NCBI GenBank assembly: GCA_900317325.1 | Contig: ONGE01000010.1 | Span: 1-64,000 of the forward strand | Origin: an uncultured Prevotellaceae bacterium | Lineage (GTDB): Bacteria > Bacteroidota > Bacteroidia > Bacteroidales > Muribaculaceae | Direction: 5' to 3' | Length of the DNA: 64,000 nucleotides | Shown here: positions 1-64,000 of the stretch, piece after piece | How the letters are laid out: the number at the start of each line of letters is the position of its first letter | Numbering within the stretch: the first letter of the stretch is position 1 | Translations under genes and position numbers: made by a program | The notes under the pieces: generated by a model | Seen by the model: only the letters and a program-made list of their open reading frames with translations | Database searches by the model: none | Told to the model about the DNA's origin: nothing

Positions 1-2
1 CC

Positions 3-2609
3 AGCATCTATGGTGCCCGTGCCGCCAATGGTGTCGTTGTCATTGTGACCAAGAAGGCCAAGGGCAAGCGCACCAATGTGTCTTTTAACACATCGTTGAC
101 CTGGCATCCCTATTCCTTTAACAAGAGCCGCTTGACTGATGCCGCCGACATCATCGACCTGGAGCGCGAGTGGGCCGCAACTAACCCCAACCTGCAGGGC
201 GATGGCGCTGCCGACTATGCCCGCTCTATCATCGACGACAAGGTCTATACCTCACAAGGTATTCAGACCATTGCCAACTACTATGCAGGTAACATCTCGC
301 AAAGCGAAATGGAGAGCCGTTTGAATCAGCTCGCATCGATGGGCTACCGCTACTTTGATGATGTGGCCAAGTATGCCAAGCGTGACGCCTTCTACCAGCA
401 GTATCACCTGAGCGTGGGCCGTGCAAGTGACAACAATAACTTCCGTGCTGCTGTCACCTACCGCAACAACAAGATGAACGACAAGTTCACCAACGACAAT
501 TCGTGGGATATCGACCTGCGTGACCAGCTGGATATTACCGACTGGTTGACGCTGAACGTCGGAACTTATACCTATTACAAGAAGAGTAACCTGCAAACCT
601 ATGATCCCATGAACCCCGGTTACTCCTATATGCCTTATGACCGCCTGCGCAACGACGACGGCACCAATTTTACCTCCACCCAGGAATCCCGACTTGGAGC
701 GTCAGACCTTGCAATTCTCATGGGTTATGGTCTTCCCGATTACAACATCACCCCGCTTGATGAAATTGGCCGCAATATCCGCACCACTAATGAGTTCATC
801 AGCCGCAATTACGCCAAGCTGGATATCGATCTGCCAATGAACTTCAAGTACAATGTGATGTTCCAGTATGAGTATGCCTACGACAAGGCGCATCAGCTCT
901 ATGACAAGGACAGTTATTATGTCCGTAATTTGGTCGGTCAGTATGCCAGCGATGACTATGGTACAGGCGAGGCAACGCTGAATGTGCCCCTGGGTCACAT
1001 TTATTACCGCTCTAACCAGACGTCCAAGGCCTACACTTTCCGTCAGCAGTTGAATTACGAGTATACTTTTGCCGACAAGCACAATTTGGTTGCCTTGCTG
1101 GGTCATGAGGTGCGCAAGACGGTCATCGACTATGACAACAACACGCTCTACAATTATGACCCCGACATGCTCACCTTCTCGCTGGTTGACCAGAATGTGC
1201 TGTATAATACCTATGGCCTGATGGGTGGCTACGGCTTGAACCCCAGAGACTTCGCATCGCTGCGTAATATCGACAACCGCTTCGTGTCCTTCTTTGCCAA
1301 TGCAGCCTATACCTATGACAACAAGTACATGCTCTCGGCAAGCATCCGTTGGGACCGCTCCAACTTGTGGGGAACGGGCTCCAAGTACCAGAACAAGCCC
1401 ATTTGGAGCATTGGCGCCGGATGGAACATCGACCGTGAACCGTGGTTCCATGTCAGCTGGGTGGACCGTCTTAAGCTTCGTGCATCTTATGGTATTGCCG
1501 GTAATATCGCCAAGGATGCAGCCCCCTATATGACAGCAAGCTATTACAATAACGCCAACGTGGGCGGTGTTTATGGCTCGGTGAACACCCGTCCCAATCC
1601 CACCCTGCGTTGGGAGAAAACCACCACGACCAACATCGGTCTGGACTTCGCAGTGCTGAACAATCGCCTGAACGGTAGCATTGAGTTCTACAACAAGATG
1701 GGTACTGACCTGCTGGCCAATACGATGGGCGTGCCTACCGAGGGTTTCGGTTACACGACCTATAGCATTAACAATGGCAAGATGCGTAACCGTGGTGTGG
1801 AACTCACCTTGAACGGTCAGATTGTCCGTACTGCCGACTTCCGTTTTGATGCTACGGCAACCTACAGCTATAACAATAATAAGGTGGTTTATGTCAATGT
1901 GGAGGCTCCGGTTTATTTCCTCCAGCTTGACTATCCCGATGCTTATCCCATCGTGGGCAATCCTTACAATGCCATCTATGCCTATAAGTGGGCTGGCTTG
2001 AGCGCCGACGGTCTGCCTCAGGTGCTGGATGCTTCGGGTAATGCAACGGCTTCTAATCCTTCGGACTTGGCCGCTATCATCTATGCAGGCAGCACCGAGC
2101 CAATGCACATGGCATCGCTCCACCTCAATCTGGGCTACAAGCAGTTTGACTTGTCTTGTATGTGGCTGTTCCAGGGTGGACACAAGATGCGCAATACCGA
2201 CCTGCCCATGCTTAACTCGGCTTATAACTACACGCTGTGGAGTTATGTGACCTCTTTGGGTGCAGTCAACAAGGATATAACCAACCGATGGCGTCATCCT
2301 GGTGATGAGGTCAAGACCGACATACCCGCAGCCATCTTTGGCGAGAACCCCTTGTTCAGCGATGCGTCGCGCACGATTTACGGCTATGCCGACAATAATG
2401 TCATCAGCGCGACCAATCTGCGCCTTGCTAATATCTCGCTGGCCTACAACCTCCCCAACGCTTGGCTGCGTAACATCAGCCTAAGCCGTGCGCGCCTCCA
2501 GTTCAATGTGGAGAATGCCGTGACGTTTGCCAAGAGCACCTCGGCCAAGTACCTGTTGGGTGGCTACAATGCACCCAACTATGTCTTCGGCCTCTATCTG
2601 GATTTCTAA
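3..2609 (+). CDS. SusC/RagA-family TonB-dependent outer-membrane receptor, 5' truncated by the window edge
   Basis: The reading frame is already open at base 3 with the plug-domain motif SIYGARAANGVVVIVTKK, which in SusC proteins lies about 200 residues from the N terminus. The signal peptide, the carboxypeptidase-D-like domain and the first part of the plug are therefore outside the window. The remaining ~868 residues are a beta-barrel rich in aromatic and Asn/Asp turns and end in the outer-membrane terminal Phe (GLYLDF). SusC proteins form the TonB-driven pore, capped by a SusD lipoprotein, that imports oligosaccharides or peptides. The SusD partner starts 42 bases downstream. The substrate cannot be read from the sequence; the accompanying thioredoxin lipoprotein rather than a glycosidase argues against a classical sugar locus. 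Family assignment is firm. Confidence 0.95.
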   Translation, partial: SIYGARAANGVVVIVTKKAKGKRTNVSFNTSLTWHPYSFNKSRLTDAADIIDLEREWAATNPNLQGDGAADYARSIIDDKVYTSQGIQTIANYYAGNISQSEMESRLNQLASMGYRYFDDVAKYAKRDAFYQQYHLSVGRASDNNNFRAAVTYRNNKMNDKFTNDNSWDIDLRDQLDITDWLTLNVGTYTYYKKSNLQTYDPMNPGYSYMPYDRLRNDDGTNFTSTQESRLGASDLAILMGYGLPDYNITPLDEIGRNIRTTNEFISRNYAKLDIDLPMNFKYNVMFQYEYAYDKAHQLYDKDSYYVRNLVGQYASDDYGTGEATLNVPLGHIYYRSNQTSKAYTFRQQLNYEYTFADKHNLVALLGHEVRKTVIDYDNNTLYNYDPDMLTFSLVDQNVLYNTYGLMGGYGLNPRDFASLRNIDNRFVSFFANAAYTYDNKYMLSASIRWDRSNLWGTGSKYQNKPIWSIGAGWNIDREPWFHVSWVDRLKLRASYGIAGNIAKDAAPYMTASYYNNANVGGVYGSVNTRPNPTLRWEKTTTTNIGLDFAVLNNRLNGSIEFYNKMGTDLLANTMGVPTEGFGYTTYSINNGKMRNRGVELTLNGQIVRTADFRFDATATYSYNNNKVVYVNVEAPVYFLQLDYPDAYPIVGNPYNAIYAYKWAGLSADGLPQVLDASGNATASNPSDLAAIIYAGSTEPMHMASLHLNLGYKQFDLSCMWLFQGGHKMRNTDLPMLNSAYNYTLWSYVTSLGAVNKDITNRWRHPGDEVKTDIPAAIFGENPLFSDASRTIYGYADNNVISATNLRLANISLAYNLPNAWLRNISLSRARLQFNVENAVTFAKSTSAKYLLGGYNAPNYVFGLYLDF

Positions 2610-2651
2610 AAAACCGGAAAATAACAACTAACAACTATAATATTGAGAGAT

Positions 2652-4064
2652 ATGAAAACTAAGATAAATAGACTGCTTTTAGGATCCTGCCTGGTGCTGC
2701 TTGCATGCTTGTGCAGTTGTGATGATTATCTGAGCAATGTGCCTAAGGGACAGAAGATTCCCACCACGCTCAACGACTTCTCGGTCATGCTTGCCGATGA
2801 GTACACTAACTGCCGTGAAGATGTGACACAGGCGATCCTCCTGCTCAACGATCGCTATGTTTCGGATGGCAACCTGTCCTATTATGAGTTGTGGAATGCC
2901 AACTACTTCTGGAATGAGGATGCTGACCGCGTTGCCATGAACAAGAGTGATGAGACAACCTATTACAATGGATATGCCGGTATCTCTACCGCCAACCTGC
3001 TTATCGAGAATGCGCCCACAGCGACCGAAGCCACCGATGCCGAGCGGGGGCAAGTTGTAGCACAGGCCAAGATCTTGAGGGCCATGAAGTATTTCACCCT
3101 CGTGAACTATTATTCCAAGACCTATGACGCAGCGACAGCGGCTACCGATGGCGGTGTGCCCCTGATTACCAGTGCCGAGGTGGGTGCTTCCTACACGCAG
3201 CCTTCGGTCCAGGGAATCTATGATTTCATTCTTCAGGATATTAACGAGGCTTTGCCTGCACTGCCCGAAAAGGCATTGAACGTGCTCTATGCCGATAAGG
3301 CGACCGCCTATGCGCTGGCCGCACGCGTCCACCTGCAGATGGGCCACTACCAGGAAGCCCTGACCAATGCCGATGAGGCGCTGAAACGCAATAATCAACT
3401 GTTTGACTGGGTACAGTTCTACAATGACAATGCTGACATACTGAGTGCCCCTGACGTCTATCAGACGATCACTTCGCCCATGGGCTTTGACTATGTGGAG
3501 AACTACATCTTTTGTCATGGTAATAGTTCCTACTCGGGCAATGACCTGCAGATGCGTGAAGACCGCGGCAGCCGCTTTGAACAGGGCGATGCCCACTTCA
3601 TGAGCCGCTGGAAAATCCGCACCATGGCAGGTGCCACCTATTACAACCCCAACACGGGCGGTTACTATAACCGTGGCGGCTTGACGACAACCGAGGTCTA
3701 TCTCATCCAAGCCGAGTGCCTGGCCCGCACGGGCAATGTCGCCGGCGCGATGGAGGTGCTCAACAAGGTGCGCCAGAAACGCATCCTTCCCGAGTTCTAC
3801 CAAGACTTGACCGCTGCCAGTGCCGATGCCGCTATCGACTTGATCGTCAAGGTCAAGGATGATGCCTTGGTACAGACGATCATCCCTTTCTGTGACGCTC
3901 GTCGCTTAAACCTTGAGCCGGCTCATGCCCGCACCTTGACCAAGGTCGAGGGTGGCAAGAACTACTCGCTCTCGCCCAACAGTCACATGTGGGTAATGCC
4001 CTTCCCCATGGGTGCTGTAACTAATTCAGGCAATGGTACCGTAACCCAGAATGTTGAACGTTAA
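2652..4064 (+). CDS. SusD/RagB-family nutrient-binding outer-membrane lipoprotein
   Basis: This is the surface lid of the SusC transporter encoded just upstream. An upstream in-frame TTG lies at 2643, but the ATG at 2652 begins a clean lipoprotein signal (MKTKINRLLLGSCLVLLACL) followed by a lipobox Cys and DDYLSN, so 2652 is preferred. The protein is ~470 residues, normal for a short SusD. It shows the TPR-like helical pattern of the family (AKILRAMKYFTLVNYYSK, ATAYALAARVHLQMG) and the typical C-terminal stretch (EVYLIQAECLARTGN, then LNKVRQKRI). The gene lies 42 bases after SusC and 14 bases before the thioredoxin lipoprotein gene, so the three form one transcription unit. SusD proteins bind the ligand and close over the barrel during import. 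Confidence 0.95.
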   Translation: MKTKINRLLLGSCLVLLACLCSCDDYLSNVPKGQKIPTTLNDFSVMLADEYTNCREDVTQAILLLNDRYVSDGNLSYYELWNANYFWNEDADRVAMNKSDETTYYNGYAGISTANLLIENAPTATEATDAERGQVVAQAKILRAMKYFTLVNYYSKTYDAATAATDGGVPLITSAEVGASYTQPSVQGIYDFILQDINEALPALPEKALNVLYADKATAYALAARVHLQMGHYQEALTNADEALKRNNQLFDWVQFYNDNADILSAPDVYQTITSPMGFDYVENYIFCHGNSSYSGNDLQMREDRGSRFEQGDAHFMSRWKIRTMAGATYYNPNTGGYYNRGGLTTTEVYLIQAECLARTGNVAGAMEVLNKVRQKRILPEFYQDLTAASADAAIDLIVKVKDDALVQTIIPFCDARRLNLEPAHARTLTKVEGGKNYSLSPNSHMWVMPFPMGAVTNSGNGTVTQNVER

Positions 4065-4078
4065 ATGATTATAGAGTA

Positions 4079-5263
4079 ATGAAGAACTTATTATTCGCAT
4101 GCCTGTTGTGCATGCTCGTGTGCAGTTGTAATTCCCGTCAGTATAAGGTCGAGGGTAATGTTGCCGGACTTGACGATGGCACCATTGTGCAACTCGTGCC
4201 TATGAGTCACGACAATGAATCGCCTATTGCCGAGGCTACAGTCAATGGCGGTAAATTTACCTTCAAGGGTGAGATTGGCGACAGCCTGCCGATGCCCATT
4301 TGTGTCAACCTCATGGTCAAAGACTCGTATGGTGTCGAGACCTTTATGCTCGAGAAGGGAGATATCACTATTGAGGGCAAGGCCACCAAGGGTGAGCCCG
4401 ACCAGAACGGAGTAATCAATTACACTTGGGACGTCACTGTCAAGGGATCACCGCTGACCGACAAGTTCAATGTTTACAAGCAGCGTCGCGCCGATCTCGA
4501 CAAGCTCTTCAATGACTATCACGAGCAGCACGCCCAGATTATCCAACAGGTTAACGAAGCCCGAATGGCTAAAGACAGTGCCCGAGAGAAACAGATTATG
4601 GAGACCGAGGAATACAAGGCCTTCGATAAAGCTGAGAAGGATTTCTTTGCCAAGGTAGAGGAGACCTACAAGGGCATCGTCGATGAGAACAAGGATACTT
4701 ATTGGGGCCCGATGATGGCCATCTATCTGTGGACCTATTTTTCAGCCAATGATAAGCCTCTCTATGAATCTCTATCGCCCGAGGCACAGCAGAGCTGGTA
4801 CGGCAAGAAGATGATTGACGAGATCATGCCAGCCGGTGATACTGGCCAGAAAGCCAAGCAATTGACCGTAAAAGGCGATGACGGCAAGGAACTGACACTT
4901 GAAGACCTGGCACAGGGCAAAAAGTTGTTGCTTATCGACTTCTGGGCATCGTGGTGTGGACCCTGCCGCAAGGAAATTCCCAATGTCAAAAAACTCTACG
5001 ATCTCTACAAGGATAAGGGATTTGAGGTCGTGAGCATCAGCATCGACAAGAACGAGGCTGCATGGCGCAAAGCCCTCCAGCAGGAACAGTTGCAATGGCC
5101 CAATTTCCTAGACACTATGGGCGCTGCCGATGCTTACAAGGTGCGTTCTATTCCGGCCATGTTCCTTATTGATGCCGAAACCCTCACCGTTATCGAGTCG
5201 GGAGAATATGCCCGTGGGGAGTTCCTTGCTCAAAAACTCGCCGAACTCTTCGGAAATGAATAA
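4079..5263 (+). CDS. TlpA/ResA-like thioredoxin-fold lipoprotein with N-terminal DUF4369-like domain
   Basis: A 394-residue predicted lipoprotein (MKNLLFACLLCMLVCSCNSR, lipobox Cys at about residue 17). The first ~120 residues after the signal form a beta-rich domain of the DUF4369 type (YKVEGNVAGLDDGTIVQLV). A charged helical linker follows around residues 130-200. The C-terminal thioredoxin fold carries the active-site motif WCGPC, with Cys293 and Cys296. Proteins of this build are periplasmic thiol-disulfide oxidoreductases in Bacteroidales and often sit beside SusC/SusD pairs. The gene is 14 bases after SusD. A thioredoxin reductase gene follows 274 bases later, which is suggestive, but the reductase is cytoplasmic and would not reach this protein directly. 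The redox partner is unknown. Confidence 0.9.
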   Translation: MKNLLFACLLCMLVCSCNSRQYKVEGNVAGLDDGTIVQLVPMSHDNESPIAEATVNGGKFTFKGEIGDSLPMPICVNLMVKDSYGVETFMLEKGDITIEGKATKGEPDQNGVINYTWDVTVKGSPLTDKFNVYKQRRADLDKLFNDYHEQHAQIIQQVNEARMAKDSAREKQIMETEEYKAFDKAEKDFFAKVEETYKGIVDENKDTYWGPMMAIYLWTYFSANDKPLYESLSPEAQQSWYGKKMIDEIMPAGDTGQKAKQLTVKGDDGKELTLEDLAQGKKLLLIDFWASWCGPCRKEIPNVKKLYDLYKDKGFEVVSISIDKNEAAWRKALQQEQLQWPNFLDTMGAADAYKVRSIPAMFLIDAETLTVIESGEYARGEFLAQKLAELFGNE

Positions 5264-5372
5264 TAAGTTTTTTCATAAATTCAAGTGATGTTCATATTGG
5301 AGATTCGAGTGGAGGGTAATAAACCACCCGAATTTCATCAAAAACGTCATTTATAGATTATCAACAGCAAAA

Positions 5373-5481
5373 ATGAAAAAACTATTATCGGTATTCATTA
5401 ACCCCCGAGGGTAAAATAACACGCATTATATTAGGCGAGGATCCCACTTTCTACGACTTCCTGGATGAAGTGCTAAAGTAG
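5373..5481 (+). pseudogene. possible remnant of a small gene between the thioredoxin lipoprotein and trxB
   Basis: An ATG at 5373 opens a short signal-like start (MKKLLSVFIN) that stops after 13 codons at 5412. In another frame the next bases (5413-5481) read ITRIILGEDPTFYDFLDEVLK and then a stop, which looks like a natural protein C terminus. The two pieces together resemble a gene that has lost its middle and its frame. No family is recognised, and chance reading frames in this AT-rich gap remain possible. Confidence 0.25.
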
Positions 5482-5492
5482 TTTTATTAAAC

Positions 5493-5507
5493 CGTGGCTC
5501 AGCCACG
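5493..5507 (+). promoter_or_regulatory. small perfect hairpin in the trxB leader
   Basis: CGTGGC / GCCACG with a 3-nt loop lies 30 bases before the trxB start codon and 10 bases after the last remnant codon. It has no following T-run, so it is not a clear terminator. It may be a leader structure or chance. Confidence 0.3.
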
Positions 5508-5537
5508 ATCCACACAACAACTTACAACTTACAACAA

Positions 5538-6467
5538 ATGAACCATACCCAATCATTGATTATCGGATCCGGCCCTGCCGGATACACTGCTGCGATTTAC
5601 CTGGTGCGCTCGGCTATCGACTGCTTGCTCATCGAGGGCTTGCAGGTGGGTGGCCAGTTGACTCAGACGACGACCATCGAGAACTTCCCGGGTTTTCCCG
5701 AGGGCATCGACGGTTTCCAGTTGATGGACAACATGCGCCAGCAGGCCGTGAACTTAGGAGCGAAAATGAAGTCAGGCCTCGTGACGGCTATCGATATGAG
5801 CCAGCGCCCCTTTCTCGTTACTCTGGATGGCGGTGAGCAACTCACAGCCGACACCATCATCGTGGCCACGGGTGCCACCGCCAAGTACCTGGGCCTGCCC
5901 GACGAGACGAAGTATGCCGGGCAGGGCGTATCGGCCTGTGCAACCTGTGACGGCTTTTTCTACCGCAAGAAGGTCGTTGCCGTCGTGGGTGGAGGTGACA
6001 CTGCCTGTGAGGAAGCCGACTACCTGAGCCACCTGGCCAACAAGGTCTATCTGATCGTGCGCAAGGACTACCTGCGTGCCAGCGAGGCTATGCAGCTGCG
6101 CGTCCAGGAGAACGACAAGATCGAGATCCTGTTCAACACCAACACCGTGGGCCTCTATGGCGAGAACGGCGTGGAAGGCGCCCACCTCGTGCGCTTCAAG
6201 GGCACCGACAAGGAGGAACTGTTTGACATCGCCATCGACGGTTTCTTCCTGGCCATCGGCCACCGTCCCAACACCGAGTTCCTGGGCGGGCAGATCGACC
6301 TTGACGAACAGGGCTACATCAAGCTCAAGGGGCATAATACAGCGACCAACGTCGAGGGCGTGTTTGCCGCCGGCGACGTGGCCGACCCGCACTACCGCCA
6401 GGCTATTGCCGCTGCCGCAGCCGGCTGCCGTGCCGCCACCGACGTCAAGCAGTACCTTTCAAGGTAA
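5538..6467 (+). CDS. trxB: thioredoxin-disulfide reductase
   Basis: A cytoplasmic flavoprotein that passes electrons from NADPH through FAD to thioredoxin. At 309 residues it has the normal length of the low-molecular-weight bacterial enzyme. Visible landmarks are the N-terminal FAD-binding GSGPAGYTAAIY (residues ~9-20), the redox-active CATC with Cys134 and Cys137, the NADPH-binding Rossmann motif VVGGGDTACEEA just after it, and the C-terminal FAD motif GVFAAGDVAD. It starts at an ATG after a long CA-rich leader (5509-5537) and ends at a strong hairpin terminator at 6491, so it is probably transcribed alone or with the upstream unit. This is a housekeeping gene marking the conserved side of the accessory region to the right. 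Confidence 0.97.
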   Translation: MNHTQSLIIGSGPAGYTAAIYLVRSAIDCLLIEGLQVGGQLTQTTTIENFPGFPEGIDGFQLMDNMRQQAVNLGAKMKSGLVTAIDMSQRPFLVTLDGGEQLTADTIIVATGATAKYLGLPDETKYAGQGVSACATCDGFFYRKKVVAVVGGGDTACEEADYLSHLANKVYLIVRKDYLRASEAMQLRVQENDKIEILFNTNTVGLYGENGVEGAHLVRFKGTDKEELFDIAIDGFFLAIGHRPNTEFLGGQIDLDEQGYIKLKGHNTATNVEGVFAAGDVADPHYRQAIAAAAAGCRAATDVKQYLSR

Positions 6468-6490
6468 ATAGGGCATTGAGAGAACTGTGA

Positions 6491-6526
6491 AAGAAGCGAC
6501 CTCGCCAGGGGCCGCTTCTTTATTTG
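6491..6526 (+). terminator. intrinsic terminator after trxB
   Basis: AAGAAGCG at 6491-6498 pairs with CGCTTCTT at 6513-6520, with extra C/G pairing inside the loop, followed by a short T-rich stretch. It starts 24 bases after the trxB stop. Confidence 0.75.
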
Positions 6527-6533
6527 CTGGTGG

Positions 6534-6690
6534 TTATCGGCATTCTCTGAGGATTTGCTCGATTTCGTCGGGAGTCAGGCGCTTGCAGCAGCCAGGAGTG
6601 ATGACGGTAGAGTCTGCGATAGCCTTGATGGTGTCATCGGCAAGCATGATGCCCATGTCGGCGAGGCTGGCAGGCAATCCCCAGCCGTCA
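6534..6690 (-). pseudogene. C-terminal remnant of an iron-containing alcohol dehydrogenase
   Basis: On the minus strand a frame without internal stops runs from about 6690 to a TAA at 6534-6536 and reads GLPASLADMGIMLADDTIK, then AIADSTVITP..., and ends LTPDEIEQILRECR. The pattern 'GLP-x-SLADMGI ... IEQIL' is the usual end of group III (iron-dependent) alcohol dehydrogenases of the YqhD/butanol dehydrogenase type. Nothing of the NAD- or metal-binding part of the gene is present. The fragment joins directly, in another frame, to an AraC-like fragment on its 5' side. Confidence 0.55.
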
Positions 6691-6799
6691 TGCGATATGT
6701 GCCGTTATTAAACTCAAATGTGCATGCCCCCTGATGGCAATAGGCGTGGCACAGATAGCCGACATAGGCGCTAACTCCCGTCAGCCGATCCTGCTGCAA
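6680..6799 (-). pseudogene. N-terminal (cupin) remnant of an AraC-family regulator
   Basis: The minus-strand frame at 6799 to about 6680 reads VSAYVGYLCHAYCHQGACTF and continues EFNNGTYRMTAGDC. This is the beta-barrel sensing domain found at the start of Bacteroidales AraC-type regulators (hydrophobic strand, 'F-x-FN-x-x-x-Y-x-M-x-AGDC'). The helix-turn-helix half is absent. Immediately after AGDC the sequence shifts to the frame of an alcohol-dehydrogenase C terminus, so the two genes seem to have been fused by one deletion. Confidence 0.45.
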
Positions 6800-7142
6800 A
6801 TTTACTCATTTACAACTAAAAAACAAAATTCCCACCCGTGGAACCGAAAAAAAAAGAAGTAGCGACGTCAATGCTTCTCCAGCACTGATATCACTGCTTC
6901 AATCGGACTCGCCAATGAAAGTAACGGTGTAACGTCTTGAGGTTACGGTGTCACTCCAATGGGTCATCGTCCGTGATGGTGGTTGTCCATGCTAACTCCT
7001 CGCCAGCAGGTCCTTCTCCATCGGTTTAGTTATATGTTGTCTTTGCCCCTCTGCCGCCAGCGTGCTAGATGTGCCAGCGGTCCTCTCGGGGGCATGTATT
7101 TCTCTTACATATAAGGGTTTGAGGCAATCTGAAGCGGCAGTT
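6800..7142. other. gap of 343 bases, no gene recognised
   Basis: Between the relic genes and the 3' end of the integrase. It contains an A-tract at 6846-6855 and a GGTGTAACGT...AGGTTACGGTGT semi-repeat near 6930-6953, but no supported coding frame, tRNA or clear hairpin terminator. If the integrase belongs to an integrated element, its left attachment site should lie here; no second copy of any part was found in the window. Confidence 0.5.
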
Positions 7143-8507
7143 TTAGGCCAATGTTTTGATAAGCTCATAGGCTTGCTTGAGCTGGTCCGCGTCGAATTTT
7201 TCAAGCATCTCGATGATGTTATATTTCGCATCTACACCATTCCACTTGTCGAGTTCTATACGCCGCGTGTCGCTGGCGATTTCAATGTAGGGCTTCATGC
7301 TCTCGTAGTCCTTGTGGCCGGTGCAAGACATAACAACGGGGGCTGGGATACCAAAGGCCAGAGAGCAACAAACGAACGTTCTGCGAGCATCATGGCAGCT
7401 GATAATATCATAGAACTTATTGACATCATCATGCCGTTGAGTACCGATGAAATATGTGTTGACGACCTCTCTGTCCAGGCCGGCATCCTTGGCTGCGAGT
7501 TTGATATAGTCATTCAGTTTTTGCGCCGAAGGAACAGGGAACAAACTGCCATCCTCGGACTCGTAGTCAGCATATTTGTCGATAATCTCTTGCGCGTAGT
7601 CAATAATGGGTATCGTGATGTGGTCAGATGTCTTCTTGGTGTACAGATCAATACCCTTACAGGTGACGTGGGCTTTCTTGAGCTGAGCCAAATCCGAGTA
7701 GCGCAACGAAGTGAAACACATGAAACAGAACATATCACGGGCACGTTCGAGGTACTTATGGTTGGGCGCGAACTGATGTTTGTAGAACTGCTTGAGCTCC
7801 TTAAACGTCAGGTAAGTGACATTCTTCTTCGTGACGGTCAAGTGCAGCTTGTAGTCTATGGCACCGTCCTGGACGGGATATCCGTTGGCCTTCATCCATC
7901 TTAAGAATGACCTCAAGACCTTGAATTGCTTAGTAATGGTGCGGTTGCGATAGTTGTTCTTGACATACCACTCCTTCAATTCAATCATTTTTGCCTTGTC
8001 GAGTGTTTCGAGAGAGATATTGGGGTCACAGCCCATCAACTGCTTCCAGATTTGCTCATACTTGTAGTGAACGACACTTGTCCAGTCTCGCTCTTTTGCG
8101 CCCTCAGTGAGGAACTCGTCAAAGATTTCCTTCAATGATTTATCAATGACAATTTCCTGGCTGTATTGCACCGGAGACATTGATGCGATTTTCTCACTCA
8201 CAAGATCCCGCAGGTCATCTGAAGTCGGCATGACACCGGCAAGTGCACATTCAGAAAAGGCCTCCTCAATGGCACCCAAGATTGCATCTATTCTTTCGTT
8301 GATAAGACGAGAAGGGTTCCTCTCACGTCCGATGATGTGAGTCGATCCGCGCACCGGTCTCTGTGTCTCAGGGTTCCATTTCAACGGGTCAGCATGAAGC
8401 CCGGTCGGGAAAGCCACCTCGCAGGTCTTCTTGTTCCATCGCACTCTCACAATCACCTGATTGCGATGATTCACAAACGTTCTACAGTTATAGTTGATTT
8501 TCTTCAT
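7143..8507 (-). CDS. tyrosine recombinase / phage-type integrase of the Bacteroidales mobile-element class
   Basis: A site-specific DNA recombinase of 454 residues. The N-terminal arm-binding region (~1-115) has the RVRWNKKTCEVAFPTG pattern typical of Bacteroidetes transposon integrases. The core-binding SAM-like helices lie at ~120-225, and the catalytic domain follows. The catalytic residues are visible: Arg269 (SLRYSDLAQL), His372 and Arg375 (HDARR), His398 (TGHKDY) and the nucleophile Tyr407 (PYIEIA). The gene therefore appears intact. It starts at ATG 8507, ~30 bases from a -7 box at 8537-8544, with three 20-bp iterons overlapping and extending upstream of its -33 region. No excisionase, relaxase or conjugation gene is seen nearby, so it may serve a small integrative element or be the survivor of a degraded one. 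Confidence 0.93.
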   Translation of the reverse strand: MKKINYNCRTFVNHRNQVIVRVRWNKKTCEVAFPTGLHADPLKWNPETQRPVRGSTHIIGRERNPSRLINERIDAILGAIEEAFSECALAGVMPTSDDLRDLVSEKIASMSPVQYSQEIVIDKSLKEIFDEFLTEGAKERDWTSVVHYKYEQIWKQLMGCDPNISLETLDKAKMIELKEWYVKNNYRNRTITKQFKVLRSFLRWMKANGYPVQDGAIDYKLHLTVTKKNVTYLTFKELKQFYKHQFAPNHKYLERARDMFCFMCFTSLRYSDLAQLKKAHVTCKGIDLYTKKTSDHITIPIIDYAQEIIDKYADYESEDGSLFPVPSAQKLNDYIKLAAKDAGLDREVVNTYFIGTQRHDDVNKFYDIISCHDARRTFVCCSLAFGIPAPVVMSCTGHKDYESMKPYIEIASDTRRIELDKWNGVDAKYNIIEMLEKFDADQLKQAYELIKTLA

Positions 8508-8536
8508 ATTCTAGCACAAAATCGTTTATACATGGG

Positions 8537-8568
8537 CAAAATTACAATTATCATACCACCACCGCAAC
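8537..8568 (-). promoter_or_regulatory. promoter of the integrase gene
   Basis: On the minus strand, GTTG (8565-8568) and TAATTTTG (8537-8544) are separated by 20 bases. This matches the Bacteroidales -33/-7 arrangement (TTTG...TAnnTTTG). The -33 element overlaps the edge of the first iteron at 8567. Confidence 0.6.
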
Positions 8569-8626
8569 GACATCCATAGTTATGGGACGACATGATGTGT
8601 TATGATACGACAAGATATCATTTGGA
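8567..8626. repeat. three direct repeats with an exact 20-bp period upstream of the integrase
   Basis: ACGACA occurs at 8567, 8587 and 8607, each followed at the same offset by an AT pair and a TTATG/TTTG block. The best pair (8580-8596 and 8600-8616) matches at 14 of 17 positions. The spacing is close to two helical turns, placing the repeats on one face of the DNA. Likely roles are integrase arm-type sites or a regulator array over the promoter; which one is inference. Confidence 0.65.
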
Positions 8627-8841
8627 GGTGTTGCTCGCGGGGTGTTGGAGCCGCTGGCTCCACTTGATTATCAGCAGTTTTGCGGGGATACACCGTACCC
8701 CCCTTTTATAATATGACAGGGCACTTCAACAGTCATTACGAGACGGCGGCCATTCTCAAATGACTAAACTACAAGTTTTTAACGTGTCTCAACGACTCTT
8801 GAAATACTATTCGCTAATCCCTCCAGCTCCACAAATCTAAA

Positions 8842-8876
8842 AATAAGTCGCTGAAAATCAGCGACTTATTTTTTGC
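8842..8876 (-). terminator. bidirectional hairpin terminator at the end of the minus-strand accessory operon
   Basis: A perfect 12-bp stem (8842-8853 with 8859-8870) around a 5-nt loop, flanked by A-rich sequence on the left and T6 on the right, so it can end transcription on either strand. It lies 30 bases beyond the stop of the sigma-like gene. Confidence 0.85.
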
Positions 8877-8906
8877 CACCACATTATCCCGCATCGCATC
8901 CACCGC

Positions 8907-9287
8907 TTACTCATCTTTGGTACAATTTATTATTGCGTACTCTATGCCTTGGCGCATATGGGCAACGGCGTAGACGATGAACTTATTGTCGGAATCCAGA
9001 TCATAGTCCATTGCAGCTTTTCGGAAGCTGGCCTTACCGGCTTCAATCAGTTCCTCGAGGGTCAATCCACGATGCTGGTATTGATTGACCAAACTAACTA
9101 CAAAGCGCATATTGGATTTTTCCAATTGCTTCATCTCATCGCAGTCAGCGCCTTTCTCCTTCACGGCTTTGAGCAGCACATGTTCTTCCTCACTGGTTAT
9201 TAATGGTGCTCTGCCAATCTCTGCCAGCAATTCATCTATTTGTTCGTTTGTTATATCCTTCGTTTTGTTTTTGACCTCAATAGCCAA
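8907..9287 (-). CDS. sigma-70-like fragment protein (regions 1.2 and 2 only)
   Basis: A 126-residue protein resembling the start of Bacteroidales primary sigma factors. Residues ~15-45 (QIDELLAEIGRAPLITSEEE) match region 1.2. Residues ~58-118 (MRFVVSLVNQYQHRGLTLEE, then GKASFRKAAMDYDLDSDNKF and a VAHMRQGIEYAI end) match regions 2.1 to early 2.4 of RpoD, where the family reads 'LRFVVSVAKQYQ...LIEEGNLGLIKAAEKFD...WIRQSI'. Regions 3 and 4 are absent, and the conserved aromatic -10 melting residues of region 2.3 are altered. It could still bind the RNA polymerase clamp, which region 2.2 contacts. Its start overlaps the end of the nucleotidase gene by 11 bases, so the two are translationally coupled. 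It ends in the bidirectional terminator. It may be a sigma decoy, but that is inference; a decayed gene is the alternative. Confidence 0.7.
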   Translation of the reverse strand: MAIEVKNKTKDITNEQIDELLAEIGRAPLITSEEEHVLLKAVKEKGADCDEMKQLEKSNMRFVVSLVNQYQHRGLTLEELIEAGKASFRKAAMDYDLDSDNKFIVYAVAHMRQGIEYAIINCTKDE

Positions 9288-9798
9288 TTTTGTTGAGAAG
9301 ATACTTAACTACTGTAGGCCAGTCGGGGAACTTTGGGGTGCCAAATTGGATTAACTCGCCTTTGAACTCCTTGGCGCCGTTCTTCTCGCGATCGTCAATC
9401 AGGAAGTCGCCGTGGTTGAGGTCTTTGTGGTGGAAGATGATGATGCGTTTGTAGAAGATTGAATCTTTTCCTTTGCCGAAGTGGCGCTGTATCCACTCCA
9501 GTTTATCACTCCAGGCCGATGGGTTGAGCCATGGGGCCGTGGAGAGAATGTAGAGGTCGAAGAACTTGTTCAATTCCTGCATGGCCTCGATGGCGCCTGG
9601 CATCGGGTCCATCAGCGAGAAGATACCGGGAATATCGTCATAATGTGGCTTGCCAGTGCCGTCATCGACGTATTCGGCCTTGGCCGACTCGGGCACTCGG
9701 TCAAGGCCGCTCTGGAAATCAACCAGGACATTGTCCATGTCAACATACACGATTTTTCCGCATTTCAAACTGGTGTTTCTGCTAATTTTAAATCCCAT
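9277..9798 (-). CDS. HAD-superfamily 5'(3')-deoxyribonucleotidase-like phosphatase
   Basis: A 173-residue HAD-fold protein. Motif I is YVDMDNVLVDF with Asp20 as predicted nucleophile and Asp22 as acid/base. The middle reads FDLYILSTAPW (motif II Ser/Thr), and the C-terminal part has Lys-rich KRIIIFHHKD and the Asp pair FLIDDREKNG (motif IV). This order and size fit the NT5C-type deoxyribonucleotidases, which remove phosphate from (d)NMPs. The gene begins 15 bases after a 17-codon leader ORF (9814-9867) and overlaps the sigma-like gene downstream by 11 bases. It belongs to the same minus-strand unit as the AAA+ ATPase. Confidence 0.8.
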   Translation of the reverse strand: MGFKISRNTSLKCGKIVYVDMDNVLVDFQSGLDRVPESAKAEYVDDGTGKPHYDDIPGIFSLMDPMPGAIEAMQELNKFFDLYILSTAPWLNPSAWSDKLEWIQRHFGKGKDSIFYKRIIIFHHKDLNHGDFLIDDREKNGAKEFKGELIQFGTPKFPDWPTVVKYLLNKIGY

Positions 9799-9813
9799 AA
9801 TCTATACTGTTTT

Positions 9814-9867
9814 TTAATTAGTGATTCCTACTCCCTTCAAGTGAGCGTTTCGGATGCCTCTCGTCAT
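9814..9867 (-). CDS. 17-residue leader ORF, copy 1 of a duplicated element
   Basis: The ORF reads MTRGIRNAHLKGVGITN. It begins four bases after the stop of the AAA+ ATPase gene and ends 15 bases before the nucleotidase start, so the three are arranged as for translational coupling. A second copy (12503-12553) precedes the LRR gene. Over 36 bases (9826-9861 here) the copies differ at one position, a synonymous glycine codon change. The peptide is strongly basic. It could be a leader peptide or a real microprotein, or the conservation could reflect a structured RNA or DNA site instead. Confidence 0.5.
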   Translation of the reverse strand: MTRGIRNAHLKGVGITN

Positions 9868-9871
9868 TTTG

Positions 9872-11542
9872 TTAATTAAAACCTATTCTTTGGGCTTTAT
9901 TGGCGGATTGCATGGTCTCGGCCTTGCAGTAGTCCATGAGAGCGGAGAGGCGATCAGCGGCACTTCCCTCGCCATACAGGACTCGGTTGATGGTGTCTTT
10001 GCGGGCGATGTTCTCGATCTGGCCGCCGCTCAGCTCATAGGCCTGCGCCAAGACGTTGGCATCATCATCGTTCAGACCAGACACCATACTTTGCCAGATG
10101 CGACTGCGAACTTTGGCATCGGGCTTTTCAAATTCGATTTTATAGAGGAAACGACGCTCGAAAGCACTGTCCAGATTGGTGGCGAGGTTGGTCGTTGCGA
10201 TGAGGATGCCGTTCAGGTCTTCCATCTCCTGAAGAATGATGTTCTGGATGGTGTTCTCCATCTTGTCCACGGCATTCTCGGCGCCGTTCTTGCGCACTCC
10301 GAAAATGGCATCTGCCTCGTTGAACAACAGGATGGGGGCCACATCGCTTCGCTTGACCTGTTTGCGGTACTTGTCAAAGAGTGCCTTGATATTCTTCTCG
10401 CTGTCACCTACCCACTTGCTCTTGATTTGCGGTACATCCACCGCCATGACACATCGGCCCGTCTTTTTCGCCAGCTGATAGACTGACTCGGTTTTTCCCG
10501 TTCCTGGAGCACCATAGAACAAGCAGGCGAAGCCAGTGCGGAAACCGTTGTCCGTCATGCGTTGCTGAATCTGCTTGAATTTGTCGGCCTCGAGGAAAGA
10601 ATTCAATTCTTTAATCTGCTGCGTCATTGCCTTGGGATAAAACATGACCTTGGGCGCGATGCTGTCAGGATAGAGCACATTGCTCAGTTTCACTTCGGGC
10701 TCGGTAAGATCAAATTCTGCCAGCAAGTCCGTTTTCGCTTTACTTGTCAACGTGAACGTCGTGGTGCTTGCCCGGCCTTCTTCACACACGGGTTCAATCA
10801 ATCCCATTTGTGCAAGAATATGTGCGCCATGCGCCAGATGCATGACGGTTGTACGGTATTCGTAATATCTCTCATAAAGGCACTTGAATTGATGATCGCA
10901 AATGCGACTATCATCCTCGTTGATGAGCTGGCTGCAGAAGAACGAGAGCAACATCATGTTGGCACAGGGGAGCTTCAAGTCAAGCATCTTTCTGGCAAAG
11001 TTGATATGCAGATTGTCCTTGTACAGCGTCAACAAGTCTTGGCCCAAATCTTCTGGACTGATGTTGTTATTGTCCACAGCGTTGAACCATGTTCCCATCA
11101 GGTCGAGCATTGCAGGGGCATCCTCAACTTTCAGTTTCGGCAGGATCTGTGCTTTGTTTTCCTGCAAGGCACTGATCACATGCTCAGGAATGTCAAAGGC
11201 TTCACGTTCACGGTTACGATAGCGCATCAGCCTCATCTTTATCATGCCTTTGATGTCGGCATCAAAAGAAAGGCTCGCAACATTTCTCATATTGAGGTGA
11301 TGGGATAACTCGATGAGACTCACATTGCGAGGGCCGCATTCGACTGTGATGCAGAACAGAATGGCTTGCTGCGGCGTGATGTTGTAGGCTTCGGCCACCA
11401 GTTTGATTTCTTTCTTGCACTGCTTCAAGAACAGGTCGCACAGTTGCGAGTTGCAGGATTTCTCAACGATGGTCTCGACAGCCTTCAGCAAGGTGAGTTC
11501 CTTTCTGGTTGCACACTTGGTTGTTTTGTTCTCTTTCTCCAT
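9872..11542 (-). CDS. AAA+ ATPase with N-terminal winged-helix-like region
   Basis: A 556-residue cytoplasmic protein. The first ~290 residues are helical and include a segment resembling a winged helix (residues ~230-275). The C-terminal AAA+ module carries Walker A GAPGTGKT (344-351), Walker B ILLFNEAD (405-411, Asn in place of the usual Asp before Glu), sensor 1 ATTN (Asn452) and arginine finger FERRF (463-464). This is the FtsH/Vps4-like branch that remodels proteins in hexamers. No protease domain is attached. The stop codon is four bases from the next small ORF. Its partner is unknown; the neighbouring 68-69 aa proteins and LRR protein are candidates by position only. Confidence 0.88.
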   Translation of the reverse strand: MEKENKTTKCATRKELTLLKAVETIVEKSCNSQLCDLFLKQCKKEIKLVAEAYNITPQQAILFCITVECGPRNVSLIELSHHLNMRNVASLSFDADIKGMIKMRLMRYRNREREAFDIPEHVISALQENKAQILPKLKVEDAPAMLDLMGTWFNAVDNNNISPEDLGQDLLTLYKDNLHINFARKMLDLKLPCANMMLLSFFCSQLINEDDSRICDHQFKCLYERYYEYRTTVMHLAHGAHILAQMGLIEPVCEEGRASTTTFTLTSKAKTDLLAEFDLTEPEVKLSNVLYPDSIAPKVMFYPKAMTQQIKELNSFLEADKFKQIQQRMTDNGFRTGFACLFYGAPGTGKTESVYQLAKKTGRCVMAVDVPQIKSKWVGDSEKNIKALFDKYRKQVKRSDVAPILLFNEADAIFGVRKNGAENAVDKMENTIQNIILQEMEDLNGILIATTNLATNLDSAFERRFLYKIEFEKPDAKVRSRIWQSMVSGLNDDDANVLAQAYELSGGQIENIARKDTINRVLYGEGSAADRLSALMDYCKAETMQSANKAQRIGFN

Positions 11543-11632
11543 TGTAAAACGTTATTTATTGGTTGATAAATTGCGATGAAACTTGCGTCGTACCCGATGA
11601 ACGAGCACAACAATAATGATGTTAAATCATTG

Positions 11633-11681
11633 ATATTAAGCGGATATTATTTGCAATCCGCCCAATATCAAGCGGATGCAA
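11633..11681. repeat. direct and inverted repeats between the ATPase and small-protein genes
   Basis: ATATTAAGCGGAT (11633-11645) recurs as ATATCAAGCGGAT (11664-11676), 31 bases apart with one mismatch. Between them lies TTGCAATCCGC (11651-11661), which pairs with GCGGATGCAA (11672-11681) with one bulge. The hairpin lies just past the 3' end of the 68-aa gene (minus strand) but has no T-run. It could be a weak terminator or an operator in front of the ATPase gene. Confidence 0.5.
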
Positions 11682-11685
11682 CCAA

Positions 11686-11892
11686 TTAGGCTGCGAGAGG
11701 TTGTTGCAAAATTGGTGTCAAGTGGAAATGTTTGATGAGTTTTTCAAGGAGTTGATCGGTTTGATTTTTGTCCAGCCCAAAGAAGGATATTTCAAGTTTT
11801 TCGAGGTCCCCCCAGCATTCAATGTTTTTGTTGTAAAGGTAGTTGTGTACCCGGTTGTAAGTTCTCAGTGATGAAGTTTTAATTGTTGTCAT
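11686..11892 (-). CDS. small protein of unknown function, 68 aa (paralogue of the 12764-12973 product)
   Basis: No known family is recognised. The protein shares with its neighbour at 12764-12973 the motif YNRVHNYLYNKNI near residue 12, an acidic middle, and the C terminus KHFHLTPILQQPLAA. Both are the same length within one residue. Conservation of the two ends while the middle drifts, with intact frames in both, indicates selection on the protein. No signal peptide or membrane helix is visible. The layout (one amphipathic segment, acidic turn, C-terminal helix) would suit a small adaptor or anti-factor, but this is a guess. It lies upstream of the AAA+ ATPase on the same strand, 143 bases away. 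Confidence 0.7.
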   Translation of the reverse strand: MTTIKTSSLRTYNRVHNYLYNKNIECWGDLEKLEISFFGLDKNQTDQLLEKLIKHFHLTPILQQPLAA

Positions 11893-12069
11893 AGCTGTTA
11901 TTATTTAAAAGTTAAAAATGAAATTCGCCAGTAATATGTAAACATGGTCCAAAAAATTCAAAAATTTCGGAAATATTTTTCAAGAATTTTTCAAGTCGCT
12001 GAAATATAGGCATTTGGATATGCGTGAATATGACAACATTTTGATGTCAGGAACGCCATTAGCGCCCCA

Positions 12070-12492
12070 TCAGTCCCAGGAAAAGTTCTCACCACTCTTG
12101 TAGAGATGCACTTCATAGCCCCCTTTCCTCAGCTTCTCGGCAAGGAAATCACACTGTCTGCCCGTAGAGATCTCCCACTTGCGTTCCGGCTGGCTGTACT
12201 CGATGGTCTCGATGGAGTCATGAACAATGACGTGGCGCAGGTTGGAGCAGCCGGCAAAGGCATTGAGCCCAATCTCCTTCAACCCTTCGGGAATGTAGAT
12301 GGCCTCCAGGGAGTCGAGATTTTGGAACGCGTGGTCCTTGATTTCCTTGACATAGTACGGGAAGATGATGCACACGGGGTTCTTGCAGGCCGAGCCAACG
12401 GCAACCCTGTCTTGAGTGATCTTCACACCGTCAGTGACTTCAACACCATTCCTGAAGAATTTTACACCATACTTTGTAATTGCTAATCCCAT
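12070..12492 (-). CDS. BspA-type leucine-rich-repeat protein, short
   Basis: About 140 residues. The centre carries LRR_5/BspA-type repeats (VKEIKDHAFQNLDSLEAIYI, PEGLKEIGLNAFAGCSNLRH, VIVHDSIETIEYS), the pattern 'L-x-x-I-x-x-x-A-F-x-x-C-x-x-L'. BspA repeats usually occur in much longer secreted proteins; this one has no signal peptide and only about two and a half repeats, so it is probably cytoplasmic and works as a small binding protein. An ATG at 12498 is also in frame. ATG 12492 is preferred because it gives the same ATGGGATT start seen in the nucleotidase gene that follows the other copy of the leader ORF. The leader ORF ends ten bases upstream. Confidence 0.75.
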   Translation of the reverse strand: MGLAITKYGVKFFRNGVEVTDGVKITQDRVAVGSACKNPVCIIFPYYVKEIKDHAFQNLDSLEAIYIPEGLKEIGLNAFAGCSNLRHVIVHDSIETIEYSQPERKWEISTGRQCDFLAEKLRKGGYEVHLYKSGENFSWD

Positions 12493-12502
12493 AAACATTA
12501 AT

Positions 12503-12553
12503 TCATTTAGTTTTTCCTACTCCCTTCAAGTGAGCGTTTCGGATACCTCTCAT
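12503..12553 (-). CDS. 16-residue leader ORF, copy 2 of a duplicated element
   Basis: The ORF reads MRGIRNAHLKGVGKTK. Compared with copy 1 (9814-9867) it lacks one codon after the start, then matches 35 of 36 bases; the one difference is GGT for GGC (Gly). The last three codons differ, but each copy has its own stop. It lies in the transcript driven by the promoter at 12600-12631 and ends just before the LRR gene. Confidence 0.5.
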   Translation of the reverse strand: MRGIRNAHLKGVGKTK

Positions 12554-12599
12554 TATATAAATTGTTCGCTTCAATAAGCGATTAGAATTTTTCCGAGAT

Positions 12600-12631
12600 A
12601 AAAGATACTGAAATTTTTCTGGCTGGCCAAA
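12600..12631 (-). promoter_or_regulatory. promoter for the leader ORF and LRR gene
   Basis: TTTG (12628-12631, minus strand) and TATCTTTT (12600-12607) are separated by exactly 20 bases, a near-consensus Bacteroidales -33/-7 pair. Transcription would start near 12593, giving a leader of about 100 nt that contains the 16-codon ORF and a short CGCTT/AAGCG hairpin. Confidence 0.6.
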
Positions 12632-12763
12632 CCTGAATGAATAATTTAACTCATTTTAACGGATAATTATTCTATTCAACCAGGCCTATTTATAACATAG
12701 GAACAAGCAGGAAAAAAATTCAAAATCTGGACCAACTTTTTTCGTTTTGGTCTCAATTTTTGA

Positions 12764-12973
12764 TCATGCAGCAAGGGGATGCTTCAAGGCTGGTTTCAGG
12801 TGGAAGTGTTTGGTAAATGATTTGAGAAGGAGCTCAACTTCAGCCCGTTCTAGGTCAAAAAGGGTCAATTCAGTTTCATTGTTGCACAACATGGTCTGCA
12901 CATTTTTGTTGTAGAAATAGTTGTGGGCACGATTCATCAGATAAGGATTGTTGATTTTAATGGAAATGGTCAT
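12764..12973 (-). CDS. small protein of unknown function, 69 aa (paralogue of the 11686-11892 product)
   Basis: No known family is recognised. It aligns end to end with the 68-aa neighbour: MNRAHNYFYNKNV near residue 13, then an acidic stretch, then LLLKSFTKHFHLKPALKHPLAA-type ending (identical KHFHL and PLAA). The start at 12973 begins MTISIKIN, matching MTTIKTS in the paralogue, which supports both start choices. It has no export signal. It is the first gene of the repeated order small protein - leader ORF - cargo gene that occurs twice on this strand. Intergenic sequences around both paralogues share AT-rich AAAAAATTCAAAA stretches. Confidence 0.7.
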   Translation of the reverse strand: MTISIKINNPYLMNRAHNYFYNKNVQTMLCNNETELTLFDLERAEVELLLKSFTKHFHLKPALKHPLAA

Positions 12974-13206
12974 AACAGAAAAAATTTAAATTGTACAACA
13001 TGCTTTTTTTCACTAATAATATAGTAATTTTTGGAAAAAAATTCAAAATTAATTTCAAATCAAGCCCAAATCGATGCATAGGTGCCAAATAATCAGACAC
13101 TTATGGAAATGTTAAAGATTCTATAATTCATTCACAAAGATTTTTATTGGTTTCCGTTTTAATTTTTGGGGGGCTTATTTATATTTTATGGCCCAAAAAG
13201 GAACTA

Positions 13207-13401
13207 ATGATTATTAAGATTATGAACAAGGACAAGATTTTTATGGTAATGATTCATGTTGTAGCAGGTGTGCTGATGATAGCCGTGTGCTGGACCCCTG
13301 CGATTGTTGGTAACATCTCTGCCTGGAACAAACTGTTCTGCACCGCGGCTATCATTCTTTTGCTGCGGTTCCACTACTGGTGCCAGCAATATGAGCCATG
13401 A
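13207..13401 (+). CDS. small predicted membrane protein, unknown
   Basis: About 60-65 residues with two hydrophobic segments (FMVMIHVVAGVLMIAVCW and LFCTAAIILLLRFHYW) separated by a short polar loop. It lies alone on the plus strand between minus-strand genes. A farther TTG at 13147 is in frame, but the ATGs at 13207 or 13222 are more likely starts. No family is recognised. Two helices and small size would fit a membrane-active peptide or toxin-like protein, without direct support. Confidence 0.45.
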   Translation: MIIKIMNKDKIFMVMIHVVAGVLMIAVCWTPAIVGNISAWNKLFCTAAIILLLRFHYWCQQYEP

Positions 13402-13426
13402 CACCAGCAGTGGGTTACTCGGTTGA

Positions 13427-14005
13427 TTATTCAGTGAGGATTCTTTTGGCAGCGGGAATGATGACGTCGCGAATGACCTGATCGTTCATGCGGTGCTCGC
13501 CGTGGAAATCTTCCACATGGGTGAAATGCTGGGCAAACTCGTCCTTGCAGTTGACCAGTGTATCCCCGTCGGCAAAGAAGCCCCAACACTTGGACTGGTT
13601 TTCACATGTGATGCCGTCAAACAGGTGCTGCTCCATCTCCTTGAAGTGCCCGATGATCTCTTCGGTAATCGTGAAGTGTGTCTGGCCATCGGCAGTCGGC
13701 TGGAAACGCTCAAATGTGCCTACCTGAAGGACATCCTGCACCTGGGACATGTGTAGGGCTGGATTAACGCAGATGCGGGGATAATCCGTCATCTGCATGG
13801 CATACATGCCACCCATGCTGGTCCCGACGATGAGATCAACTTTATTCTTTGCACAATAATTCTTCAGAAAAGGCAATGCCTCCTCAGGGTCGATTGGAAT
13901 ATCCGGGGCAATCACATTGTACCCCGGCAAATTCTTGGCAAGACAAGTTGCCGAATTGCTTCGGCAACTGGACCCGTAACCATGAAAATAAACGATAGTT
14001 TTCAT
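13427..14005 (-). CDS. YqiA-type alpha/beta-hydrolase (UPF0227 esterase)
   Basis: 192 residues starting IVYFHGYGSSCRSNS, the oxyanion-hole motif of the YqiA/UPF0227 family. The nucleophile elbow is GTSMGG with Ser63. A downstream Asp and the His in EDFHGEHRMND (near the C terminus) complete a plausible triad. Family members are small cytoplasmic esterases or thioesterases with unknown natural substrates. The gene has its own promoter (14046-14077) and is convergent with the small membrane protein gene at 13207. Confidence 0.85.
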   Translation of the reverse strand: MKTIVYFHGYGSSCRSNSATCLAKNLPGYNVIAPDIPIDPEEALPFLKNYCAKNKVDLIVGTSMGGMYAMQMTDYPRICVNPALHMSQVQDVLQVGTFERFQPTADGQTHFTITEEIIGHFKEMEQHLFDGITCENQSKCWGFFADGDTLVNCKDEFAQHFTHVEDFHGEHRMNDQVIRDVIIPAAKRILTE

Positions 14006-14322
14006 TGTTTCATTAAGTGTCGTTAAGTAGTTTTATTTCCAACCTCAAATATACAAAATCTTTTCAAATAAAACAAACAGTCCTTTGAATAATATGCAGC
14101 GAAAGGCGCCAGTTCAAATAAGCAGCGCAAGCCTTTTATCCGAAAAAATCGGCCCTTGAAGCCTAAAGCAAGAGAGGTGCGTCAAGTGAATAATGGTAAA
14201 AGCATAGTGAAGAGATTCTGAGGAGATTCTGAATGTGAATGAGGAATCGATCAGGTTATTGATTGATGAAGAGAAATCCTCAAAGAAATCCCTCACATCT
14301 ATTAAAGCATGAGGATACTAAA
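14006..14322. other. intergenic region of 317 bases with the esterase promoter
   Basis: Besides the promoter at 14046-14077, the stretch holds a doubled GAGATTCTGA near 14212-14231 and a 30-codon stop-terminated frame (14220-14312, plus strand) reading EEILNVNEESIRLLIDEEKS and onward, which could be the tail of a lost gene. No start codon or family supports it. Nothing else is seen. Confidence 0.4.
14046..14077 (-). promoter_or_regulatory. promoter of the esterase gene
   Basis: TTTG (14074-14077, minus strand), 20-base spacer, TATATTTG (14046-14053): a full-consensus Bacteroidales -33/-7 promoter about 41 bases before the ATG at 14005. Confidence 0.8.
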
Positions 14323-15648
14323 TTACATTCTTCTCATTGGCTCGCTTTCATTAGCCATCAAGCGTTTATGCTCACGATCAATTCTGATACCTTCACTCCA
14401 ACCATTACCTCGTTTATAGATTATATCATCGCCTTCAATTGTATAAGGGCCACTATATTGCACTTCACCGTTATACATTACAACAATGTCATCGCCATTG
14501 ATGCCTACACGGCACTCCATTGCTCCAAGTTCAGAAACCATACGATAACGCCAATTGCCCTGAATCCAAGATTTCACTTCTTCAATATCATTATTCTCGT
14601 CTTCACCGGGATCGCCATCGGCACCCCACTCATCATCTTCTTCATATTGCTTAGCTTCCTCGCCAGTTGGAACGTAAGCCCACTTCTTCCATCGTGCCGG
14701 TATCTGATTGGGGTCATCGGTGGAGAATATGATTTTACCTGAGAATCCTCCTTTACGGACAACATACTTGGCGGGTTGATTTTCATCAAGGCGCGACTTT
14801 AGCATTTCGGACATTAATGCCTCTTCGCTCTGCAGATTGTAGTTCTGCCAGGAAAGCCTTACAGCATGGTTTGACGAGAATGAGCCAGAGCCAGTGAAAT
14901 AAACCTTTTGAGATGCTGGATGGAACTGATAGTTGCCATTGAGCATCGGGTTGCCATCTTCGTATCCTCTAACAAAATTGGATTGTTCAGGATTCCAGAG
15001 AAATAAAGCGCTATATTCACGGTCACAGCCTGGTCCCAAAAAGATATCCACATAACCATCGAAATTAGCGTCAAGGAAATGCACCTCGTCTCTCGTTACA
15101 TAGTCATCATCGGTAAAATTGAATGTGCGAAGCAACTGGCCGTCTCTCAGGATGTCTATTGAGGACAGATGATATTCACCTTTATGCTTGACAATCTCGA
15201 GACCCTCATATTGTGTCGGACAGTCATCAATAGAGAACATCCCTTCAGCATCAAGCTCAATAACCGGTGCAGCCATCGTGGGTGTAGAGTCAACTGCTAC
15301 CGTATCTTCTAATGCCACGGCCTTATTAAACATTCCACTTTGCCAAGCGTATAGAGCAGCGCCTCCCAATACAATTAAAGCAGCAAGAACACCCAGCAGC
15401 CATTTCAAAGCGTTGTTGGGTTTCTTCTCATCATCGTCCCAACCATAATCTGTTTGTTCTTCCACTTGAGATTGGGGATCGTGATTTAAAGGACAACCAC
15501 ATTTCAGGCAGTAAGAATCCCCTTCTGCTACTGCTTCACCACACTCCGGACACACCATGGGCACCTTAACTGGGCAACCACAATGCGGACAAGCCGAAGC
15601 CTTATCCGATATCATCTGTCCACATTCTTCACACTTGAATAAAGCCAT
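14323..15648 (-). CDS. zinc-ribbon membrane protein with C-terminal extracytoplasmic domain
   Basis: 441 residues. Two zinc ribbons open the protein (Cys6/9/20/23 and Cys33/36/47/50). An acidic linker follows, then one membrane helix at 81-102 (LKWLLGVLAALIVLGGAALY), so the ribbons face the cytoplasm and the rest the periplasm. Around residue 190 the motif FLDANFDGYVDIFLG matches the XAC2610/VCBS-like calcium-site pattern 'D-x-N-x-D-G-x-x-D'. A highly acidic region and a small beta-rich C-terminal domain (~380-441) follow. It has its own promoter (15675-15682). The same ribbon type ends two proteins of the operon starting at 16982, so a functional tie is possible although this gene is on the other strand. 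Confidence 0.8.
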   Translation of the reverse strand: MALFKCEECGQMISDKASACPHCGCPVKVPMVCPECGEAVAEGDSYCLKCGCPLNHDPQSQVEEQTDYGWDDDEKKPNNALKWLLGVLAALIVLGGAALYAWQSGMFNKAVALEDTVAVDSTPTMAAPVIELDAEGMFSIDDCPTQYEGLEIVKHKGEYHLSSIDILRDGQLLRTFNFTDDDYVTRDEVHFLDANFDGYVDIFLGPGCDREYSALFLWNPEQSNFVRGYEDGNPMLNGNYQFHPASQKVYFTGSGSFSSNHAVRLSWQNYNLQSEEALMSEMLKSRLDENQPAKYVVRKGGFSGKIIFSTDDPNQIPARWKKWAYVPTGEEAKQYEEDDEWGADGDPGEDENNDIEEVKSWIQGNWRYRMVSELGAMECRVGINGDDIVVMYNGEVQYSGPYTIEGDDIIYKRGNGWSEGIRIDREHKRLMANESEPMRRM

Positions 15649-15674
15649 ATTGTTATCGTTTTTGTTCTATCCTG

Positions 15675-15682
15675 CAAATATA
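15675..15682 (-). promoter_or_regulatory. -7 box of the zinc-ribbon membrane protein gene
   Basis: TATATTTG on the minus strand, about 27 bases before the ATG at 15648. No good TTTG is found 20 bases upstream, so only the -7 element is supported. Confidence 0.5.
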
Positions 15683-15847
15683 ACGATAATAACTCAAAAA
15701 ACAGTACCGCTGGGTGATTTTTATGTATTTAAACCTTAACAACATCACTTTCCATCACCATTGGTGGGCTTGATTATGCATTTTAGAGAAATGTGTGCCG
15801 GAATGTGGCATTAGTGGGGGTTATTTTTGCGGGAAAATTGGATATTG

Positions 15848-16585
15848 ATGGTTATGGAGGAGAATATTTATTTAAGGTGTATCAGGAGGCGTGAAGGGGA
15901 ATGGGATACGAGCAAATACCCGTTCTCTATTCCTGTGATCAGGGATTTCACTGAGTTCAAGTTTGAGAAGTCAGTGACCTACATCGTCGGGGGTAACGGG
16001 TCGGGAAAATCGACATTGCTTGAAGCGATTGCCGTGTTGCTGCGCATCAATCCCGAGGGTGGCTCCCGTCACTTCAATTTCCACACCGAGGAGAGCCACT
16101 CGTCGCTGCACGAGGCGCTGATTGCATCGCAAGCCAGCCTGAGTTATCGTGACACTTATTTCTTCAGAGCCGAAAGTTACTATAACGTCATCAGCGAAAT
16201 CAATCGCCGAGGTTTGAACATCTACTATAACCATCTCAATTTCCATGAATTCTCCCATGGCGAGGGATTCATGGCTCTGCTTGAACACAGATTGACCGGT
16301 AAGGGCTTCTACATCTTTGACGAACCCGAAGCGGCACTGTCGTTCCAAAACCAACTGCAGTTCCTGCTGTGGATCAAAGATGTGGTCAAGAAAGGATCCC
16401 AAATCATCATTGCCACCCACTCGCCCGTCATTCTTTCTTATCCAGACGCTTCCATCCATGAAATCAAGGAGGGCCAACTTGTACCCACTCGCTATCGCGA
16501 CTGCAGCGCCTATCGAGACCTCTACGGCTTCCTGCTCAACCGCGAGGGCTGCCTCCAGGAACTCGGCCTCATCGGTGATGGGTGA
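15848..16585 (+). CDS. ABC-type ATPase of the AAA_21/RecF-like class, stand-alone
   Basis: A 245-residue soluble ATPase. Walker A is GGNGSGKST (48-56), an ABC-signature-like FSHGEG lies at 135-140, Walker B is FYIFDEPEAAL (Asp158, Glu159) and the switch histidine is in ATHSP (His191). There are no membrane helices or transporter partner. Such lone ATPases are the motor half of several phage-defence and DNA-repair systems, but housekeeping relatives exist too. Frame is open from a TTG at 15827; ATG 15848 or 15854 is more likely. It ends before a terminator at 16746, so it is not part of the large operon that follows. Confidence 0.85.
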   Translation: MVMEENIYLRCIRRREGEWDTSKYPFSIPVIRDFTEFKFEKSVTYIVGGNGSGKSTLLEAIAVLLRINPEGGSRHFNFHTEESHSSLHEALIASQASLSYRDTYFFRAESYYNVISEINRRGLNIYYNHLNFHEFSHGEGFMALLEHRLTGKGFYIFDEPEAALSFQNQLQFLLWIKDVVKKGSQIIIATHSPVILSYPDASIHEIKEGQLVPTRYRDCSAYRDLYGFLLNREGCLQELGLIGDG

Positions 16586-16745
16586 TGCCAATACTTTTAA
16601 TTTATTTTTTAGTATACTTCAGCGGTACCATTTACTGATGATATAAATCACTCAGCGAGCTGATAACCAGACGAATGCATCATTAATAATCACAAGCAAA
16701 ACCATTCACAAAACGCTCTGGCTTCACAAGAGAGGGCAAGGCATG

Positions 16746-16784
16746 GCAAACGATGGGAGAAATCCGGTCGTTTGCTGTTTTTTT
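16746..16784 (+). terminator. intrinsic terminator
   Basis: GCAAACGA (16746-16753) pairs with TCGTTTGC (16768-16775), with inner GGA/TCC pairing, then TG and seven T residues. It separates the lone ATPase gene from the operon promoter. Confidence 0.8.
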
Positions 16785-16847
16785 AGGCCGATGCCTGATT
16801 CCCCGTTTCAAGTGAATGAGAACGTGCTATTTAAAATAGAGGATATG

Positions 16848-16879
16848 CTTGTTTTTTTGAGGGGAAATCTGTATCTTTG
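16848..16879 (+). promoter_or_regulatory. promoter of the CHAT/TIR/RyR operon
   Basis: CTTG at 16848-16851, 20-base spacer, TATCTTTG at 16872-16879, a Bacteroidales -33/-7 pair. Transcription would begin near 16886, giving a leader of about 95 nt before the M48 gene. No other TAnnTTTG box of comparable quality was noticed in the short gaps between the downstream genes. Confidence 0.6.
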
Positions 16880-16981
16880 CCACGTTCAATAGAATGATCT
16901 CATCGACTGCAAGCGATGAGGTGTGTGAAGACCTTAACTCCTTTATGAATCTTTTATCTTTAAAAAAACTGTTTACTGAAA

Positions 16982-17860
16982 ATGAAACCTTCTGATTTTA
17001 TCCATCCTGAAGATGCAGCGGCACTGCGTCAAATGGAGAGCATCCCCGGTTTTTCAGCATTAGTGAAAAAGGTGTTGGCCATCGGCATCGAAACGCTGCA
17101 ATATGGCGTGAACATGGCATCGACAATCCGCTTGTCCGAGAAACAATTGCCGCACATCTACAAGCATCTACCGCCCATCTGTGAAAAGATGGGTATCGCC
17201 GAACCTGAGTTTTATCTGCAAATGGACCCGAATCCCAATGCGTGGACCATGGGTGACACGCGCATCTACATCACCGTGACATCAAGCCTGGTGGAGATGA
17301 TGAGCGACGAGGAACTCGATGCCATCATCGCCCACGAGTGCGGTCACATCTTGTGCCGTCATGTGCTCTATCACACGTTAGCACAGTGGCTGAGCAGCGG
17401 CATCGCTTCGTTGGGAGTACTGGGCAAGCTGGCGGTTCCCATCCAGTACGCGCTCTTGTACTGGTACCGCAAGAGTGAGCTGTCGGCCGACCGTGCTGCA
17501 AGCATCATCACCACGCCCGATGTGGTGGCCAGCACGATGGCACGCTTGTCGGGCGGTCCCAAGAGCCTGACGTCGCAAATCGACATGCGCGAATGGGCGA
17601 AGCAAGCCGATGAGTATGACCAGATACAGAACTCAGGCCTCTGGAACAAGGCCCTGCAGCTGTCGGTCATCATGGGACTTGACCACCCGTTCTCGGCCGT
17701 GCGCGTGCGTGAAATCCTCAAGTGGAGTGAGAGTGAACAATACAACATGATCAAGAACGGCAAGTTCCAGATTGAAGCGCCCGAGGGCATCTGCCCCCAT
17801 TGCGGCAATTCGATTGACAAAGATTGGAAATTCTGCCGCAATTGCGGACACGAACTATAA
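16982..17860 (+). CDS. M48-family metallopeptidase with C-terminal zinc ribbon
   Basis: 292 residues. The zinc protease motif is HECGH (His118, Glu119, His122) with the third ligand Glu166 in SELSADRAA, the M48 'ExxAD' signature. A short hydrophobic stretch (HTLAQWLSSGIASLGVLGKLAVPIQYALLYWY region, ~128-160) lies between them as in HtpX/Oma1-like enzymes. The C terminus carries a four-cysteine ribbon (Cys271/274/285/288), which is unusual for M48 enzymes and recurs in the gene two places downstream. It is the first gene of the operon; the next start is 20 bases away. Likely role: regulated proteolysis of a partner in this system, by inference. Confidence 0.9.
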   Translation: MKPSDFIHPEDAAALRQMESIPGFSALVKKVLAIGIETLQYGVNMASTIRLSEKQLPHIYKHLPPICEKMGIAEPEFYLQMDPNPNAWTMGDTRIYITVTSSLVEMMSDEELDAIIAHECGHILCRHVLYHTLAQWLSSGIASLGVLGKLAVPIQYALLYWYRKSELSADRAASIITTPDVVASTMARLSGGPKSLTSQIDMREWAKQADEYDQIQNSGLWNKALQLSVIMGLDHPFSAVRVREILKWSESEQYNMIKNGKFQIEAPEGICPHCGNSIDKDWKFCRNCGHEL

Positions 17861-17880
17861 ACTTAAAAACTATTATAACT

Positions 17881-18135
17881 ATGATTTTCAACGAACAAGG
17901 ATTTTTAGACATCGACGGCATGATTGCTGCCGAGCCGTCATTCCAGAACATTATGGCCGACGGCATAGTGACTGAAGAAGAGCTGCACCAGCAGAGCGAC
18001 ACCGTTATCGGCCTCATGCGAGAGGTGGAGCAACGTTTCAGCGAGGAAGACCAGGCCTTCATCAAGCGCCTGTTTGCCGAGACCAACGTGCTCACCACCA
18101 TTTACCATTATTATGAACTTCAACACCTGAAATAG
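17881..18135 (+). CDS. small acidic helical protein, 84 aa, unknown
   Basis: No family is recognised. It is soluble, mostly helical and acidic, beginning MIFNEQGFLDIDGMIAAEPS. The pattern 'ADGIVTEEELHQQ ... SEEDQAFIKRLFAE' resembles a TerB/EF-hand-like tandem-helix fold, where 'DG-x-x-T-x-E-E' turns join two helices. The gene lies 20 bases after the M48 gene and two bases before the zinc-ribbon gene, so it is a genuine operon member despite its size. Confidence 0.7.
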   Translation: MIFNEQGFLDIDGMIAAEPSFQNIMADGIVTEEELHQQSDTVIGLMREVEQRFSEEDQAFIKRLFAETNVLTTIYHYYELQHLK

Positions 18136-18137
18136 TC

Positions 18138-18653
18138 ATGGCACGATACAAAACTCAAAAACTGCTTCAAGCACATCCGTCACAAATCGAGAAAATCGCC
18201 GAAGCCATTCGCACCGAATTCACTAACGATGGTTTTGAGGTCATGGTCGACGACCTGATGAGCGGCGGCAAGGATATCAGCATCACCAAGGGCAACATGT
18301 TCAAGGCGGTCCTGGGCATGAAGTCGGCCCTAAAAGTCGTACTCACCCCGCAGTCCAATGGCGTCATGTTTGACGCTAACGTGGGCATCTACGGCCAGCA
18401 GGCGATTCCCACCGTCATCTCGATGTTCTTCTTCTGGCCCGTACTGATCACCCAAATCTGGGGCCTCGTAGAGCAATCCAAACTTGACGACCGAGCCCTC
18501 ACTACCGCCGAGAGTGCCATCGGCGCGCCGGCAGCTGCCCCCGCAGCCGCTGCCTTTTACCAGAACGTGCCCACCAAGTTCTGCACCAACTGCGGCGCCC
18601 AAATTAACCAAGCAGCCAAATTCTGCCCTAACTGCGGCGCTCAACTGATGTGA
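18138..18653 (+). CDS. membrane-associated zinc-ribbon protein
   Basis: 171 residues. The N-terminal ~85 residues form a small alpha/beta domain (LLQAHPSQIEKIAEAIRTEF, then a DISITKG hairpin). One hydrophobic segment (~89-111, AIPTVISMFFFWPVLITQIW) is followed by an Ala/Pro linker and a C-terminal ribbon (Cys149/152/163/166, FCTNCGAQ / FCPNCGAQ). No known family. The ribbon matches that of the M48 peptidase in the same operon, so both may dock to a common partner. Its stop overlaps the region of the next gene's possible GTG start. Confidence 0.75.
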   Translation: MARYKTQKLLQAHPSQIEKIAEAIRTEFTNDGFEVMVDDLMSGGKDISITKGNMFKAVLGMKSALKVVLTPQSNGVMFDANVGIYGQQAIPTVISMFFFWPVLITQIWGLVEQSKLDDRALTTAESAIGAPAAAPAAAAFYQNVPTKFCTNCGAQINQAAKFCPNCGAQLM

Positions 18654-18655
18654 TT

Positions 18656-21136
18656 ATGATACTGATGAATGCAGCCAACGAGAAAGTAGTGGTTACCCTG
18701 GACCAACTGCGAGCATATTGTGAACATTTAGGCGAAAAAGGCTTGTGCACATTCAATGAGTATGCATGTGCGCTAACGGGAGGCGGCTTGGTATCGGCTG
18801 CTATATTCGTGGTGCTGATGGGCGCTTTGGCCTATTTATTCTACAAAAAGGAGGGTGCGTTGAACTGGTGCGACCGAAACCTGACCTATGCTTTTGTCAT
18901 TGTGTGGATATTAGGCTTTGTGGTCTATGACGTAGGTATGTATCCCGACCACAGCGTGAAAGAAAATGCCTTCTGGGCGCTACTGGGTGTAGCGCCCATG
19001 GCGGTCATCCACGCGTTCGGGATGTTCATCTTGCAGAGTGATGTGAGCGCAATCCACGATGGTTGCCACAACAGCGCCTGGTTCATGTTCTTCTTCTCCA
19101 TCGCCCACTTGCTGGCTGCATTCATCAGTATGGTTTTTGTCATCAAGCATTTCGGGTTCAACATCGTGGCTCATGTCATCAGGGTTTACAAGACATACTT
19201 CTGGCCAAAAGAGAAAGAGAACCTTTACATTTTCTGGGGAATGAATGACGCGACCTATTATCTGGCCAAAGACATCATTAACCCCAAGGATTCCAACAAT
19301 ACCCACCCCGATGCCCGCATCATGATCATCCGCGTGAACAACGCCAAGGAGGATCCCAACAAACGCATCGGCATGGACCGCCTGTTCAGTTTCCTATCGT
19401 TGTCAAACAATAATCTGGACAATTTGCAGGAACTGCAAAAAATGGGTTGCCTCACCAACAGCACGTTTGGTTCGTTGACCGACATTCAGGCCAGCAACAA
19501 GAATGACCTCATCAAACGTGAGCTGCGCCTGAACAGCGTTGCCAAGTTGATGAATCGCACAACCGGTAAGGTACACATGTTCTTCCTTGACGACAACGAG
19601 GCTTTTAACCTTCAAGCCATCGGCAACCTCAAGCGTGACACGACAATCAACAGATTCATCAATGAAGGAGATAGAAAAGTCATATTCTATTGTCACGCAC
19701 GCCACAACAGCATCCACCGCGTGATTGAGGATGAACCGTCACACCAGAATATCGAGGTAAAGGTCATCGACTCTTCACATCTGAGCGTAGAGCAACTGAA
19801 ACTTCCAGAAAACATCTATCTGCAACCCGTCAGATATGTGGATATCGAGGACGATGCCACGGTATCTTCGGCCTTTAAGGCCCTGGTGATAGGCTTTAGT
19901 GAGGTGGGACTCGATATGGTGAGGTTCTTATATGAGTTCGGTGCTTTTGTCAAGTATAAAAAGAAGGATGAGAATGCCCCTAAAAACCAGAATGTGACAG
20001 CAGAGGGAACGGAAGAAAATCCGGTGGATCGTTCAGATTTCCACTGCTATGTGGTAGATAAAGAGATGAATTCATTGTCAGGCTCCTTTGTGTCCAAGAC
20101 TCCGTCTATCAATGTGGCCATTAATCCCACGAGCGAACAAGAATATCAAGATGCTTTAATCAGTCTCCACCACATCGACTGCAAAAGCGCAGAGTTCTAT
20201 CGCAAAGTTGAGAATTGGCTCCCCACAGTCAACTATATTGTACTCGCGACTGGAGACGATGAATTGAACATGTCACAAGCCATTCGCTTGTTCAAACTGG
20301 CGATTCGTTACAACAACACGTCACGGCTTCGCATCATGGTGCGTGTACAGAATGACGAGAATGGGCATTTCCAAAGAATCGCTCATCACTATAACCGCCT
20401 ATGGGCAGCTGAAAGGAGAAGCACTCCTAAGGAGAACAAGATGAACCAAAAGGTCATCCACGCATCAACTGAAATCAACAGCCCCATAACGTTGTTTGGC
20501 TCTGCCGAGAAAATCTACACTTTTGATCACATCATCAACGAGTCATTAAAGGAGAGCGCCAAAAAGTTCAGGGAGAAATATGACAATTCTCTTAACAATC
20601 ACTTGAAAGAGATGAATGAAGAGCCTAATGAAATCATAAGTTGGGAGGAGGAACAAAACAGAGCGATGCAATTGGTTGACAACGAATACAAGAATTTTTC
20701 TCCCACTTACAGCGGCATCATGGGCTTGAGAAGAAAGCAAAGTCAAAACTATGCCAACAGTCTGCACATCAAGACAAAAGTTGTGTTAGCATGCACAGCG
20801 CTCAAAATAGATGCGAACTTAGGTTTGTGCGGATTAATCAGGCAAGGCGAAACAACCTACAAATGGGATGGAGAAAACAACCCGTTGCCAATTGAAACCG
20901 TGCAAAGGGTGATGGACGTGTTGGCACAAACCGAGCATTTACGGTGGGTGGCAACACATGAGATCCATGGCTATCAAATCGACAATGATAATCCCAAAAG
21001 CAAGGACGAGGCACGATTATTCCAACGTTACATGTGTAATTGGAACAAATTAACTCCAAGAGAACGGAGTTATGATTACAATACTATTGATGTTTCATTC
21101 CAAGAAGCAAAACTTATCAATGAACCTAATCAATAA
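18656..21136 (+). CDS. four-helix membrane protein with tandem TrkA-N/Rossmann-like domains and C-terminal RyR-like domain
   Basis: About 826 residues. Four hydrophobic helices fill residues ~40-180 (for example SAAIFVVLMGALAYLFYK and FAIV-type segments ending MVFVIKHFGF). A first Rossmann-like unit follows (LYIFWGMNDATYYLAKDII) and a second near residue 400 (ALVIGFSEVGLDMVRFLYEF), the arrangement of RCK/TrkA-N regulatory domains on ion channels. The C terminus (LAQTEHLRWVATHEIHGYQ, Glu760 in EHLRW) resembles the RyR domain pattern 'E-H-x-R-W'. Starts are possible at GTG 18650, ATG 18656 or ATG 18665. By layout it could be a ligand-gated membrane sensor or channel-like protein, but no pore motif is seen. 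The next gene, six bases on, has the same Rossmann-RyR build without the membrane part. Confidence 0.75.
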   Translation: MILMNAANEKVVVTLDQLRAYCEHLGEKGLCTFNEYACALTGGGLVSAAIFVVLMGALAYLFYKKEGALNWCDRNLTYAFVIVWILGFVVYDVGMYPDHSVKENAFWALLGVAPMAVIHAFGMFILQSDVSAIHDGCHNSAWFMFFFSIAHLLAAFISMVFVIKHFGFNIVAHVIRVYKTYFWPKEKENLYIFWGMNDATYYLAKDIINPKDSNNTHPDARIMIIRVNNAKEDPNKRIGMDRLFSFLSLSNNNLDNLQELQKMGCLTNSTFGSLTDIQASNKNDLIKRELRLNSVAKLMNRTTGKVHMFFLDDNEAFNLQAIGNLKRDTTINRFINEGDRKVIFYCHARHNSIHRVIEDEPSHQNIEVKVIDSSHLSVEQLKLPENIYLQPVRYVDIEDDATVSSAFKALVIGFSEVGLDMVRFLYEFGAFVKYKKKDENAPKNQNVTAEGTEENPVDRSDFHCYVVDKEMNSLSGSFVSKTPSINVAINPTSEQEYQDALISLHHIDCKSAEFYRKVENWLPTVNYIVLATGDDELNMSQAIRLFKLAIRYNNTSRLRIMVRVQNDENGHFQRIAHHYNRLWAAERRSTPKENKMNQKVIHASTEINSPITLFGSAEKIYTFDHIINESLKESAKKFREKYDNSLNNHLKEMNEEPNEIISWEEEQNRAMQLVDNEYKNFSPTYSGIMGLRRKQSQNYANSLHIKTKVVLACTALKIDANLGLCGLIRQGETTYKWDGENNPLPIETVQRVMDVLAQTEHLRWVATHEIHGYQIDNDNPKSKDEARLFQRYMCNWNKLTPRERSYDYNTIDVSFQEAKLINEPNQ

Positions 21137-21141
21137 TTCAT

Positions 21142-22683
21142 ATGAGCAATAAAAAGGTATTGATAGTTGGGAATCATCCGGTGGTGGATGACGTAAGGCG
21201 GCAGTACGAAGCAAAAGGTTGGACAGTTTGGTGCCTGGCTGACGCCTGTGCCGATGATGTCGAAATGGGTGGATTTGACGAGCTCTTCTTGACAGCAGAT
21301 TATTGTGCTGATCACTCTGATGCCGAGCGGCAAAAGGCGATGGCTGCCGACTATGCAGCGATGGCATTGCTGGGACGGCTGGCCGATGGGGTGAATCTGG
21401 AGAAACGGGGCGGCAAGAAAGTGCGTTGTCACCTGCTGGTCAATACTGTCGAGGCCTTGCGGATGCTGCAGACCACCGACTGGAACGACGGCATGCGCGA
21501 GCGCGTGGACGTGTATCCGTTCTCGATGGATGAAGTGTGGAGCCGCCAAATCAGGCTGGACCATGAACCCGTCACGGTGCAAAGCGACAGGCATGTGCAT
21601 CTGGTCATCATCGGGATGAGCGAAATGGGCGAAATGGTGGCCATCAACGCAGCCCAGATGGCACATTTCCCGAATTACGTGCGCAACCACTCGTTGCGCA
21701 CCCGCATCACATTAGTCGATGAGCAGGCGATAAGTAAGAGCGAGGTCATCATCAAGAGATACCAGCACCTGTTTGACAACAGCTATTACCGCATCGTGAA
21801 GCCCGAAGAACCTGATGCTGTGAAACTGTTCCACAAACCGATGTATGAAGGCCTACGAGAGGACTTCGTGGACGTGGAGTGGGAATTTGTGCAGGCGACG
21901 GCCAACGACATCACTTTGCGTGAAAAGCTTACCCGCTGGGCCAAAGACGAGCTCCAGCAACTGACCATCGTGCTGGCCCATGACGATGCCAACCGCAACA
22001 TCGGCGAGACCATGCTCTTGCCCGAGGCCATCGGTCAATGCCAAGTGCCGGTGTATGTCCGTTGCCCCTACCCTGCGACTTTCGACCACAGCCCTCACAT
22101 CAGGCCGTTCGGGATGGTGAATCAAGGCTATGACGTGACACTGCCACTGGTCAGGCTGGCCATGAACGTGAATCATGTGTATGACCGTTGCTATGCCGAC
22201 AACTATGAGGCTTGGAGCGGCCAGCTGCGCTATGCCGTAGAGATTGACAAGGTGGCGCGAGACGCCTCATGGTCGCGACTGAGGAACGTGAAGCGCATGT
22301 CGAGCATCTACAATGCCATGAACATCCCCATCAAACTGCGCTCCATCGGGCTTGACAAGGGCGAGTGGAACAAGTTCTATGACATTCCGCAGCAAGACAT
22401 TGAATTGCTCGCGCAAGTGGAGCACAACCGCTGGAGCGTCGAGGAACTCATCCTGGGATGGCGCCCCTGCACCGACGAAGAGCTGCGAGCCGTGGAAGCC
22501 GACATCGACAAGAAAGAAGAACTGAAGCGGCAACGCATCCATTATGACCTGTGTGCCTACAACGAGTTGAAACTTGACAAGACCGGCAAACCGGTCACCA
22601 TCTATGACCTGTGCCTGTGTTCTTGCCTGCCCTTGATCACCAAAGCCTTTGCCGATGAGGAAGGAGAAGCCATAAAGTCATGA
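21142..22683 (+). CDS. soluble Rossmann/RyR-domain protein
   Basis: 513 residues, no signal or membrane helix. The N terminus KVLIVGNHPVVDDVRRQYEA and a second unit at ~150 (HLVIIGMSEMGEMVAINAAQ) look like nucleotide-binding Rossmann folds of the TrkA-N kind. The C-terminal region (~415-485) reads LLAQVEHNRWSVEELILGW, with Glu427-His-Asn-Arg-Trp, and later KRQRIHYDLCAYNEL, the hallmark of prokaryotic RyR domains, which are thought to bind ligands or peptides. It starts six bases after the membrane RyR-like gene and overlaps the FHA-trypsin gene by four bases (ATGA), indicating coupled translation. A cytoplasmic sensor role is inferred. Confidence 0.8.
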   Translation: MSNKKVLIVGNHPVVDDVRRQYEAKGWTVWCLADACADDVEMGGFDELFLTADYCADHSDAERQKAMAADYAAMALLGRLADGVNLEKRGGKKVRCHLLVNTVEALRMLQTTDWNDGMRERVDVYPFSMDEVWSRQIRLDHEPVTVQSDRHVHLVIIGMSEMGEMVAINAAQMAHFPNYVRNHSLRTRITLVDEQAISKSEVIIKRYQHLFDNSYYRIVKPEEPDAVKLFHKPMYEGLREDFVDVEWEFVQATANDITLREKLTRWAKDELQQLTIVLAHDDANRNIGETMLLPEAIGQCQVPVYVRCPYPATFDHSPHIRPFGMVNQGYDVTLPLVRLAMNVNHVYDRCYADNYEAWSGQLRYAVEIDKVARDASWSRLRNVKRMSSIYNAMNIPIKLRSIGLDKGEWNKFYDIPQQDIELLAQVEHNRWSVEELILGWRPCTDEELRAVEADIDKKEELKRQRIHYDLCAYNELKLDKTGKPVTIYDLCLCSCLPLITKAFADEEGEAIKS

Positions 22684-24014
22684 GTGAGAAGAAATGGTAC
22701 ATATCGTTAACCTGCAAAGGCGCTAACGCATTCCACCCCGACGGGCAGCGCCTGAAGCTCATCGAGCGAACCGTCAACATCGGCGAGAGTGCTGATTGTG
22801 ACGTGCGCTACGATAACGGGGATTTCACACCCGAGTACTACGCCTCCATCCTCCGGAACGAGGACGGCAAGAGCTGGCGCCTTGTCAAACGTTCCCAGCA
22901 CGTGGGTGTCAGCATAGCAGGCAAGGGGCCCATCGGCTACGCCTGCCAGCTGGCCGACGGTGACATCATCCAATTTGACGACCAACCGATGGCACTGCTT
23001 TTCCATGCCCACCACGATGAATATTATCGGGAGGACGATACTCGCAAGAGCATCTGGCCCCGCATGGCCGTCATTGCTGCCTGTATCATCGCGGCTGCAG
23101 CAGGTCTCATTTACGCTCTCAATAACGAGCAGCCCATTAATGAGCAAGACGTGGCCCCGCTCGAGGAGTCCATCTACCAAATACGGGTTGACTCGGTACA
23201 GCAACTGCTTGTCACAGGAGGGCACGAAGAGCTATTGCGACCCTCCAAGGTGCTTGAAGAGGCAGCGCCCGTCGGGACCGCGTTCCTGACCACCGACGGC
23301 ATCATGGTCACGGCCCGCCATTGCGTGGAGTACTGGTTGGGCACACAACTCGACTTGACGACCGACGTGAGCACATTAAGCGACGATGACATCGTCAAGT
23401 GGGCCATCGAGACCGAGACCTACAACCAGACGCATGAACCAGGCGACTCGCTGATGATAATGCGTGTTCACTTCAGCATCTATGACTTCACGGGAGAAAA
23501 ACGATATGCCTTCTCCTCCACCGATGACCATGTACACATCAATACCGCCCACGACGCTGTGTTCCTGCTCGGCGACTTCAGCGAGGAGTACTACTGGCGA
23601 AGCATCAGGCCCTACTTTGTCGAGCGTGAGATGGAACTGGGCGACATCCTGTGGATTGACGGCTTTGACGAGAAAGGCAAGGTCAAACTCGCCTCGAGCG
23701 AAGATGTGAAGAAACTGCACAACGGCAGCCGACTGATGGTGTGCGGCTATCCCATGACCGGCATCGGTGACAACAGCTTCACCAGCACCAGCGGTTCAAT
23801 CAGGCGCGAGAGCAAGGCCAACAGCGAGAATCTGTTTTTCGAGAGCAACATCAACCACGGTTATTCCGGCGGTCCCGTCCTCATCAAGACATCTGGAGGC
23901 ATTGCCGCTGCAGGCGTCGTGTCCAGGGTGGACAGCGTGAGCAGTGGCCTGTACAAGTGGGCAGTGCCGGTCACCGAAATCAAGCTGACGAAAGGAGGAG
24001 TCAACAATGAATAA
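22680..24014 (+). CDS. FHA-like domain / membrane helix / trypsin-like serine protease
   Basis: 444 residues. Residues ~5-110 form an FHA-like fold (RTVNIGESADCDVRY ... LADGDIIQFDD), but the phosphate-binding Arg of the 'GR-S' loop is Glu36 and the 'SRxH' motif is missing, so phosphopeptide binding is doubtful. A membrane helix lies at ~126-146. The rest is a chymotrypsin-fold protease with a complete predicted triad: His214 in TARHC, Asp292 in HDAVFLL, Ser396 in GYSGGP. N-in topology would place the FHA part in the cytoplasm and the protease in the periplasm. It overlaps the previous gene by four bases and the next by eight, so the three products are probably made together. Confidence 0.88.
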   Translation: MSEKKWYISLTCKGANAFHPDGQRLKLIERTVNIGESADCDVRYDNGDFTPEYYASILRNEDGKSWRLVKRSQHVGVSIAGKGPIGYACQLADGDIIQFDDQPMALLFHAHHDEYYREDDTRKSIWPRMAVIAACIIAAAAGLIYALNNEQPINEQDVAPLEESIYQIRVDSVQQLLVTGGHEELLRPSKVLEEAAPVGTAFLTTDGIMVTARHCVEYWLGTQLDLTTDVSTLSDDDIVKWAIETETYNQTHEPGDSLMIMRVHFSIYDFTGEKRYAFSSTDDHVHINTAHDAVFLLGDFSEEYYWRSIRPYFVEREMELGDILWIDGFDEKGKVKLASSEDVKKLHNGSRLMVCGYPMTGIGDNSFTSTSGSIRRESKANSENLFFESNINHGYSGGPVLIKTSGGIAAAGVVSRVDSVSSGLYKWAVPVTEIKLTKGGVNNE

Positions 24015-24573
24015 ACGCATCACCCTGAGAGACATCGCTGGCTATTGTCCCGAAGAGGCCATCTGGAGAATGGCTGCCGATTTGGGACAATGCATCAAAG
24101 ACAACAGCCAGTGTCCCACGTCGCCTGATGAGGTCATTGTTGACGGCCTGTCGTTCCTCATCGGTGAGAAAACCGACGAGCAACCCGAATTCATGCCGCC
24201 CGAATGCGTCAACAAGGCACCATGCGGGCAACCGCAGCAAGTGTGGACCCTGGGCGCGCTCATTTACCACGCCTCGTCGGGGCGCACATTGTTCGGTGGT
24301 CACGGCGGAGCATACCAGAAGACTCACCCCAACGTATTGCTCCCCTCGCTGCAAAAAAGCCACCAGTCGCTGACGGCCCTCATGCAGCAATGCCTACATC
24401 ATGACCCGTCGTCGCGCATCAGCATCAGCAAACTGGTGGATGAGGCGCTCAAGGGCTTGGAGAAATGCCGGAAAACGACCCGCAGCCATCGTAAGGCTGC
24501 TCAAGATGCCGCGGCGACAAGCGACAAGCGAAGAAAAGAAAACTGGCCCGAAGAAATGATCGAAACGATATGA
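24007..24573 (+). CDS. pseudokinase fragment (protein-kinase C-lobe only)
   Basis: 188 residues. FMPPECVNKA matches the APE-type motif that follows a kinase activation loop. QVWTLGALIYHASSGRTLFGG matches the 'D-x-W-S-L-G ... G-x-x-P-F' helix, with Val in place of the usual Asp. LTALMQQCLHHDPSSRIS matches the last C-lobe helices ('C-L-x-x-D-P-x-x-R-P/I-S'). The ATP-binding N-lobe, HRD loop and DFG are absent, so it cannot be an active kinase. The overlap with genes on both sides (8 and 4 bases) and intact frame argue that this is a maintained adaptor, not a decayed gene. It would be cytoplasmic, where it could meet the adjacent FHA-like domain. Confidence 0.75.
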   Translation: MNKRITLRDIAGYCPEEAIWRMAADLGQCIKDNSQCPTSPDEVIVDGLSFLIGEKTDEQPEFMPPECVNKAPCGQPQQVWTLGALIYHASSGRTLFGGHGGAYQKTHPNVLLPSLQKSHQSLTALMQQCLHHDPSSRISISKLVDEALKGLEKCRKTTRSHRKAAQDAAATSDKRRKENWPEEMIETI

Positions 24574-25208
24574 AAACCAAAGTAATACTCTGCATCATCG
24601 CCATCTGGCTATGCCATGTTCCATGTCAGGCCCAGTCGATTGCCGATACCTATCTGAGCAAATTGACCGAGGACGTGAAAACCATACGCAAAAAGAAAGC
24701 CACAAAGGACATTCTCAATAAAACTGTGCTGAACTGGTCGGCCGTCGGCAAACCTAAAATCACCCTGATGGATGAAATCAAGCGTCACGACGGGGAATAC
24801 CGGGGAAAAGACGTCTTCAAATTCAAGATGAACCAACTCGTCTATCACGTTCACGACCGTCAAAACGCCAAGATGGTGTCGAAGGGGGACTACTTCAACA
24901 GCAACGAGAAAAACGTCTTCTACTCAATGATCGAGAAAACGGTCAAGCGCGGGCAAACAGTCACTTACAAAATCACCGGGCACGCCGGGAAACAAGAGTT
25001 TGTCTTCATCGCATTCAATCCCAAATCACAATTGGCACCTACCGTGAATAACGTGCCGGCAAAGCCCCTTGGTGACGGCGTGTGGACCATCGTTCTTGAC
25101 AAGGTCAAGGCCAGCGACGCCATCACCCTGTCAATCTCGCTCAATGCCAAGGACGCGGCTCAGTATGAGTCCTTCGTCATCCTTAATCACAATCCGCAGA
25201 AGCCATGA
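24570..25208 (+). CDS. secreted protein with C-terminal beta-sandwich, unknown
   Basis: 212 residues with a signal peptide (MKTKVILCIIAIWLCHVPCQ, then AQS). The middle is Lys-rich. The C-terminal ~100 residues (TVKRGQTVTYKITGHAGKQE, FVFIAFNPKS) resemble the end of the 30183-30866 product (FVKAGKSTRYTFASKGHQEL, AVVAES), which suggests a shared beta-sandwich ligand-binding domain. The function is not known. Overlaps by four bases with the pseudokinase and with the first CHAT gene. Confidence 0.7.
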   Translation: MKTKVILCIIAIWLCHVPCQAQSIADTYLSKLTEDVKTIRKKKATKDILNKTVLNWSAVGKPKITLMDEIKRHDGEYRGKDVFKFKMNQLVYHVHDRQNAKMVSKGDYFNSNEKNVFYSMIEKTVKRGQTVTYKITGHAGKQEFVFIAFNPKSQLAPTVNNVPAKPLGDGVWTIVLDKVKASDAITLSISLNAKDAAQYESFVILNHNPQKP

Positions 25209-27406
25209 GAAAACGATTACTCATCACAGCCGTCATCTGCATCCTGTTTCAGGGGTTAGGTCTTGCCCAGAATCCGGTGAGCCTCAGGCTGACGTCGCTG
25301 TTCAACCAGGCGGAACATTGCTATCTGATAGATGACTACCAGCAATTGCAGAATCTATGCGATCAATACAAGGAAATCATCGACGAGTACAGCGACGCTT
25401 TGGGCGACTCGCTGGATGTTTTCCAGGGCTATTTCAGAAAAATGGTGGGTTCCTACTGTTATGGACTCACCGAGGGCGATAACTTCAATTACTTCTTGTT
25501 CACCAGCGAGGAGTCTTACCTCGAGAGCATGAGGATCTTCAAGGAACGCAACGACCTGGACAAAGTGGTGACCCTGCACCAGGAGCTGGCGCAACTGTAC
25601 TATAAGGCCAAGCTTTACGAAACAGCCTCGAGTCATCTCGACACCGTATTGGTCCAGTATGACGAATGGCTGAACGACCTCGGCATCAAGAGTGTTGAGA
25701 GCGACTACTACTTGACATTGTCGCAGCTGGCGATGTGCAACGCACGCATCGGGGCAGAATGTGACGATGATGCCCAAGCCGCCGACTTGTTCGCCCTTGC
25801 ACTGAAACAAATCGGTGAAGCAAGGCAATACTACAAATCGAAGCAGGAGAGTCGAGAATATGGCGAGACCCTGCGCAAACACGGCAAAATTCTGATGATG
25901 CAGGGCGACCGCCTGGGTACCACCAATGTGAAAGCGGCGCGCTCGTGCTACGAGGAATACGTGAAGACACAATGCACTCTGGTGGGCCAGCGGCTGGCGG
26001 GAATGGATGAATCTCAACGCGGGCAGTACTGGCTGGGGACACACCAGTTCCTGTATGATTGCTACCGACTCGGCAACGAGGCGCCCGAGATGCTCTACGA
26101 CCTGGCCTTGTTCAGCAAGGGCTATCTGCTGGCGTTTGAACGGAATCCCAAGGAACTCCAAACGCACTGGCAACAGGTGCGCAGCGCCCTTGGCCGCAAC
26201 GAGTGCGCCCTGGAGTTTGTACAATACTTCGGCAAGAATGACACCAAGCGTCTGGGGTGCCTTGTATTGCGGCACAACAGCAAGCGTCCCACGTTCATCG
26301 ACTTGTTCTCGGTGGACAGTCTGCTGAATCAGCCCGTGAACGAATACTCGACAGTTCTCGGCGCCCTGTCTTCGGATTTCGCCGAAGACATCAACGACTT
26401 CTATGAAACGGAGGCTTTTGCTCAATTGGTGTGGTCTCCGCGCTTGATGTCGATGATCAAAGATGCCCGGAAAGTATATTTTTCCCCCGACGGATTGCTG
26501 CACCAGTGGGCCATCGAGTATCAAATCCCCGACACGACAATGATTGGTTACCGACTGTCTTCTACGCGCAACCTGCTCAAACGCAACAAGACACAGAAAC
26601 CGGGTAATGCCTTGCTGTGCGGCGGCATCAAGTTCGGGGCCGACATCAATCCCTCAACAGCCGACAATGACATCGTGACCTATCGCTACCTGTATCAGAA
26701 TGCAGGCTTCATCAAGGAATTGCCTTACACCGAAGAGGAGATCGACTCCATTTATGCCATTCGCAACAACAAGGGCGATTTTGTCTTGAAAGGCTGGCAA
26801 GCGACCGATGAGGCGTTCTTGAAAGAGGTACAGAAAGGCTATGACATCATACACCTGTCCACACACGGCTTCTATGGCGGGTATCTCAATCTCGAGGGAG
26901 ACATCAAGCCCCTGCTGAATGACGATTCCATGTCAAAATGCGGAATCCTCTTCGCCGGTTCGGCCAGCACATTGAGTGACAAAGACTTCGACGAGAACAT
27001 GTTCGACGGTGTGTTGTCGGGGACAGAACTGAGCAAACAGAATTTCGGTAACACGCGACTGATGGTCCTGTCGGCTTGCCAGACCGGACTGGGAAAGCTA
27101 ACCGACGATGGCATTTACGGCCTCCAGCGGGCGCTCAAGATGGCGGGCATCGACGGCATCTGCGTTACCCTGTGGAGCGTTTCGGACCTGTCAAGCGGCA
27201 ACCTGATGCGCTACTTCTATGAGAATTTGGAACGGCAAGAGAAGCTCGACATTCACCAGGCCTTCATGGCTGCACGCCAGCGGCTCAAGCAAGACAATTG
27301 GCTGCAGTACGTGTTCGACCCCGAAACATTCATGTATGAGCCGATGATCGTTACCCACGACAAGCCCGAGCACGTCAATCCCTTCATCTTGATTGATGTT
27401 TTCTGA
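25205..27406 (+). CDS. exported TPR-CHAT cysteine protease, copy 1
   Basis: 733 residues, signal peptide MRKRLLITAVICILFQGLGL. A TPR-rich helical region (~30-340) precedes a C-terminal CHAT domain (~440-733), a caspase/separase-clan protease. The dyad is intact: His554 in HLSTHGFYGG and Cys625 in LSACQTGLG. The family tail 'VFGLQRA-x-K-x-AG ... WSVSD' is present as IYGLQRALKMAG ... LWSVSDLSSG. A four-base overlap with the previous gene joins it to the upstream half of the operon. TPR-CHAT proteins typically wait inactive until the TPR region binds a partner; the partner here is unknown, and the periplasmic location is unusual. Confidence 0.9.
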   Translation: MRKRLLITAVICILFQGLGLAQNPVSLRLTSLFNQAEHCYLIDDYQQLQNLCDQYKEIIDEYSDALGDSLDVFQGYFRKMVGSYCYGLTEGDNFNYFLFTSEESYLESMRIFKERNDLDKVVTLHQELAQLYYKAKLYETASSHLDTVLVQYDEWLNDLGIKSVESDYYLTLSQLAMCNARIGAECDDDAQAADLFALALKQIGEARQYYKSKQESREYGETLRKHGKILMMQGDRLGTTNVKAARSCYEEYVKTQCTLVGQRLAGMDESQRGQYWLGTHQFLYDCYRLGNEAPEMLYDLALFSKGYLLAFERNPKELQTHWQQVRSALGRNECALEFVQYFGKNDTKRLGCLVLRHNSKRPTFIDLFSVDSLLNQPVNEYSTVLGALSSDFAEDINDFYETEAFAQLVWSPRLMSMIKDARKVYFSPDGLLHQWAIEYQIPDTTMIGYRLSSTRNLLKRNKTQKPGNALLCGGIKFGADINPSTADNDIVTYRYLYQNAGFIKELPYTEEEIDSIYAIRNNKGDFVLKGWQATDEAFLKEVQKGYDIIHLSTHGFYGGYLNLEGDIKPLLNDDSMSKCGILFAGSASTLSDKDFDENMFDGVLSGTELSKQNFGNTRLMVLSACQTGLGKLTDDGIYGLQRALKMAGIDGICVTLWSVSDLSSGNLMRYFYENLERQEKLDIHQAFMAARQRLKQDNWLQYVFDPETFMYEPMIVTHDKPEHVNPFILIDVF

Positions 27407-27442
27407 TGAATCATATACAACAACATAAAAAAAAGACAAGAC

Positions 27443-28726
27443 ATGAAAAGACTGATTACAATGATGCTGATGGTTCTGGCAGTCGCCGGTTCAATTGCAG
27501 CAAGCATCCCGGACAAGGATGCACAAAATGGGCAGGAAAAGGTGGATGCCGTGCGCCGGTACCAGATTCTTGTCACTAACGAGAATTCCGTCAAGAACAT
27601 CAACAACTTCAACGAACAGGTGCGCTCGCTGCAAAACATATCAGCAGCCGAAGCCAAACGCGGACTGGGACTGGACATCCTGAACAGTGTCACCAGCGCA
27701 TTCACCCAAAAGACGGTTAGCGCCTCGCAGGGCGTCGTCGGGATGGGAATCAGCTATCTGGCCAATGCCATCAAGGGCGACCGCGAGAAGTGGTACAAAA
27801 CCGCTGAGCAGCACTGCACCTACTCTCACACGTTGTCGGCCGAGAGTTCAATCGATGACTTCTATGCCCTACCGTCGACCAAAGGGGCCATGGACCCCGA
27901 AAACCTGAAATTCAACGGATTCGGGTGCAAAAGCTTTATTGAACTGAAAGACAAACCCGGCGAAGGCATTGACGTGTTCTATGTCTATTGCAAGATGAGG
28001 CGTGACCCTGACGTCGGCATCAAGCACATCGTCAACCACTCCAAATTCATGGTCGAGCTGGACACGCTTTATTTCAATCCTCGATTCTGCAACCTGCCCA
28101 ACGACTCGACAGGCAGCGTCGAGAGCCGATTCGACTTTGAGAAACGCAAAGATCTGACATTCCAGATCAAAGTGCGCATCTACTCGTCCTGGATGAACCA
28201 GGCGACCATGATTCTCCAAGACCAGCAACTGGGCGAATTCACCATCACAGCGCGCATCGACAAATCGAAGCTGAACAGTGACGGCATCTTCGTGTATGAC
28301 AAGAACGACCCCGACTTCAAGAAACTGGTCAGTGTCGAGGGCGACTGTTTCATCGTTCCGCGATCATTCACCGGCACAACCGATGCCACTAACTACCGTG
28401 CGGCATGGGGTACAGGACAATACCGCGTCGATATGGAAGTGAATGAGACTTGCAAAATCATCGACGACTACTATTGCAAACCCGGCAATAAGAGCAGCGA
28501 CCCCGACAAGCGTAAATGGGACAAGAACAAATGGAAACCCGAATGGAAGGAGATGAAAGCCCACCGCAAGAACATCGAAGAGCCAAAGAACGCCTGGGAC
28601 TGCATCGTCGATGCCTATCGCGGAACAGGCTGGGTCGCCACCCTCACCGAACCCATGACCACGGTCATCTACAAATACGAGAGCAACAAGCTGGGTGAAA
28701 TGTTCAACAGTCTGCAACCGAAATAA
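27443..28726 (+). CDS. secreted protein of unknown function
   Basis: 427 residues with a signal peptide (MKRLITMMLMVLAVAGSIAA). No known family is recognised. The mature part starts with a helical region, contains an Ala/Gly-rich stretch (NSVTSAFTQKTVSASQGVVG) that might insert in a membrane, and a beta-rich middle with several Cys residues. The C terminus is Lys/Trp-rich. It begins 36 bases after the CHAT gene. Exported location and operon membership suggest it works with the periplasmic proteases, as substrate, inhibitor or effector; none of these can be chosen from the sequence. Confidence 0.65.
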   Translation: MKRLITMMLMVLAVAGSIAASIPDKDAQNGQEKVDAVRRYQILVTNENSVKNINNFNEQVRSLQNISAAEAKRGLGLDILNSVTSAFTQKTVSASQGVVGMGISYLANAIKGDREKWYKTAEQHCTYSHTLSAESSIDDFYALPSTKGAMDPENLKFNGFGCKSFIELKDKPGEGIDVFYVYCKMRRDPDVGIKHIVNHSKFMVELDTLYFNPRFCNLPNDSTGSVESRFDFEKRKDLTFQIKVRIYSSWMNQATMILQDQQLGEFTITARIDKSKLNSDGIFVYDKNDPDFKKLVSVEGDCFIVPRSFTGTTDATNYRAAWGTGQYRVDMEVNETCKIIDDYYCKPGNKSSDPDKRKWDKNKWKPEWKEMKAHRKNIEEPKNAWDCIVDAYRGTGWVATLTEPMTTVIYKYESNKLGEMFNSLQPK

Positions 28727-28842
28727 CCGAACCCGCCCCCAACCACCACAACCGATTCGGCATTTCATTGCAACACCGCAACAAAACCCATATATCTACA
28801 ACAAAAAAAACCACCTGAACATCATTATTATTCTCCCAAGCT

Positions 28843-30153
28843 ATGCGACAGAACAAATATGATATCTTTATCAGTTACAGGCGAGACAGCGGAGCACAAT
28901 ATGCCCGCATCCTGCAACTTATGCTCATACAACGTGGTTACAAGGTGTTCCTTGACTATGACGAGCTGACCGACGGAATTTTCAGCGACCATATCAAGGC
29001 AGCGATAAAAGAGGCTCCCGTCTTCATCATAGTGTTATCCGACGGGTCTATGGCACGCTGCGTGAATGAAAATGACTGGGTCAGACAGGAAATCCTGCTG
29101 GCAAGTCAATTGGGCAAACATATCGTTCCCGTGAACCCCGACAACAAGTTCGATGGTTTCCCCGAAGACATTCCTGATAATATTAAGGAAGCTGTTGCCG
29201 GGAATCAACATTCCGAGATCAGTTTCGGTCAAGCCCTAGGTGCGACCATTGACTTGATGATTAAGAACCGACTCGTCGATACCTTAGGGGTCCGCAGCGC
29301 ATTGGGCCACAAGGACGAGGACTATAACTCGGCCAAAGAGACCTTGGCTCGCATCGACAGGCGCTCTCGTTTTGTCAAGCGGCTGACCATAGCAGGCATC
29401 ATCACAGCATTGCTGATTGTGCTGGGTACATGCTGGCTCTTTTGGAAGAAAGAACGGGCTAAGGATGAGGCTGAAAAGCAGAAGATCGAATTGGAAGACA
29501 TGCGCCATCAGCTTGAAGAAAAGTACAGCGAATTTCTGCTTATTCTCAATACGGATTTAACTGTCACCCAGATGCAGGCCATCGACGATCTCCTTGACAA
29601 AATGGTGCCCGTCGGCGACAAGTTCTGGATGAGCCAATTTGAATTTACCCAAGGATGGTGGCACGGCATATCCAACGAGATGGTTGATTCGCTTGTCAAG
29701 GATTTGCCTGTCACCGATGTCTCATATGGAGTTGTCTCAATGAAATTATTGGAGTTGGGCAACTTGACGAACATCATCTTTGAACTGCCGTCGCCCGAGG
29801 AATGGGAGTATGCAGCTCGCGGAGGTGAGAATCACGAGACATCAACCTATGCCGGCGACGATGACGTGAACAAAGTTGCATGGTACAAAGACAATTCAGA
29901 CGGCAAATTGCACGCCAGCAACGGGCAACAAGGCAAAGACCCCAACACACTTGATTTGTATGATATGAGCGGCAACGCAGGTGAGTGGTGCAACGCACCC
30001 TTCAACGGTAGTGGCGATGGAGCACCCTATACCGTCTGCGGAGGCAACTACAACTCGCCAGCCAGCGAAGTGACCGTCACATCGCGCATCGGCATGGACA
30101 CCGATGCCACGGACAAAGCCGTTGGCTTCAGAGTCATCATCAAGAAACGATAA
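28843..30153 (+). CDS. TIR / membrane helix / coiled-coil / FGE-sulfatase-like protein
   Basis: 436 residues. The TIR domain (1-~145) begins YDIFISYRRDSG and has the TIR_2 catalytic helix DWVRQEILLASQLGKHIVPV with Glu83 as candidate catalytic residue, so NAD-cleaving activity is plausible. A helix at ~181-201 crosses the membrane. A charged coiled coil (~203-232) follows. The C-terminal ~190 residues are FGE-sulfatase-like (SPEEWEYAARGG, DLYDMSGNAGEWC, GGNYNSPASE, VGFRVI), a C-type-lectin-like fold often used for binding; its conserved Cys pair is not evident. N-in topology puts TIR in the cytoplasm and FGE outside. A gap of 116 bases precedes it without a recognisable promoter. Confidence 0.88.
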   Translation: MRQNKYDIFISYRRDSGAQYARILQLMLIQRGYKVFLDYDELTDGIFSDHIKAAIKEAPVFIIVLSDGSMARCVNENDWVRQEILLASQLGKHIVPVNPDNKFDGFPEDIPDNIKEAVAGNQHSEISFGQALGATIDLMIKNRLVDTLGVRSALGHKDEDYNSAKETLARIDRRSRFVKRLTIAGIITALLIVLGTCWLFWKKERAKDEAEKQKIELEDMRHQLEEKYSEFLLILNTDLTVTQMQAIDDLLDKMVPVGDKFWMSQFEFTQGWWHGISNEMVDSLVKDLPVTDVSYGVVSMKLLELGNLTNIIFELPSPEEWEYAARGGENHETSTYAGDDDVNKVAWYKDNSDGKLHASNGQQGKDPNTLDLYDMSGNAGEWCNAPFNGSGDGAPYTVCGGNYNSPASEVTVTSRIGMDTDATDKAVGFRVIIKKR

Positions 30154-30182
30154 TCATCCATCAAAAAAACCTATAGACAATT

Positions 30183-30866
30183 ATGAAACGTATTGCTTTT
30201 CTGTTCCTTATCACCGTGCTTATTCACTCGTTTACCTTATCGGCCCAAGTTGAATGTCCTGATACCACCGAGGCCGAAGATGTGACCGACGTTATCCAAG
30301 ATGCCATTGATGCCTGCATCGCCATACGCGACGCAGCAGTTGTTGGCGACAGCGCTGTGCTCATGCAGTCGGCACAGGAGCTGAGGGCTAATAATGTTGT
30401 CAATTTCAACAGTCTGCGCTGCAAGGACGACACCATCGGATCGCTCAACGGCCATCTGGTGTTTGATGAAGCCTTTGTCGACAGTTTGGCTAACGGACGC
30501 GACATCTATCGCTATGCCGACGACATGAACCGTTCGGCCGCCCATCGAGGACAGACCGCCAACGGCACCATCCTCACCAAGACATGCTTTGTCAAAGCCG
30601 GCAAGAGCACCAGATATACTTTCGCCTCTAAGGGGCATCAAGAACTGGCTGTCGTGGCCGAGAGCGGTGGACTGGTTACCATGAAGATCCACGTCACCAA
30701 CAACAACGGACTCGACAAGCGATATGATGACACACGCGACGTGAAAAAAGGCCGCCCGCAGCGCAAAACAGCATTCGATCTGCCTAACAACCGCCGCAAC
30801 ACTATCGAACTCGAAGTCATCAACTGCTCCAACCGCGACATTTCCTTAGTAGTCATCAGCAACTAA
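30183..30866 (+). CDS. secreted protein with C-terminal beta-sandwich, unknown
   Basis: 227 residues, signal peptide MKRIAFLFLITVLIHSFTLS. A helical N-terminal part (VTDVIQDAIDACIAIRDAAV) is followed by a beta-rich C terminus similar to that of the 24570 product (see there). It follows the TIR gene by 29 bases and precedes the second CHAT gene by 25. Function unknown; the shared domain suggests two variants of one ligand-binding subunit. Confidence 0.65.
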   Translation: MKRIAFLFLITVLIHSFTLSAQVECPDTTEAEDVTDVIQDAIDACIAIRDAAVVGDSAVLMQSAQELRANNVVNFNSLRCKDDTIGSLNGHLVFDEAFVDSLANGRDIYRYADDMNRSAAHRGQTANGTILTKTCFVKAGKSTRYTFASKGHQELAVVAESGGLVTMKIHVTNNNGLDKRYDDTRDVKKGRPQRKTAFDLPNNRRNTIELEVINCSNRDISLVVISN

Positions 30867-30891
30867 TAGAGAACCTATAGTAACTAATTAT

Positions 30892-32772
30892 ATGCCAGCT
30901 TTTTTTATCAAAACGCTAAAAAAGATAGCGTTAGTTTTCATTGTGTTCTTTTTGCACAATGTCTCGTATGCCCAGTCAATTGATCTTGAAAGGGCTCTAG
31001 CTTTGTTTTATGCTGGTGATTATGAAACTTGCATACAAGAAGTCAAGTCACTACAGAGCAGTTCTCAGTCATACCATACCGAAAACTTCGATTATATCCT
31101 ATACATCGGGATGCAATGCTGCCAAGCCTATAAAAGCCAGTTACAGAATCAGATTGACTTGCGACAACAAGAACAATCCAGATTCATCATTCAAAAAATG
31201 CAGGAATTATGGGAGACAAGTATCAGTTTCATCCAGCGTTTGGATGTAATATGCAGAAGCCACCTCGAGACAGCTCATGACTTAAAGACAAAGTACCATT
31301 ATCTACTCTTGATGATTGATTATAATCAAATCATCGCCAGTGAGACGGATGATAACTATTTTGAAAAGGAAGCTAACTCACTTTATAAGAAGTTTTCCAA
31401 AGAAATTTTTCCCAACCTAAACAATGGCGAATTCTCACCAGAAGAAATAATGACGGGGTATTCTCGCATGCTTCTGTACTATGCCAATAATAATAAGGAG
31501 AAAAAACTATTGGATTGCATGTTCAATGTTATTGAACCTTGGTTCAATAATTCTGTAATTCTGAACAATGATTTAGACAAACATACAAAATTGGTCATTT
31601 TTGATGAGTATTTGGGAACAGTAAATATGATGAATGTCTTGCTTGAATACAAAGAAGATTCAGAGAATTATTACAGTCAAATAACAAATCTGAACATCCG
31701 AGCAAAAAACATATCCTATTATCTGAATGGAAATGAGCAATATAAAAATCATATCAATGAGCGATGGACAGAAATACAGAAGACCCTGAAAGAAGGAGAA
31801 CTTGCCATTGAATTTTTCAATGCTGTAAGCTCTGACCAACATCTTTTTGCTTTGATTTTTGACAACAAATGCAAGAGTCCCAAACTTGAATACTGTGGTC
31901 ATAGTTACTGGGTGGAGAAAGATGTCTTCGGTTTCAATCATCTACTTGAACGTAATGGCATCAAGGAGTACTCTAATATATACTTTTCAACGACCAACGA
32001 AATGGCTTTCATCGACATGGGACAGTACAAAAGAGCACATCGCCTTCATTCCTTGTCTGAATTACTGATGCCACGAGTTGAATCAGTGACAGATCCCACA
32101 GTCTATTCTTTCGCTGATATAAACTTCTCCCTTGGCGACTCTATCATATATGACAATCAGTACAAAACCAAGGGCGCCATTACTACTGAAAAACTAAGAG
32201 GCGCAAAAAATGAATTAGACTTCACTCGAACCATTATTTCTCCTGACAGATTGCACATATATGACAAAGACAATGCAACTAAGGATGCTTTCTTAAGTCT
32301 TACCAACCTCAAGTTCGACATTCTGCATGTTTCCTCTCACGGCTATTTTGATTCAGAGAACAGTAAAATCGAATCAACAAGCGATCTTTTGTCATCGATG
32401 GAAGGGTCATCTATTTTGAAGAACTGCGGACTCAAATTATCAGGTTACAATGACGACTCAGAAACTGGCCAGATAACTGCTGCTGAAATCGCGAAATTAA
32501 ACCTGAGTAATGTTGGCCTTGTCATTCTCTCTGCTTGCGAAACTGGGACTGGAGCCTCAAGACTCGGCAACATTTACAGCCTTGCAGAAGCATTCCACAG
32601 CGCGGGTGTAAGAAATATCATCGCAACCACTACCGAAATTGACGATTACGATGCCTTTATTTTTTACAAGACTTTTATGACCGAGGTCACAAAAGGGTGC
32701 TCCTTTCATGACTCATTTGTTTCAGCCCAGCAAACGTCCAAACAACCCAAGAACTACATTTTTTGGGAGTAA
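30892..32772 (+). CDS. exported TPR-CHAT protease, copy 2 (AT-rich)
   Basis: 626 residues with a signal peptide (KIALVFIVFFLHNVSYAQS). The helical N-terminal region is short and poorly matches TPR. The C-terminal CHAT domain has His483 (VSSHGYF) and Cys549 (LSACETGTG). The tail is shorter than in the other copies: 'IYSLAEAFHSAGVRNIIATT' replaces the usual 'GLQRGF ... SLW', and the protein ends soon after (NYIFWE). Base composition is visibly richer in A/T than the genes before it, which suggests separate ancestry. It starts 25 bases after the small secreted protein gene. Confidence 0.85.
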   Translation: MPAFFIKTLKKIALVFIVFFLHNVSYAQSIDLERALALFYAGDYETCIQEVKSLQSSSQSYHTENFDYILYIGMQCCQAYKSQLQNQIDLRQQEQSRFIIQKMQELWETSISFIQRLDVICRSHLETAHDLKTKYHYLLLMIDYNQIIASETDDNYFEKEANSLYKKFSKEIFPNLNNGEFSPEEIMTGYSRMLLYYANNNKEKKLLDCMFNVIEPWFNNSVILNNDLDKHTKLVIFDEYLGTVNMMNVLLEYKEDSENYYSQITNLNIRAKNISYYLNGNEQYKNHINERWTEIQKTLKEGELAIEFFNAVSSDQHLFALIFDNKCKSPKLEYCGHSYWVEKDVFGFNHLLERNGIKEYSNIYFSTTNEMAFIDMGQYKRAHRLHSLSELLMPRVESVTDPTVYSFADINFSLGDSIIYDNQYKTKGAITTEKLRGAKNELDFTRTIISPDRLHIYDKDNATKDAFLSLTNLKFDILHVSSHGYFDSENSKIESTSDLLSSMEGSSILKNCGLKLSGYNDDSETGQITAAEIAKLNLSNVGLVILSACETGTGASRLGNIYSLAEAFHSAGVRNIIATTTEIDDYDAFIFYKTFMTEVTKGCSFHDSFVSAQQTSKQPKNYIFWE

Positions 32773-32842
32773 TTTATTGGAACTTTCACTAAATAATTGG
32801 GTACCATTCACTTTTATTGACCGACTAAATTAAAACAAACAT

Positions 32843-35800
32843 ATGAAACACTTCTTATTATTCGCTTTTTTGCTGTTTTATAGTGGTTTGTGCTATTCAC
32901 AAAGCGTACACAACAATGAGTTGTTTGCTAAGGGAGTGGAGTTATACCAAGCTGGAAAATATAAGGAAGCGATACCTTACTTTGAGCAAGTTGTGCGACT
33001 CGATAGCATTGAACTGGGTGGAATCCCTCGCGGCGGCCACAGCAGTGTGTGGTTGAGTTCTTGCTGGTATAAACTAGGCAACACCAAGAAGGCCAAAGAA
33101 ATCGACAACACCGGTTATGAGACTCAACCTGTTGACAGACGTTTGACAGCAACGATAGATTCATTGTTATTCTTAGGCATGAGGACCCAAGACTTTGAAC
33201 AAGGGTTCAAAATCTTTTTAAGATGTATCCAAATGGAGCATGAAATAGTTCCTCATCCCAGTACCTATCGTATCGTTTTATTGGAATGTGCCTCGATGGC
33301 TCTATATGGTCAAAACAAAACAGAAGAGGCTCTCTTATACGCTAATATGGCCGAATCGGAATGTCGACAAACCGTCAGTCACGATAACCCACAATATGTT
33401 GAAGTTTGGAAAACAAAGGCTCAGATTCTGTTTGAAGCAGGCCGCTTTGACGAGGCATTAGATGAATTAGGAAAAGCATCTAACCTACTGATTGGAATCA
33501 AACAAACCGAAACTAAAGAATTCTGGGGAATCCTTGACCAAGCAATGCGCATCGCTTTCCTGACAGGTGATAACGACGGCTTTGTTGATTGTGTACCCAT
33601 CATACTGGATTTAACCCAAAAGTTGTATGGAAACCAATCTGAAAAATATGCCACTGAATTAGGCGATATTACTTTGATGGCAGGTGAAATGCAAGATTCT
33701 ATTTGCATTGACGTCGGTCAAGAATATGCGAGCGTAACCGAATCTGTATATGGGCATATGAGTCCCCAATATCAACAGGCCTGCGCATTATTGTCTAAAT
33801 ATAGTCTCACATTGATGAACTATTCTTTAGCTCGTAATTTTTTCTTTCAATTGTTCGATGTGACCGAAAAGATGAACCCTGGGCAACCAGAAACTGAATA
33901 CATAAAAAATTTTGCGATAACTAGCACCTATCTTTATGAAGATCTAGATAGTGCCGAATACTTTTTAAATCTTGCTTTAAAAGATATTGATAAAACGGGA
34001 ATACCCAAGGACGCCACCATCACAGGGGAACTCCTTCAAGGTCTTATCCTTTTCATGAAAGGTAATTACAAAGAGGCAACCCCAGTCTTATGGAATGTCT
34101 TGAGTTCTCCTGAAAACAGAGCGCTAGTGGACTCCGTCACTTTTGATTTCAATAAAGTCCTCTTAGCCTATAGCCTTTGCATGAGCGGAGATTACACCCA
34201 GGGGCGAATTGTCGGGCGTCAAGCAATTGACAAATTGCGTAGCTATTTCATGAATCCAGGTACTAGTGGTCGTGCAAGAGGCTTATTGAAACACTTGAAT
34301 GGCAGCATCTCTCTATTTGATAACGCTCACAGCAATTCTTTATTCACAATGCCCGACAGCGTTCAGTATGCCTATGCCGAACTACGCAGTGAGCTTCTCA
34401 GGCTCAAACTAGAACAAATGTATCAATTGGAATTTGATAATGAAGACTGGGAGTTTTATTTGACATTGAGGGATTTTGGATGGACTTCCAATTGGACCAA
34501 AGATTACCTGCACACGCGAAAGGTAGTTCAACTCTATACCGACATTGTCCTATCAAAGTACGGAGAGCAAAGTTGGCAGTATGACATGTGCCTCGATGCA
34601 CTTTATCAGTGCTATGACGACAAAGACATTGAACGAATCAACCTGCTCAAGAAACAAATCGCAATAGAGCAACAAATCTACGGCAAGAAAGATCCCATCG
34701 TTATTTCAACGTTGGAGAAGTATTATGAATTGATCGACGACCAGGAGTCTCTGTTAAAACTTAAGGCTCAACATAAGAACAAGGGTTCTAATGCAGGAAC
34801 ACTTGCCTACTCCTACTGGAATAATAAAGACTACAATTCCGCTCTGAAAATCTACAAAGAAGATTTCAATCACCAAATCAAAAATGATTACGATGCACAT
34901 TCGTTAGGCAAAACCATCTCTAACATTCTCATGTGCCTTATTGAGCTCGGACAGAGTGATCAAGTGGCTAATGAATGCATGAACAAGATGTGCATGATTG
35001 AGAAACGCAGGCCAACATTACTGCGAGATGTAGTGACCACTCTCTTAGCGACCTTTTATGGACTGACTGACGGTGAACATGATGACTTGAGATTGAAATG
35101 CTTTGAGGACATGTGCAACTCATTTCCCGATATTCTAGGGAATGACCCAGAACTGCAAGCATGCATATTAACTGCTCCTTATCACTACAGATTCTATTCC
35201 ATTAATAATCTCGAACAAACGCTTTTGGCATATGATCATGGGATTTCTCTTGTCAAAACAGTTAACAAACGATTATGCAGCGAACTGCAGTTTAAGAAAT
35301 TGCAAACCGAATACTATGTTAAATACCACATCCATATTTCTCCTCAAGCTGGAGCAGATATTTATCGTATCGGTCAAGAAATGCAGGAGATCCTTCAAGC
35401 TTATTCAGAAAGCGAATCATCCACCGAAGCTTATCTTGCCACTGCCATTCAACTGCAAGGAGCCTGGTTGCAAAAGAATAGTGCCGAAGTTAATAGGCTC
35501 GCACGACTCATCACACCGTTGATGAATATGGAGTTAAATAGTATCTTCAACAACAGTGAAATAGTACGCGTTCTCAATAATAATTGGTATGTGGAGATGG
35601 CTCCGATTAAGATTGAAGACTATGATAACATGCTCATGGACGTGATGACGCATGTAGATCTTGGCGAAGCCAATGCCCAAGCATGTGCTGCCATGATGAA
35701 CAAACGAGTTAAACAGGTCAAAGAGCATATCACATCTCCATACTATAGTCAAAGTGTTCAAGAAGAAATGGAGAATCTCATTCAAGAAGCAACCTACATG

Positions 35801-37285
35801 GCTTACCGTTGGCATACCGACTCCTTAGCCGCAATGGCATTTGATGCATCCATCTACTGTAAAGGTGCCATGTTGCGTTCCCGCAAACTGATGGAAAAAC
35901 AAATCGAAAGTACTGGTAATGAGACTGCCAGAAGATTATTGGAAGAGTTTAAGTCGACTTCTTTGCTGTTGGATCGTTCAGCAGACTATAACAACAAGCA
36001 GTATGCCGATTCTCTGATGGCTCGCAAGAATGTGCTCGAGAATGAAATAGTAGAGAAATCAAGCATGTTTGGCGATTACTCCAAAGAATTAGCCGCCAGC
36101 TGGCACGATGTAAGATCACATTTACAACCTGATGAAGCCGCTATTGAATTCAGTCAATATTGTCTGAACGACAATACCTATTATTGCGCGTTGGTTCTTA
36201 AGAGACAGGATAACTATCCATTTCTTATAACTCTATGCAATGAAAAAGAGTTGATGTCTGCCATGAACGCTTATACTGACTCTCGCCTGTACAACATCGT
36301 CTGGAGACCTTTGGAAGCATCACTGAATGGCATTAAAACGATTTACTTTTCGCCATCAGGAGTTATTCACCAAATTGCTGTCGAAGATGCTTTAGGTGAA
36401 GATGGACAGCGTATTTCAAACAAATACAATTTGTATAGACTGTCCAACACAAGGGCTCTTATCAGCAACAAGCCAGCCATTGACTCAAACAAAGCTTTAT
36501 TGATTGGTGGAATACAATACGATCTTGACCCAGAAGAATGGGAGCAGATCGCCAATAGTTGTGGAGAAGCTTTTGACAACACATTCGCATCACGAGATAT
36601 TGTGTCATTTGATGAAATCAAAACACGAGGAGCTCTTTATTACTTATCAGGCACAGGAGTAGAGGTTGACAACATTGCCGTTCAAATGAAGAAAGTGAAT
36701 GTACCCACTACATGTATTAAAGGCGCTGAAGCCTCAGAAGATTTGTTTAAAGCATCATGCCGTGACAATACCATCATCCATATTGCCACTCACGGTTTCT
36801 ATCTATCAGATGATACCGACATGCCCCACCAATCTGCCATTGGCAGCGAGGAAGACATCTCTATGAGCCGAAGTGGGTTATTGATGGCCGGTTCCATGTC
36901 CTACCTTGACAATGAGCAGATTCCTGATAATGTCGATGACGGCATTCTCACTGCCAGAGAAATATCCCGATTAGATTTAACCACAGCTTCACTTGTTACG
37001 CTCTCGGCTTGCGAAACTGCACTTGGCGACATTACCGGCGAAGGCGTTTTCGGACTTCAGCGAGGGTTCAAGAAGGCGGGAGCGAACAGTATCTTGATGT
37101 CGTTGTGGAAAGTGGATGACAATGCGACCTGCATGCTGATGACCGAATTCTACCGTAACTGGATTGGACAAGGCAAGAGCAAGCACAAGGCGCTGGAGCT
37201 TGCCAAAGAGGCCGTCCGCAACCATCCAGGCTGGGATGACCCGAAGTATTGGGCTGCATTCATTCTGCTTGACGGTTTAGATTGA
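32843..37285 (+). CDS. exported TPR-CHAT protease, copy 3 (large)
   Basis: 1480 residues; signal peptide MKHFLLFAFLLFYSGLCYSQ. Repeated TPR-like units run through the first ~1000 residues (for example LFAKGVELYQAGKYKEAIPY and ALLYANMAESE). The C-terminal CHAT domain has His1317 (IATHGFYLS) and Cys1390 (LSACETALG), followed by GVFGLQRGFKKAGANSILMS and the usual ending YWAAFILLDGLD. The large TPR part would give a wide binding surface. The N-terminal ~4.1 kb is A/T-rich, and the last ~300 bases after 36990 turn G/C-richer, an internal boundary that suggests recombination inside the CHAT domain. Confidence 0.9.
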   Translation: MKHFLLFAFLLFYSGLCYSQSVHNNELFAKGVELYQAGKYKEAIPYFEQVVRLDSIELGGIPRGGHSSVWLSSCWYKLGNTKKAKEIDNTGYETQPVDRRLTATIDSLLFLGMRTQDFEQGFKIFLRCIQMEHEIVPHPSTYRIVLLECASMALYGQNKTEEALLYANMAESECRQTVSHDNPQYVEVWKTKAQILFEAGRFDEALDELGKASNLLIGIKQTETKEFWGILDQAMRIAFLTGDNDGFVDCVPIILDLTQKLYGNQSEKYATELGDITLMAGEMQDSICIDVGQEYASVTESVYGHMSPQYQQACALLSKYSLTLMNYSLARNFFFQLFDVTEKMNPGQPETEYIKNFAITSTYLYEDLDSAEYFLNLALKDIDKTGIPKDATITGELLQGLILFMKGNYKEATPVLWNVLSSPENRALVDSVTFDFNKVLLAYSLCMSGDYTQGRIVGRQAIDKLRSYFMNPGTSGRARGLLKHLNGSISLFDNAHSNSLFTMPDSVQYAYAELRSELLRLKLEQMYQLEFDNEDWEFYLTLRDFGWTSNWTKDYLHTRKVVQLYTDIVLSKYGEQSWQYDMCLDALYQCYDDKDIERINLLKKQIAIEQQIYGKKDPIVISTLEKYYELIDDQESLLKLKAQHKNKGSNAGTLAYSYWNNKDYNSALKIYKEDFNHQIKNDYDAHSLGKTISNILMCLIELGQSDQVANECMNKMCMIEKRRPTLLRDVVTTLLATFYGLTDGEHDDLRLKCFEDMCNSFPDILGNDPELQACILTAPYHYRFYSINNLEQTLLAYDHGISLVKTVNKRLCSELQFKKLQTEYYVKYHIHISPQAGADIYRIGQEMQEILQAYSESESSTEAYLATAIQLQGAWLQKNSAEVNRLARLITPLMNMELNSIFNNSEIVRVLNNNWYVEMAPIKIEDYDNMLMDVMTHVDLGEANAQACAAMMNKRVKQVKEHITSPYYSQSVQEEMENLIQEATYMAYRWHTDSLAAMAFDASIYCKGAMLRSRKLMEKQIESTGNETARRLLEEFKSTSLLLDRSADYNNKQYADSLMARKNVLENEIVEKSSMFGDYSKELAASWHDVRSHLQPDEAAIEFSQYCLNDNTYYCALVLKRQDNYPFLITLCNEKELMSAMNAYTDSRLYNIVWRPLEASLNGIKTIYFSPSGVIHQIAVEDALGEDGQRISNKYNLYRLSNTRALISNKPAIDSNKALLIGGIQYDLDPEEWEQIANSCGEAFDNTFASRDIVSFDEIKTRGALYYLSGTGVEVDNIAVQMKKVNVPTTCIKGAEASEDLFKASCRDNTIIHIATHGFYLSDDTDMPHQSAIGSEEDISMSRSGLLMAGSMSYLDNEQIPDNVDDGILTAREISRLDLTTASLVTLSACETALGDITGEGVFGLQRGFKKAGANSILMSLWKVDDNATCMLMTEFYRNWIGQGKSKHKALELAKEAVRNHPGWDDPKYWAAFILLDGLD

Positions 37286-37312
37286 ATTTACATTAAGATA
37301 TCATTATCATCA

Positions 37313-40300
37313 ATGAATAATATGAAAAAGTATATTGAGTTACCGAGTATTCGTTTCTATTCAATTTGTTTTTTGTTGTTCGTTCTATCAGGATTCAGTT
37401 TGGAGGCTAAGGATGACAACAGTGAATTGATAAGAAAGATTGCTGAGGCTTGTGTCTCGGGCAGTCATGAAGAGAGTGACTGCAACTTGTTGAGACAGGG
37501 AGCCGAGCTATTCGGATTGCAGGAATTAACTGAACTGGCCATCATGTTGGAGAACAAAACCCTGGACAAGGGCGATAAACAGAAGATAGCTGCAACCTCA
37601 TCGCTGCTTGGATGGGCAGAGCGAAAATACGGAGAAGGTTCATTTGAGGCCATTATCTGCCGACGCAGTTACCTCAACGCCATCAGCTCAACAGATATGC
37701 TCAAGGCCCGCGAAATCAGCAAGAAGAACGCCAACCTCGCCAAAACCCTCGCAGCTAAGAATCCCCGCAACAAAGAACATAAGATACTTGAATTGGTAGC
37801 ACGCCTCGACTATCTCTATTCATTCGAACCATTCTCTGATGACAGTCCTGAGGGCTGGATAGAACTTTATACTGTAATCAAAGAAGCAGGACCATTCATT
37901 GATAAAGGAAAATGTGACACTCCCGAGCTAATTGATCTGTACATGCTTATTAACTCGTTGAGTAAACGGAGCACATCTTATCAGGACTATGTTAATGTCT
38001 ATCTGATGGACAGCGTGTTTAACGACAGCTATCCAATTAAAGCATTCGAGGATTGGGCCCAATTACTGAAAACAGCTTTGAATGGCTGCAAGGCCCTTCG
38101 AGGTGAAAACCATGTCCAGACATTATACCTTGAACTTGAGTATCTATCTGAACAATTCCAAAATCAATCAGGTGATTACGATGTCCTTCATTCTCGCATC
38201 AGCGAGATTCAGAATCGTTTGACCAATTACTGTCCACCCAATGACTTGCGACCTCTTGTCGCCGAATTGCTGAAATGGGACTGCGATATCGTGTATGGTA
38301 AAAACTTATATGAAGTGATGAGTCCCTTATCTGTTTTGCAGAAGATTGCTGATATCTACGGAGAAGAAAGCGATATCTATCTCAACTATCTATTCCGCAT
38401 CATGTATCAACAATTGGCTGTCAAACCAGAAAGGGCCGCCACTTTGTGCCAAGAAGCTCACACTCTAGCTGAAAAACTTTATCCTAAGGATTCAGATGAA
38501 TATGGATTCTACTTGCTGAACATGTTCGATGCCATACAGTCATTATCGGACCATAATCCACAGTTGCTTCAAGACTATGTCTCAAATATTTGCGAGCATT
38601 ATCGCGAATCTCACCACCCCACATGGTTATCTATCTCAATCGGGAGGAATCTGGCCACAAAACTTTCAGATATTCTGTTTCAATATGACTTAGCCGCAGA
38701 TATTGAGGAGATATCGTTCGATGATTTATGCCTAAAGGTTTCAAATAAATCTGCACTTTATGCCTATTGTTACTATGATAACGCATCCTGTCAAATAAAT
38801 GCTACCGATCAAGCCATCCATGGTAGTGCAGAACAAAGTCTTGAAAAATGCATCAAACTATTCAAACAATGCCATCTTAGTTCGGCTCATATCTCGTATT
38901 ATTTAGCTCTCTTGCTTTTCCAAAATCACAAAGAGGAAGAGGCCATTAAAGTCATGCGCCAAGGCATAGCCGACTGTATACCTGGAATTGATGACCAGTG
39001 GCGATGCCAACTGCAGCTGAGTTTGGCAAATTTCGGACTTTATAATCCGTCTTTATCAATTTCCGGCAAACAGATTGATGAACTTTTTAGTCAAGCTATT
39101 CCTTTCTTCATGCAACACCCTGAAAATCATAATGATATCTTTCTTTCAGGATATAGAATCATAGGTGATTATTATCGTTGCAAAAAACGCAATCAAGATG
39201 CTGAAGAGATATACAAACAAGGCCTTGAATTTGCTGAAACTCACAATGGCAATACACAACGCAATGAATACATTCAGCTAATATCAGCATTATGCTACTT
39301 ATATACAGACATCATGCAACTCGATAAAGCCGAACAACTCATGGAGGGCCGAATCGAATTACTTCAAAAAGATCCTTATTTTAACCGGCACGATTTCCTA
39401 CTCAATCTTTTATGGAACCGCTATTATGTAATGAAAAGCAAAAGCGATATTTCACTTAAAATGTTCGCGTTAAATGATATACTTAAAGAAGTGACTTTTA
39501 TCTATCAACGCAGTGGTAATAACCAAAAGGGATTCATCCAGTTGATGATTCCAGTACTTTTTGAGTATGGTTCATTTCTCAGCGAATGGTCTGAAATGAG
39601 AAAAGAAGCTGAGAGAGCCTTAAAATATAATGAGGGGCAACAGAATATCGATCCGATACTTAATTCTTTCATTCAACAAGAAGAGTCTTCCAAAGCACTA
39701 TTGCATGACATTTTCACTTATATCGAAGAAGTTGCAAATATCAATCCCACTTGGTTTGACGATATTGCGACATATCAACTTAATTCTTCTTTCTTCGACT
39801 ACTATATGTATGTTGAAAACGATACTTTAAGAGCAGAGAATTACTTGCAGAAAATCATACAATCCAACTCCATCATTAATCGCTATCGAGGCACATATCA
39901 GCTAGCACTATTGAGAATGAATCAGGGTAAAAATCATGAAGCTCTACGGTTATTTGAACAAATAAAATCAATCGCCAAACAATTACCTACATTATTTGGC
40001 GGACCTAAAAATAACTCAGAGTTTAACTACCTGCTTTGTTCATCATACTACAGTGTAAAAGAATATGAGAAGGCTATTGAGCCTGCTCGGGATTTCTTTA
40101 AGTATCAGCAACAGATGGTTCAACAGAACTTTGACTTTTTAACGCAGAGTGAGCGTGAGCAATTTGTCAGCGAACAGGGTGGAGCTGGCAGTACGGGGTT
40201 GTTGCTGCTACTGCCTCATTTCCCGGAGCGGTTGTCTGGTGAGGGTTATAATGCCGTGCTGGCCGAAAAAGGCCTGCTGCTGCGTTCATCTGAGCGCATC

Positions 40301-41731
40301 AAGCGGTCGATTCAACAACTCAAGGACCCCACATTGATTGCACAAATGGATACGTTGAACCGGTTGAATATGGCATTGAGCACCATGAACATGAATAATA
40401 GGAATCCTGGTGAAGAATTCTCATACAATCCCGAAGTCCTTGAACTGCGACAACAAATCGAAACGCTAGAACGTAACATCAACCGCCAAGCCGCCAAGTC
40501 CATCAGCGGAATGGAAACGCCTGACTGGAAGCATCTTCAACAGGCGCTTCGTCCTGGTGAGGCCGCTGTTGAGTTCGTTGTCTTAGACTCCATCGGCGCC
40601 ATCGTGCTGCTGCCCGAGGGTGAGCCACATTACATTTCATTGAATCAAGCCAGCAACCTGTGGCAAGAGCTTCACGGCCTCAGCAATTCTTTGGCCAACA
40701 GAAAAGCGAAGGCTTTATATGACGAAGACCGTTTCCATCTCTACGAGAAGATATGGCAGCCTATTGAGCCTCTGCTGAATGGGATTAAAACCGTGTATTT
40801 CTCCCCGACAAGTTTCTTGAACGAACTCGTCTTCTCGGCCTTCAAATGCGGTGCTACAGAATACCTTGCTGACCGCTACGATTTGCACCAGATGCTTTCG
40901 ACCGGCGACTTGATTGAACTCAGAAAAACCAATAATACCAGCCAACCGAAATCTGCGCTGCTCATCGGCGGCGTGTATTACAGCCCTGAGCATGAGCAAG
41001 TGGCTGCAGAATGGGCACGAAACAATGAGCAAAGGGCCATTGAAGACGAAAGGGGCGCCATCACTGAAGATAACGAAGAGTTCGGATATCTCCCCTTCAC
41101 GCGGTTAGAGGTTAATCGTCTGGGCAAGCTTCTCAGCAACAACCACGTGAACACTCAACAAGGAATCGGTTTTGAGCCCACCGAAGAGTCATTCCGTTCA
41201 CTCAGCAATGCCAGTCCTTCCATCATGCATCTCTCGACGCATGGATTCTTTGTTGCAGGCAACGATGTCGGGAAGAACAAATACCTCTCGCGCTTCCCCA
41301 TGTCGATGTACTCAAGCATGCAGCGATGTGGCCTGGTGCTGGCCGACGGCAACCACACTTGGGAAGGGGCGAAGGACAAGCCTGTAGATAATGATGGTAT
41401 CATCGCGGCCAGCGAAGTGGCTCTGCTTGATCTGAGTTCGACTCAGCTTGCCGTTCTGTCGGCCTGTCAAACCGCAGTGGGCGATTACAGTCAAGAAGGC
41501 GTTTATGGTATGCATCGCGGATTCAAGCAAGCAGGTGTCAAGAGCATACTCGCCACCATGTGGAATGTAAATGACCAGAGCACTGCACGCTTCATGGAGC
41601 TTTTCTATCAACGATGGTTGTCAGGAATGCCCATGCAACAATCATTCAACGAGGCGGTGAAAGACTTACGCAAAGAATACCCGTCACCATATTTTTGGGC
41701 ACCATTTGTCTTGATGGATGCCATCAATTAA
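37313..41731 (+). CDS. exported TPR-CHAT protease, copy 4 (large, mosaic)
   Basis: 1472 residues. A signal-like hydrophobic segment (FYSICFLLFVLSGFSLEAK) follows the start; ATG 37322 is an alternative. TPR-like helices fill ~60-950. The CHAT domain has His1310 (LSTHGFFVAG) and Cys1385 (LSACQTAVG), with YGMHRGFKQAGVKSILATMW after it. The first ~2.8 kb is A/T-rich; from about 40140 the composition switches to that of the flanking genes, near the TPR-CHAT border. The gene starts 27 bases after copy 3. Confidence 0.9.
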   Translation: MNNMKKYIELPSIRFYSICFLLFVLSGFSLEAKDDNSELIRKIAEACVSGSHEESDCNLLRQGAELFGLQELTELAIMLENKTLDKGDKQKIAATSSLLGWAERKYGEGSFEAIICRRSYLNAISSTDMLKAREISKKNANLAKTLAAKNPRNKEHKILELVARLDYLYSFEPFSDDSPEGWIELYTVIKEAGPFIDKGKCDTPELIDLYMLINSLSKRSTSYQDYVNVYLMDSVFNDSYPIKAFEDWAQLLKTALNGCKALRGENHVQTLYLELEYLSEQFQNQSGDYDVLHSRISEIQNRLTNYCPPNDLRPLVAELLKWDCDIVYGKNLYEVMSPLSVLQKIADIYGEESDIYLNYLFRIMYQQLAVKPERAATLCQEAHTLAEKLYPKDSDEYGFYLLNMFDAIQSLSDHNPQLLQDYVSNICEHYRESHHPTWLSISIGRNLATKLSDILFQYDLAADIEEISFDDLCLKVSNKSALYAYCYYDNASCQINATDQAIHGSAEQSLEKCIKLFKQCHLSSAHISYYLALLLFQNHKEEEAIKVMRQGIADCIPGIDDQWRCQLQLSLANFGLYNPSLSISGKQIDELFSQAIPFFMQHPENHNDIFLSGYRIIGDYYRCKKRNQDAEEIYKQGLEFAETHNGNTQRNEYIQLISALCYLYTDIMQLDKAEQLMEGRIELLQKDPYFNRHDFLLNLLWNRYYVMKSKSDISLKMFALNDILKEVTFIYQRSGNNQKGFIQLMIPVLFEYGSFLSEWSEMRKEAERALKYNEGQQNIDPILNSFIQQEESSKALLHDIFTYIEEVANINPTWFDDIATYQLNSSFFDYYMYVENDTLRAENYLQKIIQSNSIINRYRGTYQLALLRMNQGKNHEALRLFEQIKSIAKQLPTLFGGPKNNSEFNYLLCSSYYSVKEYEKAIEPARDFFKYQQQMVQQNFDFLTQSEREQFVSEQGGAGSTGLLLLLPHFPERLSGEGYNAVLAEKGLLLRSSERIKRSIQQLKDPTLIAQMDTLNRLNMALSTMNMNNRNPGEEFSYNPEVLELRQQIETLERNINRQAAKSISGMETPDWKHLQQALRPGEAAVEFVVLDSIGAIVLLPEGEPHYISLNQASNLWQELHGLSNSLANRKAKALYDEDRFHLYEKIWQPIEPLLNGIKTVYFSPTSFLNELVFSAFKCGATEYLADRYDLHQMLSTGDLIELRKTNNTSQPKSALLIGGVYYSPEHEQVAAEWARNNEQRAIEDERGAITEDNEEFGYLPFTRLEVNRLGKLLSNNHVNTQQGIGFEPTEESFRSLSNASPSIMHLSTHGFFVAGNDVGKNKYLSRFPMSMYSSMQRCGLVLADGNHTWEGAKDKPVDNDGIIAASEVALLDLSSTQLAVLSACQTAVGDYSQEGVYGMHRGFKQAGVKSILATMWNVNDQSTARFMELFYQRWLSGMPMQQSFNEAVKDLRKEYPSPYFWAPFVLMDAIN

Positions 41732-41742
41732 AGTAGAACATT

Positions 41743-44697
41743 ATGATGAAAAGAACATTCGTATTAACGGTTTTAGTGATCATCGGCATTGCCTGCTGGG
41801 GGCAGACAGTGGAGCAGGCCCGTGAGTTGCATCAGAAGGGCTATGCACTGCTTGACAGCGGGGATTATGTACAAGGGCGTGAATACACGCGGCAGGCGAT
41901 GGAGATGCGCCGCCAGCTGCTGGGCGAGGTGAGCGAGAATTACATCACGTCGCTGAACAATTATGCCCTGTCATTTGCAATGGAGCAGAACTACCAACGA
42001 GCCGTTGAATTGCAAGAGCAGGTGATGACCTTGTGCGACAAGCTGCCTTCGCCCCACCCCAACCTGGGCATGTACATGACCAACATGGGGCGCTACTACT
42101 ATATGACAAACAACTATCAGGCGGCTGCCACGACATGGGAACGAGCCCTGCCACTTGTCGAAAAGTTCAGCAAGATCTATGAATTCCTGCTCAACGGGCT
42201 TGGTTTAGTCTACAGCGAATTGGACGACAAGAAGAATCTGGAACATGTCATGTCGCCCATGGAGGAGCATAACCAACATGAATTGACTTTACCATGCGAC
42301 GAGCCTCAGTGCATGCTGGAACGCGCCCAGTACTATGCAGCCATCAAAGACAACGCAAAGGCCAAAGAACATTTCATGAAACTGCTGAAGATGAAGCTGG
42401 ATGATGCCATGAAAGCTCAGGCTTACGATGCCTATGCCAAGTTCCTTTTCTCCAACAACGACTATGTCAATGCAGCAGAGTATTCTCATTCTGGAGGCCT
42501 CGCACTGAAGCGAGTCCAAGGAGAAAACGAAGAGTATGTCCAAATGATGTACCGTGCGGCGGTCTATTCCTTCCTTGGTGACCAGTATCAGACGGCTGTT
42601 GACGACTATCAGACTGTCATCGGTTTCTATCGCCAGCATGATTCACCCGCAGCCCGCAAGAGCATTGCTGACTGCTTCAAGGGGATGGGCAACGCCTACA
42701 GCGGTCTCAAGAATTATGAGAAAGCCAAGGAATGCTTCACCAAGGTCATAGAGTATTACCAGACCTATGACATTGACAATGATGAGTACCCCAAAGCAAT
42801 ACTGCGTCTCGCCAAAGCCGAAAAGTTCAACAAGGAATTTGACACCAGTATCGATCACCACCAGCAGGCCATTACCCTGATGAAAGAACGAGGCATGAAC
42901 AACGAGCTGAGCGATGCCTACTCATCGCTGCAGCTATGCTATGCCCATGCCAACCGGCCCATGCCTGAAATGGACTATTCACTCCCCGATGCCGCCCGTG
43001 ATGCCCGCTTGAGAAGCATCATTGACGACAATCTGGCCAATCTGGAAATCACGCGCCAGTTTCTCGGTAATCTGACGTATGCACAATCCTTGGCAACCAT
43101 TGCAGGAAGCTACGCGATGCTTCAGGAGTATGCTCCCGCTGTCGATTACTACAAAAAATACATCGTTGCCGTGCGAGACGCCATCCGTGACGAATTCCGC
43201 CTTCAAGACGAGAATGAACGAATGATAACATGGCAAGACGAGGGCAACACCATACAGGAAATGCAAGAACTGATGGTCTCATTGCCAGTGGGCCAGGAGA
43301 CGCTGATGGATGAGTTGGCAGGGGTCATCTATGATGCAGAGCTGCTGTCCAAGGGTATCTTGCTCAACTCGTCTATTGAGTTTGAGCGAGTACTTAACGA
43401 CTTGGGAGACCGAAAACTCAAAGCTACCTACGAGCAGACCAAGGCCAACTCAAGCCGCATCGCCGACCTGCGCCAGCACGCCCAAAGCGATGAGGAACTT
43501 GAACAGTTACTGGCCTTGTCGCAGGAGAACCAGACACTGCTGCTGCAATTATACAACGGATGTGCCTTGCTGGCCGACTTCACCGACTATATCTCTTATA
43601 AATGGCAAGACGTCCAGCTAGCGCTGGACAAGAACGATGTCGCCATCGAGTTTGCCGCCATCAAAACAAGCATCTTCGACCAAGACAACTTCATGGCTGC
43701 CCTCGTGCTGACCAAGGATATGAACCATCCTGTGGCCCTGCCAGTGTGCAATCTGGCCGAGGCCCGCATGATAGAAAACCACGAACAACTGTTTGAGTTA
43801 TCGGGCAATCCCGTGTGGGGAGCACTGAGCCAATATCTTGCAGGCAAGAAGCGCATCTTCTTCTCGCCCGACGGCAGTTTCAACCGCATCGGCATCGAGT
43901 ACCTGCTATATGATGGCCAGCCATTGTCCCAGCAATACGAGGTTTACCGCCTGTCATCCACCAAGGAACTTTGCCACAAAAGAACCGCTACCCCTATCCG
44001 GCAAGTGACACTGCTGGGCGATATCGACTACAACGAAGCGGCTGACTTGAGCGACCGTCTGGATTCAGAAGTGCTTGAAGGATTCCGTGGAAATAAAGGT
44101 CTGGCCAACCTGGACAACACCAAACTTGAGGTCGACGAGATCGAGAAATTGCTGAAAACCAAGAAAAACATGAAAGTGCACAAGCTGATAGGCCCCAAGG
44201 CCAGCCACACCGCCTTCAACAAACTTAATAAGTCCAACGTGAATGTGCTCCACATCGCCACCCATGGCATGTACCACGATCAGAAGGGAGCGAGCGACGC
44301 CCAGTCGATGGACAACGCTTATCTTGCCCTCGCCGGTGCCAATGTGAGCGACGACGGCTTTATTACTGCGGCCGAGATTGCCAAGATGAATCTGCGAGAA
44401 TGTGATTTGGCCGTGCTGTCGGCCTGTGAGACGGGACTCGGCAAGTTGGGAGGAGACGGCGTGTTCGGTTTGCAACGCGGATTCAAGAATGCCGGAGTCC
44501 GCACACTGCTCATGAGCCTCAAGCAAGTGCACGATGCATCCACAGCCCTGATGATGACGGCCTTCTATCGCGAACTGCTGAAAGGTTGCACCAAACGCGA
44601 AGCCCTCATCAATGCTCAAAACGAGCTACGCAGCAAGGGCTATAACGATGCCCGATACTGGGCCTCCTTCATCCTGTTGGATGCTTTAGACCAGTAA
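41743..44697 (+). CDS. exported TPR-CHAT protease, copy 5
   Basis: 984 residues; signal peptide region MMKRTFVLTVLVIIGIACWG ending at GQT. Classical TPR units occupy ~25-420 (LHQKGYALLDSGDYVQGREY, KGMGNAYSGLKNYEKAKECF). The CHAT domain has His841 (IATHGMYHD) and Cys895 (LSACETGLG), then VFGLQRGFKNAGVRTLLMSL and YWASFILLDALD. A Lys-Gln replaces the usual Trp in 'SLW' (SLKQVHD). Composition is uniform. It is the last gene of the operon and converges with the PUL regulator gene, with 30 bases between the stop codons and no evident hairpin. Confidence 0.92.
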   Translation: MMKRTFVLTVLVIIGIACWGQTVEQARELHQKGYALLDSGDYVQGREYTRQAMEMRRQLLGEVSENYITSLNNYALSFAMEQNYQRAVELQEQVMTLCDKLPSPHPNLGMYMTNMGRYYYMTNNYQAAATTWERALPLVEKFSKIYEFLLNGLGLVYSELDDKKNLEHVMSPMEEHNQHELTLPCDEPQCMLERAQYYAAIKDNAKAKEHFMKLLKMKLDDAMKAQAYDAYAKFLFSNNDYVNAAEYSHSGGLALKRVQGENEEYVQMMYRAAVYSFLGDQYQTAVDDYQTVIGFYRQHDSPAARKSIADCFKGMGNAYSGLKNYEKAKECFTKVIEYYQTYDIDNDEYPKAILRLAKAEKFNKEFDTSIDHHQQAITLMKERGMNNELSDAYSSLQLCYAHANRPMPEMDYSLPDAARDARLRSIIDDNLANLEITRQFLGNLTYAQSLATIAGSYAMLQEYAPAVDYYKKYIVAVRDAIRDEFRLQDENERMITWQDEGNTIQEMQELMVSLPVGQETLMDELAGVIYDAELLSKGILLNSSIEFERVLNDLGDRKLKATYEQTKANSSRIADLRQHAQSDEELEQLLALSQENQTLLLQLYNGCALLADFTDYISYKWQDVQLALDKNDVAIEFAAIKTSIFDQDNFMAALVLTKDMNHPVALPVCNLAEARMIENHEQLFELSGNPVWGALSQYLAGKKRIFFSPDGSFNRIGIEYLLYDGQPLSQQYEVYRLSSTKELCHKRTATPIRQVTLLGDIDYNEAADLSDRLDSEVLEGFRGNKGLANLDNTKLEVDEIEKLLKTKKNMKVHKLIGPKASHTAFNKLNKSNVNVLHIATHGMYHDQKGASDAQSMDNAYLALAGANVSDDGFITAAEIAKMNLRECDLAVLSACETGLGKLGGDGVFGLQRGFKNAGVRTLLMSLKQVHDASTALMMTAFYRELLKGCTKREALINAQNELRSKGYNDARYWASFILLDALDQ

Positions 44698-44727
44698 CCC
44701 ATCCAACTAAAGGTGTGTTAACAGGGG

Positions 44728-46383
44728 CTACATGCCGATGGATTTGACTTGGGACTCGAAGGTTTCGCGGTCGCCGAGGGCGCCGTTCTTGATTTTGGCG
44801 CGGTAGTTATAGATGGTGTTGACCGAGTAGTGGAGGAACTCGGCGATGCGGCTGCTGTCCTCAATGCCCAAGCGGATGAGGGCGAAGATGCGCACGTCGG
44901 TATTCAGCGCACCCTTCTCGGGCAGGGCAATCCTGCACTCGGGGCGCAACAGGGCATTGAAATCATCGATAAAGTTGGGGAACAGGTGTAGGAAGGTACT
45001 GTCGAACATCTCGTAGAGTTCCGTCAGGTTCTTGTCCCTGAGTTCGTTACCCTCGGTAATCTTGTACAGCGCATCCAGGTCCTTGCTCTTGACCATCTTG
45101 TTGACGCGCTTGCGCATCTCGTCAAGGCGGTCGATGTAGAAGGAGCACAGGTGAATGAAGCGTCCCACATACTCGTCCTTGACACGGTTAGACTCGTTGA
45201 GTTTCAGGTTGGTCTCCTGCATCTGCTTGTTGAGGTCGGACAGCTGAGTGTTCAGTTGCGCTAACTGCGTATTACTCTCGCTGAGCTCGTTACGGGCCCG
45301 GGCGAGTTTCTTGCGCTGACTGTTGCTGTAGAACAGGATAGCCAGGAACAAGGCCGCCAACAGGCTGGACACTATGGCCAAGACGGTGAGTTGGCGGTTG
45401 GCACGCTTGAGCGAAGCCTCATAGTTGTCGCTGATTGCGGTCAAGACGGGCGAAATCTGGCTATTGCGCTTGACCGTGTTGAACTTGCTGGCACATTGCC
45501 AGGCGAAATGGATGTAACGGTAAGCCCGCTCCATATCGCCGTCGGCCATGAGTTTGTTGGCCAGTTCCCACATCGCGCCCTGGTCCATCACGGCGTTCTC
45601 GACATCGCTCAAGGCCGACTGGGTGACCCAGTAGCGCGCCTGCACCGAGTCGCCCAGCATCATATAATCCAGATAGCGGTAGAATGCCACGATGGCATAC
45701 TCGTGTGAGCCCTTTTTCACCTGCTTGAGGCGCATGTCGCTGTAACGCAAGGCCCCCTTGGCATCACCGGTGCCATAGCAATTGATTTCCTTCATCTGCA
45801 ACGCCCCGTCATCGTTTATCGAGAAGCTGGCCGTGTCGATCATGGCATTGTAGTGAGCATACTTGTCATAATACTCTTTTTGAAGGCTCGGCACTTTGCA
45901 GTAATACCCCAATTCTCCATATAAATGAGCAAGGGTGCTATAGTACTGGCGCCGGTTGTTAGAGTCCTTAATACCCTGCCCGTCGATGGAGTTCAGCACA
46001 TCCATCGCTTCGTGGTACATACCCGACTCGATGCACTGATAGGCCAACAACAGGCGGCACTCGTCAACACGGACAGGGTCACCCATCCTGTCGGCCAATT
46101 TGATGCATCGGCTGATGTAGTGGATAGCCGAGTCGCTCATGTAGGGTCGATATTCCTGATACAAGCTCCGGTTCAAGTCGTACTGTGTGCGGTTGTCATC
46201 GGATGCGCCAAGCGCAGTTTTATAGGCTTGAATGCGGTTTTCACGCTCACGCACATAGCGGTCGGTATTCTCAATGGCTTTATCGAGTTTGCGATACTCC
46301 TGCTCCAAGTCAATGGTTTGGGCCGTTAAAACATTCAAGCACGACAACAATGACAGGAGGGCAAATATGTAGATTCTTTTCAT
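44728..46383 (-). CDS. DUF6377-type membrane regulator: signal peptide, TPR, membrane helix, coiled coil, HTH
   Basis: 551 residues. A signal peptide (MKRIYIFALLSLLSCLNVLT) is followed by TPR-like helices in the periplasm (~25-330), one membrane helix (~337-356, LAIVSSLLAALFLAILFY), a long coiled coil (ELSESNTQLAQLNTQLSDLN) and a C-terminal cytoplasmic region ending in a LuxR-like helix-turn-helix (RIAEFLHYSVNTIYNYRAKI). Proteins of this build are found next to SusC/SusD operons in Bacteroidales and are taken to sense a periplasmic oligosaccharide and control the operon. It diverges from the SusC gene at 46747 with its own promoter (46413-46444), which supports that role here. Confidence 0.88.
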   Translation of the reverse strand: MKRIYIFALLSLLSCLNVLTAQTIDLEQEYRKLDKAIENTDRYVRERENRIQAYKTALGASDDNRTQYDLNRSLYQEYRPYMSDSAIHYISRCIKLADRMGDPVRVDECRLLLAYQCIESGMYHEAMDVLNSIDGQGIKDSNNRRQYYSTLAHLYGELGYYCKVPSLQKEYYDKYAHYNAMIDTASFSINDDGALQMKEINCYGTGDAKGALRYSDMRLKQVKKGSHEYAIVAFYRYLDYMMLGDSVQARYWVTQSALSDVENAVMDQGAMWELANKLMADGDMERAYRYIHFAWQCASKFNTVKRNSQISPVLTAISDNYEASLKRANRQLTVLAIVSSLLAALFLAILFYSNSQRKKLARARNELSESNTQLAQLNTQLSDLNKQMQETNLKLNESNRVKDEYVGRFIHLCSFYIDRLDEMRKRVNKMVKSKDLDALYKITEGNELRDKNLTELYEMFDSTFLHLFPNFIDDFNALLRPECRIALPEKGALNTDVRIFALIRLGIEDSSRIAEFLHYSVNTIYNYRAKIKNGALGDRETFESQVKSIGM

Positions 46384-46412
46384 TCAGTTTTTAGGTTGTT
46401 AGCTAAGCGTTG

Positions 46413-46444
46413 CAAATGTACTTGTAAAATCCTTATCGGGCAAC
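46413..46444 (-). promoter_or_regulatory. promoter of the DUF6377-type regulator gene
   Basis: GTTG (46441-46444, minus strand), 20-base spacer, TACATTTG (46413-46420), about 30 bases before the ATG at 46383. Confidence 0.65.
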
Positions 46445-46626
46445 AAAAAGGGCAAAATGTTGGCAAAAATTGATGGTTTTCGTCACAAATGGGCCTATAT
46501 TTTAACCACTTTTTAACGATTGGTGATATTTTACAACTATTTGTCAATCAAAAGACTACAAAAAATCAACGGTCAAAATCATCCACTTTTTTGTTTTTCG
46601 CCCGCGCGACGCATATATTATTAGAG

Positions 46627-46634
46627 TAAATTTG
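46627..46634 (+). promoter_or_regulatory. -7 box of the first PUL operon
   Basis: TAAATTTG, about 112 bases before the SusC ATG. The region 20 bases upstream is GC-rich (cgcccgcgcg) and lacks TTTG, as expected if an activator is needed. Confidence 0.5.
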
Positions 46635-46746
46635 CGCTGTGACCATCACTTGAAGTCAGTCACACCACCTGACCGAAAACATTCATCCAACGAATCGAAC
46701 AACAATTATATTACCAAATCATTTTATAAACCAAAACAAATGTGAC

Positions 46747-49700
46747 ATGAAAGAGAAAAGATTACTTTCACTGCTGTTGACAGTCATGCTGGCAATAGTG
46801 GCATTTGCACAAAACCAGACCTTCACGGGCACAATCGTTGATACCAACGGTGAGCCGGTGATTGGCGCTACTGTTGTGCAAAAAGGCACGTCGAACACCA
46901 CCGTTACGGACTTCGACGGCAATTTTTCGATCACCTGCCCTGCGGGTGCCGAATTGGAAATCACCTATGTGGGCTATGGTAAGCAAACCGTGCTTGCCAG
47001 CCGAGACATGCACATCACCCTTACCGAGGACTCCGAGTTGCTTAACGAGGTGGTCGTGATCGGTTACGGTGTGCAGAAGAAGAGCGTTGTGACGGCCTCT
47101 ATCGCCAAGGTTTCGTCGGAAGACTTGGCTGGTAAGACCCGCCTGCGCGCCGAAGACGCCCTGAAGGGTATGGCCGCCGGTGTCAGCGTCACTTCTTCCT
47201 CTGGTCAGCCTGGTTCACAGTCGATGATCCGCGTGCGCGGTATCGGCACCATCAACAACTCCAACCCCCTCTACATCATTGACGGCATGCCCACCGACCA
47301 GTATGGTATGGAGAGCGTTAACCCCAATGATATCGAGAGCATCGAGGTGTTGAAGGATGCTGCCTCGGGCGCCATCTATGGTGCTCGTGCCGCCAACGGT
47401 GTTATCCTCGTGACCACCAAGAAGGGCAAGAAGGGTAAAGCCAACATCAACTACGACTTCTCTTATGGCTGGCAGAACCCCTGGCGCTACCGCGATGTTA
47501 CCGGTGCCACCGACTATGCCATCCTGCAGAACGAGCGTCGCCTGCAGAACGGCCTGAGTCCTCTCTATGCCGATCCCTACAACCTGGTTGACGCCAACGG
47601 CGACAAAATCGTGGGCTTCGGTACTGACTGGCAGAAGCTGCTGTTCAACAAGAACGCCCCCATCATGCAACACGACATCTCGGTGAGCGGAGCCTCGGAG
47701 AAGGTGAACTACTACCTCTCGCTGGGTTACTTCACCCAGGACGGTATCGTCGGCGGTAACTTCGGCCAGTCGAACTATGACCGTCTGACCATCCGCGCCA
47801 ACAACCAGTTCAACCTCATCGACGCTACCAAGGAGCGCAACTTCCTGAACAAATTGGATCTGGGCGCTAACCTTTCTTATATGCGCGTGCACAGCACCGG
47901 CATCGAGGCCAACTCCACTTGGGGCTCTCCTCTGGGTTCAGCCCTCTATCTGGCTCCTACCCTGCCCGTCACCCTGAGGGGCACCATTGCTAATGAGATG
48001 CTTGACCGCTATAGCGCTTTTGATCTGTACACTGACGAGAACGGCCATCCTTACACCATCCCCGGATTCATCGGCAGCTACCAGGAGCAGAACAACCCCA
48101 TCGCCATGATGCAGGGCACTCCCAACAAGAATTGGAGCCACAAGTTCATGCCCAAGTTCTCGATTGACTTGCAGCTGTTCGACGAGTTGAGGTACCACTT
48201 CACCTACAGCGCCGAGCTCTCGTTCTGGGGCTATGATGGCGCCACCAAGCAGATGTACTACCTCTCGGGTAACAACAATGCCGACCACACCTCGGCAGTC
48301 GCCTTCAAGGGTAACAACTGCACCTGGCAGATTGAAAACACGATAACCTACGATAAGACCTTCGGCAAGCACACCATCGGCGTTGTGCTCGGCCAGAGTG
48401 CCTTGAAGTTCAAGGGTGATGAGCTGGGTGGCTCGCACTGGTATCTCGTGAATCCTGACAAGCCCAGCATCAACTACACCACCGGTGGCGATATTGAAAT
48501 CTCGACCGATGCCGATGGCAAGATGACAGGTGCAACAAGCCTCGTGGGTGTATGGGGCGGTCCCTATACCGAGCACCGTTTGTCGTCACTGTTCGCCCGC
48601 GTGAGCTACAACTATGACGAGCGCTACATGTTCCAGGCAACCGTGCGCCGTGACGGTTCGAGCCGCTTCGGTTCAAACCACAGGTACGGTATCTTCCCGT
48701 CGTTCTCGCTGGGTTGGAACATCATGAACGAGAAGTTCATGGAGGACCAGCGCGACTGGCTGAGCAACATGAAGCTGCGCTTCAGCTGGGGTAAGAACGG
48801 TAACGACAACATCGGTGACTTCGCTTACACAACCATGACTACACTGGGTAACACCAGCAACTACTACTTCGGACAGACCGCTGCTATGGTTTACGGCTCC
48901 AAGGCCAACCGCCTGGCTAACGAAGACCTGAAGTGGGAGGAGAGCGAGCAGACCGACCTCGGCCTCGATTTGGGCTTCTGGAACAACAAGTTGACCTTCA
49001 GCGTCGACTACTATATCAAGAAGACCAACGGCATGATCATCGAGATGCCCATCCCGAGCTACGTGGGTGAGGCCCGTCCTCTGGCCAACGTGGGTGACAT
49101 GGAGAACAGCGGTATCGAGTTCGAACTCGGCTATCGTTGGAATATTGCTGATGTCCACTTTGCCTTGAAGGGCAACGCTTCCTATCTGAAGAACAAGCTG
49201 AAGAACCTGGGTAACGACACCGGCTTCCTGAACTATGGCATCAGCCAGTTCAGCGATGGCGGCACTCGCGCCGAGAACGGCCAGCCGTTCCCCTTCTTCT
49301 ACGGTTACAAGACCGACGGTATCCTCCAGACCAAGGCCGAGGCCGAGGCCTACAACAGCAAGTACGGCACGCTGTCTAACCCCGGCGACTTCCGCTTTGT
49401 GGACACCAACGGCGACAACAAGATCAACAGCGACGACCGCACCAACATCGGTAACGGCATGCCCGACTGGGCCTATGGTCTGAACTTCGACATGGACTGG
49501 AGAGGCTTTGACTTTGGCGTATTCTTCCAGGGCGTATCAGGTGCCGACGTATTCGATGCCACCTACCGCCAGGACATCGCTTCGGGTAACTATCCCACCT
49601 GGGTGCTCCAGCGCTGGACCGGTGAAGGCACCAGCGACAAGGTGCCCACCCTCGGTGACTCCAAGAACTGGGTATGCAGCGACATGTATATTCAGGATGG

Positions 49701-49935
49701 CAGCTACCTGCGCTTGAAGAACATCACTCTGGGTTACACTCTGCACCCTAACCTCACCAGCAAGATCGGCATCAGCCGTCTGCGCATCTACGGCCGTGCC
49801 GAGAACCTGTTCACCTGGACCAAGTACTGGGGCTTCGATCCTGAGATCGGCTCTGGTTCCACCAGCCTTGGCGTGGACTACGGTGTATATCCGCAGGCCC
49901 GCACCTACACTATCGGTTGCAACATCTCATTCTAA
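46747..49935 (+). CDS. SusC-family TonB-dependent receptor of the beta-glucan PUL
   Basis: 1062 residues, full length. Signal peptide (MKEKRLLSLLLTVMLAIVAF, AQNQ), carboxypeptidase-D-like domain at ~25-100 (TGTIVDTNGEPVIGATVVQK), TonB-box region (EVVVIGYGVQKK), plug (~110-240, with GAIYGARAANGVILVTTKKG) and barrel ending TIGCNISF. It would import beta-glucan oligosaccharides together with SusD 23 bases downstream. The substrate is inferred from the GH16 and GH5-GH3 genes in the same operon. Confidence 0.96.
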   Translation: MKEKRLLSLLLTVMLAIVAFAQNQTFTGTIVDTNGEPVIGATVVQKGTSNTTVTDFDGNFSITCPAGAELEITYVGYGKQTVLASRDMHITLTEDSELLNEVVVIGYGVQKKSVVTASIAKVSSEDLAGKTRLRAEDALKGMAAGVSVTSSSGQPGSQSMIRVRGIGTINNSNPLYIIDGMPTDQYGMESVNPNDIESIEVLKDAASGAIYGARAANGVILVTTKKGKKGKANINYDFSYGWQNPWRYRDVTGATDYAILQNERRLQNGLSPLYADPYNLVDANGDKIVGFGTDWQKLLFNKNAPIMQHDISVSGASEKVNYYLSLGYFTQDGIVGGNFGQSNYDRLTIRANNQFNLIDATKERNFLNKLDLGANLSYMRVHSTGIEANSTWGSPLGSALYLAPTLPVTLRGTIANEMLDRYSAFDLYTDENGHPYTIPGFIGSYQEQNNPIAMMQGTPNKNWSHKFMPKFSIDLQLFDELRYHFTYSAELSFWGYDGATKQMYYLSGNNNADHTSAVAFKGNNCTWQIENTITYDKTFGKHTIGVVLGQSALKFKGDELGGSHWYLVNPDKPSINYTTGGDIEISTDADGKMTGATSLVGVWGGPYTEHRLSSLFARVSYNYDERYMFQATVRRDGSSRFGSNHRYGIFPSFSLGWNIMNEKFMEDQRDWLSNMKLRFSWGKNGNDNIGDFAYTTMTTLGNTSNYYFGQTAAMVYGSKANRLANEDLKWEESEQTDLGLDLGFWNNKLTFSVDYYIKKTNGMIIEMPIPSYVGEARPLANVGDMENSGIEFELGYRWNIADVHFALKGNASYLKNKLKNLGNDTGFLNYGISQFSDGGTRAENGQPFPFFYGYKTDGILQTKAEAEAYNSKYGTLSNPGDFRFVDTNGDNKINSDDRTNIGNGMPDWAYGLNFDMDWRGFDFGVFFQGVSGADVFDATYRQDIASGNYPTWVLQRWTGEGTSDKVPTLGDSKNWVCSDMYIQDGSYLRLKNITLGYTLHPNLTSKIGISRLRIYGRAENLFTWTKYWGFDPEIGSGSTSLGVDYGVYPQARTYTIGCNISF

Positions 49936-49958
49936 ACAATCCATAAAGAATTATCAAT

Positions 49959-51494
49959 ATGAATAAGCATATTTATATCATAGCAGGCCTGTGTGCAGCT
50001 CTTATGGCCTTGACAGCCTGCAGCGACGATTTTCTTGAGGTGAAGAACCCGACGGGTGAGCCTCTTGAGGAATATTACTCCAACGAGGAGACACTGAACG
50101 AGGCGCTGACCGCAGCCTATGCTCCTCTGCATTGGCCCGACTGGGATGGCACAGCCTACAACGACCTCACTGTTGACGGTGAGATCATGGGCGACGACTT
50201 CTGGGTAGGCGGAGCGGATAACACCGACAACCAGCACTGGCACCGCCTGTTCAACTTTGAAGCCGACGGCAACAACACCCTCGCTACCCTGTGGGGTGAC
50301 TTCTACAGTGGCATCAAGCGTTGCAACGACGCCATCAAGTATGCTTCTTGGGAAAGTTCCGCCAGCGAGAACTTCCGCATTTCGATGGAGATGCAGGCTC
50401 GCTTGTTGCGCGTGTACTATTATAATATCCTGTGGCACTACTACGGAAACGTGCCCTTCTATCTGGAGAACCTCTCGCAGCCTTACACGGCCCCGCAGAT
50501 CAGTGCCGACGAGATCTACAACCAGCTTCTTCCCGAGCTCGAGGAGATCATCGCCTCTAACGTGCTGCCGATGCGTTGGCCCAATGCCGAGTCCGGTCGT
50601 GTGAGCCAGGCCTTCGCCTATATGCTCTATGCCGAGATGGTGATGTACCAGAACGACAACAGCCGTTATGCTCAGGCTCTCGCCTACATGAAGCAGATCA
50701 TCGGCGACAGCAACTACAAGCTCAACCCCAGTTTCAAGGACCTGTGGCAGGAGAGTGGCGAGTGGTGCTCCGAGAGCATCTTCGAGATCAACTACAACGA
50801 TGACCAGGCCCAGCGTGACTGGAGCACCTCGATGGCTGCCGGTGGTACCGTATTCCCCACCCTGTGCTCACCTAACGGCTGGGGCGGCGGTGAAGGCTGG
50901 GACAGCGGCAACGACGGTTGGGGCTTCCTGCCCATGCGCCTCGAGGCCTATAGCATGTACGACGAGAATGACTTGCGTCGCGATGTCACCTGCTGGGACG
51001 TTCGTGGTTACGACTACACTCAGCGCTATCAGGACACCCACATCTGGCACGGCAAGTATCGTCCCCAGTCAGCCAACAACAAGGACTGCCCGACTTCCAA
51101 GAACCTGAACTATAACAACAACAAGCGCATCTACCGCTATGCCGAGACCCTGCTCAACGCAGCCGAGCTGATTCTGCAGACTGGAGGCAGCGCAGCCGAG
51201 GCTACCGGCTATGTCAACGAGGTTCGCGCTCGTGCCGGTCTCCCCGCATTGACCAGTGTCACCATCGATGACATCTTCACCGAGCGTCATCTCGAGTTCT
51301 GCGGCGAGGGCAAGCGCTACTTCGACCTCGTGCGTGCTGAAGGCATCCCCGGTGCCATTCAGAAGGCTTCTACCGTATTGGTTCCTGACCACTACGGCTA
51401 TCGCACCAACAGCTGGACCCCCAGTAAGAAATACATTCCTCTGGCACAGTCTGAGCTCGATGCTGATCCCACGCTGGTTCAGAACAACTATTGA
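49959..51494 (+). CDS. SusD-family glycan-binding lipoprotein
   Basis: 511 residues with a lipoprotein signal (MNKHIYIIAGLCAALMALTA, then Cys). The mature start is SDDFLEVKNPTG. TPR-like helices and the family ending (FTERHLEFCGEGKRYFDLVR) are plain. It is the lid of the SusC receptor just upstream and binds the incoming oligosaccharide. Confidence 0.95.
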   Translation: MNKHIYIIAGLCAALMALTACSDDFLEVKNPTGEPLEEYYSNEETLNEALTAAYAPLHWPDWDGTAYNDLTVDGEIMGDDFWVGGADNTDNQHWHRLFNFEADGNNTLATLWGDFYSGIKRCNDAIKYASWESSASENFRISMEMQARLLRVYYYNILWHYYGNVPFYLENLSQPYTAPQISADEIYNQLLPELEEIIASNVLPMRWPNAESGRVSQAFAYMLYAEMVMYQNDNSRYAQALAYMKQIIGDSNYKLNPSFKDLWQESGEWCSESIFEINYNDDQAQRDWSTSMAAGGTVFPTLCSPNGWGGGEGWDSGNDGWGFLPMRLEAYSMYDENDLRRDVTCWDVRGYDYTQRYQDTHIWHGKYRPQSANNKDCPTSKNLNYNNNKRIYRYAETLLNAAELILQTGGSAAEATGYVNEVRARAGLPALTSVTIDDIFTERHLEFCGEGKRYFDLVRAEGIPGAIQKASTVLVPDHYGYRTNSWTPSKKYIPLAQSELDADPTLVQNNY

Positions 51495-51533
51495 TTTGAC
51501 GAATTAGAAATCAGTAATTAGAAATTAGATATT

Positions 51534-53477
51534 ATGATTACCAAGATAAACAAAATAAGCAGCGCAATAGCAATCCTGTTATTGGCTATGGCATTCACGG
51601 CCTGCTCACCCGAGGAATTTGAAGGTGCAGACCCCAACGGCCTCCCCACGGTGAGCGGCATTGACTTCTCGCTCTCGGTTGACCAGGAGACCAACCAGAT
51701 GATTGCCAACTACACTCCGCAGCCTGGTACCTATCCCGTCTGGATTCTCGACGGCACGTCCTACTCCACCCTTCAAGAGGTGGGTTACAAGAACAGCGAG
51801 GCCGGTACTCACACCATCGAGCTTCGTCTGGGTAACCGCAACGGCATCAGCCAGACCGGTATCAAGAAGGAATACACCTTCAACGAGTCCAAGATTGACT
51901 ATTCCAACGACTTCCGCCGCATCGCCAACAAAGAGTGGCGCATCGACCACAAGGAAGTGGCTCACATGGCCTGCGGTCCTGCCGGAACTGCTGGTACAGG
52001 ATGGTGGTCGGCCCAGCCCGATGAGAAGAAGGACTTCGGCGTGTATGACGACCGCATCATTTTCACGGCCGAGACTCTCAAGGGAGGCACTTACACCTAT
52101 AATGCCGGTTTAGACGGGGTTACCTATGTGAACAACGGAACAACCAAGTGGGGCAAAACTGGGCCTGATGACTGGGATGCCGTCGTCGTTGAGGGCGAGC
52201 AGGTTTCCAGCTGGAGCTTCGAAGTGTACGACTGGGAAGATGCTGACGGTAACGTGACCAAGCAGACCTACATTCAGCTTGCTCCCAACACGGCTTTCCC
52301 CTACATCAGCTCTGACGAGCAGTACGAGAACCCGCGCTTCCGCATCGAGTCTCTGACTGCCAAGAAGATGGTGCTCATTTATGAGCCTAAAGATCGCGGC
52401 ATCGCATGGCGCTTCATCTTCACCAGCGATCCCGATGAGAAGGGATTCTTCGGTTTCGACCCCAACAGCGACTTCAACATGTGGAAGAACGTGGATTACA
52501 ACATGTTCTTCTGGTACGCTCCCGGCTGGAGTCAGATTGCCGACCCGACCTTTGAGGCTGGCGACAATGACTATTCCGTATTCCTGCCCGAGGCAACTAC
52601 CGACCAGTGGCAGGCTCAGATGGCCTTCAAGACGACCAACATTTCGACCTCGGCCGACAAGAACTATGACTTCTCCTGCCACCTCGTCAGCGACAAGGAC
52701 ATCAACGGTGTTACCGTGAAGCTCGTGATGGAGGGTGATGACAACGTCTTCTACTTTGCCGACCGCATCGACCTGAAGGCTGGCGAGGACTATCTCTTCT
52801 GGAAGAGCGACATGCCCGGTATCGACATGGAGCATGTGAACCTGTTCTTCGACTTTGGTGGCTGTCCCGCTGGAACGACTGTCAATATCTATAACATCGT
52901 GCTCAAGGACCATGCCAACGACGACGGCACCACGCCGCCCCAGGAGCCCGACGAGCCCCAAGTTGAATGGGTTGACGTGAATTCTCCCGATAACCTGGGT
53001 GCCGGTTTCAATACCGCAGGCACGATGAGCTTCTGGTGGGCCGACGCCGGTTGGTCACAGATCAGTGACCCGGGCTTCTCCTATGCCAACGGTGTCTACA
53101 CCATCACTGCCAACGATGCTACCGTATCGGAGTGGCAGGCCCAGTGCGCCATCAACGGCGTGCCCCTGCACATCGAGAAGGGTCAGGGCTATGATGTGCG
53201 TGTCACCATCACCACCAACATGGAATTGGCTCGTGCCACCGTCAAGGTCAATAAGGATCCTGATGTGACCAATGACCCCAACACGCTTTGCTACAATGGC
53301 CAGTTCTATCTTGAGGATGGCGAGAACGTGCTCCAGTTCGTTAACGTCGTTGCCATGAACGGCGGTGATCAGATTGAGTTTGATCAGGGCAAGTTCATCC
53401 TCGACTTCGGTGGCTGTCCCGCCGGCTTTGAGGCCAAGGTGAGCAACATCATCATCCAGAAGCACAAAGCACAATAA
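51534..53477 (+). CDS. surface glycan-binding lipoprotein with two related C-terminal modules
   Basis: 647 residues. Lipoprotein signal ending AFTAC. An Ig/PKD-like domain (~30-120) and a long middle domain (~125-300) are followed by two related beta-sandwich modules. Module 1 (~320-470, FFWYAPGWSQIADP to FDFGGCPAGTTVNI) and module 2 (~490-645, FWWADAGWSQISDP to LDFGGCPAGFEAKV) share the same opening and closing motifs, so one arose by duplication. They resemble family-4-like carbohydrate-binding modules with exposed Trp. The position (after SusD, before GH16) is that of SusE/SGBP proteins that hold polysaccharide at the cell surface. Substrate specificity is inferred from neighbours. Confidence 0.85.
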   Translation: MITKINKISSAIAILLLAMAFTACSPEEFEGADPNGLPTVSGIDFSLSVDQETNQMIANYTPQPGTYPVWILDGTSYSTLQEVGYKNSEAGTHTIELRLGNRNGISQTGIKKEYTFNESKIDYSNDFRRIANKEWRIDHKEVAHMACGPAGTAGTGWWSAQPDEKKDFGVYDDRIIFTAETLKGGTYTYNAGLDGVTYVNNGTTKWGKTGPDDWDAVVVEGEQVSSWSFEVYDWEDADGNVTKQTYIQLAPNTAFPYISSDEQYENPRFRIESLTAKKMVLIYEPKDRGIAWRFIFTSDPDEKGFFGFDPNSDFNMWKNVDYNMFFWYAPGWSQIADPTFEAGDNDYSVFLPEATTDQWQAQMAFKTTNISTSADKNYDFSCHLVSDKDINGVTVKLVMEGDDNVFYFADRIDLKAGEDYLFWKSDMPGIDMEHVNLFFDFGGCPAGTTVNIYNIVLKDHANDDGTTPPQEPDEPQVEWVDVNSPDNLGAGFNTAGTMSFWWADAGWSQISDPGFSYANGVYTITANDATVSEWQAQCAINGVPLHIEKGQGYDVRVTITTNMELARATVKVNKDPDVTNDPNTLCYNGQFYLEDGENVLQFVNVVAMNGGDQIEFDQGKFILDFGGCPAGFEAKVSNIIIQKHKAQ

Positions 53478-53486
53478 TCATTCAAG

Positions 53487-54590
53487 ATGAAACGCTATAT
53501 GCTTCATACGCTTTTGCTATCTCTCGCCGCAGTCCTTTTGGGCTGCGGGGGAGACGGCAAGGATGAGCCGACACCTGCGATAGCCATCACGGTCTCGCAG
53601 GAAAGCATCTCGGTTCCTGCCAGCGGAGGCACCTACACCATCAATGTCACCACCACCGGCAAGGAGTGGGGCGCCTATGATAACAAGGACTTTATCGCCT
53701 TCGACACCAAGAACACCACGTCACAGTCGGGCTCAATCATAATCACCGTAGATGCCAATCCTCTGACCGAGGTTCGTACCGGAGAGGTAACCATCCAGTC
53801 GGGTGCGGCTCGCAAGACCATCACCATCACCCAGGAGGCTGCCGAGGAATCGCCCTACTATGCGCCCGACGGCTACACCCTCGTTTGGAACGACGAGTTC
53901 GACAAGGGCACGGAGTTGAACGGCGACGACTGGAGGCACGAGGTGCAGAACAGTGGTTGGGTTAACCACGAGCTGCAGAACTACGTGAACCATACGACCC
54001 CCGGTGGGAAAAACGTTACCGAGATACGTGACGGCAAACTTCGCATCACCGCACTCAAGGAGAACGGTAAGATTTACTCCGGACGCGTGTATGCCAAGGA
54101 CAAGCAGGGCTGGAAGTATGGCTACATCGAGGCCAGCATCAAGCTGCCCAAGGGCAAGGGAACCTGGCCCGCCTTCTGGATGATGCCCGTTAACTTCCAT
54201 TCCTGGCCTGCCGACGGCGAGATCGACATCATGGAGGAAGTGGGCTACCACCCCGACTATGTATCATCGAGTCTGCATGCCAATGCGCATGTTCACTCCA
54301 ACGGCACGCAGGTCACCCACGAGATGTATTGCAAGGGTGCCGAGGGTGAGTTCCACACCTATGCCATCGAGTGGACGGCCCAGAACATCACCACCTATGT
54401 CGACGGCAAGGTGCAGCTGAGCTACGACAACCGTGGCCTGGGCCGTGACGATTGGCCCTATGACGACCCGTTCTACATCATCTTCAACCTCGCTTGGGGT
54501 GGCGACTGGGGTGGCGCTCAAGGCGTCGACGAGAATGCCCTGCCCGTTACCATGGAGGTGGACTACGTGCGCGTTTTCCAAAAGAAGTAA
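53487..54590 (+). CDS. BACON-GH16 endo-beta-1,3(4)-glucanase, lipoprotein
   Basis: 367 residues. Lipoprotein signal (MKRYMLHTLLLSLAAVLLGC). A BACON domain (~28-120, ISVPASGGTYTINVTTTGKE to KTITITQEA) precedes a GH16 catalytic domain. The active-site motif GEIDIMEEVG gives nucleophile Glu245 and acid/base Glu250; the extra Met between the two Asp/Glu marks the laminarinase/lichenase branch. Substrate-binding aromatics are visible (FWMMPVNFHSWP, NLAWGGDWGG). It would cleave beta-1,3- or mixed-linked glucan at the cell surface. The gene lies nine bases after the binding-protein gene. Confidence 0.93.
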   Translation: MKRYMLHTLLLSLAAVLLGCGGDGKDEPTPAIAITVSQESISVPASGGTYTINVTTTGKEWGAYDNKDFIAFDTKNTTSQSGSIIITVDANPLTEVRTGEVTIQSGAARKTITITQEAAEESPYYAPDGYTLVWNDEFDKGTELNGDDWRHEVQNSGWVNHELQNYVNHTTPGGKNVTEIRDGKLRITALKENGKIYSGRVYAKDKQGWKYGYIEASIKLPKGKGTWPAFWMMPVNFHSWPADGEIDIMEEVGYHPDYVSSSLHANAHVHSNGTQVTHEMYCKGAEGEFHTYAIEWTAQNITTYVDGKVQLSYDNRGLGRDDWPYDDPFYIIFNLAWGGDWGGAQGVDENALPVTMEVDYVRVFQKK

Positions 54591-54613
54591 CTGCTTATCT
54601 CTAAAATGAGTCT

Positions 54614-57600
54614 ATGAGAGGATATGTACTGATAATCATCTCTCTTGTTCTTGCCTTGGGGCTTCACGCCAAGCCCCAAGACAAGTTCATCCGCGTCGAG
54701 GGAACCGACCTGGTGAAGCCTAACGGTGAGAAGCTCTATATCCAAGGCACCAACCTGGGTAACTGGCTCAACCCCGAGGGTTACATGTTCGGCCTGAGCA
54801 AGACCAATTCGCCGTGGATGATCGACCTGATGATCAAGGAGGCCGTGGGACCTGACTTTGCCGCCGACTTCTGGCGACAGTTCAAGGACAACTACATCAC
54901 CCGCGCCGACATCGCCTTCATCGCGCGTCAAGGAGCGAATACCATCCGCCTGCCTTTCAACTACAGGCTCTTCACCGACGAGGACTACATGGGACGTTCC
55001 AAGGATCAGGACGGTTTTGCACGCATCGACTCGGTTGTGAACTGGTGTCGTGCAACAGGCCTGTACCTGATTCTCGACATGCATGACTGCCCCGGCGGAC
55101 AGACAGGCGATAACATCGATGACGGGCATGGCTATCCCTGGCTCTTTGAGAGCGAGCCCAGTCAGCAGCTGTTCATCGACATCTGGCAGCGCATCGCCGC
55201 CCGCTACAAGGACGAGCCGGTGATTCTCGGCTATGAGCTGATGAATGAGCCGATCGCCCACTACTTCGATAACAAGGAGGAATTGAACAAGAAGCTCGAG
55301 CCGCTCTACAAACGTACAGTCCAAGCCATCCGTCAGGTGGATCCCAACCACGTGATCTTGCTGGGCGGTGCTCGATGGAACTCCGACTTCTACATGTTCA
55401 GCGATTGGGCCTTCGACGACAACATCATGTACACCTGCCATCGCTATGGCGGCGACGCCACAGCCGAGGCCATCAAGGATTACATTGATTTCCGCGACAA
55501 GACCGGTCTGCCCATGTACATGGGCGAAACGGGCCACAACACCAACGAATGGCAGGCCCAGTTGGTCGATGTGATGAAACAGGCCAATATCGGCTACACT
55601 TTCTGGCCCTACAAGAAAATCGACGGCTCGTGCATGATGGGCATCACCAGGCCCGCCATGTGGGACAGCATCGTGGTGAAATACTCCGAGGCTCCCCGCA
55701 CTACCTACAAGGAGCTGCGCGAAGCACGCCCCGATCAGAAGACGTTCCGCCAACTGCTGATGCAGTATGTGCACAACAGCCGCTACGAGAACTGCACTCC
55801 GCAGACCGACTATATCCGGTCGCTGGGAATGACGCCGTGCATGGCGGCCTATCTGGATGACAACGCACCCATCGAGCTGCGCGTTCAAGACGCTCTCGAG
55901 CGCATGACGCTGGACGAGAAGATCGCCGTCATCCATGCCCAGAGCAAGTTCTCATCGCCCGGCGTGAAACGTTTGGGCATGCCCGACTTCTGGACCGATG
56001 ACGGACCTCACGGTGTGCGTCCCGACGTCCTGTGGGACGAATGGGAACAAGCGGGACAGACCAACGACTCGTGTGTGGCATTCCCTGCCCTCACCTGCCT
56101 GGCCGCCTCGTGGAATCCCGCACTGGCTGAGCTCTACGGCCGCAGCCTGGGCGAGGAAGCACGCTATCGTGGCAAGGACATGATCCTGGGCCCTGGCGTG
56201 AACATCAACCGCACGCCGCTCAACGGTCGCAACTTCGAGTATATGGGTGAAGACCCGTTGCTGGCTTCACGCATGGTTGTTCCCTACGTTCAAGGACTTC
56301 AGAGCACCGGCACCGCAGCCTGTGTCAAGCACTTCTGCCTGAACAACGATGAGGAATACCGCCATCAGGTCAACGTCATCGTGAGTGATCGTGCACTGCG
56401 AGAAATCTATCTGCCCGCATTCGAGGCCGCCGTCAAGGAGGCCCATACTTGGGGCATCATGGGTTCCTACAACCTGTACAAGGACCAGCATTGCTGCCAG
56501 AACCAGTACACCCTCAATCAGATTCTGAAAGGTGACTGGAAATATGACGGCGTGGTGGTCAGCGACTGGGGCGGTGTCCACGACACCGAAATGGCCGTTA
56601 AGAACGGCCTGGACATGGAGTTCGGCAGCTGGACCGATGGTCTGGCATGGGGTGCCAGCAACGCTTATGACGCCTACTTCATGGCCAAGCCCTACAAGAA
56701 ATTGATCGAGGAAGGCAAGTTCACGACCCGCGAACTCGACGACAAGGTGAGCCGCGTGCTGCGCCTGTTCTTCCGCACCACGATGAGCAACAAGCGTGCA
56801 CGGGGTTTCCTGTGCAGCGAGGCTCACTATGATGCTGCGCTCAAGATTGCCCAGGACGGCATTGTCCTGCTGCAGAACAAGCGCAATGTCCTGCCCATCG
56901 ACGTCAACAAGGCCAAGCGCGTGCTTGTTGTCGGCGAGAATGCCATCAAGATGATGACCGTGGGTGGCGGCAGCAGTTCGCTCAAGGTTCAGCACGAGAT
57001 TCTGCCCCTCGAAGGCCTCCAGCAGCGCCTGGCCGGTACCGGCATCGATGTGGACTATGCCCGCGGCTATGTGGGTGACACCACCGGCGAGTACAATGGC
57101 GTGGTCGCTAAGCAATCACTTGCCGAGGACCGTTCGGCCAGCGAACTCATTGCCGAGGCTGTCGCCAAGGCCAAGACGGCCGACTATGTCATCATCTTCG
57201 GCGGCTTGAACAAGAGCGACTACCAGGATGCCGAGGGCCATGACCGCAAGCACATGGACATGCCCTACGGTCAGGATGCACTGGTCGAGGCACTGGCCCG
57301 CGTCAACAAGAACGTGGTGTTTGTCAACATCTCGGGAGATGCCGTGGCCATGCCGTGGCGCGACAAGGTGGCCGCCATCGTTCAAGGCTGGTTCATCGGC
57401 AGCGAGACCGGCAAAGCGTTTGCCAGTGTTCTCACGGGCGACGTGAACCCCTCGGGCAAACTGCCCTTTACCTGGTATGATCGTCTCGACGACGTGGGCG
57501 CACATGCGCTGGGTTCCTATCCCGGCACATGGCGCGACGACCACAAGATCATCGACGAGGAGTACAAGGAGGGCATCTATGTGGGTTACCGTTGGGCCGA

Positions 57601-58009
57601 CAAGCAGAAGAAGAAACCTGCGTTTGCCTTCGGTTACGGACTGAGCTACACGACCTTCGCATTGAGCAACCTGCGCATCGACAAGCGCGAGGTGGCTGCC
57701 GACGGCACCGTGACCGCCACCGTGACGGTCAAGAACACCGGCAGCCGAGCCGGCGCCGAGGTCATCCAACTCTATCTCAGCGACCACAATACGGCTGTTG
57801 ATATGCCCGTCAAGGAGTTGCGAGGATTCCAGAAAGTCACACTCCAGCCTGGCGAGAGCCGCGATGTCACCATCGCCATCGGTGGCCGCGCCTTCCAGTA
57901 CTGGGACGAGACCCGTGGCGACTGGGCCACGTCCCTCGGCCAGCGCACGCTGCTCGTGGGAACTTCCAGCGACAACCTCCCCTTGAAGGCCACCTTCACA
58001 GTCAAGTAA
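54614..58009 (+). CDS. GH5-GH3 fusion: beta-glucanase plus beta-glucosidase
   Basis: 1131 residues with a signal peptide (MRGYVLIIISLVLALGLHAK). Residues ~25-400 are a GH5 TIM barrel with acid/base Glu212 (ELMNEP) and nucleophile Glu305 (MGETGHN). Residues ~425-1131 are a complete GH3 enzyme: nucleophile Asp651 (VVSDWGG), KHF motif (CVKHFCLNNDE), the second alpha/beta domain, FGYGLSYT and a C-terminal FnIII-like domain. The border (~405-425) has no long linker. Combining an endo/exo glucanase with a beta-glucosidase on one chain would turn glucan oligosaccharides straight into glucose. Last gene of the operon; a strong terminator follows. The absence of a lipobox suggests it is periplasmic. 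Confidence 0.92.
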   Translation: MRGYVLIIISLVLALGLHAKPQDKFIRVEGTDLVKPNGEKLYIQGTNLGNWLNPEGYMFGLSKTNSPWMIDLMIKEAVGPDFAADFWRQFKDNYITRADIAFIARQGANTIRLPFNYRLFTDEDYMGRSKDQDGFARIDSVVNWCRATGLYLILDMHDCPGGQTGDNIDDGHGYPWLFESEPSQQLFIDIWQRIAARYKDEPVILGYELMNEPIAHYFDNKEELNKKLEPLYKRTVQAIRQVDPNHVILLGGARWNSDFYMFSDWAFDDNIMYTCHRYGGDATAEAIKDYIDFRDKTGLPMYMGETGHNTNEWQAQLVDVMKQANIGYTFWPYKKIDGSCMMGITRPAMWDSIVVKYSEAPRTTYKELREARPDQKTFRQLLMQYVHNSRYENCTPQTDYIRSLGMTPCMAAYLDDNAPIELRVQDALERMTLDEKIAVIHAQSKFSSPGVKRLGMPDFWTDDGPHGVRPDVLWDEWEQAGQTNDSCVAFPALTCLAASWNPALAELYGRSLGEEARYRGKDMILGPGVNINRTPLNGRNFEYMGEDPLLASRMVVPYVQGLQSTGTAACVKHFCLNNDEEYRHQVNVIVSDRALREIYLPAFEAAVKEAHTWGIMGSYNLYKDQHCCQNQYTLNQILKGDWKYDGVVVSDWGGVHDTEMAVKNGLDMEFGSWTDGLAWGASNAYDAYFMAKPYKKLIEEGKFTTRELDDKVSRVLRLFFRTTMSNKRARGFLCSEAHYDAALKIAQDGIVLLQNKRNVLPIDVNKAKRVLVVGENAIKMMTVGGGSSSLKVQHEILPLEGLQQRLAGTGIDVDYARGYVGDTTGEYNGVVAKQSLAEDRSASELIAEAVAKAKTADYVIIFGGLNKSDYQDAEGHDRKHMDMPYGQDALVEALARVNKNVVFVNISGDAVAMPWRDKVAAIVQGWFIGSETGKAFASVLTGDVNPSGKLPFTWYDRLDDVGAHALGSYPGTWRDDHKIIDEEYKEGIYVGYRWADKQKKKPAFAFGYGLSYTTFALSNLRIDKREVAADGTVTATVTVKNTGSRAGAEVIQLYLSDHNTAVDMPVKELRGFQKVTLQPGESRDVTIAIGGRAFQYWDETRGDWATSLGQRTLLVGTSSDNLPLKATFTVK

Positions 58010-58032
58010 CAGACAAGAACACGCTATTACTA

Positions 58033-58072
58033 CATGCAGGATGCGAACTCAATGCATCCTGCATGTTTTTTT
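58033..58072 (+). terminator. intrinsic terminator after the GH5-GH3 gene
   Basis: Perfect 12-bp stem (58033-58044 with 58054-58065), 9-nt loop, then seven T residues. Confidence 0.92.
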
Positions 58073-58176
58073 ATACTTTCCATCAAATCATTTTCCAAAA
58101 GACCAAACAAACAGATAAAAAGAACATAAAAAGCTATATTTTTGTTTGAAATATTTATTTTTTAAAGAAAAATAAC

Positions 58177-58184
58177 TATATTTG
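58177..58184 (+). promoter_or_regulatory. -7 box of the second SusC/SusD operon
   Basis: TATATTTG, 55 bases before the ATG at 58240, in an AT-rich region after the terminator. A TTTG at 58145 is eight bases too far for the usual spacing. Confidence 0.5.
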
Positions 58185-58239
58185 CAAAAAATGATGATAT
58201 AGTACTTTATTTATCAACCATTAACATCAATTAAAACGA

Positions 58240-61200
58240 ATGAAAAAAAGAATCCTAATGCTTTTACTCGTTGTGACTTGCGCCATTGTGAGCGCACAGG
58301 CACTTACGGTAAGAGGTACGGTCGTTGACCAGGTCAACGAGCCCGTGATCGGTGCCACCGTCAAGGTCCTCGGAACCACGATGGGTGCAGTCACCGACTT
58401 TGACGGCAATTTTGAGATTGCCAACGTGCCCGATGGCGCAACGCTGAAATTCACCTTCATGGGCATGCAGGCCGTGGAGATGGTTGCCAGCGAGATGATG
58501 AACGTCCAGCTGCTGGACGATGTGCGCAACCTTGATGAGGTTGTCGTGATCGGTTACGGTTCGGCACAAGCCAAGGACTTGACGGCGCCCATCAGCGTTG
58601 TCAAGGGCGAGGAACTGCTCGCCGTTCCCACGGCATCGCCCATGGCCGCCATGCAAGGCAAGGTGGCAGGTGTGAACGTCGTTAACAGCGGTACCCCTGG
58701 CGAGGGTCCTAAGGTCCACATTCGCGGTAATGGTTCGTTCACCAGCGGCAGTCCGTTGTATGTTGTTGACGGCATGTTCTATGATAACATCGACTTCCTG
58801 AACGCCAACGACATCGCCGACATGTCGGTATTGAAGGACGCTTCGGCAGCAGCCATCTACGGTGTGCGTGCCGCCAACGGTGTCGTCCTGATCACCACCA
58901 AGCACGGCAACAAGAACCAGCCCGCCAAGATCACCTACAATGGCTACTATGGTATCCAGAAGGCCACCAACGTGCTGAAGATGGCTAATTCAAGCGAATA
59001 TGCCACAATGCTGATGGAGGCCAACTACGACGCCTATGTATCGACGATGAAGGCCTCGATCGACCGCTACGGCGGCAGTTACAGCGGTGACTTCCACAAC
59101 TGGACCTACGGCTCAGACACCGACTGGTACAAGGAGTTGCTGCGCACGGCAGCCATCACCGACCACAGCCTCACCATCACCGGTGGCGGTGAGAAGGCAA
59201 CCTATTCACTCGGCATCAACTACCTGCATCAGGATGGTGTCATGGATGTGAAGAACTACTACAGGCGAATGAACTTCCGCGCCGCCCTCGACTACGAGGC
59301 CACCAGTTGGCTGAAGGTGGGCTTCAACGGCATTTTCTCCAAGGGCAAGCAACGCACGCCCAACAATGCCGCTTGGCAACAGGCATTCAACGCTCCTGGC
59401 ATCTATCCCGTGATGGACGAGAAGAACGACAACACCTTCCCCACCCATTACGGTTCACCCGAGTCGGTCGGCTTCACCAACAACTTCTACAACCCGGTTG
59501 CCACGGCCAACTACCAGAACAGCGTGAACGACATCAACAAGTATCTGACCAACTTCTACGCTCAGATCACCTTCATTCCCAGCAAGCTGAACTTCAAGAC
59601 CAGCTATTCCTATGACTTCACTGCTGTCCACAACCGCACCTACATGCCCGAGTACTACGTGAGTGCAGTGCAGCGCAACGACAAGTCGTGGGTGAGCAAG
59701 AACGAGGCTAACTACAACAACTGGATTTGGGACAACGTGCTGACCTACAAGGACACCTTCGGTGATCACAACCTGGGTGTGATGCTGGGTCATTCGCTGC
59801 GCGAGGACAAGTACCACAACCTGTACGGCATCGGCTACGGTATCGTGGACGGTGACGACGCCTACAAGTACATCGGCATCAGCACCGATAGCGACAGCCG
59901 CCGCGCCAGCGACGGTGGTACCCGCTACCGCAGCAACAGCTACTTTGGTCGTATCAACTACGACTATATGGGCAAGTACCTGTTCATGGCCACCTTCCGT
60001 GCCGACGGTACGAGCAAGTACCAGGAGACTTGGGGCTACTATCCCTCGTTCGGTGTCGCTTGGGTGATGAGCAAGGAGGACTTCATGGCCAACCAGAACG
60101 CCATCGACTACCTGAAGTGGCGCGCCAGCTGGGGACGCCTGGGTAACAATGCCGTTCCCGCCAGCGACGGTTTCCGCTCGGTTTCCACCGGCACCTGGTC
60201 ATCGGGTGTGTTCGGCAACGCAACCATCGCCGGTTTCCAGAACAACAGCTACTTCACCAACCTGAAGTGGGAGGTTGTTGACGAGACCAACGTGGGCGTT
60301 GAATTCGCCACCCTGCGCAACCGCCTGAGCGTTGACATCGACTGGTTCTACCGCATGACCCGCAAGGCTGTTATCGCACCGCGCCTGCCCTTCGAGAACG
60401 GCACGCTGCTGCAGAACATCGGTAAGATTCTCAACACCGGTGTCGACGTGAGCATCAATTGGGCCGACCGTGTGGGAAACGACTTCAAGTACTACATCAC
60501 CGCCAACCTGTCCTACCTCAAGAACGAGGTCAAGAGCCTTGCCGGCAACCCGTATATCGCAGGCGGCAAGACCTACCAGTTTGTGGGCAAGGAGATGAAT
60601 TCCTTCTACGGCTACGTGGTTGACGGCATCTATCAGACCGAGCAGGAATGCGCCGCCGACAAGACGGCTCAGGCCAACGGTCTGCAGCCCGGTGACTTCA
60701 AGTACAAGGACCTGAACGGTGACGGCATCGTTGACGGCGAGGACCGCACCACCCTGGGTTCTTACCTGCCCAACTTCATCTACAGCATCAACCTTGGTTT
60801 CCAGTGGAAGAATCTGGACTTTGCAGTAACCACCTATGGCAACGCCGGCGCTCAGATGTACAACCGCAAGCGTGCGTTGCGTTATGCCCAGTCCAACTAC
60901 AACTTCGACCACGACCAGGTAGCTCACCGCTGGACCGGTGCCGGCTCGACCAACAAGTATCCGTCGGCCCAGGGTTGGATTCGCTCATGGAACGTGAGTG
61001 ACCAGCGCGTCAACTCATTCTTTGTCGAGGATGCTGACTTCTTCCGCATCCAGAACGTGACCCTCGGCTACACTTTCAGGAACATCAAGATGGGCAGCTA
61101 CATCCTGCCCTCGCTGCGCCTGAGCGCCACAGCCGACCGTCCCCTCACCTTGTTCAAGGCCAACAGCTTCACGCCCGAGTTGAACGATCCCGAGGGCTGG

Positions 61201-61260
61201 GACACCGAGGTTTACCCGCTGACCGCGACCTACACCTTTGGCGTAACCATCGACTTCTAA
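58240..61260 (+). CDS. SusC-family TonB-dependent receptor, second pair of the PUL
   Basis: 1006 residues, full length: signal peptide (MLLLVVTCAIVSAQA), carboxypeptidase-D-like domain (VRGTVVDQVNEPVIGATVKV), TonB-box region (EVVVIGYGSAQAKD), plug (AAIYGVRAANGVVLITTKHG) and barrel ending TFGVTIDF. It has its own promoter region and differs clearly from the first SusC, so it may take up another breakdown product or side-chain sugar. Confidence 0.96.
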   Translation: MKKRILMLLLVVTCAIVSAQALTVRGTVVDQVNEPVIGATVKVLGTTMGAVTDFDGNFEIANVPDGATLKFTFMGMQAVEMVASEMMNVQLLDDVRNLDEVVVIGYGSAQAKDLTAPISVVKGEELLAVPTASPMAAMQGKVAGVNVVNSGTPGEGPKVHIRGNGSFTSGSPLYVVDGMFYDNIDFLNANDIADMSVLKDASAAAIYGVRAANGVVLITTKHGNKNQPAKITYNGYYGIQKATNVLKMANSSEYATMLMEANYDAYVSTMKASIDRYGGSYSGDFHNWTYGSDTDWYKELLRTAAITDHSLTITGGGEKATYSLGINYLHQDGVMDVKNYYRRMNFRAALDYEATSWLKVGFNGIFSKGKQRTPNNAAWQQAFNAPGIYPVMDEKNDNTFPTHYGSPESVGFTNNFYNPVATANYQNSVNDINKYLTNFYAQITFIPSKLNFKTSYSYDFTAVHNRTYMPEYYVSAVQRNDKSWVSKNEANYNNWIWDNVLTYKDTFGDHNLGVMLGHSLREDKYHNLYGIGYGIVDGDDAYKYIGISTDSDSRRASDGGTRYRSNSYFGRINYDYMGKYLFMATFRADGTSKYQETWGYYPSFGVAWVMSKEDFMANQNAIDYLKWRASWGRLGNNAVPASDGFRSVSTGTWSSGVFGNATIAGFQNNSYFTNLKWEVVDETNVGVEFATLRNRLSVDIDWFYRMTRKAVIAPRLPFENGTLLQNIGKILNTGVDVSINWADRVGNDFKYYITANLSYLKNEVKSLAGNPYIAGGKTYQFVGKEMNSFYGYVVDGIYQTEQECAADKTAQANGLQPGDFKYKDLNGDGIVDGEDRTTLGSYLPNFIYSINLGFQWKNLDFAVTTYGNAGAQMYNRKRALRYAQSNYNFDHDQVAHRWTGAGSTNKYPSAQGWIRSWNVSDQRVNSFFVEDADFFRIQNVTLGYTFRNIKMGSYILPSLRLSATADRPLTLFKANSFTPELNDPEGWDTEVYPLTATYTFGVTIDF

Positions 61261-61299
61261 ATGAGCACATTACCAACAATCATTAAACAGAAAAAGACA

Positions 61300-62748
61300 A
61301 TGAAATTTTTGAAATATATCATGATTGCAGGTTTGTTGATGGTGGGAGCCACTTCCTGCAATGACTGGATGGACATTCTTCCCGAGAGCACGTTGCCCGA
61401 GTCGGATGTCGATTATACCAAGACAAGCGAGATGTACATGCCGGTATCAGGTGTGTACGCTAAACTGCGCACCGGTGGCATGCACTGGGTCATCTGGCCC
61501 TTGACCATCGTTCGCGACGGCGATGTGTGGAGTGGACGTGTCGATGACCAAGGTCTGCTCGTCGACTTCGGCAACTTCAAGTACGACAACTCGTTCTGGG
61601 GTCTGAATGAGATGTGGAACCAGTATTATGGCATGATTAAGGTAGCCAACGGAGCCTTGACCTCGCTCGACTCCTATGCCGAGCATATCAGCAATGACGC
61701 CGACCGGGCGACCTACCGCGCTTATTGCGGCGAGGTGCGCATCCTGCGTGCCTATGCCTACTACAGGCTCACTCAGGCCTTTGGCGACGTGACTATCTTG
61801 CGCGACAACAACCAGAGTGACCTCACGCGTTCGACCAAGGATGCCGTTGAGCGTTACATGCTCGAGGACTTGCAGTATGCCATTGAGAATTGCCCCAAGG
61901 TACGTCCCAACGAGGCCACGCACCTTGGTGCCGTCACCGCCTACACCGCCGAGGCTCTTGCCGCCAAGATTCGCATGAACCGAGGCGAATATGCTCAAGC
62001 CGAGGCCTTGACCGACGACATCATCGGCAGCAACAAGTTCCAGCTCTACAACGATTTCTACAACCTGTTCAAGATTCCCGGCAAGCTGTGCAACGAAAGC
62101 CTCTTTGAGTGCCAGTGCACCGACTTCGGTCAGGGTAGCGGCGACATGGTTGATGCCGACCAGTGGTTTGTATTCCAAGGTCCCGGTAACCTGGGTGGAT
62201 GGAACTTTGTGGGTATTACCGACAACTTCATCAATTGGGCACGAGCTCGTGGTGAGACCATCCGTCTGGAAACTTCGGTGCTCTTCGGCGGAACGATTAC
62301 CCGCGACGGCGACGAAATCAATGTGATGGGCAATGTCAACAACACCAACACCTGGAACGGTAAGGCCTACACACCGACCAACCAGTTGACGCCCGGCCGC
62401 AGCAAGTACGGCTCGAACAACAACATCCGCATCCTGCGTTATGCCGACGTGCTGCTCATCAATGCCGAGGCCAAGGTTCGCCAGGGCAAGAACGGCGACC
62501 AACCCTTCAACCTGGTAAGAACCCGTGCACAGATGCCCACGATGAGTAATGTCACTGCGGAACAGATTCTCGACGAGCGCCGCATGGAGCTCGTGTGCGA
62601 GTGGGGTGAGCGTTACAACGACCTCATCCGCACTGGCTTGGCTGCCAGTGTGCTCACTGGCTGGAACGAGGGTGTGAAGTACTATCCCCTGCCCTTGACC
62701 CAGTTGCAGACCGTTCCCACGCTCAAGAATGAGCCCAAGAACGAATAA
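61300..62748 (+). CDS. SusD-family lipoprotein, second pair
   Basis: 482 residues. The frame opens with an ATG at 61261 directly after the SusC stop, but ATG 61300 starts a proper lipoprotein signal (MKFLKYIMIAGLLMVGATSC) and is preferred. Family features: TPR helices (EVRILRAYAYYRLTQAFGDV) and the ending ILDERRMELVCEWGERYNDL. Partner of the SusC at 58240. A terminator follows 26 bases after the stop. Confidence 0.94.
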   Translation: MKFLKYIMIAGLLMVGATSCNDWMDILPESTLPESDVDYTKTSEMYMPVSGVYAKLRTGGMHWVIWPLTIVRDGDVWSGRVDDQGLLVDFGNFKYDNSFWGLNEMWNQYYGMIKVANGALTSLDSYAEHISNDADRATYRAYCGEVRILRAYAYYRLTQAFGDVTILRDNNQSDLTRSTKDAVERYMLEDLQYAIENCPKVRPNEATHLGAVTAYTAEALAAKIRMNRGEYAQAEALTDDIIGSNKFQLYNDFYNLFKIPGKLCNESLFECQCTDFGQGSGDMVDADQWFVFQGPGNLGGWNFVGITDNFINWARARGETIRLETSVLFGGTITRDGDEINVMGNVNNTNTWNGKAYTPTNQLTPGRSKYGSNNNIRILRYADVLLINAEAKVRQGKNGDQPFNLVRTRAQMPTMSNVTAEQILDERRMELVCEWGERYNDLIRTGLAASVLTGWNEGVKYYPLPLTQLQTVPTLKNEPKNE

Positions 62749-62773
62749 GCCCGCTGATAATCATTAACCGATC

Positions 62774-62820
62774 ATCAGGCAGGGTGTCACACCCCCAGGG
62801 TATCACCCTGCCTGATTTTC
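62774..62820 (+). terminator. hairpin terminator between the second SusD and the GH43-like gene
   Basis: Perfect 13-bp stem (62774-62786 with 62804-62816) around a 17-nt loop that can fold further, followed by TTTTC. Because the next gene starts only 15 bases later, it may act as an attenuator. Confidence 0.75.
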
Positions 62821-62834
62821 ATAAAACTTTCCCG

Positions 62835-64000
62835 ATGAACCGTTTTATAGCCGCAATCGCCATTTGTACAGCACTTACCGCGCATGGCAGCACCGACTCG
62901 GTCAAGGTCGTCAAGGGCCAGGTAAGCGATTACTACATCCCCATGGTCACCCAATATGACGTGACCGGCGTGGTGACCGACGAGCAAGGCCAGCCGCTGG
63001 AAGGCGCCACCGTGATGTGGCTCTACAGTCCAGCCCACTGCAACACCGATGCCCAGGGCCGTTTCTCGCTCGTGGGCACCGACACCGACAGCCTGCTCTG
63101 CGTCCACTATCCCGGCAAAGAAATGACCATCGCGGTTCGTCAAAACGGTCAACGGCAGGTCAACATCATGCTGCCTGTCAAGACCAGTGGCAGCATCGCA
63201 ACTCCACGTCGCGAGGCTCAAGCCACACGCTGGTATGATCCGCGCGACAATGCCAGCGTTACCTACTGCAATCCGCTCAACATCAGCTACAACTATGAGC
63301 CATGGAACAACAACACGCGTCAGGGCGGCTCGTTCCGTTCCAGCGCCGACCCCATGGGGCTCACCTACAAGGGCGAGTATTACCTGTTCTCCACCAATCA
63401 GGGCGGTTTCCACTATTCCCGCAATTTGAGCGACTGGGACTTCGTTCAAGCCTCGTTCCAGCGCTACCCCGCCGATGACGACGAGTGCGCTCCCGCAGCG
63501 TGGGTAGTGGGCGACACGCTGTTCTATACAGGCTCGACCTATGAGGGCCTGCCCATCTGGTATTCCACCGACCCCAAGAGTGGACGGTGGCGCCGTGCCA
63601 TCGAACGCAACACGCTGCCCACTTGGGACCCCTACATCTTCCTGGATGATGACGGTCGCCTCTACGAATACTACGGCTCGAGCAACGAGTATCCCCTCAA
63701 GGGTGTTGAAATCAGCCGCGAAGACTTTACCCCCATCAGCAAGATATACGACCTCGTGCGGCTGCATCCCGACCGCCATGGTTGGGAACGCTTCGGGATG
63801 AACAATGACGACGAAGTAACGCTAAAACCGTTCACCGAGGGCGCTTTCATGACCAAGCATGACGGCAGATACTACCTCCAGTATGGTGCTCCAGGCACCG
63901 AGTTCAAGGTGTATGCCGACGGCGTCTATGTCTCCGACAATCCGCTGGGTCCGTTCACCTATCAGCAGCACAATCCCATGAGTTACAAGCCCGGCGGGTT
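62835..64000 (+). CDS. GH43-like secreted glycosidase with N-terminal carboxypeptidase-D-like domain, 3' truncated by the window edge
   Basis: The frame from ATG 62835 is open to the window end (388 codons). A signal peptide (MNRFIAAIAICTALTAHGST) is followed by a carboxypeptidase regulatory-like domain (~45-110, VTGVVTDEQGQPLEGATVMW). From ~130 onward it shows five-bladed propeller features of the GH43/GH117 clan (DPMGLTYKGEYYLFSTNQGG, WDPYIFLDDDGRLYEYYGSS, EGAFMTKHDGRYYLQYGA). The Asp in ADPMG, the Asp in WDPYIF and the Glu in TEGAF fit the catalytic triad order base - pKa modulator - acid. A regulatory-like domain of the SusC type on a glycosidase is uncommon. The substrate is uncertain; a galactoside or arabinoside is possible. 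Confidence 0.8.
   Translation, partial: MNRFIAAIAICTALTAHGSTDSVKVVKGQVSDYYIPMVTQYDVTGVVTDEQGQPLEGATVMWLYSPAHCNTDAQGRFSLVGTDTDSLLCVHYPGKEMTIAVRQNGQRQVNIMLPVKTSGSIATPRREAQATRWYDPRDNASVTYCNPLNISYNYEPWNNNTRQGGSFRSSADPMGLTYKGEYYLFSTNQGGFHYSRNLSDWDFVQASFQRYPADDDECAPAAWVVGDTLFYTGSTYEGLPIWYSTDPKSGRWRRAIERNTLPTWDPYIFLDDDGRLYEYYGSSNEYPLKGVEISREDFTPISKIYDLVRLHPDRHGWERFGMNNDDEVTLKPFTEGAFMTKHDGRYYLQYGAPGTEFKVYADGVYVSDNPLGPFTYQQHNPMSYKPGG

What the first reader, a model, noticed from the sequence alone, without database searches (positions are those of the whole stretch)
16982..44697. A 28-kb, 16-gene operon combining M48 peptidase, RyR/Rossmann proteins, FHA-trypsin, pseudokinase, TIR-FGE and five CHAT proteases
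Seen: one strand, gaps from -8 to +116 bases, at least five ATGA-type overlaps, one recognisable promoter at the front, and intact catalytic residues in the peptidases and TIR domain. Known: CHAT, TIR, trypsin-like, FGE and RyR modules each recur in bacterial immunity and programmed-death networks. Inference: this set in one operon looks like a self-contained signalling/conflict system in which several proteases are wired to ligand-binding (RyR/Rossmann) and NAD-linked (TIR) sensing. I do not recognise it as a named defence system. The next-door integrase and relic genes show the spot accepts foreign DNA.
Basis: partly seen in the sequence, partly recalled or inferred. Interest (0 to 1): 0.92.

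Follow-up and report, generated by a model that had tools for sequence, protein, structure and literature searches.

The report
RyR-sensor, envelope-protease operon of gut bacteria
Gut Bacteroidales carry a conserved but mix-and-match gene cluster that joins a ryanodine-receptor-type nucleotide-sensing domain, recurrently found beside TIR enzymes, to membrane-anchored and secreted proteases, suggesting an unnamed immune-like signalling system that spans the cell envelope.

Summary
The 16-gene same-strand run at 16982-44697 is real but not one fixed unit: module A (M48, g2, zinc ribbon, RyR membrane protein), a conserved core g5-g10, and an exchangeable tail (TIR-FGE, g12, four CHATs). The core order (Rossmann/RyR, FHA-TM-trypsin, kinase C-lobe, secreted beta protein, secreted CHAT, g10) recurs across Bacteroidales: g6 in 53 and CHAT in 49 of 78 fetched loci, often with 4-base overlaps. 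Protease catalytic residues are kept; the FHA phospho-binding Arg is missing in all 53 rows. g4 models as an RCK gating-ring-like membrane protein ending in a RyR domain. The residues that bind 2'/3'cADPR in phage RyDEP are invariant in seven aligned g5 proteins. RyR and TIR genes co-occur (26/30 RyR genomes vs 18/119 others) and adjoin; a restriction-gene control shows no association. A close relative keeps the core but has a diverged g4 C-half and a replaced g11-g16. Best reading: a Thoeris-like, envelope-spanning conflict system in which RyR proteins read an ADPR-type signal and relay it to extracytoplasmic proteases. Function is inferred; that relative has no TIR in its slot, and 28 of 53 core loci show none in the fetched flanks.

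The parts
16849..16879 (+). promoter-like site before g1 (TTG, 20 nt, TATCTTTG)
   Evidence: read; Bacteroidetes consensus recalled
16982..17860 (+). g1: M48 metallopeptidase with C-terminal zinc ribbon (module A)
   Evidence: Pfam M48 2.6e-18; HECGH; homologue in 7 of 149 family genomes at E<=1e-20
17881..18135 (+). g2: small protein of unknown function (module A); ATG start chosen by me, tool lists TTG 17824
   Evidence: 42-45% homologues next to g1/g3 in G094 and G042
18138..18653 (+). g3: zinc-ribbon protein with one predicted TM (module A)
   Evidence: Pfam Zn_Ribbon_1 1.9e-9; hydropathy
18650..21136 (+). g4: four predicted TM helices, RCK gating-ring-like Rossmann domains, C-terminal RyR domain; C-terminal half diverged in the nearest relative
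   Evidence: AlphaFold model pLDDT 77; Foldseek to GsuK/TrkA/Slo1/CASTOR; alignment A3; identity drop
21142..22683 (+). g5: soluble Rossmann + RyR protein, first gene of the conserved core
   Evidence: alignment A2, invariant H428, W431, H467, D489; 73 of 78 loci
22680..24014 (+). g6: degenerate FHA - TM - trypsin
   Evidence: Pfam trypsin 6e-5; TM 129-147 and Arg loss in 53/53 rows; His/Asp/Ser kept
24007..24573 (+). g7: protein-kinase C-lobe remnant (pseudokinase)
   Evidence: Pfam Pkinase 2.5e-10, profile positions 161-259 of 263; fused to g8 in 19 loci
24570..25208 (+). g8: signal-peptide-like protein, related to g12
   Evidence: hydropathy; hhalign with g12 prob 96, E 2e-9
25205..27406 (+). 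g9: CHAT protease with signal-peptide-like N-terminus
   Evidence: Pfam CHAT 2.4e-34; His 51/51 and Cys 50/50 letters in homologues
27443..28726 (+). g10: secreted-looking protein of unknown fold, end of the core
   Evidence: alignment A1; 37 of 78 loci; no fold match at E<=0.001
28843..30153 (+). g11: TIR - TM - FGE-like domain (exchangeable tail)
   Evidence: Pfam TIR_2 3.7e-10, FGE 1.7e-17; E83; TM 181-199
30183..30866 (+). g12: secreted-looking partner of g11
   Evidence: 42%/47% g11-g12 pair in G100:C64; g12 adjacent to a TIR gene in 4 of 4 loci where found
30892..32772 (+). g13: CHAT protease (tail)
   Evidence: Pfam CHAT 1.3e-24
32843..37285 (+). g14: TPR-CHAT (tail)
   Evidence: Pfam CHAT 1.8e-50
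37313..41731 (+). g15: TPR-CHAT (tail)
   Evidence: Pfam CHAT 4.8e-49
41743..44697 (+). g16: TPR-CHAT (tail)
   Evidence: Pfam CHAT 2.2e-50
44728..46383 (-). DUF6377 gene: conserved edge of the variable slot (not part of the system)
   Evidence: Pfam DUF6377 5.6e-84; orthologues of 72-91% identity in 10 of 30 other genus genomes searched

Best explanation
A modular, envelope-spanning conflict (probably anti-phage or anti-invader) system. Proposed chain: (1) a TIR enzyme, here g11, whose TIR domain is tethered through a TM to an FGE/lectin-like domain, makes an ADP-ribose-type signal from NAD when triggered; (2) RyR domains on the soluble protein g5 and on the RCK-type membrane protein g4 bind that signal; (3) loaded g5, with g4 at the membrane, acts on the cytoplasmic ends of g6 (FHA) and g7 (pseudokinase), which serve as docking modules and not as phospho-readers; (4) the change passes through the membrane to the g6 trypsin domain and the g7-g8 pair and activates secreted CHAT proteases (g9, then g13-g16), damaging or remodelling the envelope and stopping the invader or the cell. 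Shown here: gene content and conserved order, topology by hydropathy, kept protease residues, lost phospho-signalling parts, RyR ligand residues, RyR-TIR association, RCK-like fold of g4 (predicted model), cassette exchange. Inferred: the signal, the direction of the relay, protease activation, the biological role.
For: Core order in Bacteroidales loci. RyR-TIR co-occurrence 26/30 vs 18/119, p=2e-13, and TIR within 1 kb of 13 of 42 RyR matches vs 0.09 expected, with no association for PF01420 (18/30 vs 67/119, p=0.44). 48 TIR proteins in 33 of 78 loci vs 0.35 expected, Glu in 33 of 34 letters. RyR ligand residues invariant in g5 and RyR domains shown to bind cADPR isomers in phages (PMC13232231). 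RCK-like model of g4. Trypsin and CHAT residues kept, FHA Arg lost. g7-TM-g8 fusions in 19 loci. Cassette exchange.
Against: No activity, binding or phage test. In the nearest relative the core is kept but g11-g12 are gone and no TIR was found in the 21.5 kb fetched; 28 of 53 core loci have no TIR in the fetched flanks, many of which are cut short. 18 of 42 RyR matches have no TIR within 20 kb. The window's own g4 has Gln at one RyR ligand position. CHAT shows no genome-level association with RyR (6/30 vs 23/119). g4 has no K+-filter-like motif. Orientation of g11 is unsettled (positive charges on both sides of its TM).
Confidence: 0.45

Rival explanations
1. Envelope or metabolic stress control: the RyR/RCK parts sense ordinary adenine nucleotides (ADP, ATP, NAD, ADPR) and the trypsin/CHAT set is a regulated extracytoplasmic protease cascade for envelope quality control, not immunity.
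For: Best fold matches of g4 include GsuK bound to ADP or NAD; 28 of 53 core loci lack a TIR in the fetched flanks; M48/HtpX-like relatives are quality-control proteases (role recalled).
Against: Patchy distribution (g4 in 17 of 149 family genomes), slot exchange and TIR association are unlike housekeeping.
Confidence: 0.25
2. RyR domains as brakes: like phage RyDEP, host RyR domains degrade or sequester TIR signals, so g4/g5 and the standalone RyR proteins switch TIR immunity off or protect from self-activation.
For: The His and Asp equivalent to RyDEP's catalytic dyad are kept; six of eight phage homologues tested bound but did not cleave (PMC13232231, section 5); small RyR-only genes lie beside TIR genes.
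Against: RyR is fused to RCK-like domains and TM helices in g4 and leads the trypsin operon, an architecture expected of a receptor.
Confidence: 0.12
3. Accessory to the neighbouring polysaccharide-utilisation locus.
For: It lies next to DUF6377 and SusC/SusD genes.
Against: The PUL edge is conserved in the genus while in eight of ten relatives the fetched slot stretch has no homologue of g1-g16; core homologues lie in other neighbourhoods.
Confidence: 0.05

Closest known systems
Thoeris (TIR plus nucleotide-activated effector), especially type IV with a caspase-like protease
   Same: TIR gene and putative nucleotide-binding proteins in one operon, proteases as output (type IV: N7-cADPR activates a caspase-like protease; passages of PMC12847820).
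   Different: RyR/RCK receptor parts; CHATs are secreted-looking; a TM trypsin and pseudokinase-g8 relay; the tail with the TIR is exchangeable.
Phage RyDEP and its RyR-domain homologues (anti-Thoeris)
   Same: Same RyR domain family and ligand residues.
   Different: Host-encoded, fused to Rossmann/RCK and TM parts, beside TIR genes; RyDEP is a phage protein that destroys the signal. RyDEP itself was not aligned here.
VMAP/MoxR ternary and DGR-linked conflict systems of multicellular bacteria
   Same: Trypsin, CHAT, TIR and FGE-type lectin-fold modules (passages of PMC10907252).
   Different: No MoxR-type AAA or vWA Pfam hit in the 16 genes; a RyR sensor instead; that paper's text has no occurrence of RyR.
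RCK-gated channels (GsuK, TrkA gating ring, Slo1, CASTOR)
   Same: Predicted tandem RCK-like fold of g4.
   Different: No K+-filter-like motif in 17 g4-type proteins; extra RyR domain.
PP2C/kinase/FHA-trypsin clusters (G044, G098)
   Same: FHA-trypsin and kinase relatives of g6/g7.
   Different: Those have full kinases and a PP2C phosphatase; here both phospho-parts are degenerate.

Membership tests
Thoeris | TIR gene in the same operon as a nucleotide-binding effector | tested here: inconclusive
   TIR with catalytic Glu in the window run; g5/g4 RyR domains are putative binders only; core loci often without a TIR in the flanks
Thoeris | known ThsA/ThsB proteins | tested here: not met
   g11 only weak TIR-level hits to ThsB models (E 0.001-0.005) among PADLOC models; NCBIfam ThcB4 33.4 vs cut-off 220 bits
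Thoeris | protection from phage | not testable with these tools
   no experiment possible
Type IV Thoeris | cytoplasmic caspase-like protease activated directly by the TIR signal | tested here: not met
   the five CHATs have N-terminal signal-like segments; activation itself not testable
RyDEP | phage-encoded RyR-domain protein | tested here: not met
   g5 relatives: none confirmed in viral contigs, no match in plasmids
RyR domain (PF02026) | H, W, H, D ligand residues | tested here: met
   all four invariant in 7 g5 proteins; three of four in the window's g4; Pfam scores below cut-off
RCK K+ channel | RCK fold | tested here: met
   27 Foldseek matches at E<=0.001, RCK channels or gating rings by title; TM-scores to query only 0.22-0.27
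RCK K+ channel | K+ selectivity filter | tested here: not met
   no T[VILTM]G[YFLI][GDS] in the first 230 residues of 17 g4-type proteins
Phosphothreonine kinase-FHA signalling | FHA Arg and an active kinase | tested here: not met
   Arg absent in 53 of 53 rows; g7 matches only the kinase C-lobe
VMAP/MoxR ternary conflict system | MoxR ATPase and vWA protein | tested here: not met
   no such Pfam hit in the 16 proteins; the VMAP domain itself was not searched for
MADS (mad6) | full mad6 kinase within a MADS operon | tested here: not met
   g7 matches 219-332 of 659 profile positions and scores 22.6 vs cut-off 460 bits in NCBIfam

The most novel reading that the evidence does not exclude
Bacteroidales own a host cADPR-RyR signalling pathway: TIR receptors make an ADPR-type messenger, and RyR domains on RCK gating-ring membrane proteins and on soluble partners are its receptors, driving a membrane output and a phosphorylation-free, trans-envelope trypsin-to-caspase-fold cascade. 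It would be a bacterial counterpart of cADPR control of ryanodine receptors, with exchangeable sensor halves and effector tails, and the host source of the domain that phage proteins such as RyDEP use against TIR immunity.
Probability: 0.3. Interest if true: 0.95.

Novelty: new variant of a known kind. Interest (0 to 1): 0.8.

Why it matters
Phage RyR-domain proteins were reported in 2026 to bind and destroy TIR-made cADPR signals (PMC13232231). If host genomes place RyR domains next to TIR genes and on RCK-type membrane proteins, RyR domains may be natural receptors of TIR signals, which bears on the old question whether cADPR acts on the RyR domain of ryanodine receptors and where that domain came from. 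It would also add an envelope-directed output (TM trypsin to secreted caspase-fold proteases) to bacterial TIR signalling, in common gut and rumen bacteria. The parts are small enough for direct binding and activation assays.

Tried and rejected
Mobile origin of g5: no tblastn match in plasmids and no confirmed relative in viral contigs (162 stretches matched a pattern, none confirmed), so the core is treated as chromosomal. Fold of g10: model of moderate quality (pLDDT 61), no PDB match at E<=0.001. PDB sequence relatives: none for g5, two non-significant for g10. CHAT-RyR association at genome level: absent, so it is claimed only for the core operon. Phospho-relay: rejected, key residues missing. 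PUL regulation: rejected by slot comparison. Promoter/terminator scan of 27300-46900: 14 terminator-like sites vs 17.5 expected, 48 sigma-70-like sites vs 30.6 expected; the latter consensus does not suit Bacteroidetes (recalled), so uninformative.

Limits: the 78 loci come from the 80 best of 289 g5 relatives; families were assigned with profiles built from those loci, so counts lean towards the query, and the loci are not independent lineages. Gene calls were mechanical. Expected TIR numbers assume 2.6 Mb per genome; several RyR matches can come from one genome (42 matches in 30 genomes). The PF01420 place list was cut off by the tool, so only its genome table (85 of 149) was used. For CHAT distances I gave the script 7 of the 56 listed CHAT places. 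The 149 genomes are a sample of the family. PADLOC saw 10 of the 16 proteins, NCBIfam 10. Literature: ten searches (listings) showed no paper describing a host RyR-TIR-protease operon; Yirmiya 2025 on TIR systems and two further works are not held and could describe parts of it. Rousset 2025 was not read; known through passages of PMC12847820. PMC7159879: passages only, no RyR, CHAT or FGE in its text.


Full report
WHAT IS THERE. The window is contig C16 of a 3.47 Mb draft genome in 44 contigs. Its nearest named relative is a goat-gut Muribaculaceae MAG, 91% identical in g5. The 16 ORFs are on the + strand with the stated spacing. Pfam, over all 16 proteins, confirms M48, zinc ribbons, trypsin, kinase C-lobe, TIR, FGE and five CHAT domains. 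Hydropathy gives four TM helices in g4, one in g3, one in g6 between FHA and trypsin, one in g11 between TIR and FGE, and N-terminal signal-like segments in g8, g9, g10, g12 and g13-g16. In homologues a hydrophobic N-terminal decamer is seen in 55 of 63 g9, 33 of 37 g10, 31 of 35 g8 and 4 of 4 g12 proteins. So there is a cytoplasmic side (g5, FHA, pseudokinase, TIR) and an extracytoplasmic side (trypsin, g8, CHATs, g10, probably FGE).

CONSERVED CORE. A scan of one genome for each of 84,980 species with the g5 alignment matched 383 stretches; 289 encode relatives; the best 80 gave 78 loci, all titled as Bacteroidetes, nearly all as Bacteroidales or a family or genus of it (three titles say only Bacteroidetes or Bacteroidia). 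Gene calls and profiles show g5 in 73, g6 in 53, g7 in 49, CHAT in 49, g10 in 37, g8 in 34, TIR in 33 and g4 in 23 of 78. Adjacent same-strand pairs: g5-g6 49 (median gap -4), g6-g7 48 (-4), g7-g8 27 (-11), g8-g9 27 (-4), g7-g9 19 (-4), g9-g10 34 (+19). In 19 loci g7 and g8 are one protein of 388-425 residues with a hydrophobic segment at the joint, which ties the pseudokinase to the beta domain across the membrane. Of the 25 loci without g6, many (Alistipes, Bacteroides and others) pair a RyR protein with a g5-type protein and lack the protease genes.

KEPT AND LOST. In 53 g6 rows (window included) the trypsin His is kept in 53, Asp in 52 (one gap), Ser in 53. In 52 g9 rows CHAT His is kept in 51 (one gap) and Cys in 50 (two gaps). 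The FHA position that should be Arg (FHA motif recalled) is Gln in 36, Glu in 10 and other in 7 of 53 rows. g7 matches only kinase profile positions 161-259 of 263. Proteolysis looks constrained and phospho-signalling lost, so FHA and C-lobe look like docking parts (inference). The FGE domain of g11 lacks the Cys pair of true formylglycine-generating enzymes (motif recalled; sequence), so it is probably a binding domain.

THE RyR DOMAINS. Phage RyDEP binds 2'/3'cADPR through H75, W78, H100 and D117, residues shared with animal RyR domains (PMC13232231; abstract, passages and the whole of section 5 read). In the 7-protein g5 alignment the equivalents H428, W431, H467 and D489 are invariant. In the 16-protein g4 alignment the first His, Trp and Asp are invariant and the second His nearly so; the window's own g4 has Gln there, while its alleles in L068 and G153 have His. 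The mapping went through standalone RyR proteins, one of which matches animal RyR and solved bacterial RyR-domain entries; RyDEP itself was not aligned.

THE MEMBRANE PROTEIN. The g4 model (pLDDT 77, pTM 0.73) has 27 PDB matches at E<=0.001, best 5.8e-7, and by their titles these are GsuK (with ADP or NAD in some), the TrkA gating ring, Slo-type channels, CASTOR and one entry called potassium channels. TM-scores to the query are only 0.22-0.27, so I take this as evidence for RCK-like domains, not for a whole channel. No K+-filter-like motif was found in 17 g4-type proteins.

RyR AND TIR BELONG TOGETHER. In one sample of 149 family genomes RyR (PF02026) is in 30 and TIR in 44. 26 of 30 RyR genomes have TIR against 18 of 119 others (p = 2e-13). 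Of 42 RyR matches 13 have TIR within 1 kb (0.09 expected) and 24 within 10 kb (0.91 expected), 23 of these with one on the same strand; 18 have none within 20 kb. Control for defence-island clustering: type I restriction specificity genes (PF01420, 85 of 149) show no association with RyR (18/30 vs 67/119, p = 0.44), and neither does CHAT (6/30 vs 23/119, p = 0.56). In the 78 loci 48 TIR proteins lie in 33 loci against 0.35 expected, 42 on the operon strand; 24 have a hydrophobic segment after the TIR; the catalytic Glu is in 33 of 34 letters of 37 aligned rows, out of 49 proteins given. Against the simple reading, only 25 of 53 core loci show a TIR in the fetched flanks.

MODULES AND EXCHANGE. 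It aligns with window 15760-16580 (91%), 16780-19965 (89%), 21153-28804 (93%) and 44724-44885 (97%). g4 falls from 98% in residues 1-100 to 76-79% in 201-439 and 43-53% from 440 on, while g5-g10 are 91-99% identical. g11-g16 are replaced by two secreted-looking proteins, the larger one TPR-rich. In G153 the slot holds g1, g2, a g4 at 58% and a RyR-only gene; profiles for core and tail families found nothing else there. Ten of 30 other genus genomes have a close DUF6377 orthologue (72-91%); SusC follows it in eight of these, the other two stretches ending too early; in eight of the ten no homologue of g1-g16 appears on the slot side over 2-18 kb fetched. Module A genes (G094, G042) and a TIR-FGE-g12 pair (G100) also occur without the core nearby. 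So the finding is a stable core with a changing sensor half and tail in a hypervariable slot.

FUNCTION. The most economical reading is Thoeris-like logic with a new receptor and an envelope output. Known Thoeris systems keep the TIR and the nucleotide-binding effector in one operon, and type IV uses a caspase-like protease (passages of PMC12847820). Here the receptor would be RyR with Rossmann/RCK parts, and the proteases sit outside, with a TM trypsin and a pseudokinase-g8 pair as relay. FGE-type lectin folds are proposed sensors in other conflict systems (passages of PMC10907252), so TIR-TM-FGE could be the trigger. The orientation of g11 is open: positive charges flank its TM on both sides. 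No step has been assayed.

KNOWN OR NEW. PADLOC gives single-domain resemblances only, for the 10 of 16 proteins scanned. Ten literature searches listed no paper on a host RyR-TIR-protease operon; three relevant works are not held. I file it as a new variant of TIR/nucleotide-signal-linked protease systems; if the RyR-receptor reading holds it would be a new kind.

Noticed in passing
window 15827-16585: AAA_21/ABC-type ATPase-like ORF just before the run, also kept (94% protein identity) at the same place in L068/G170; it may belong to the slot.
   Followed up: partly
window 7143-8507: Tyrosine-recombinase-type integrase (Pfam Phage_integrase, PHROG integrase) upstream of the run.
   Followed up: no
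L042 5872-16370 (G044) and the matching G098 region: Cluster with two full protein kinases (one kinase-FHA), a PP2C phosphatase and an FHA-trypsin relative of g6: a possibly phospho-active cousin of g6/g7.
   Followed up: partly
G005:C21:124437-126730: CHAT, TIR and RyR matches side by side on the same strand, another compact combination of the same three domains.
   Followed up: no
phage records MT837259.1 (928-1215) and MT836850.1 (1150-1434): Two unannotated human-faecal phage records encode proteins 65% and 57% identical to the bacterial standalone RyR protein; 151 phage records in all match it at E<=0.01.
   Followed up: no
L070, L073, L088, L090, L102, L103, L105, L111, L114, L116, L142: A related group of large proteins, one of them an nSTAND1 ATPase by Pfam, recurs near the core in these 11 loci; possible extra sensors.
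   Followed up: partly
L071, L095, L111, L142; L074, L103, L117, L122: Recurrent small neighbours: a DUF1492/sigma-factor-like protein (4 core loci) and a PrsW intramembrane protease (4 core loci).
   Followed up: no
L155 2712-3998 (G153): Pentapeptide-repeat protein between the g4 homologue and the RyR-only gene; its C-terminal part looks TIR-like by eye but no TIR profile matched.
   Followed up: partly
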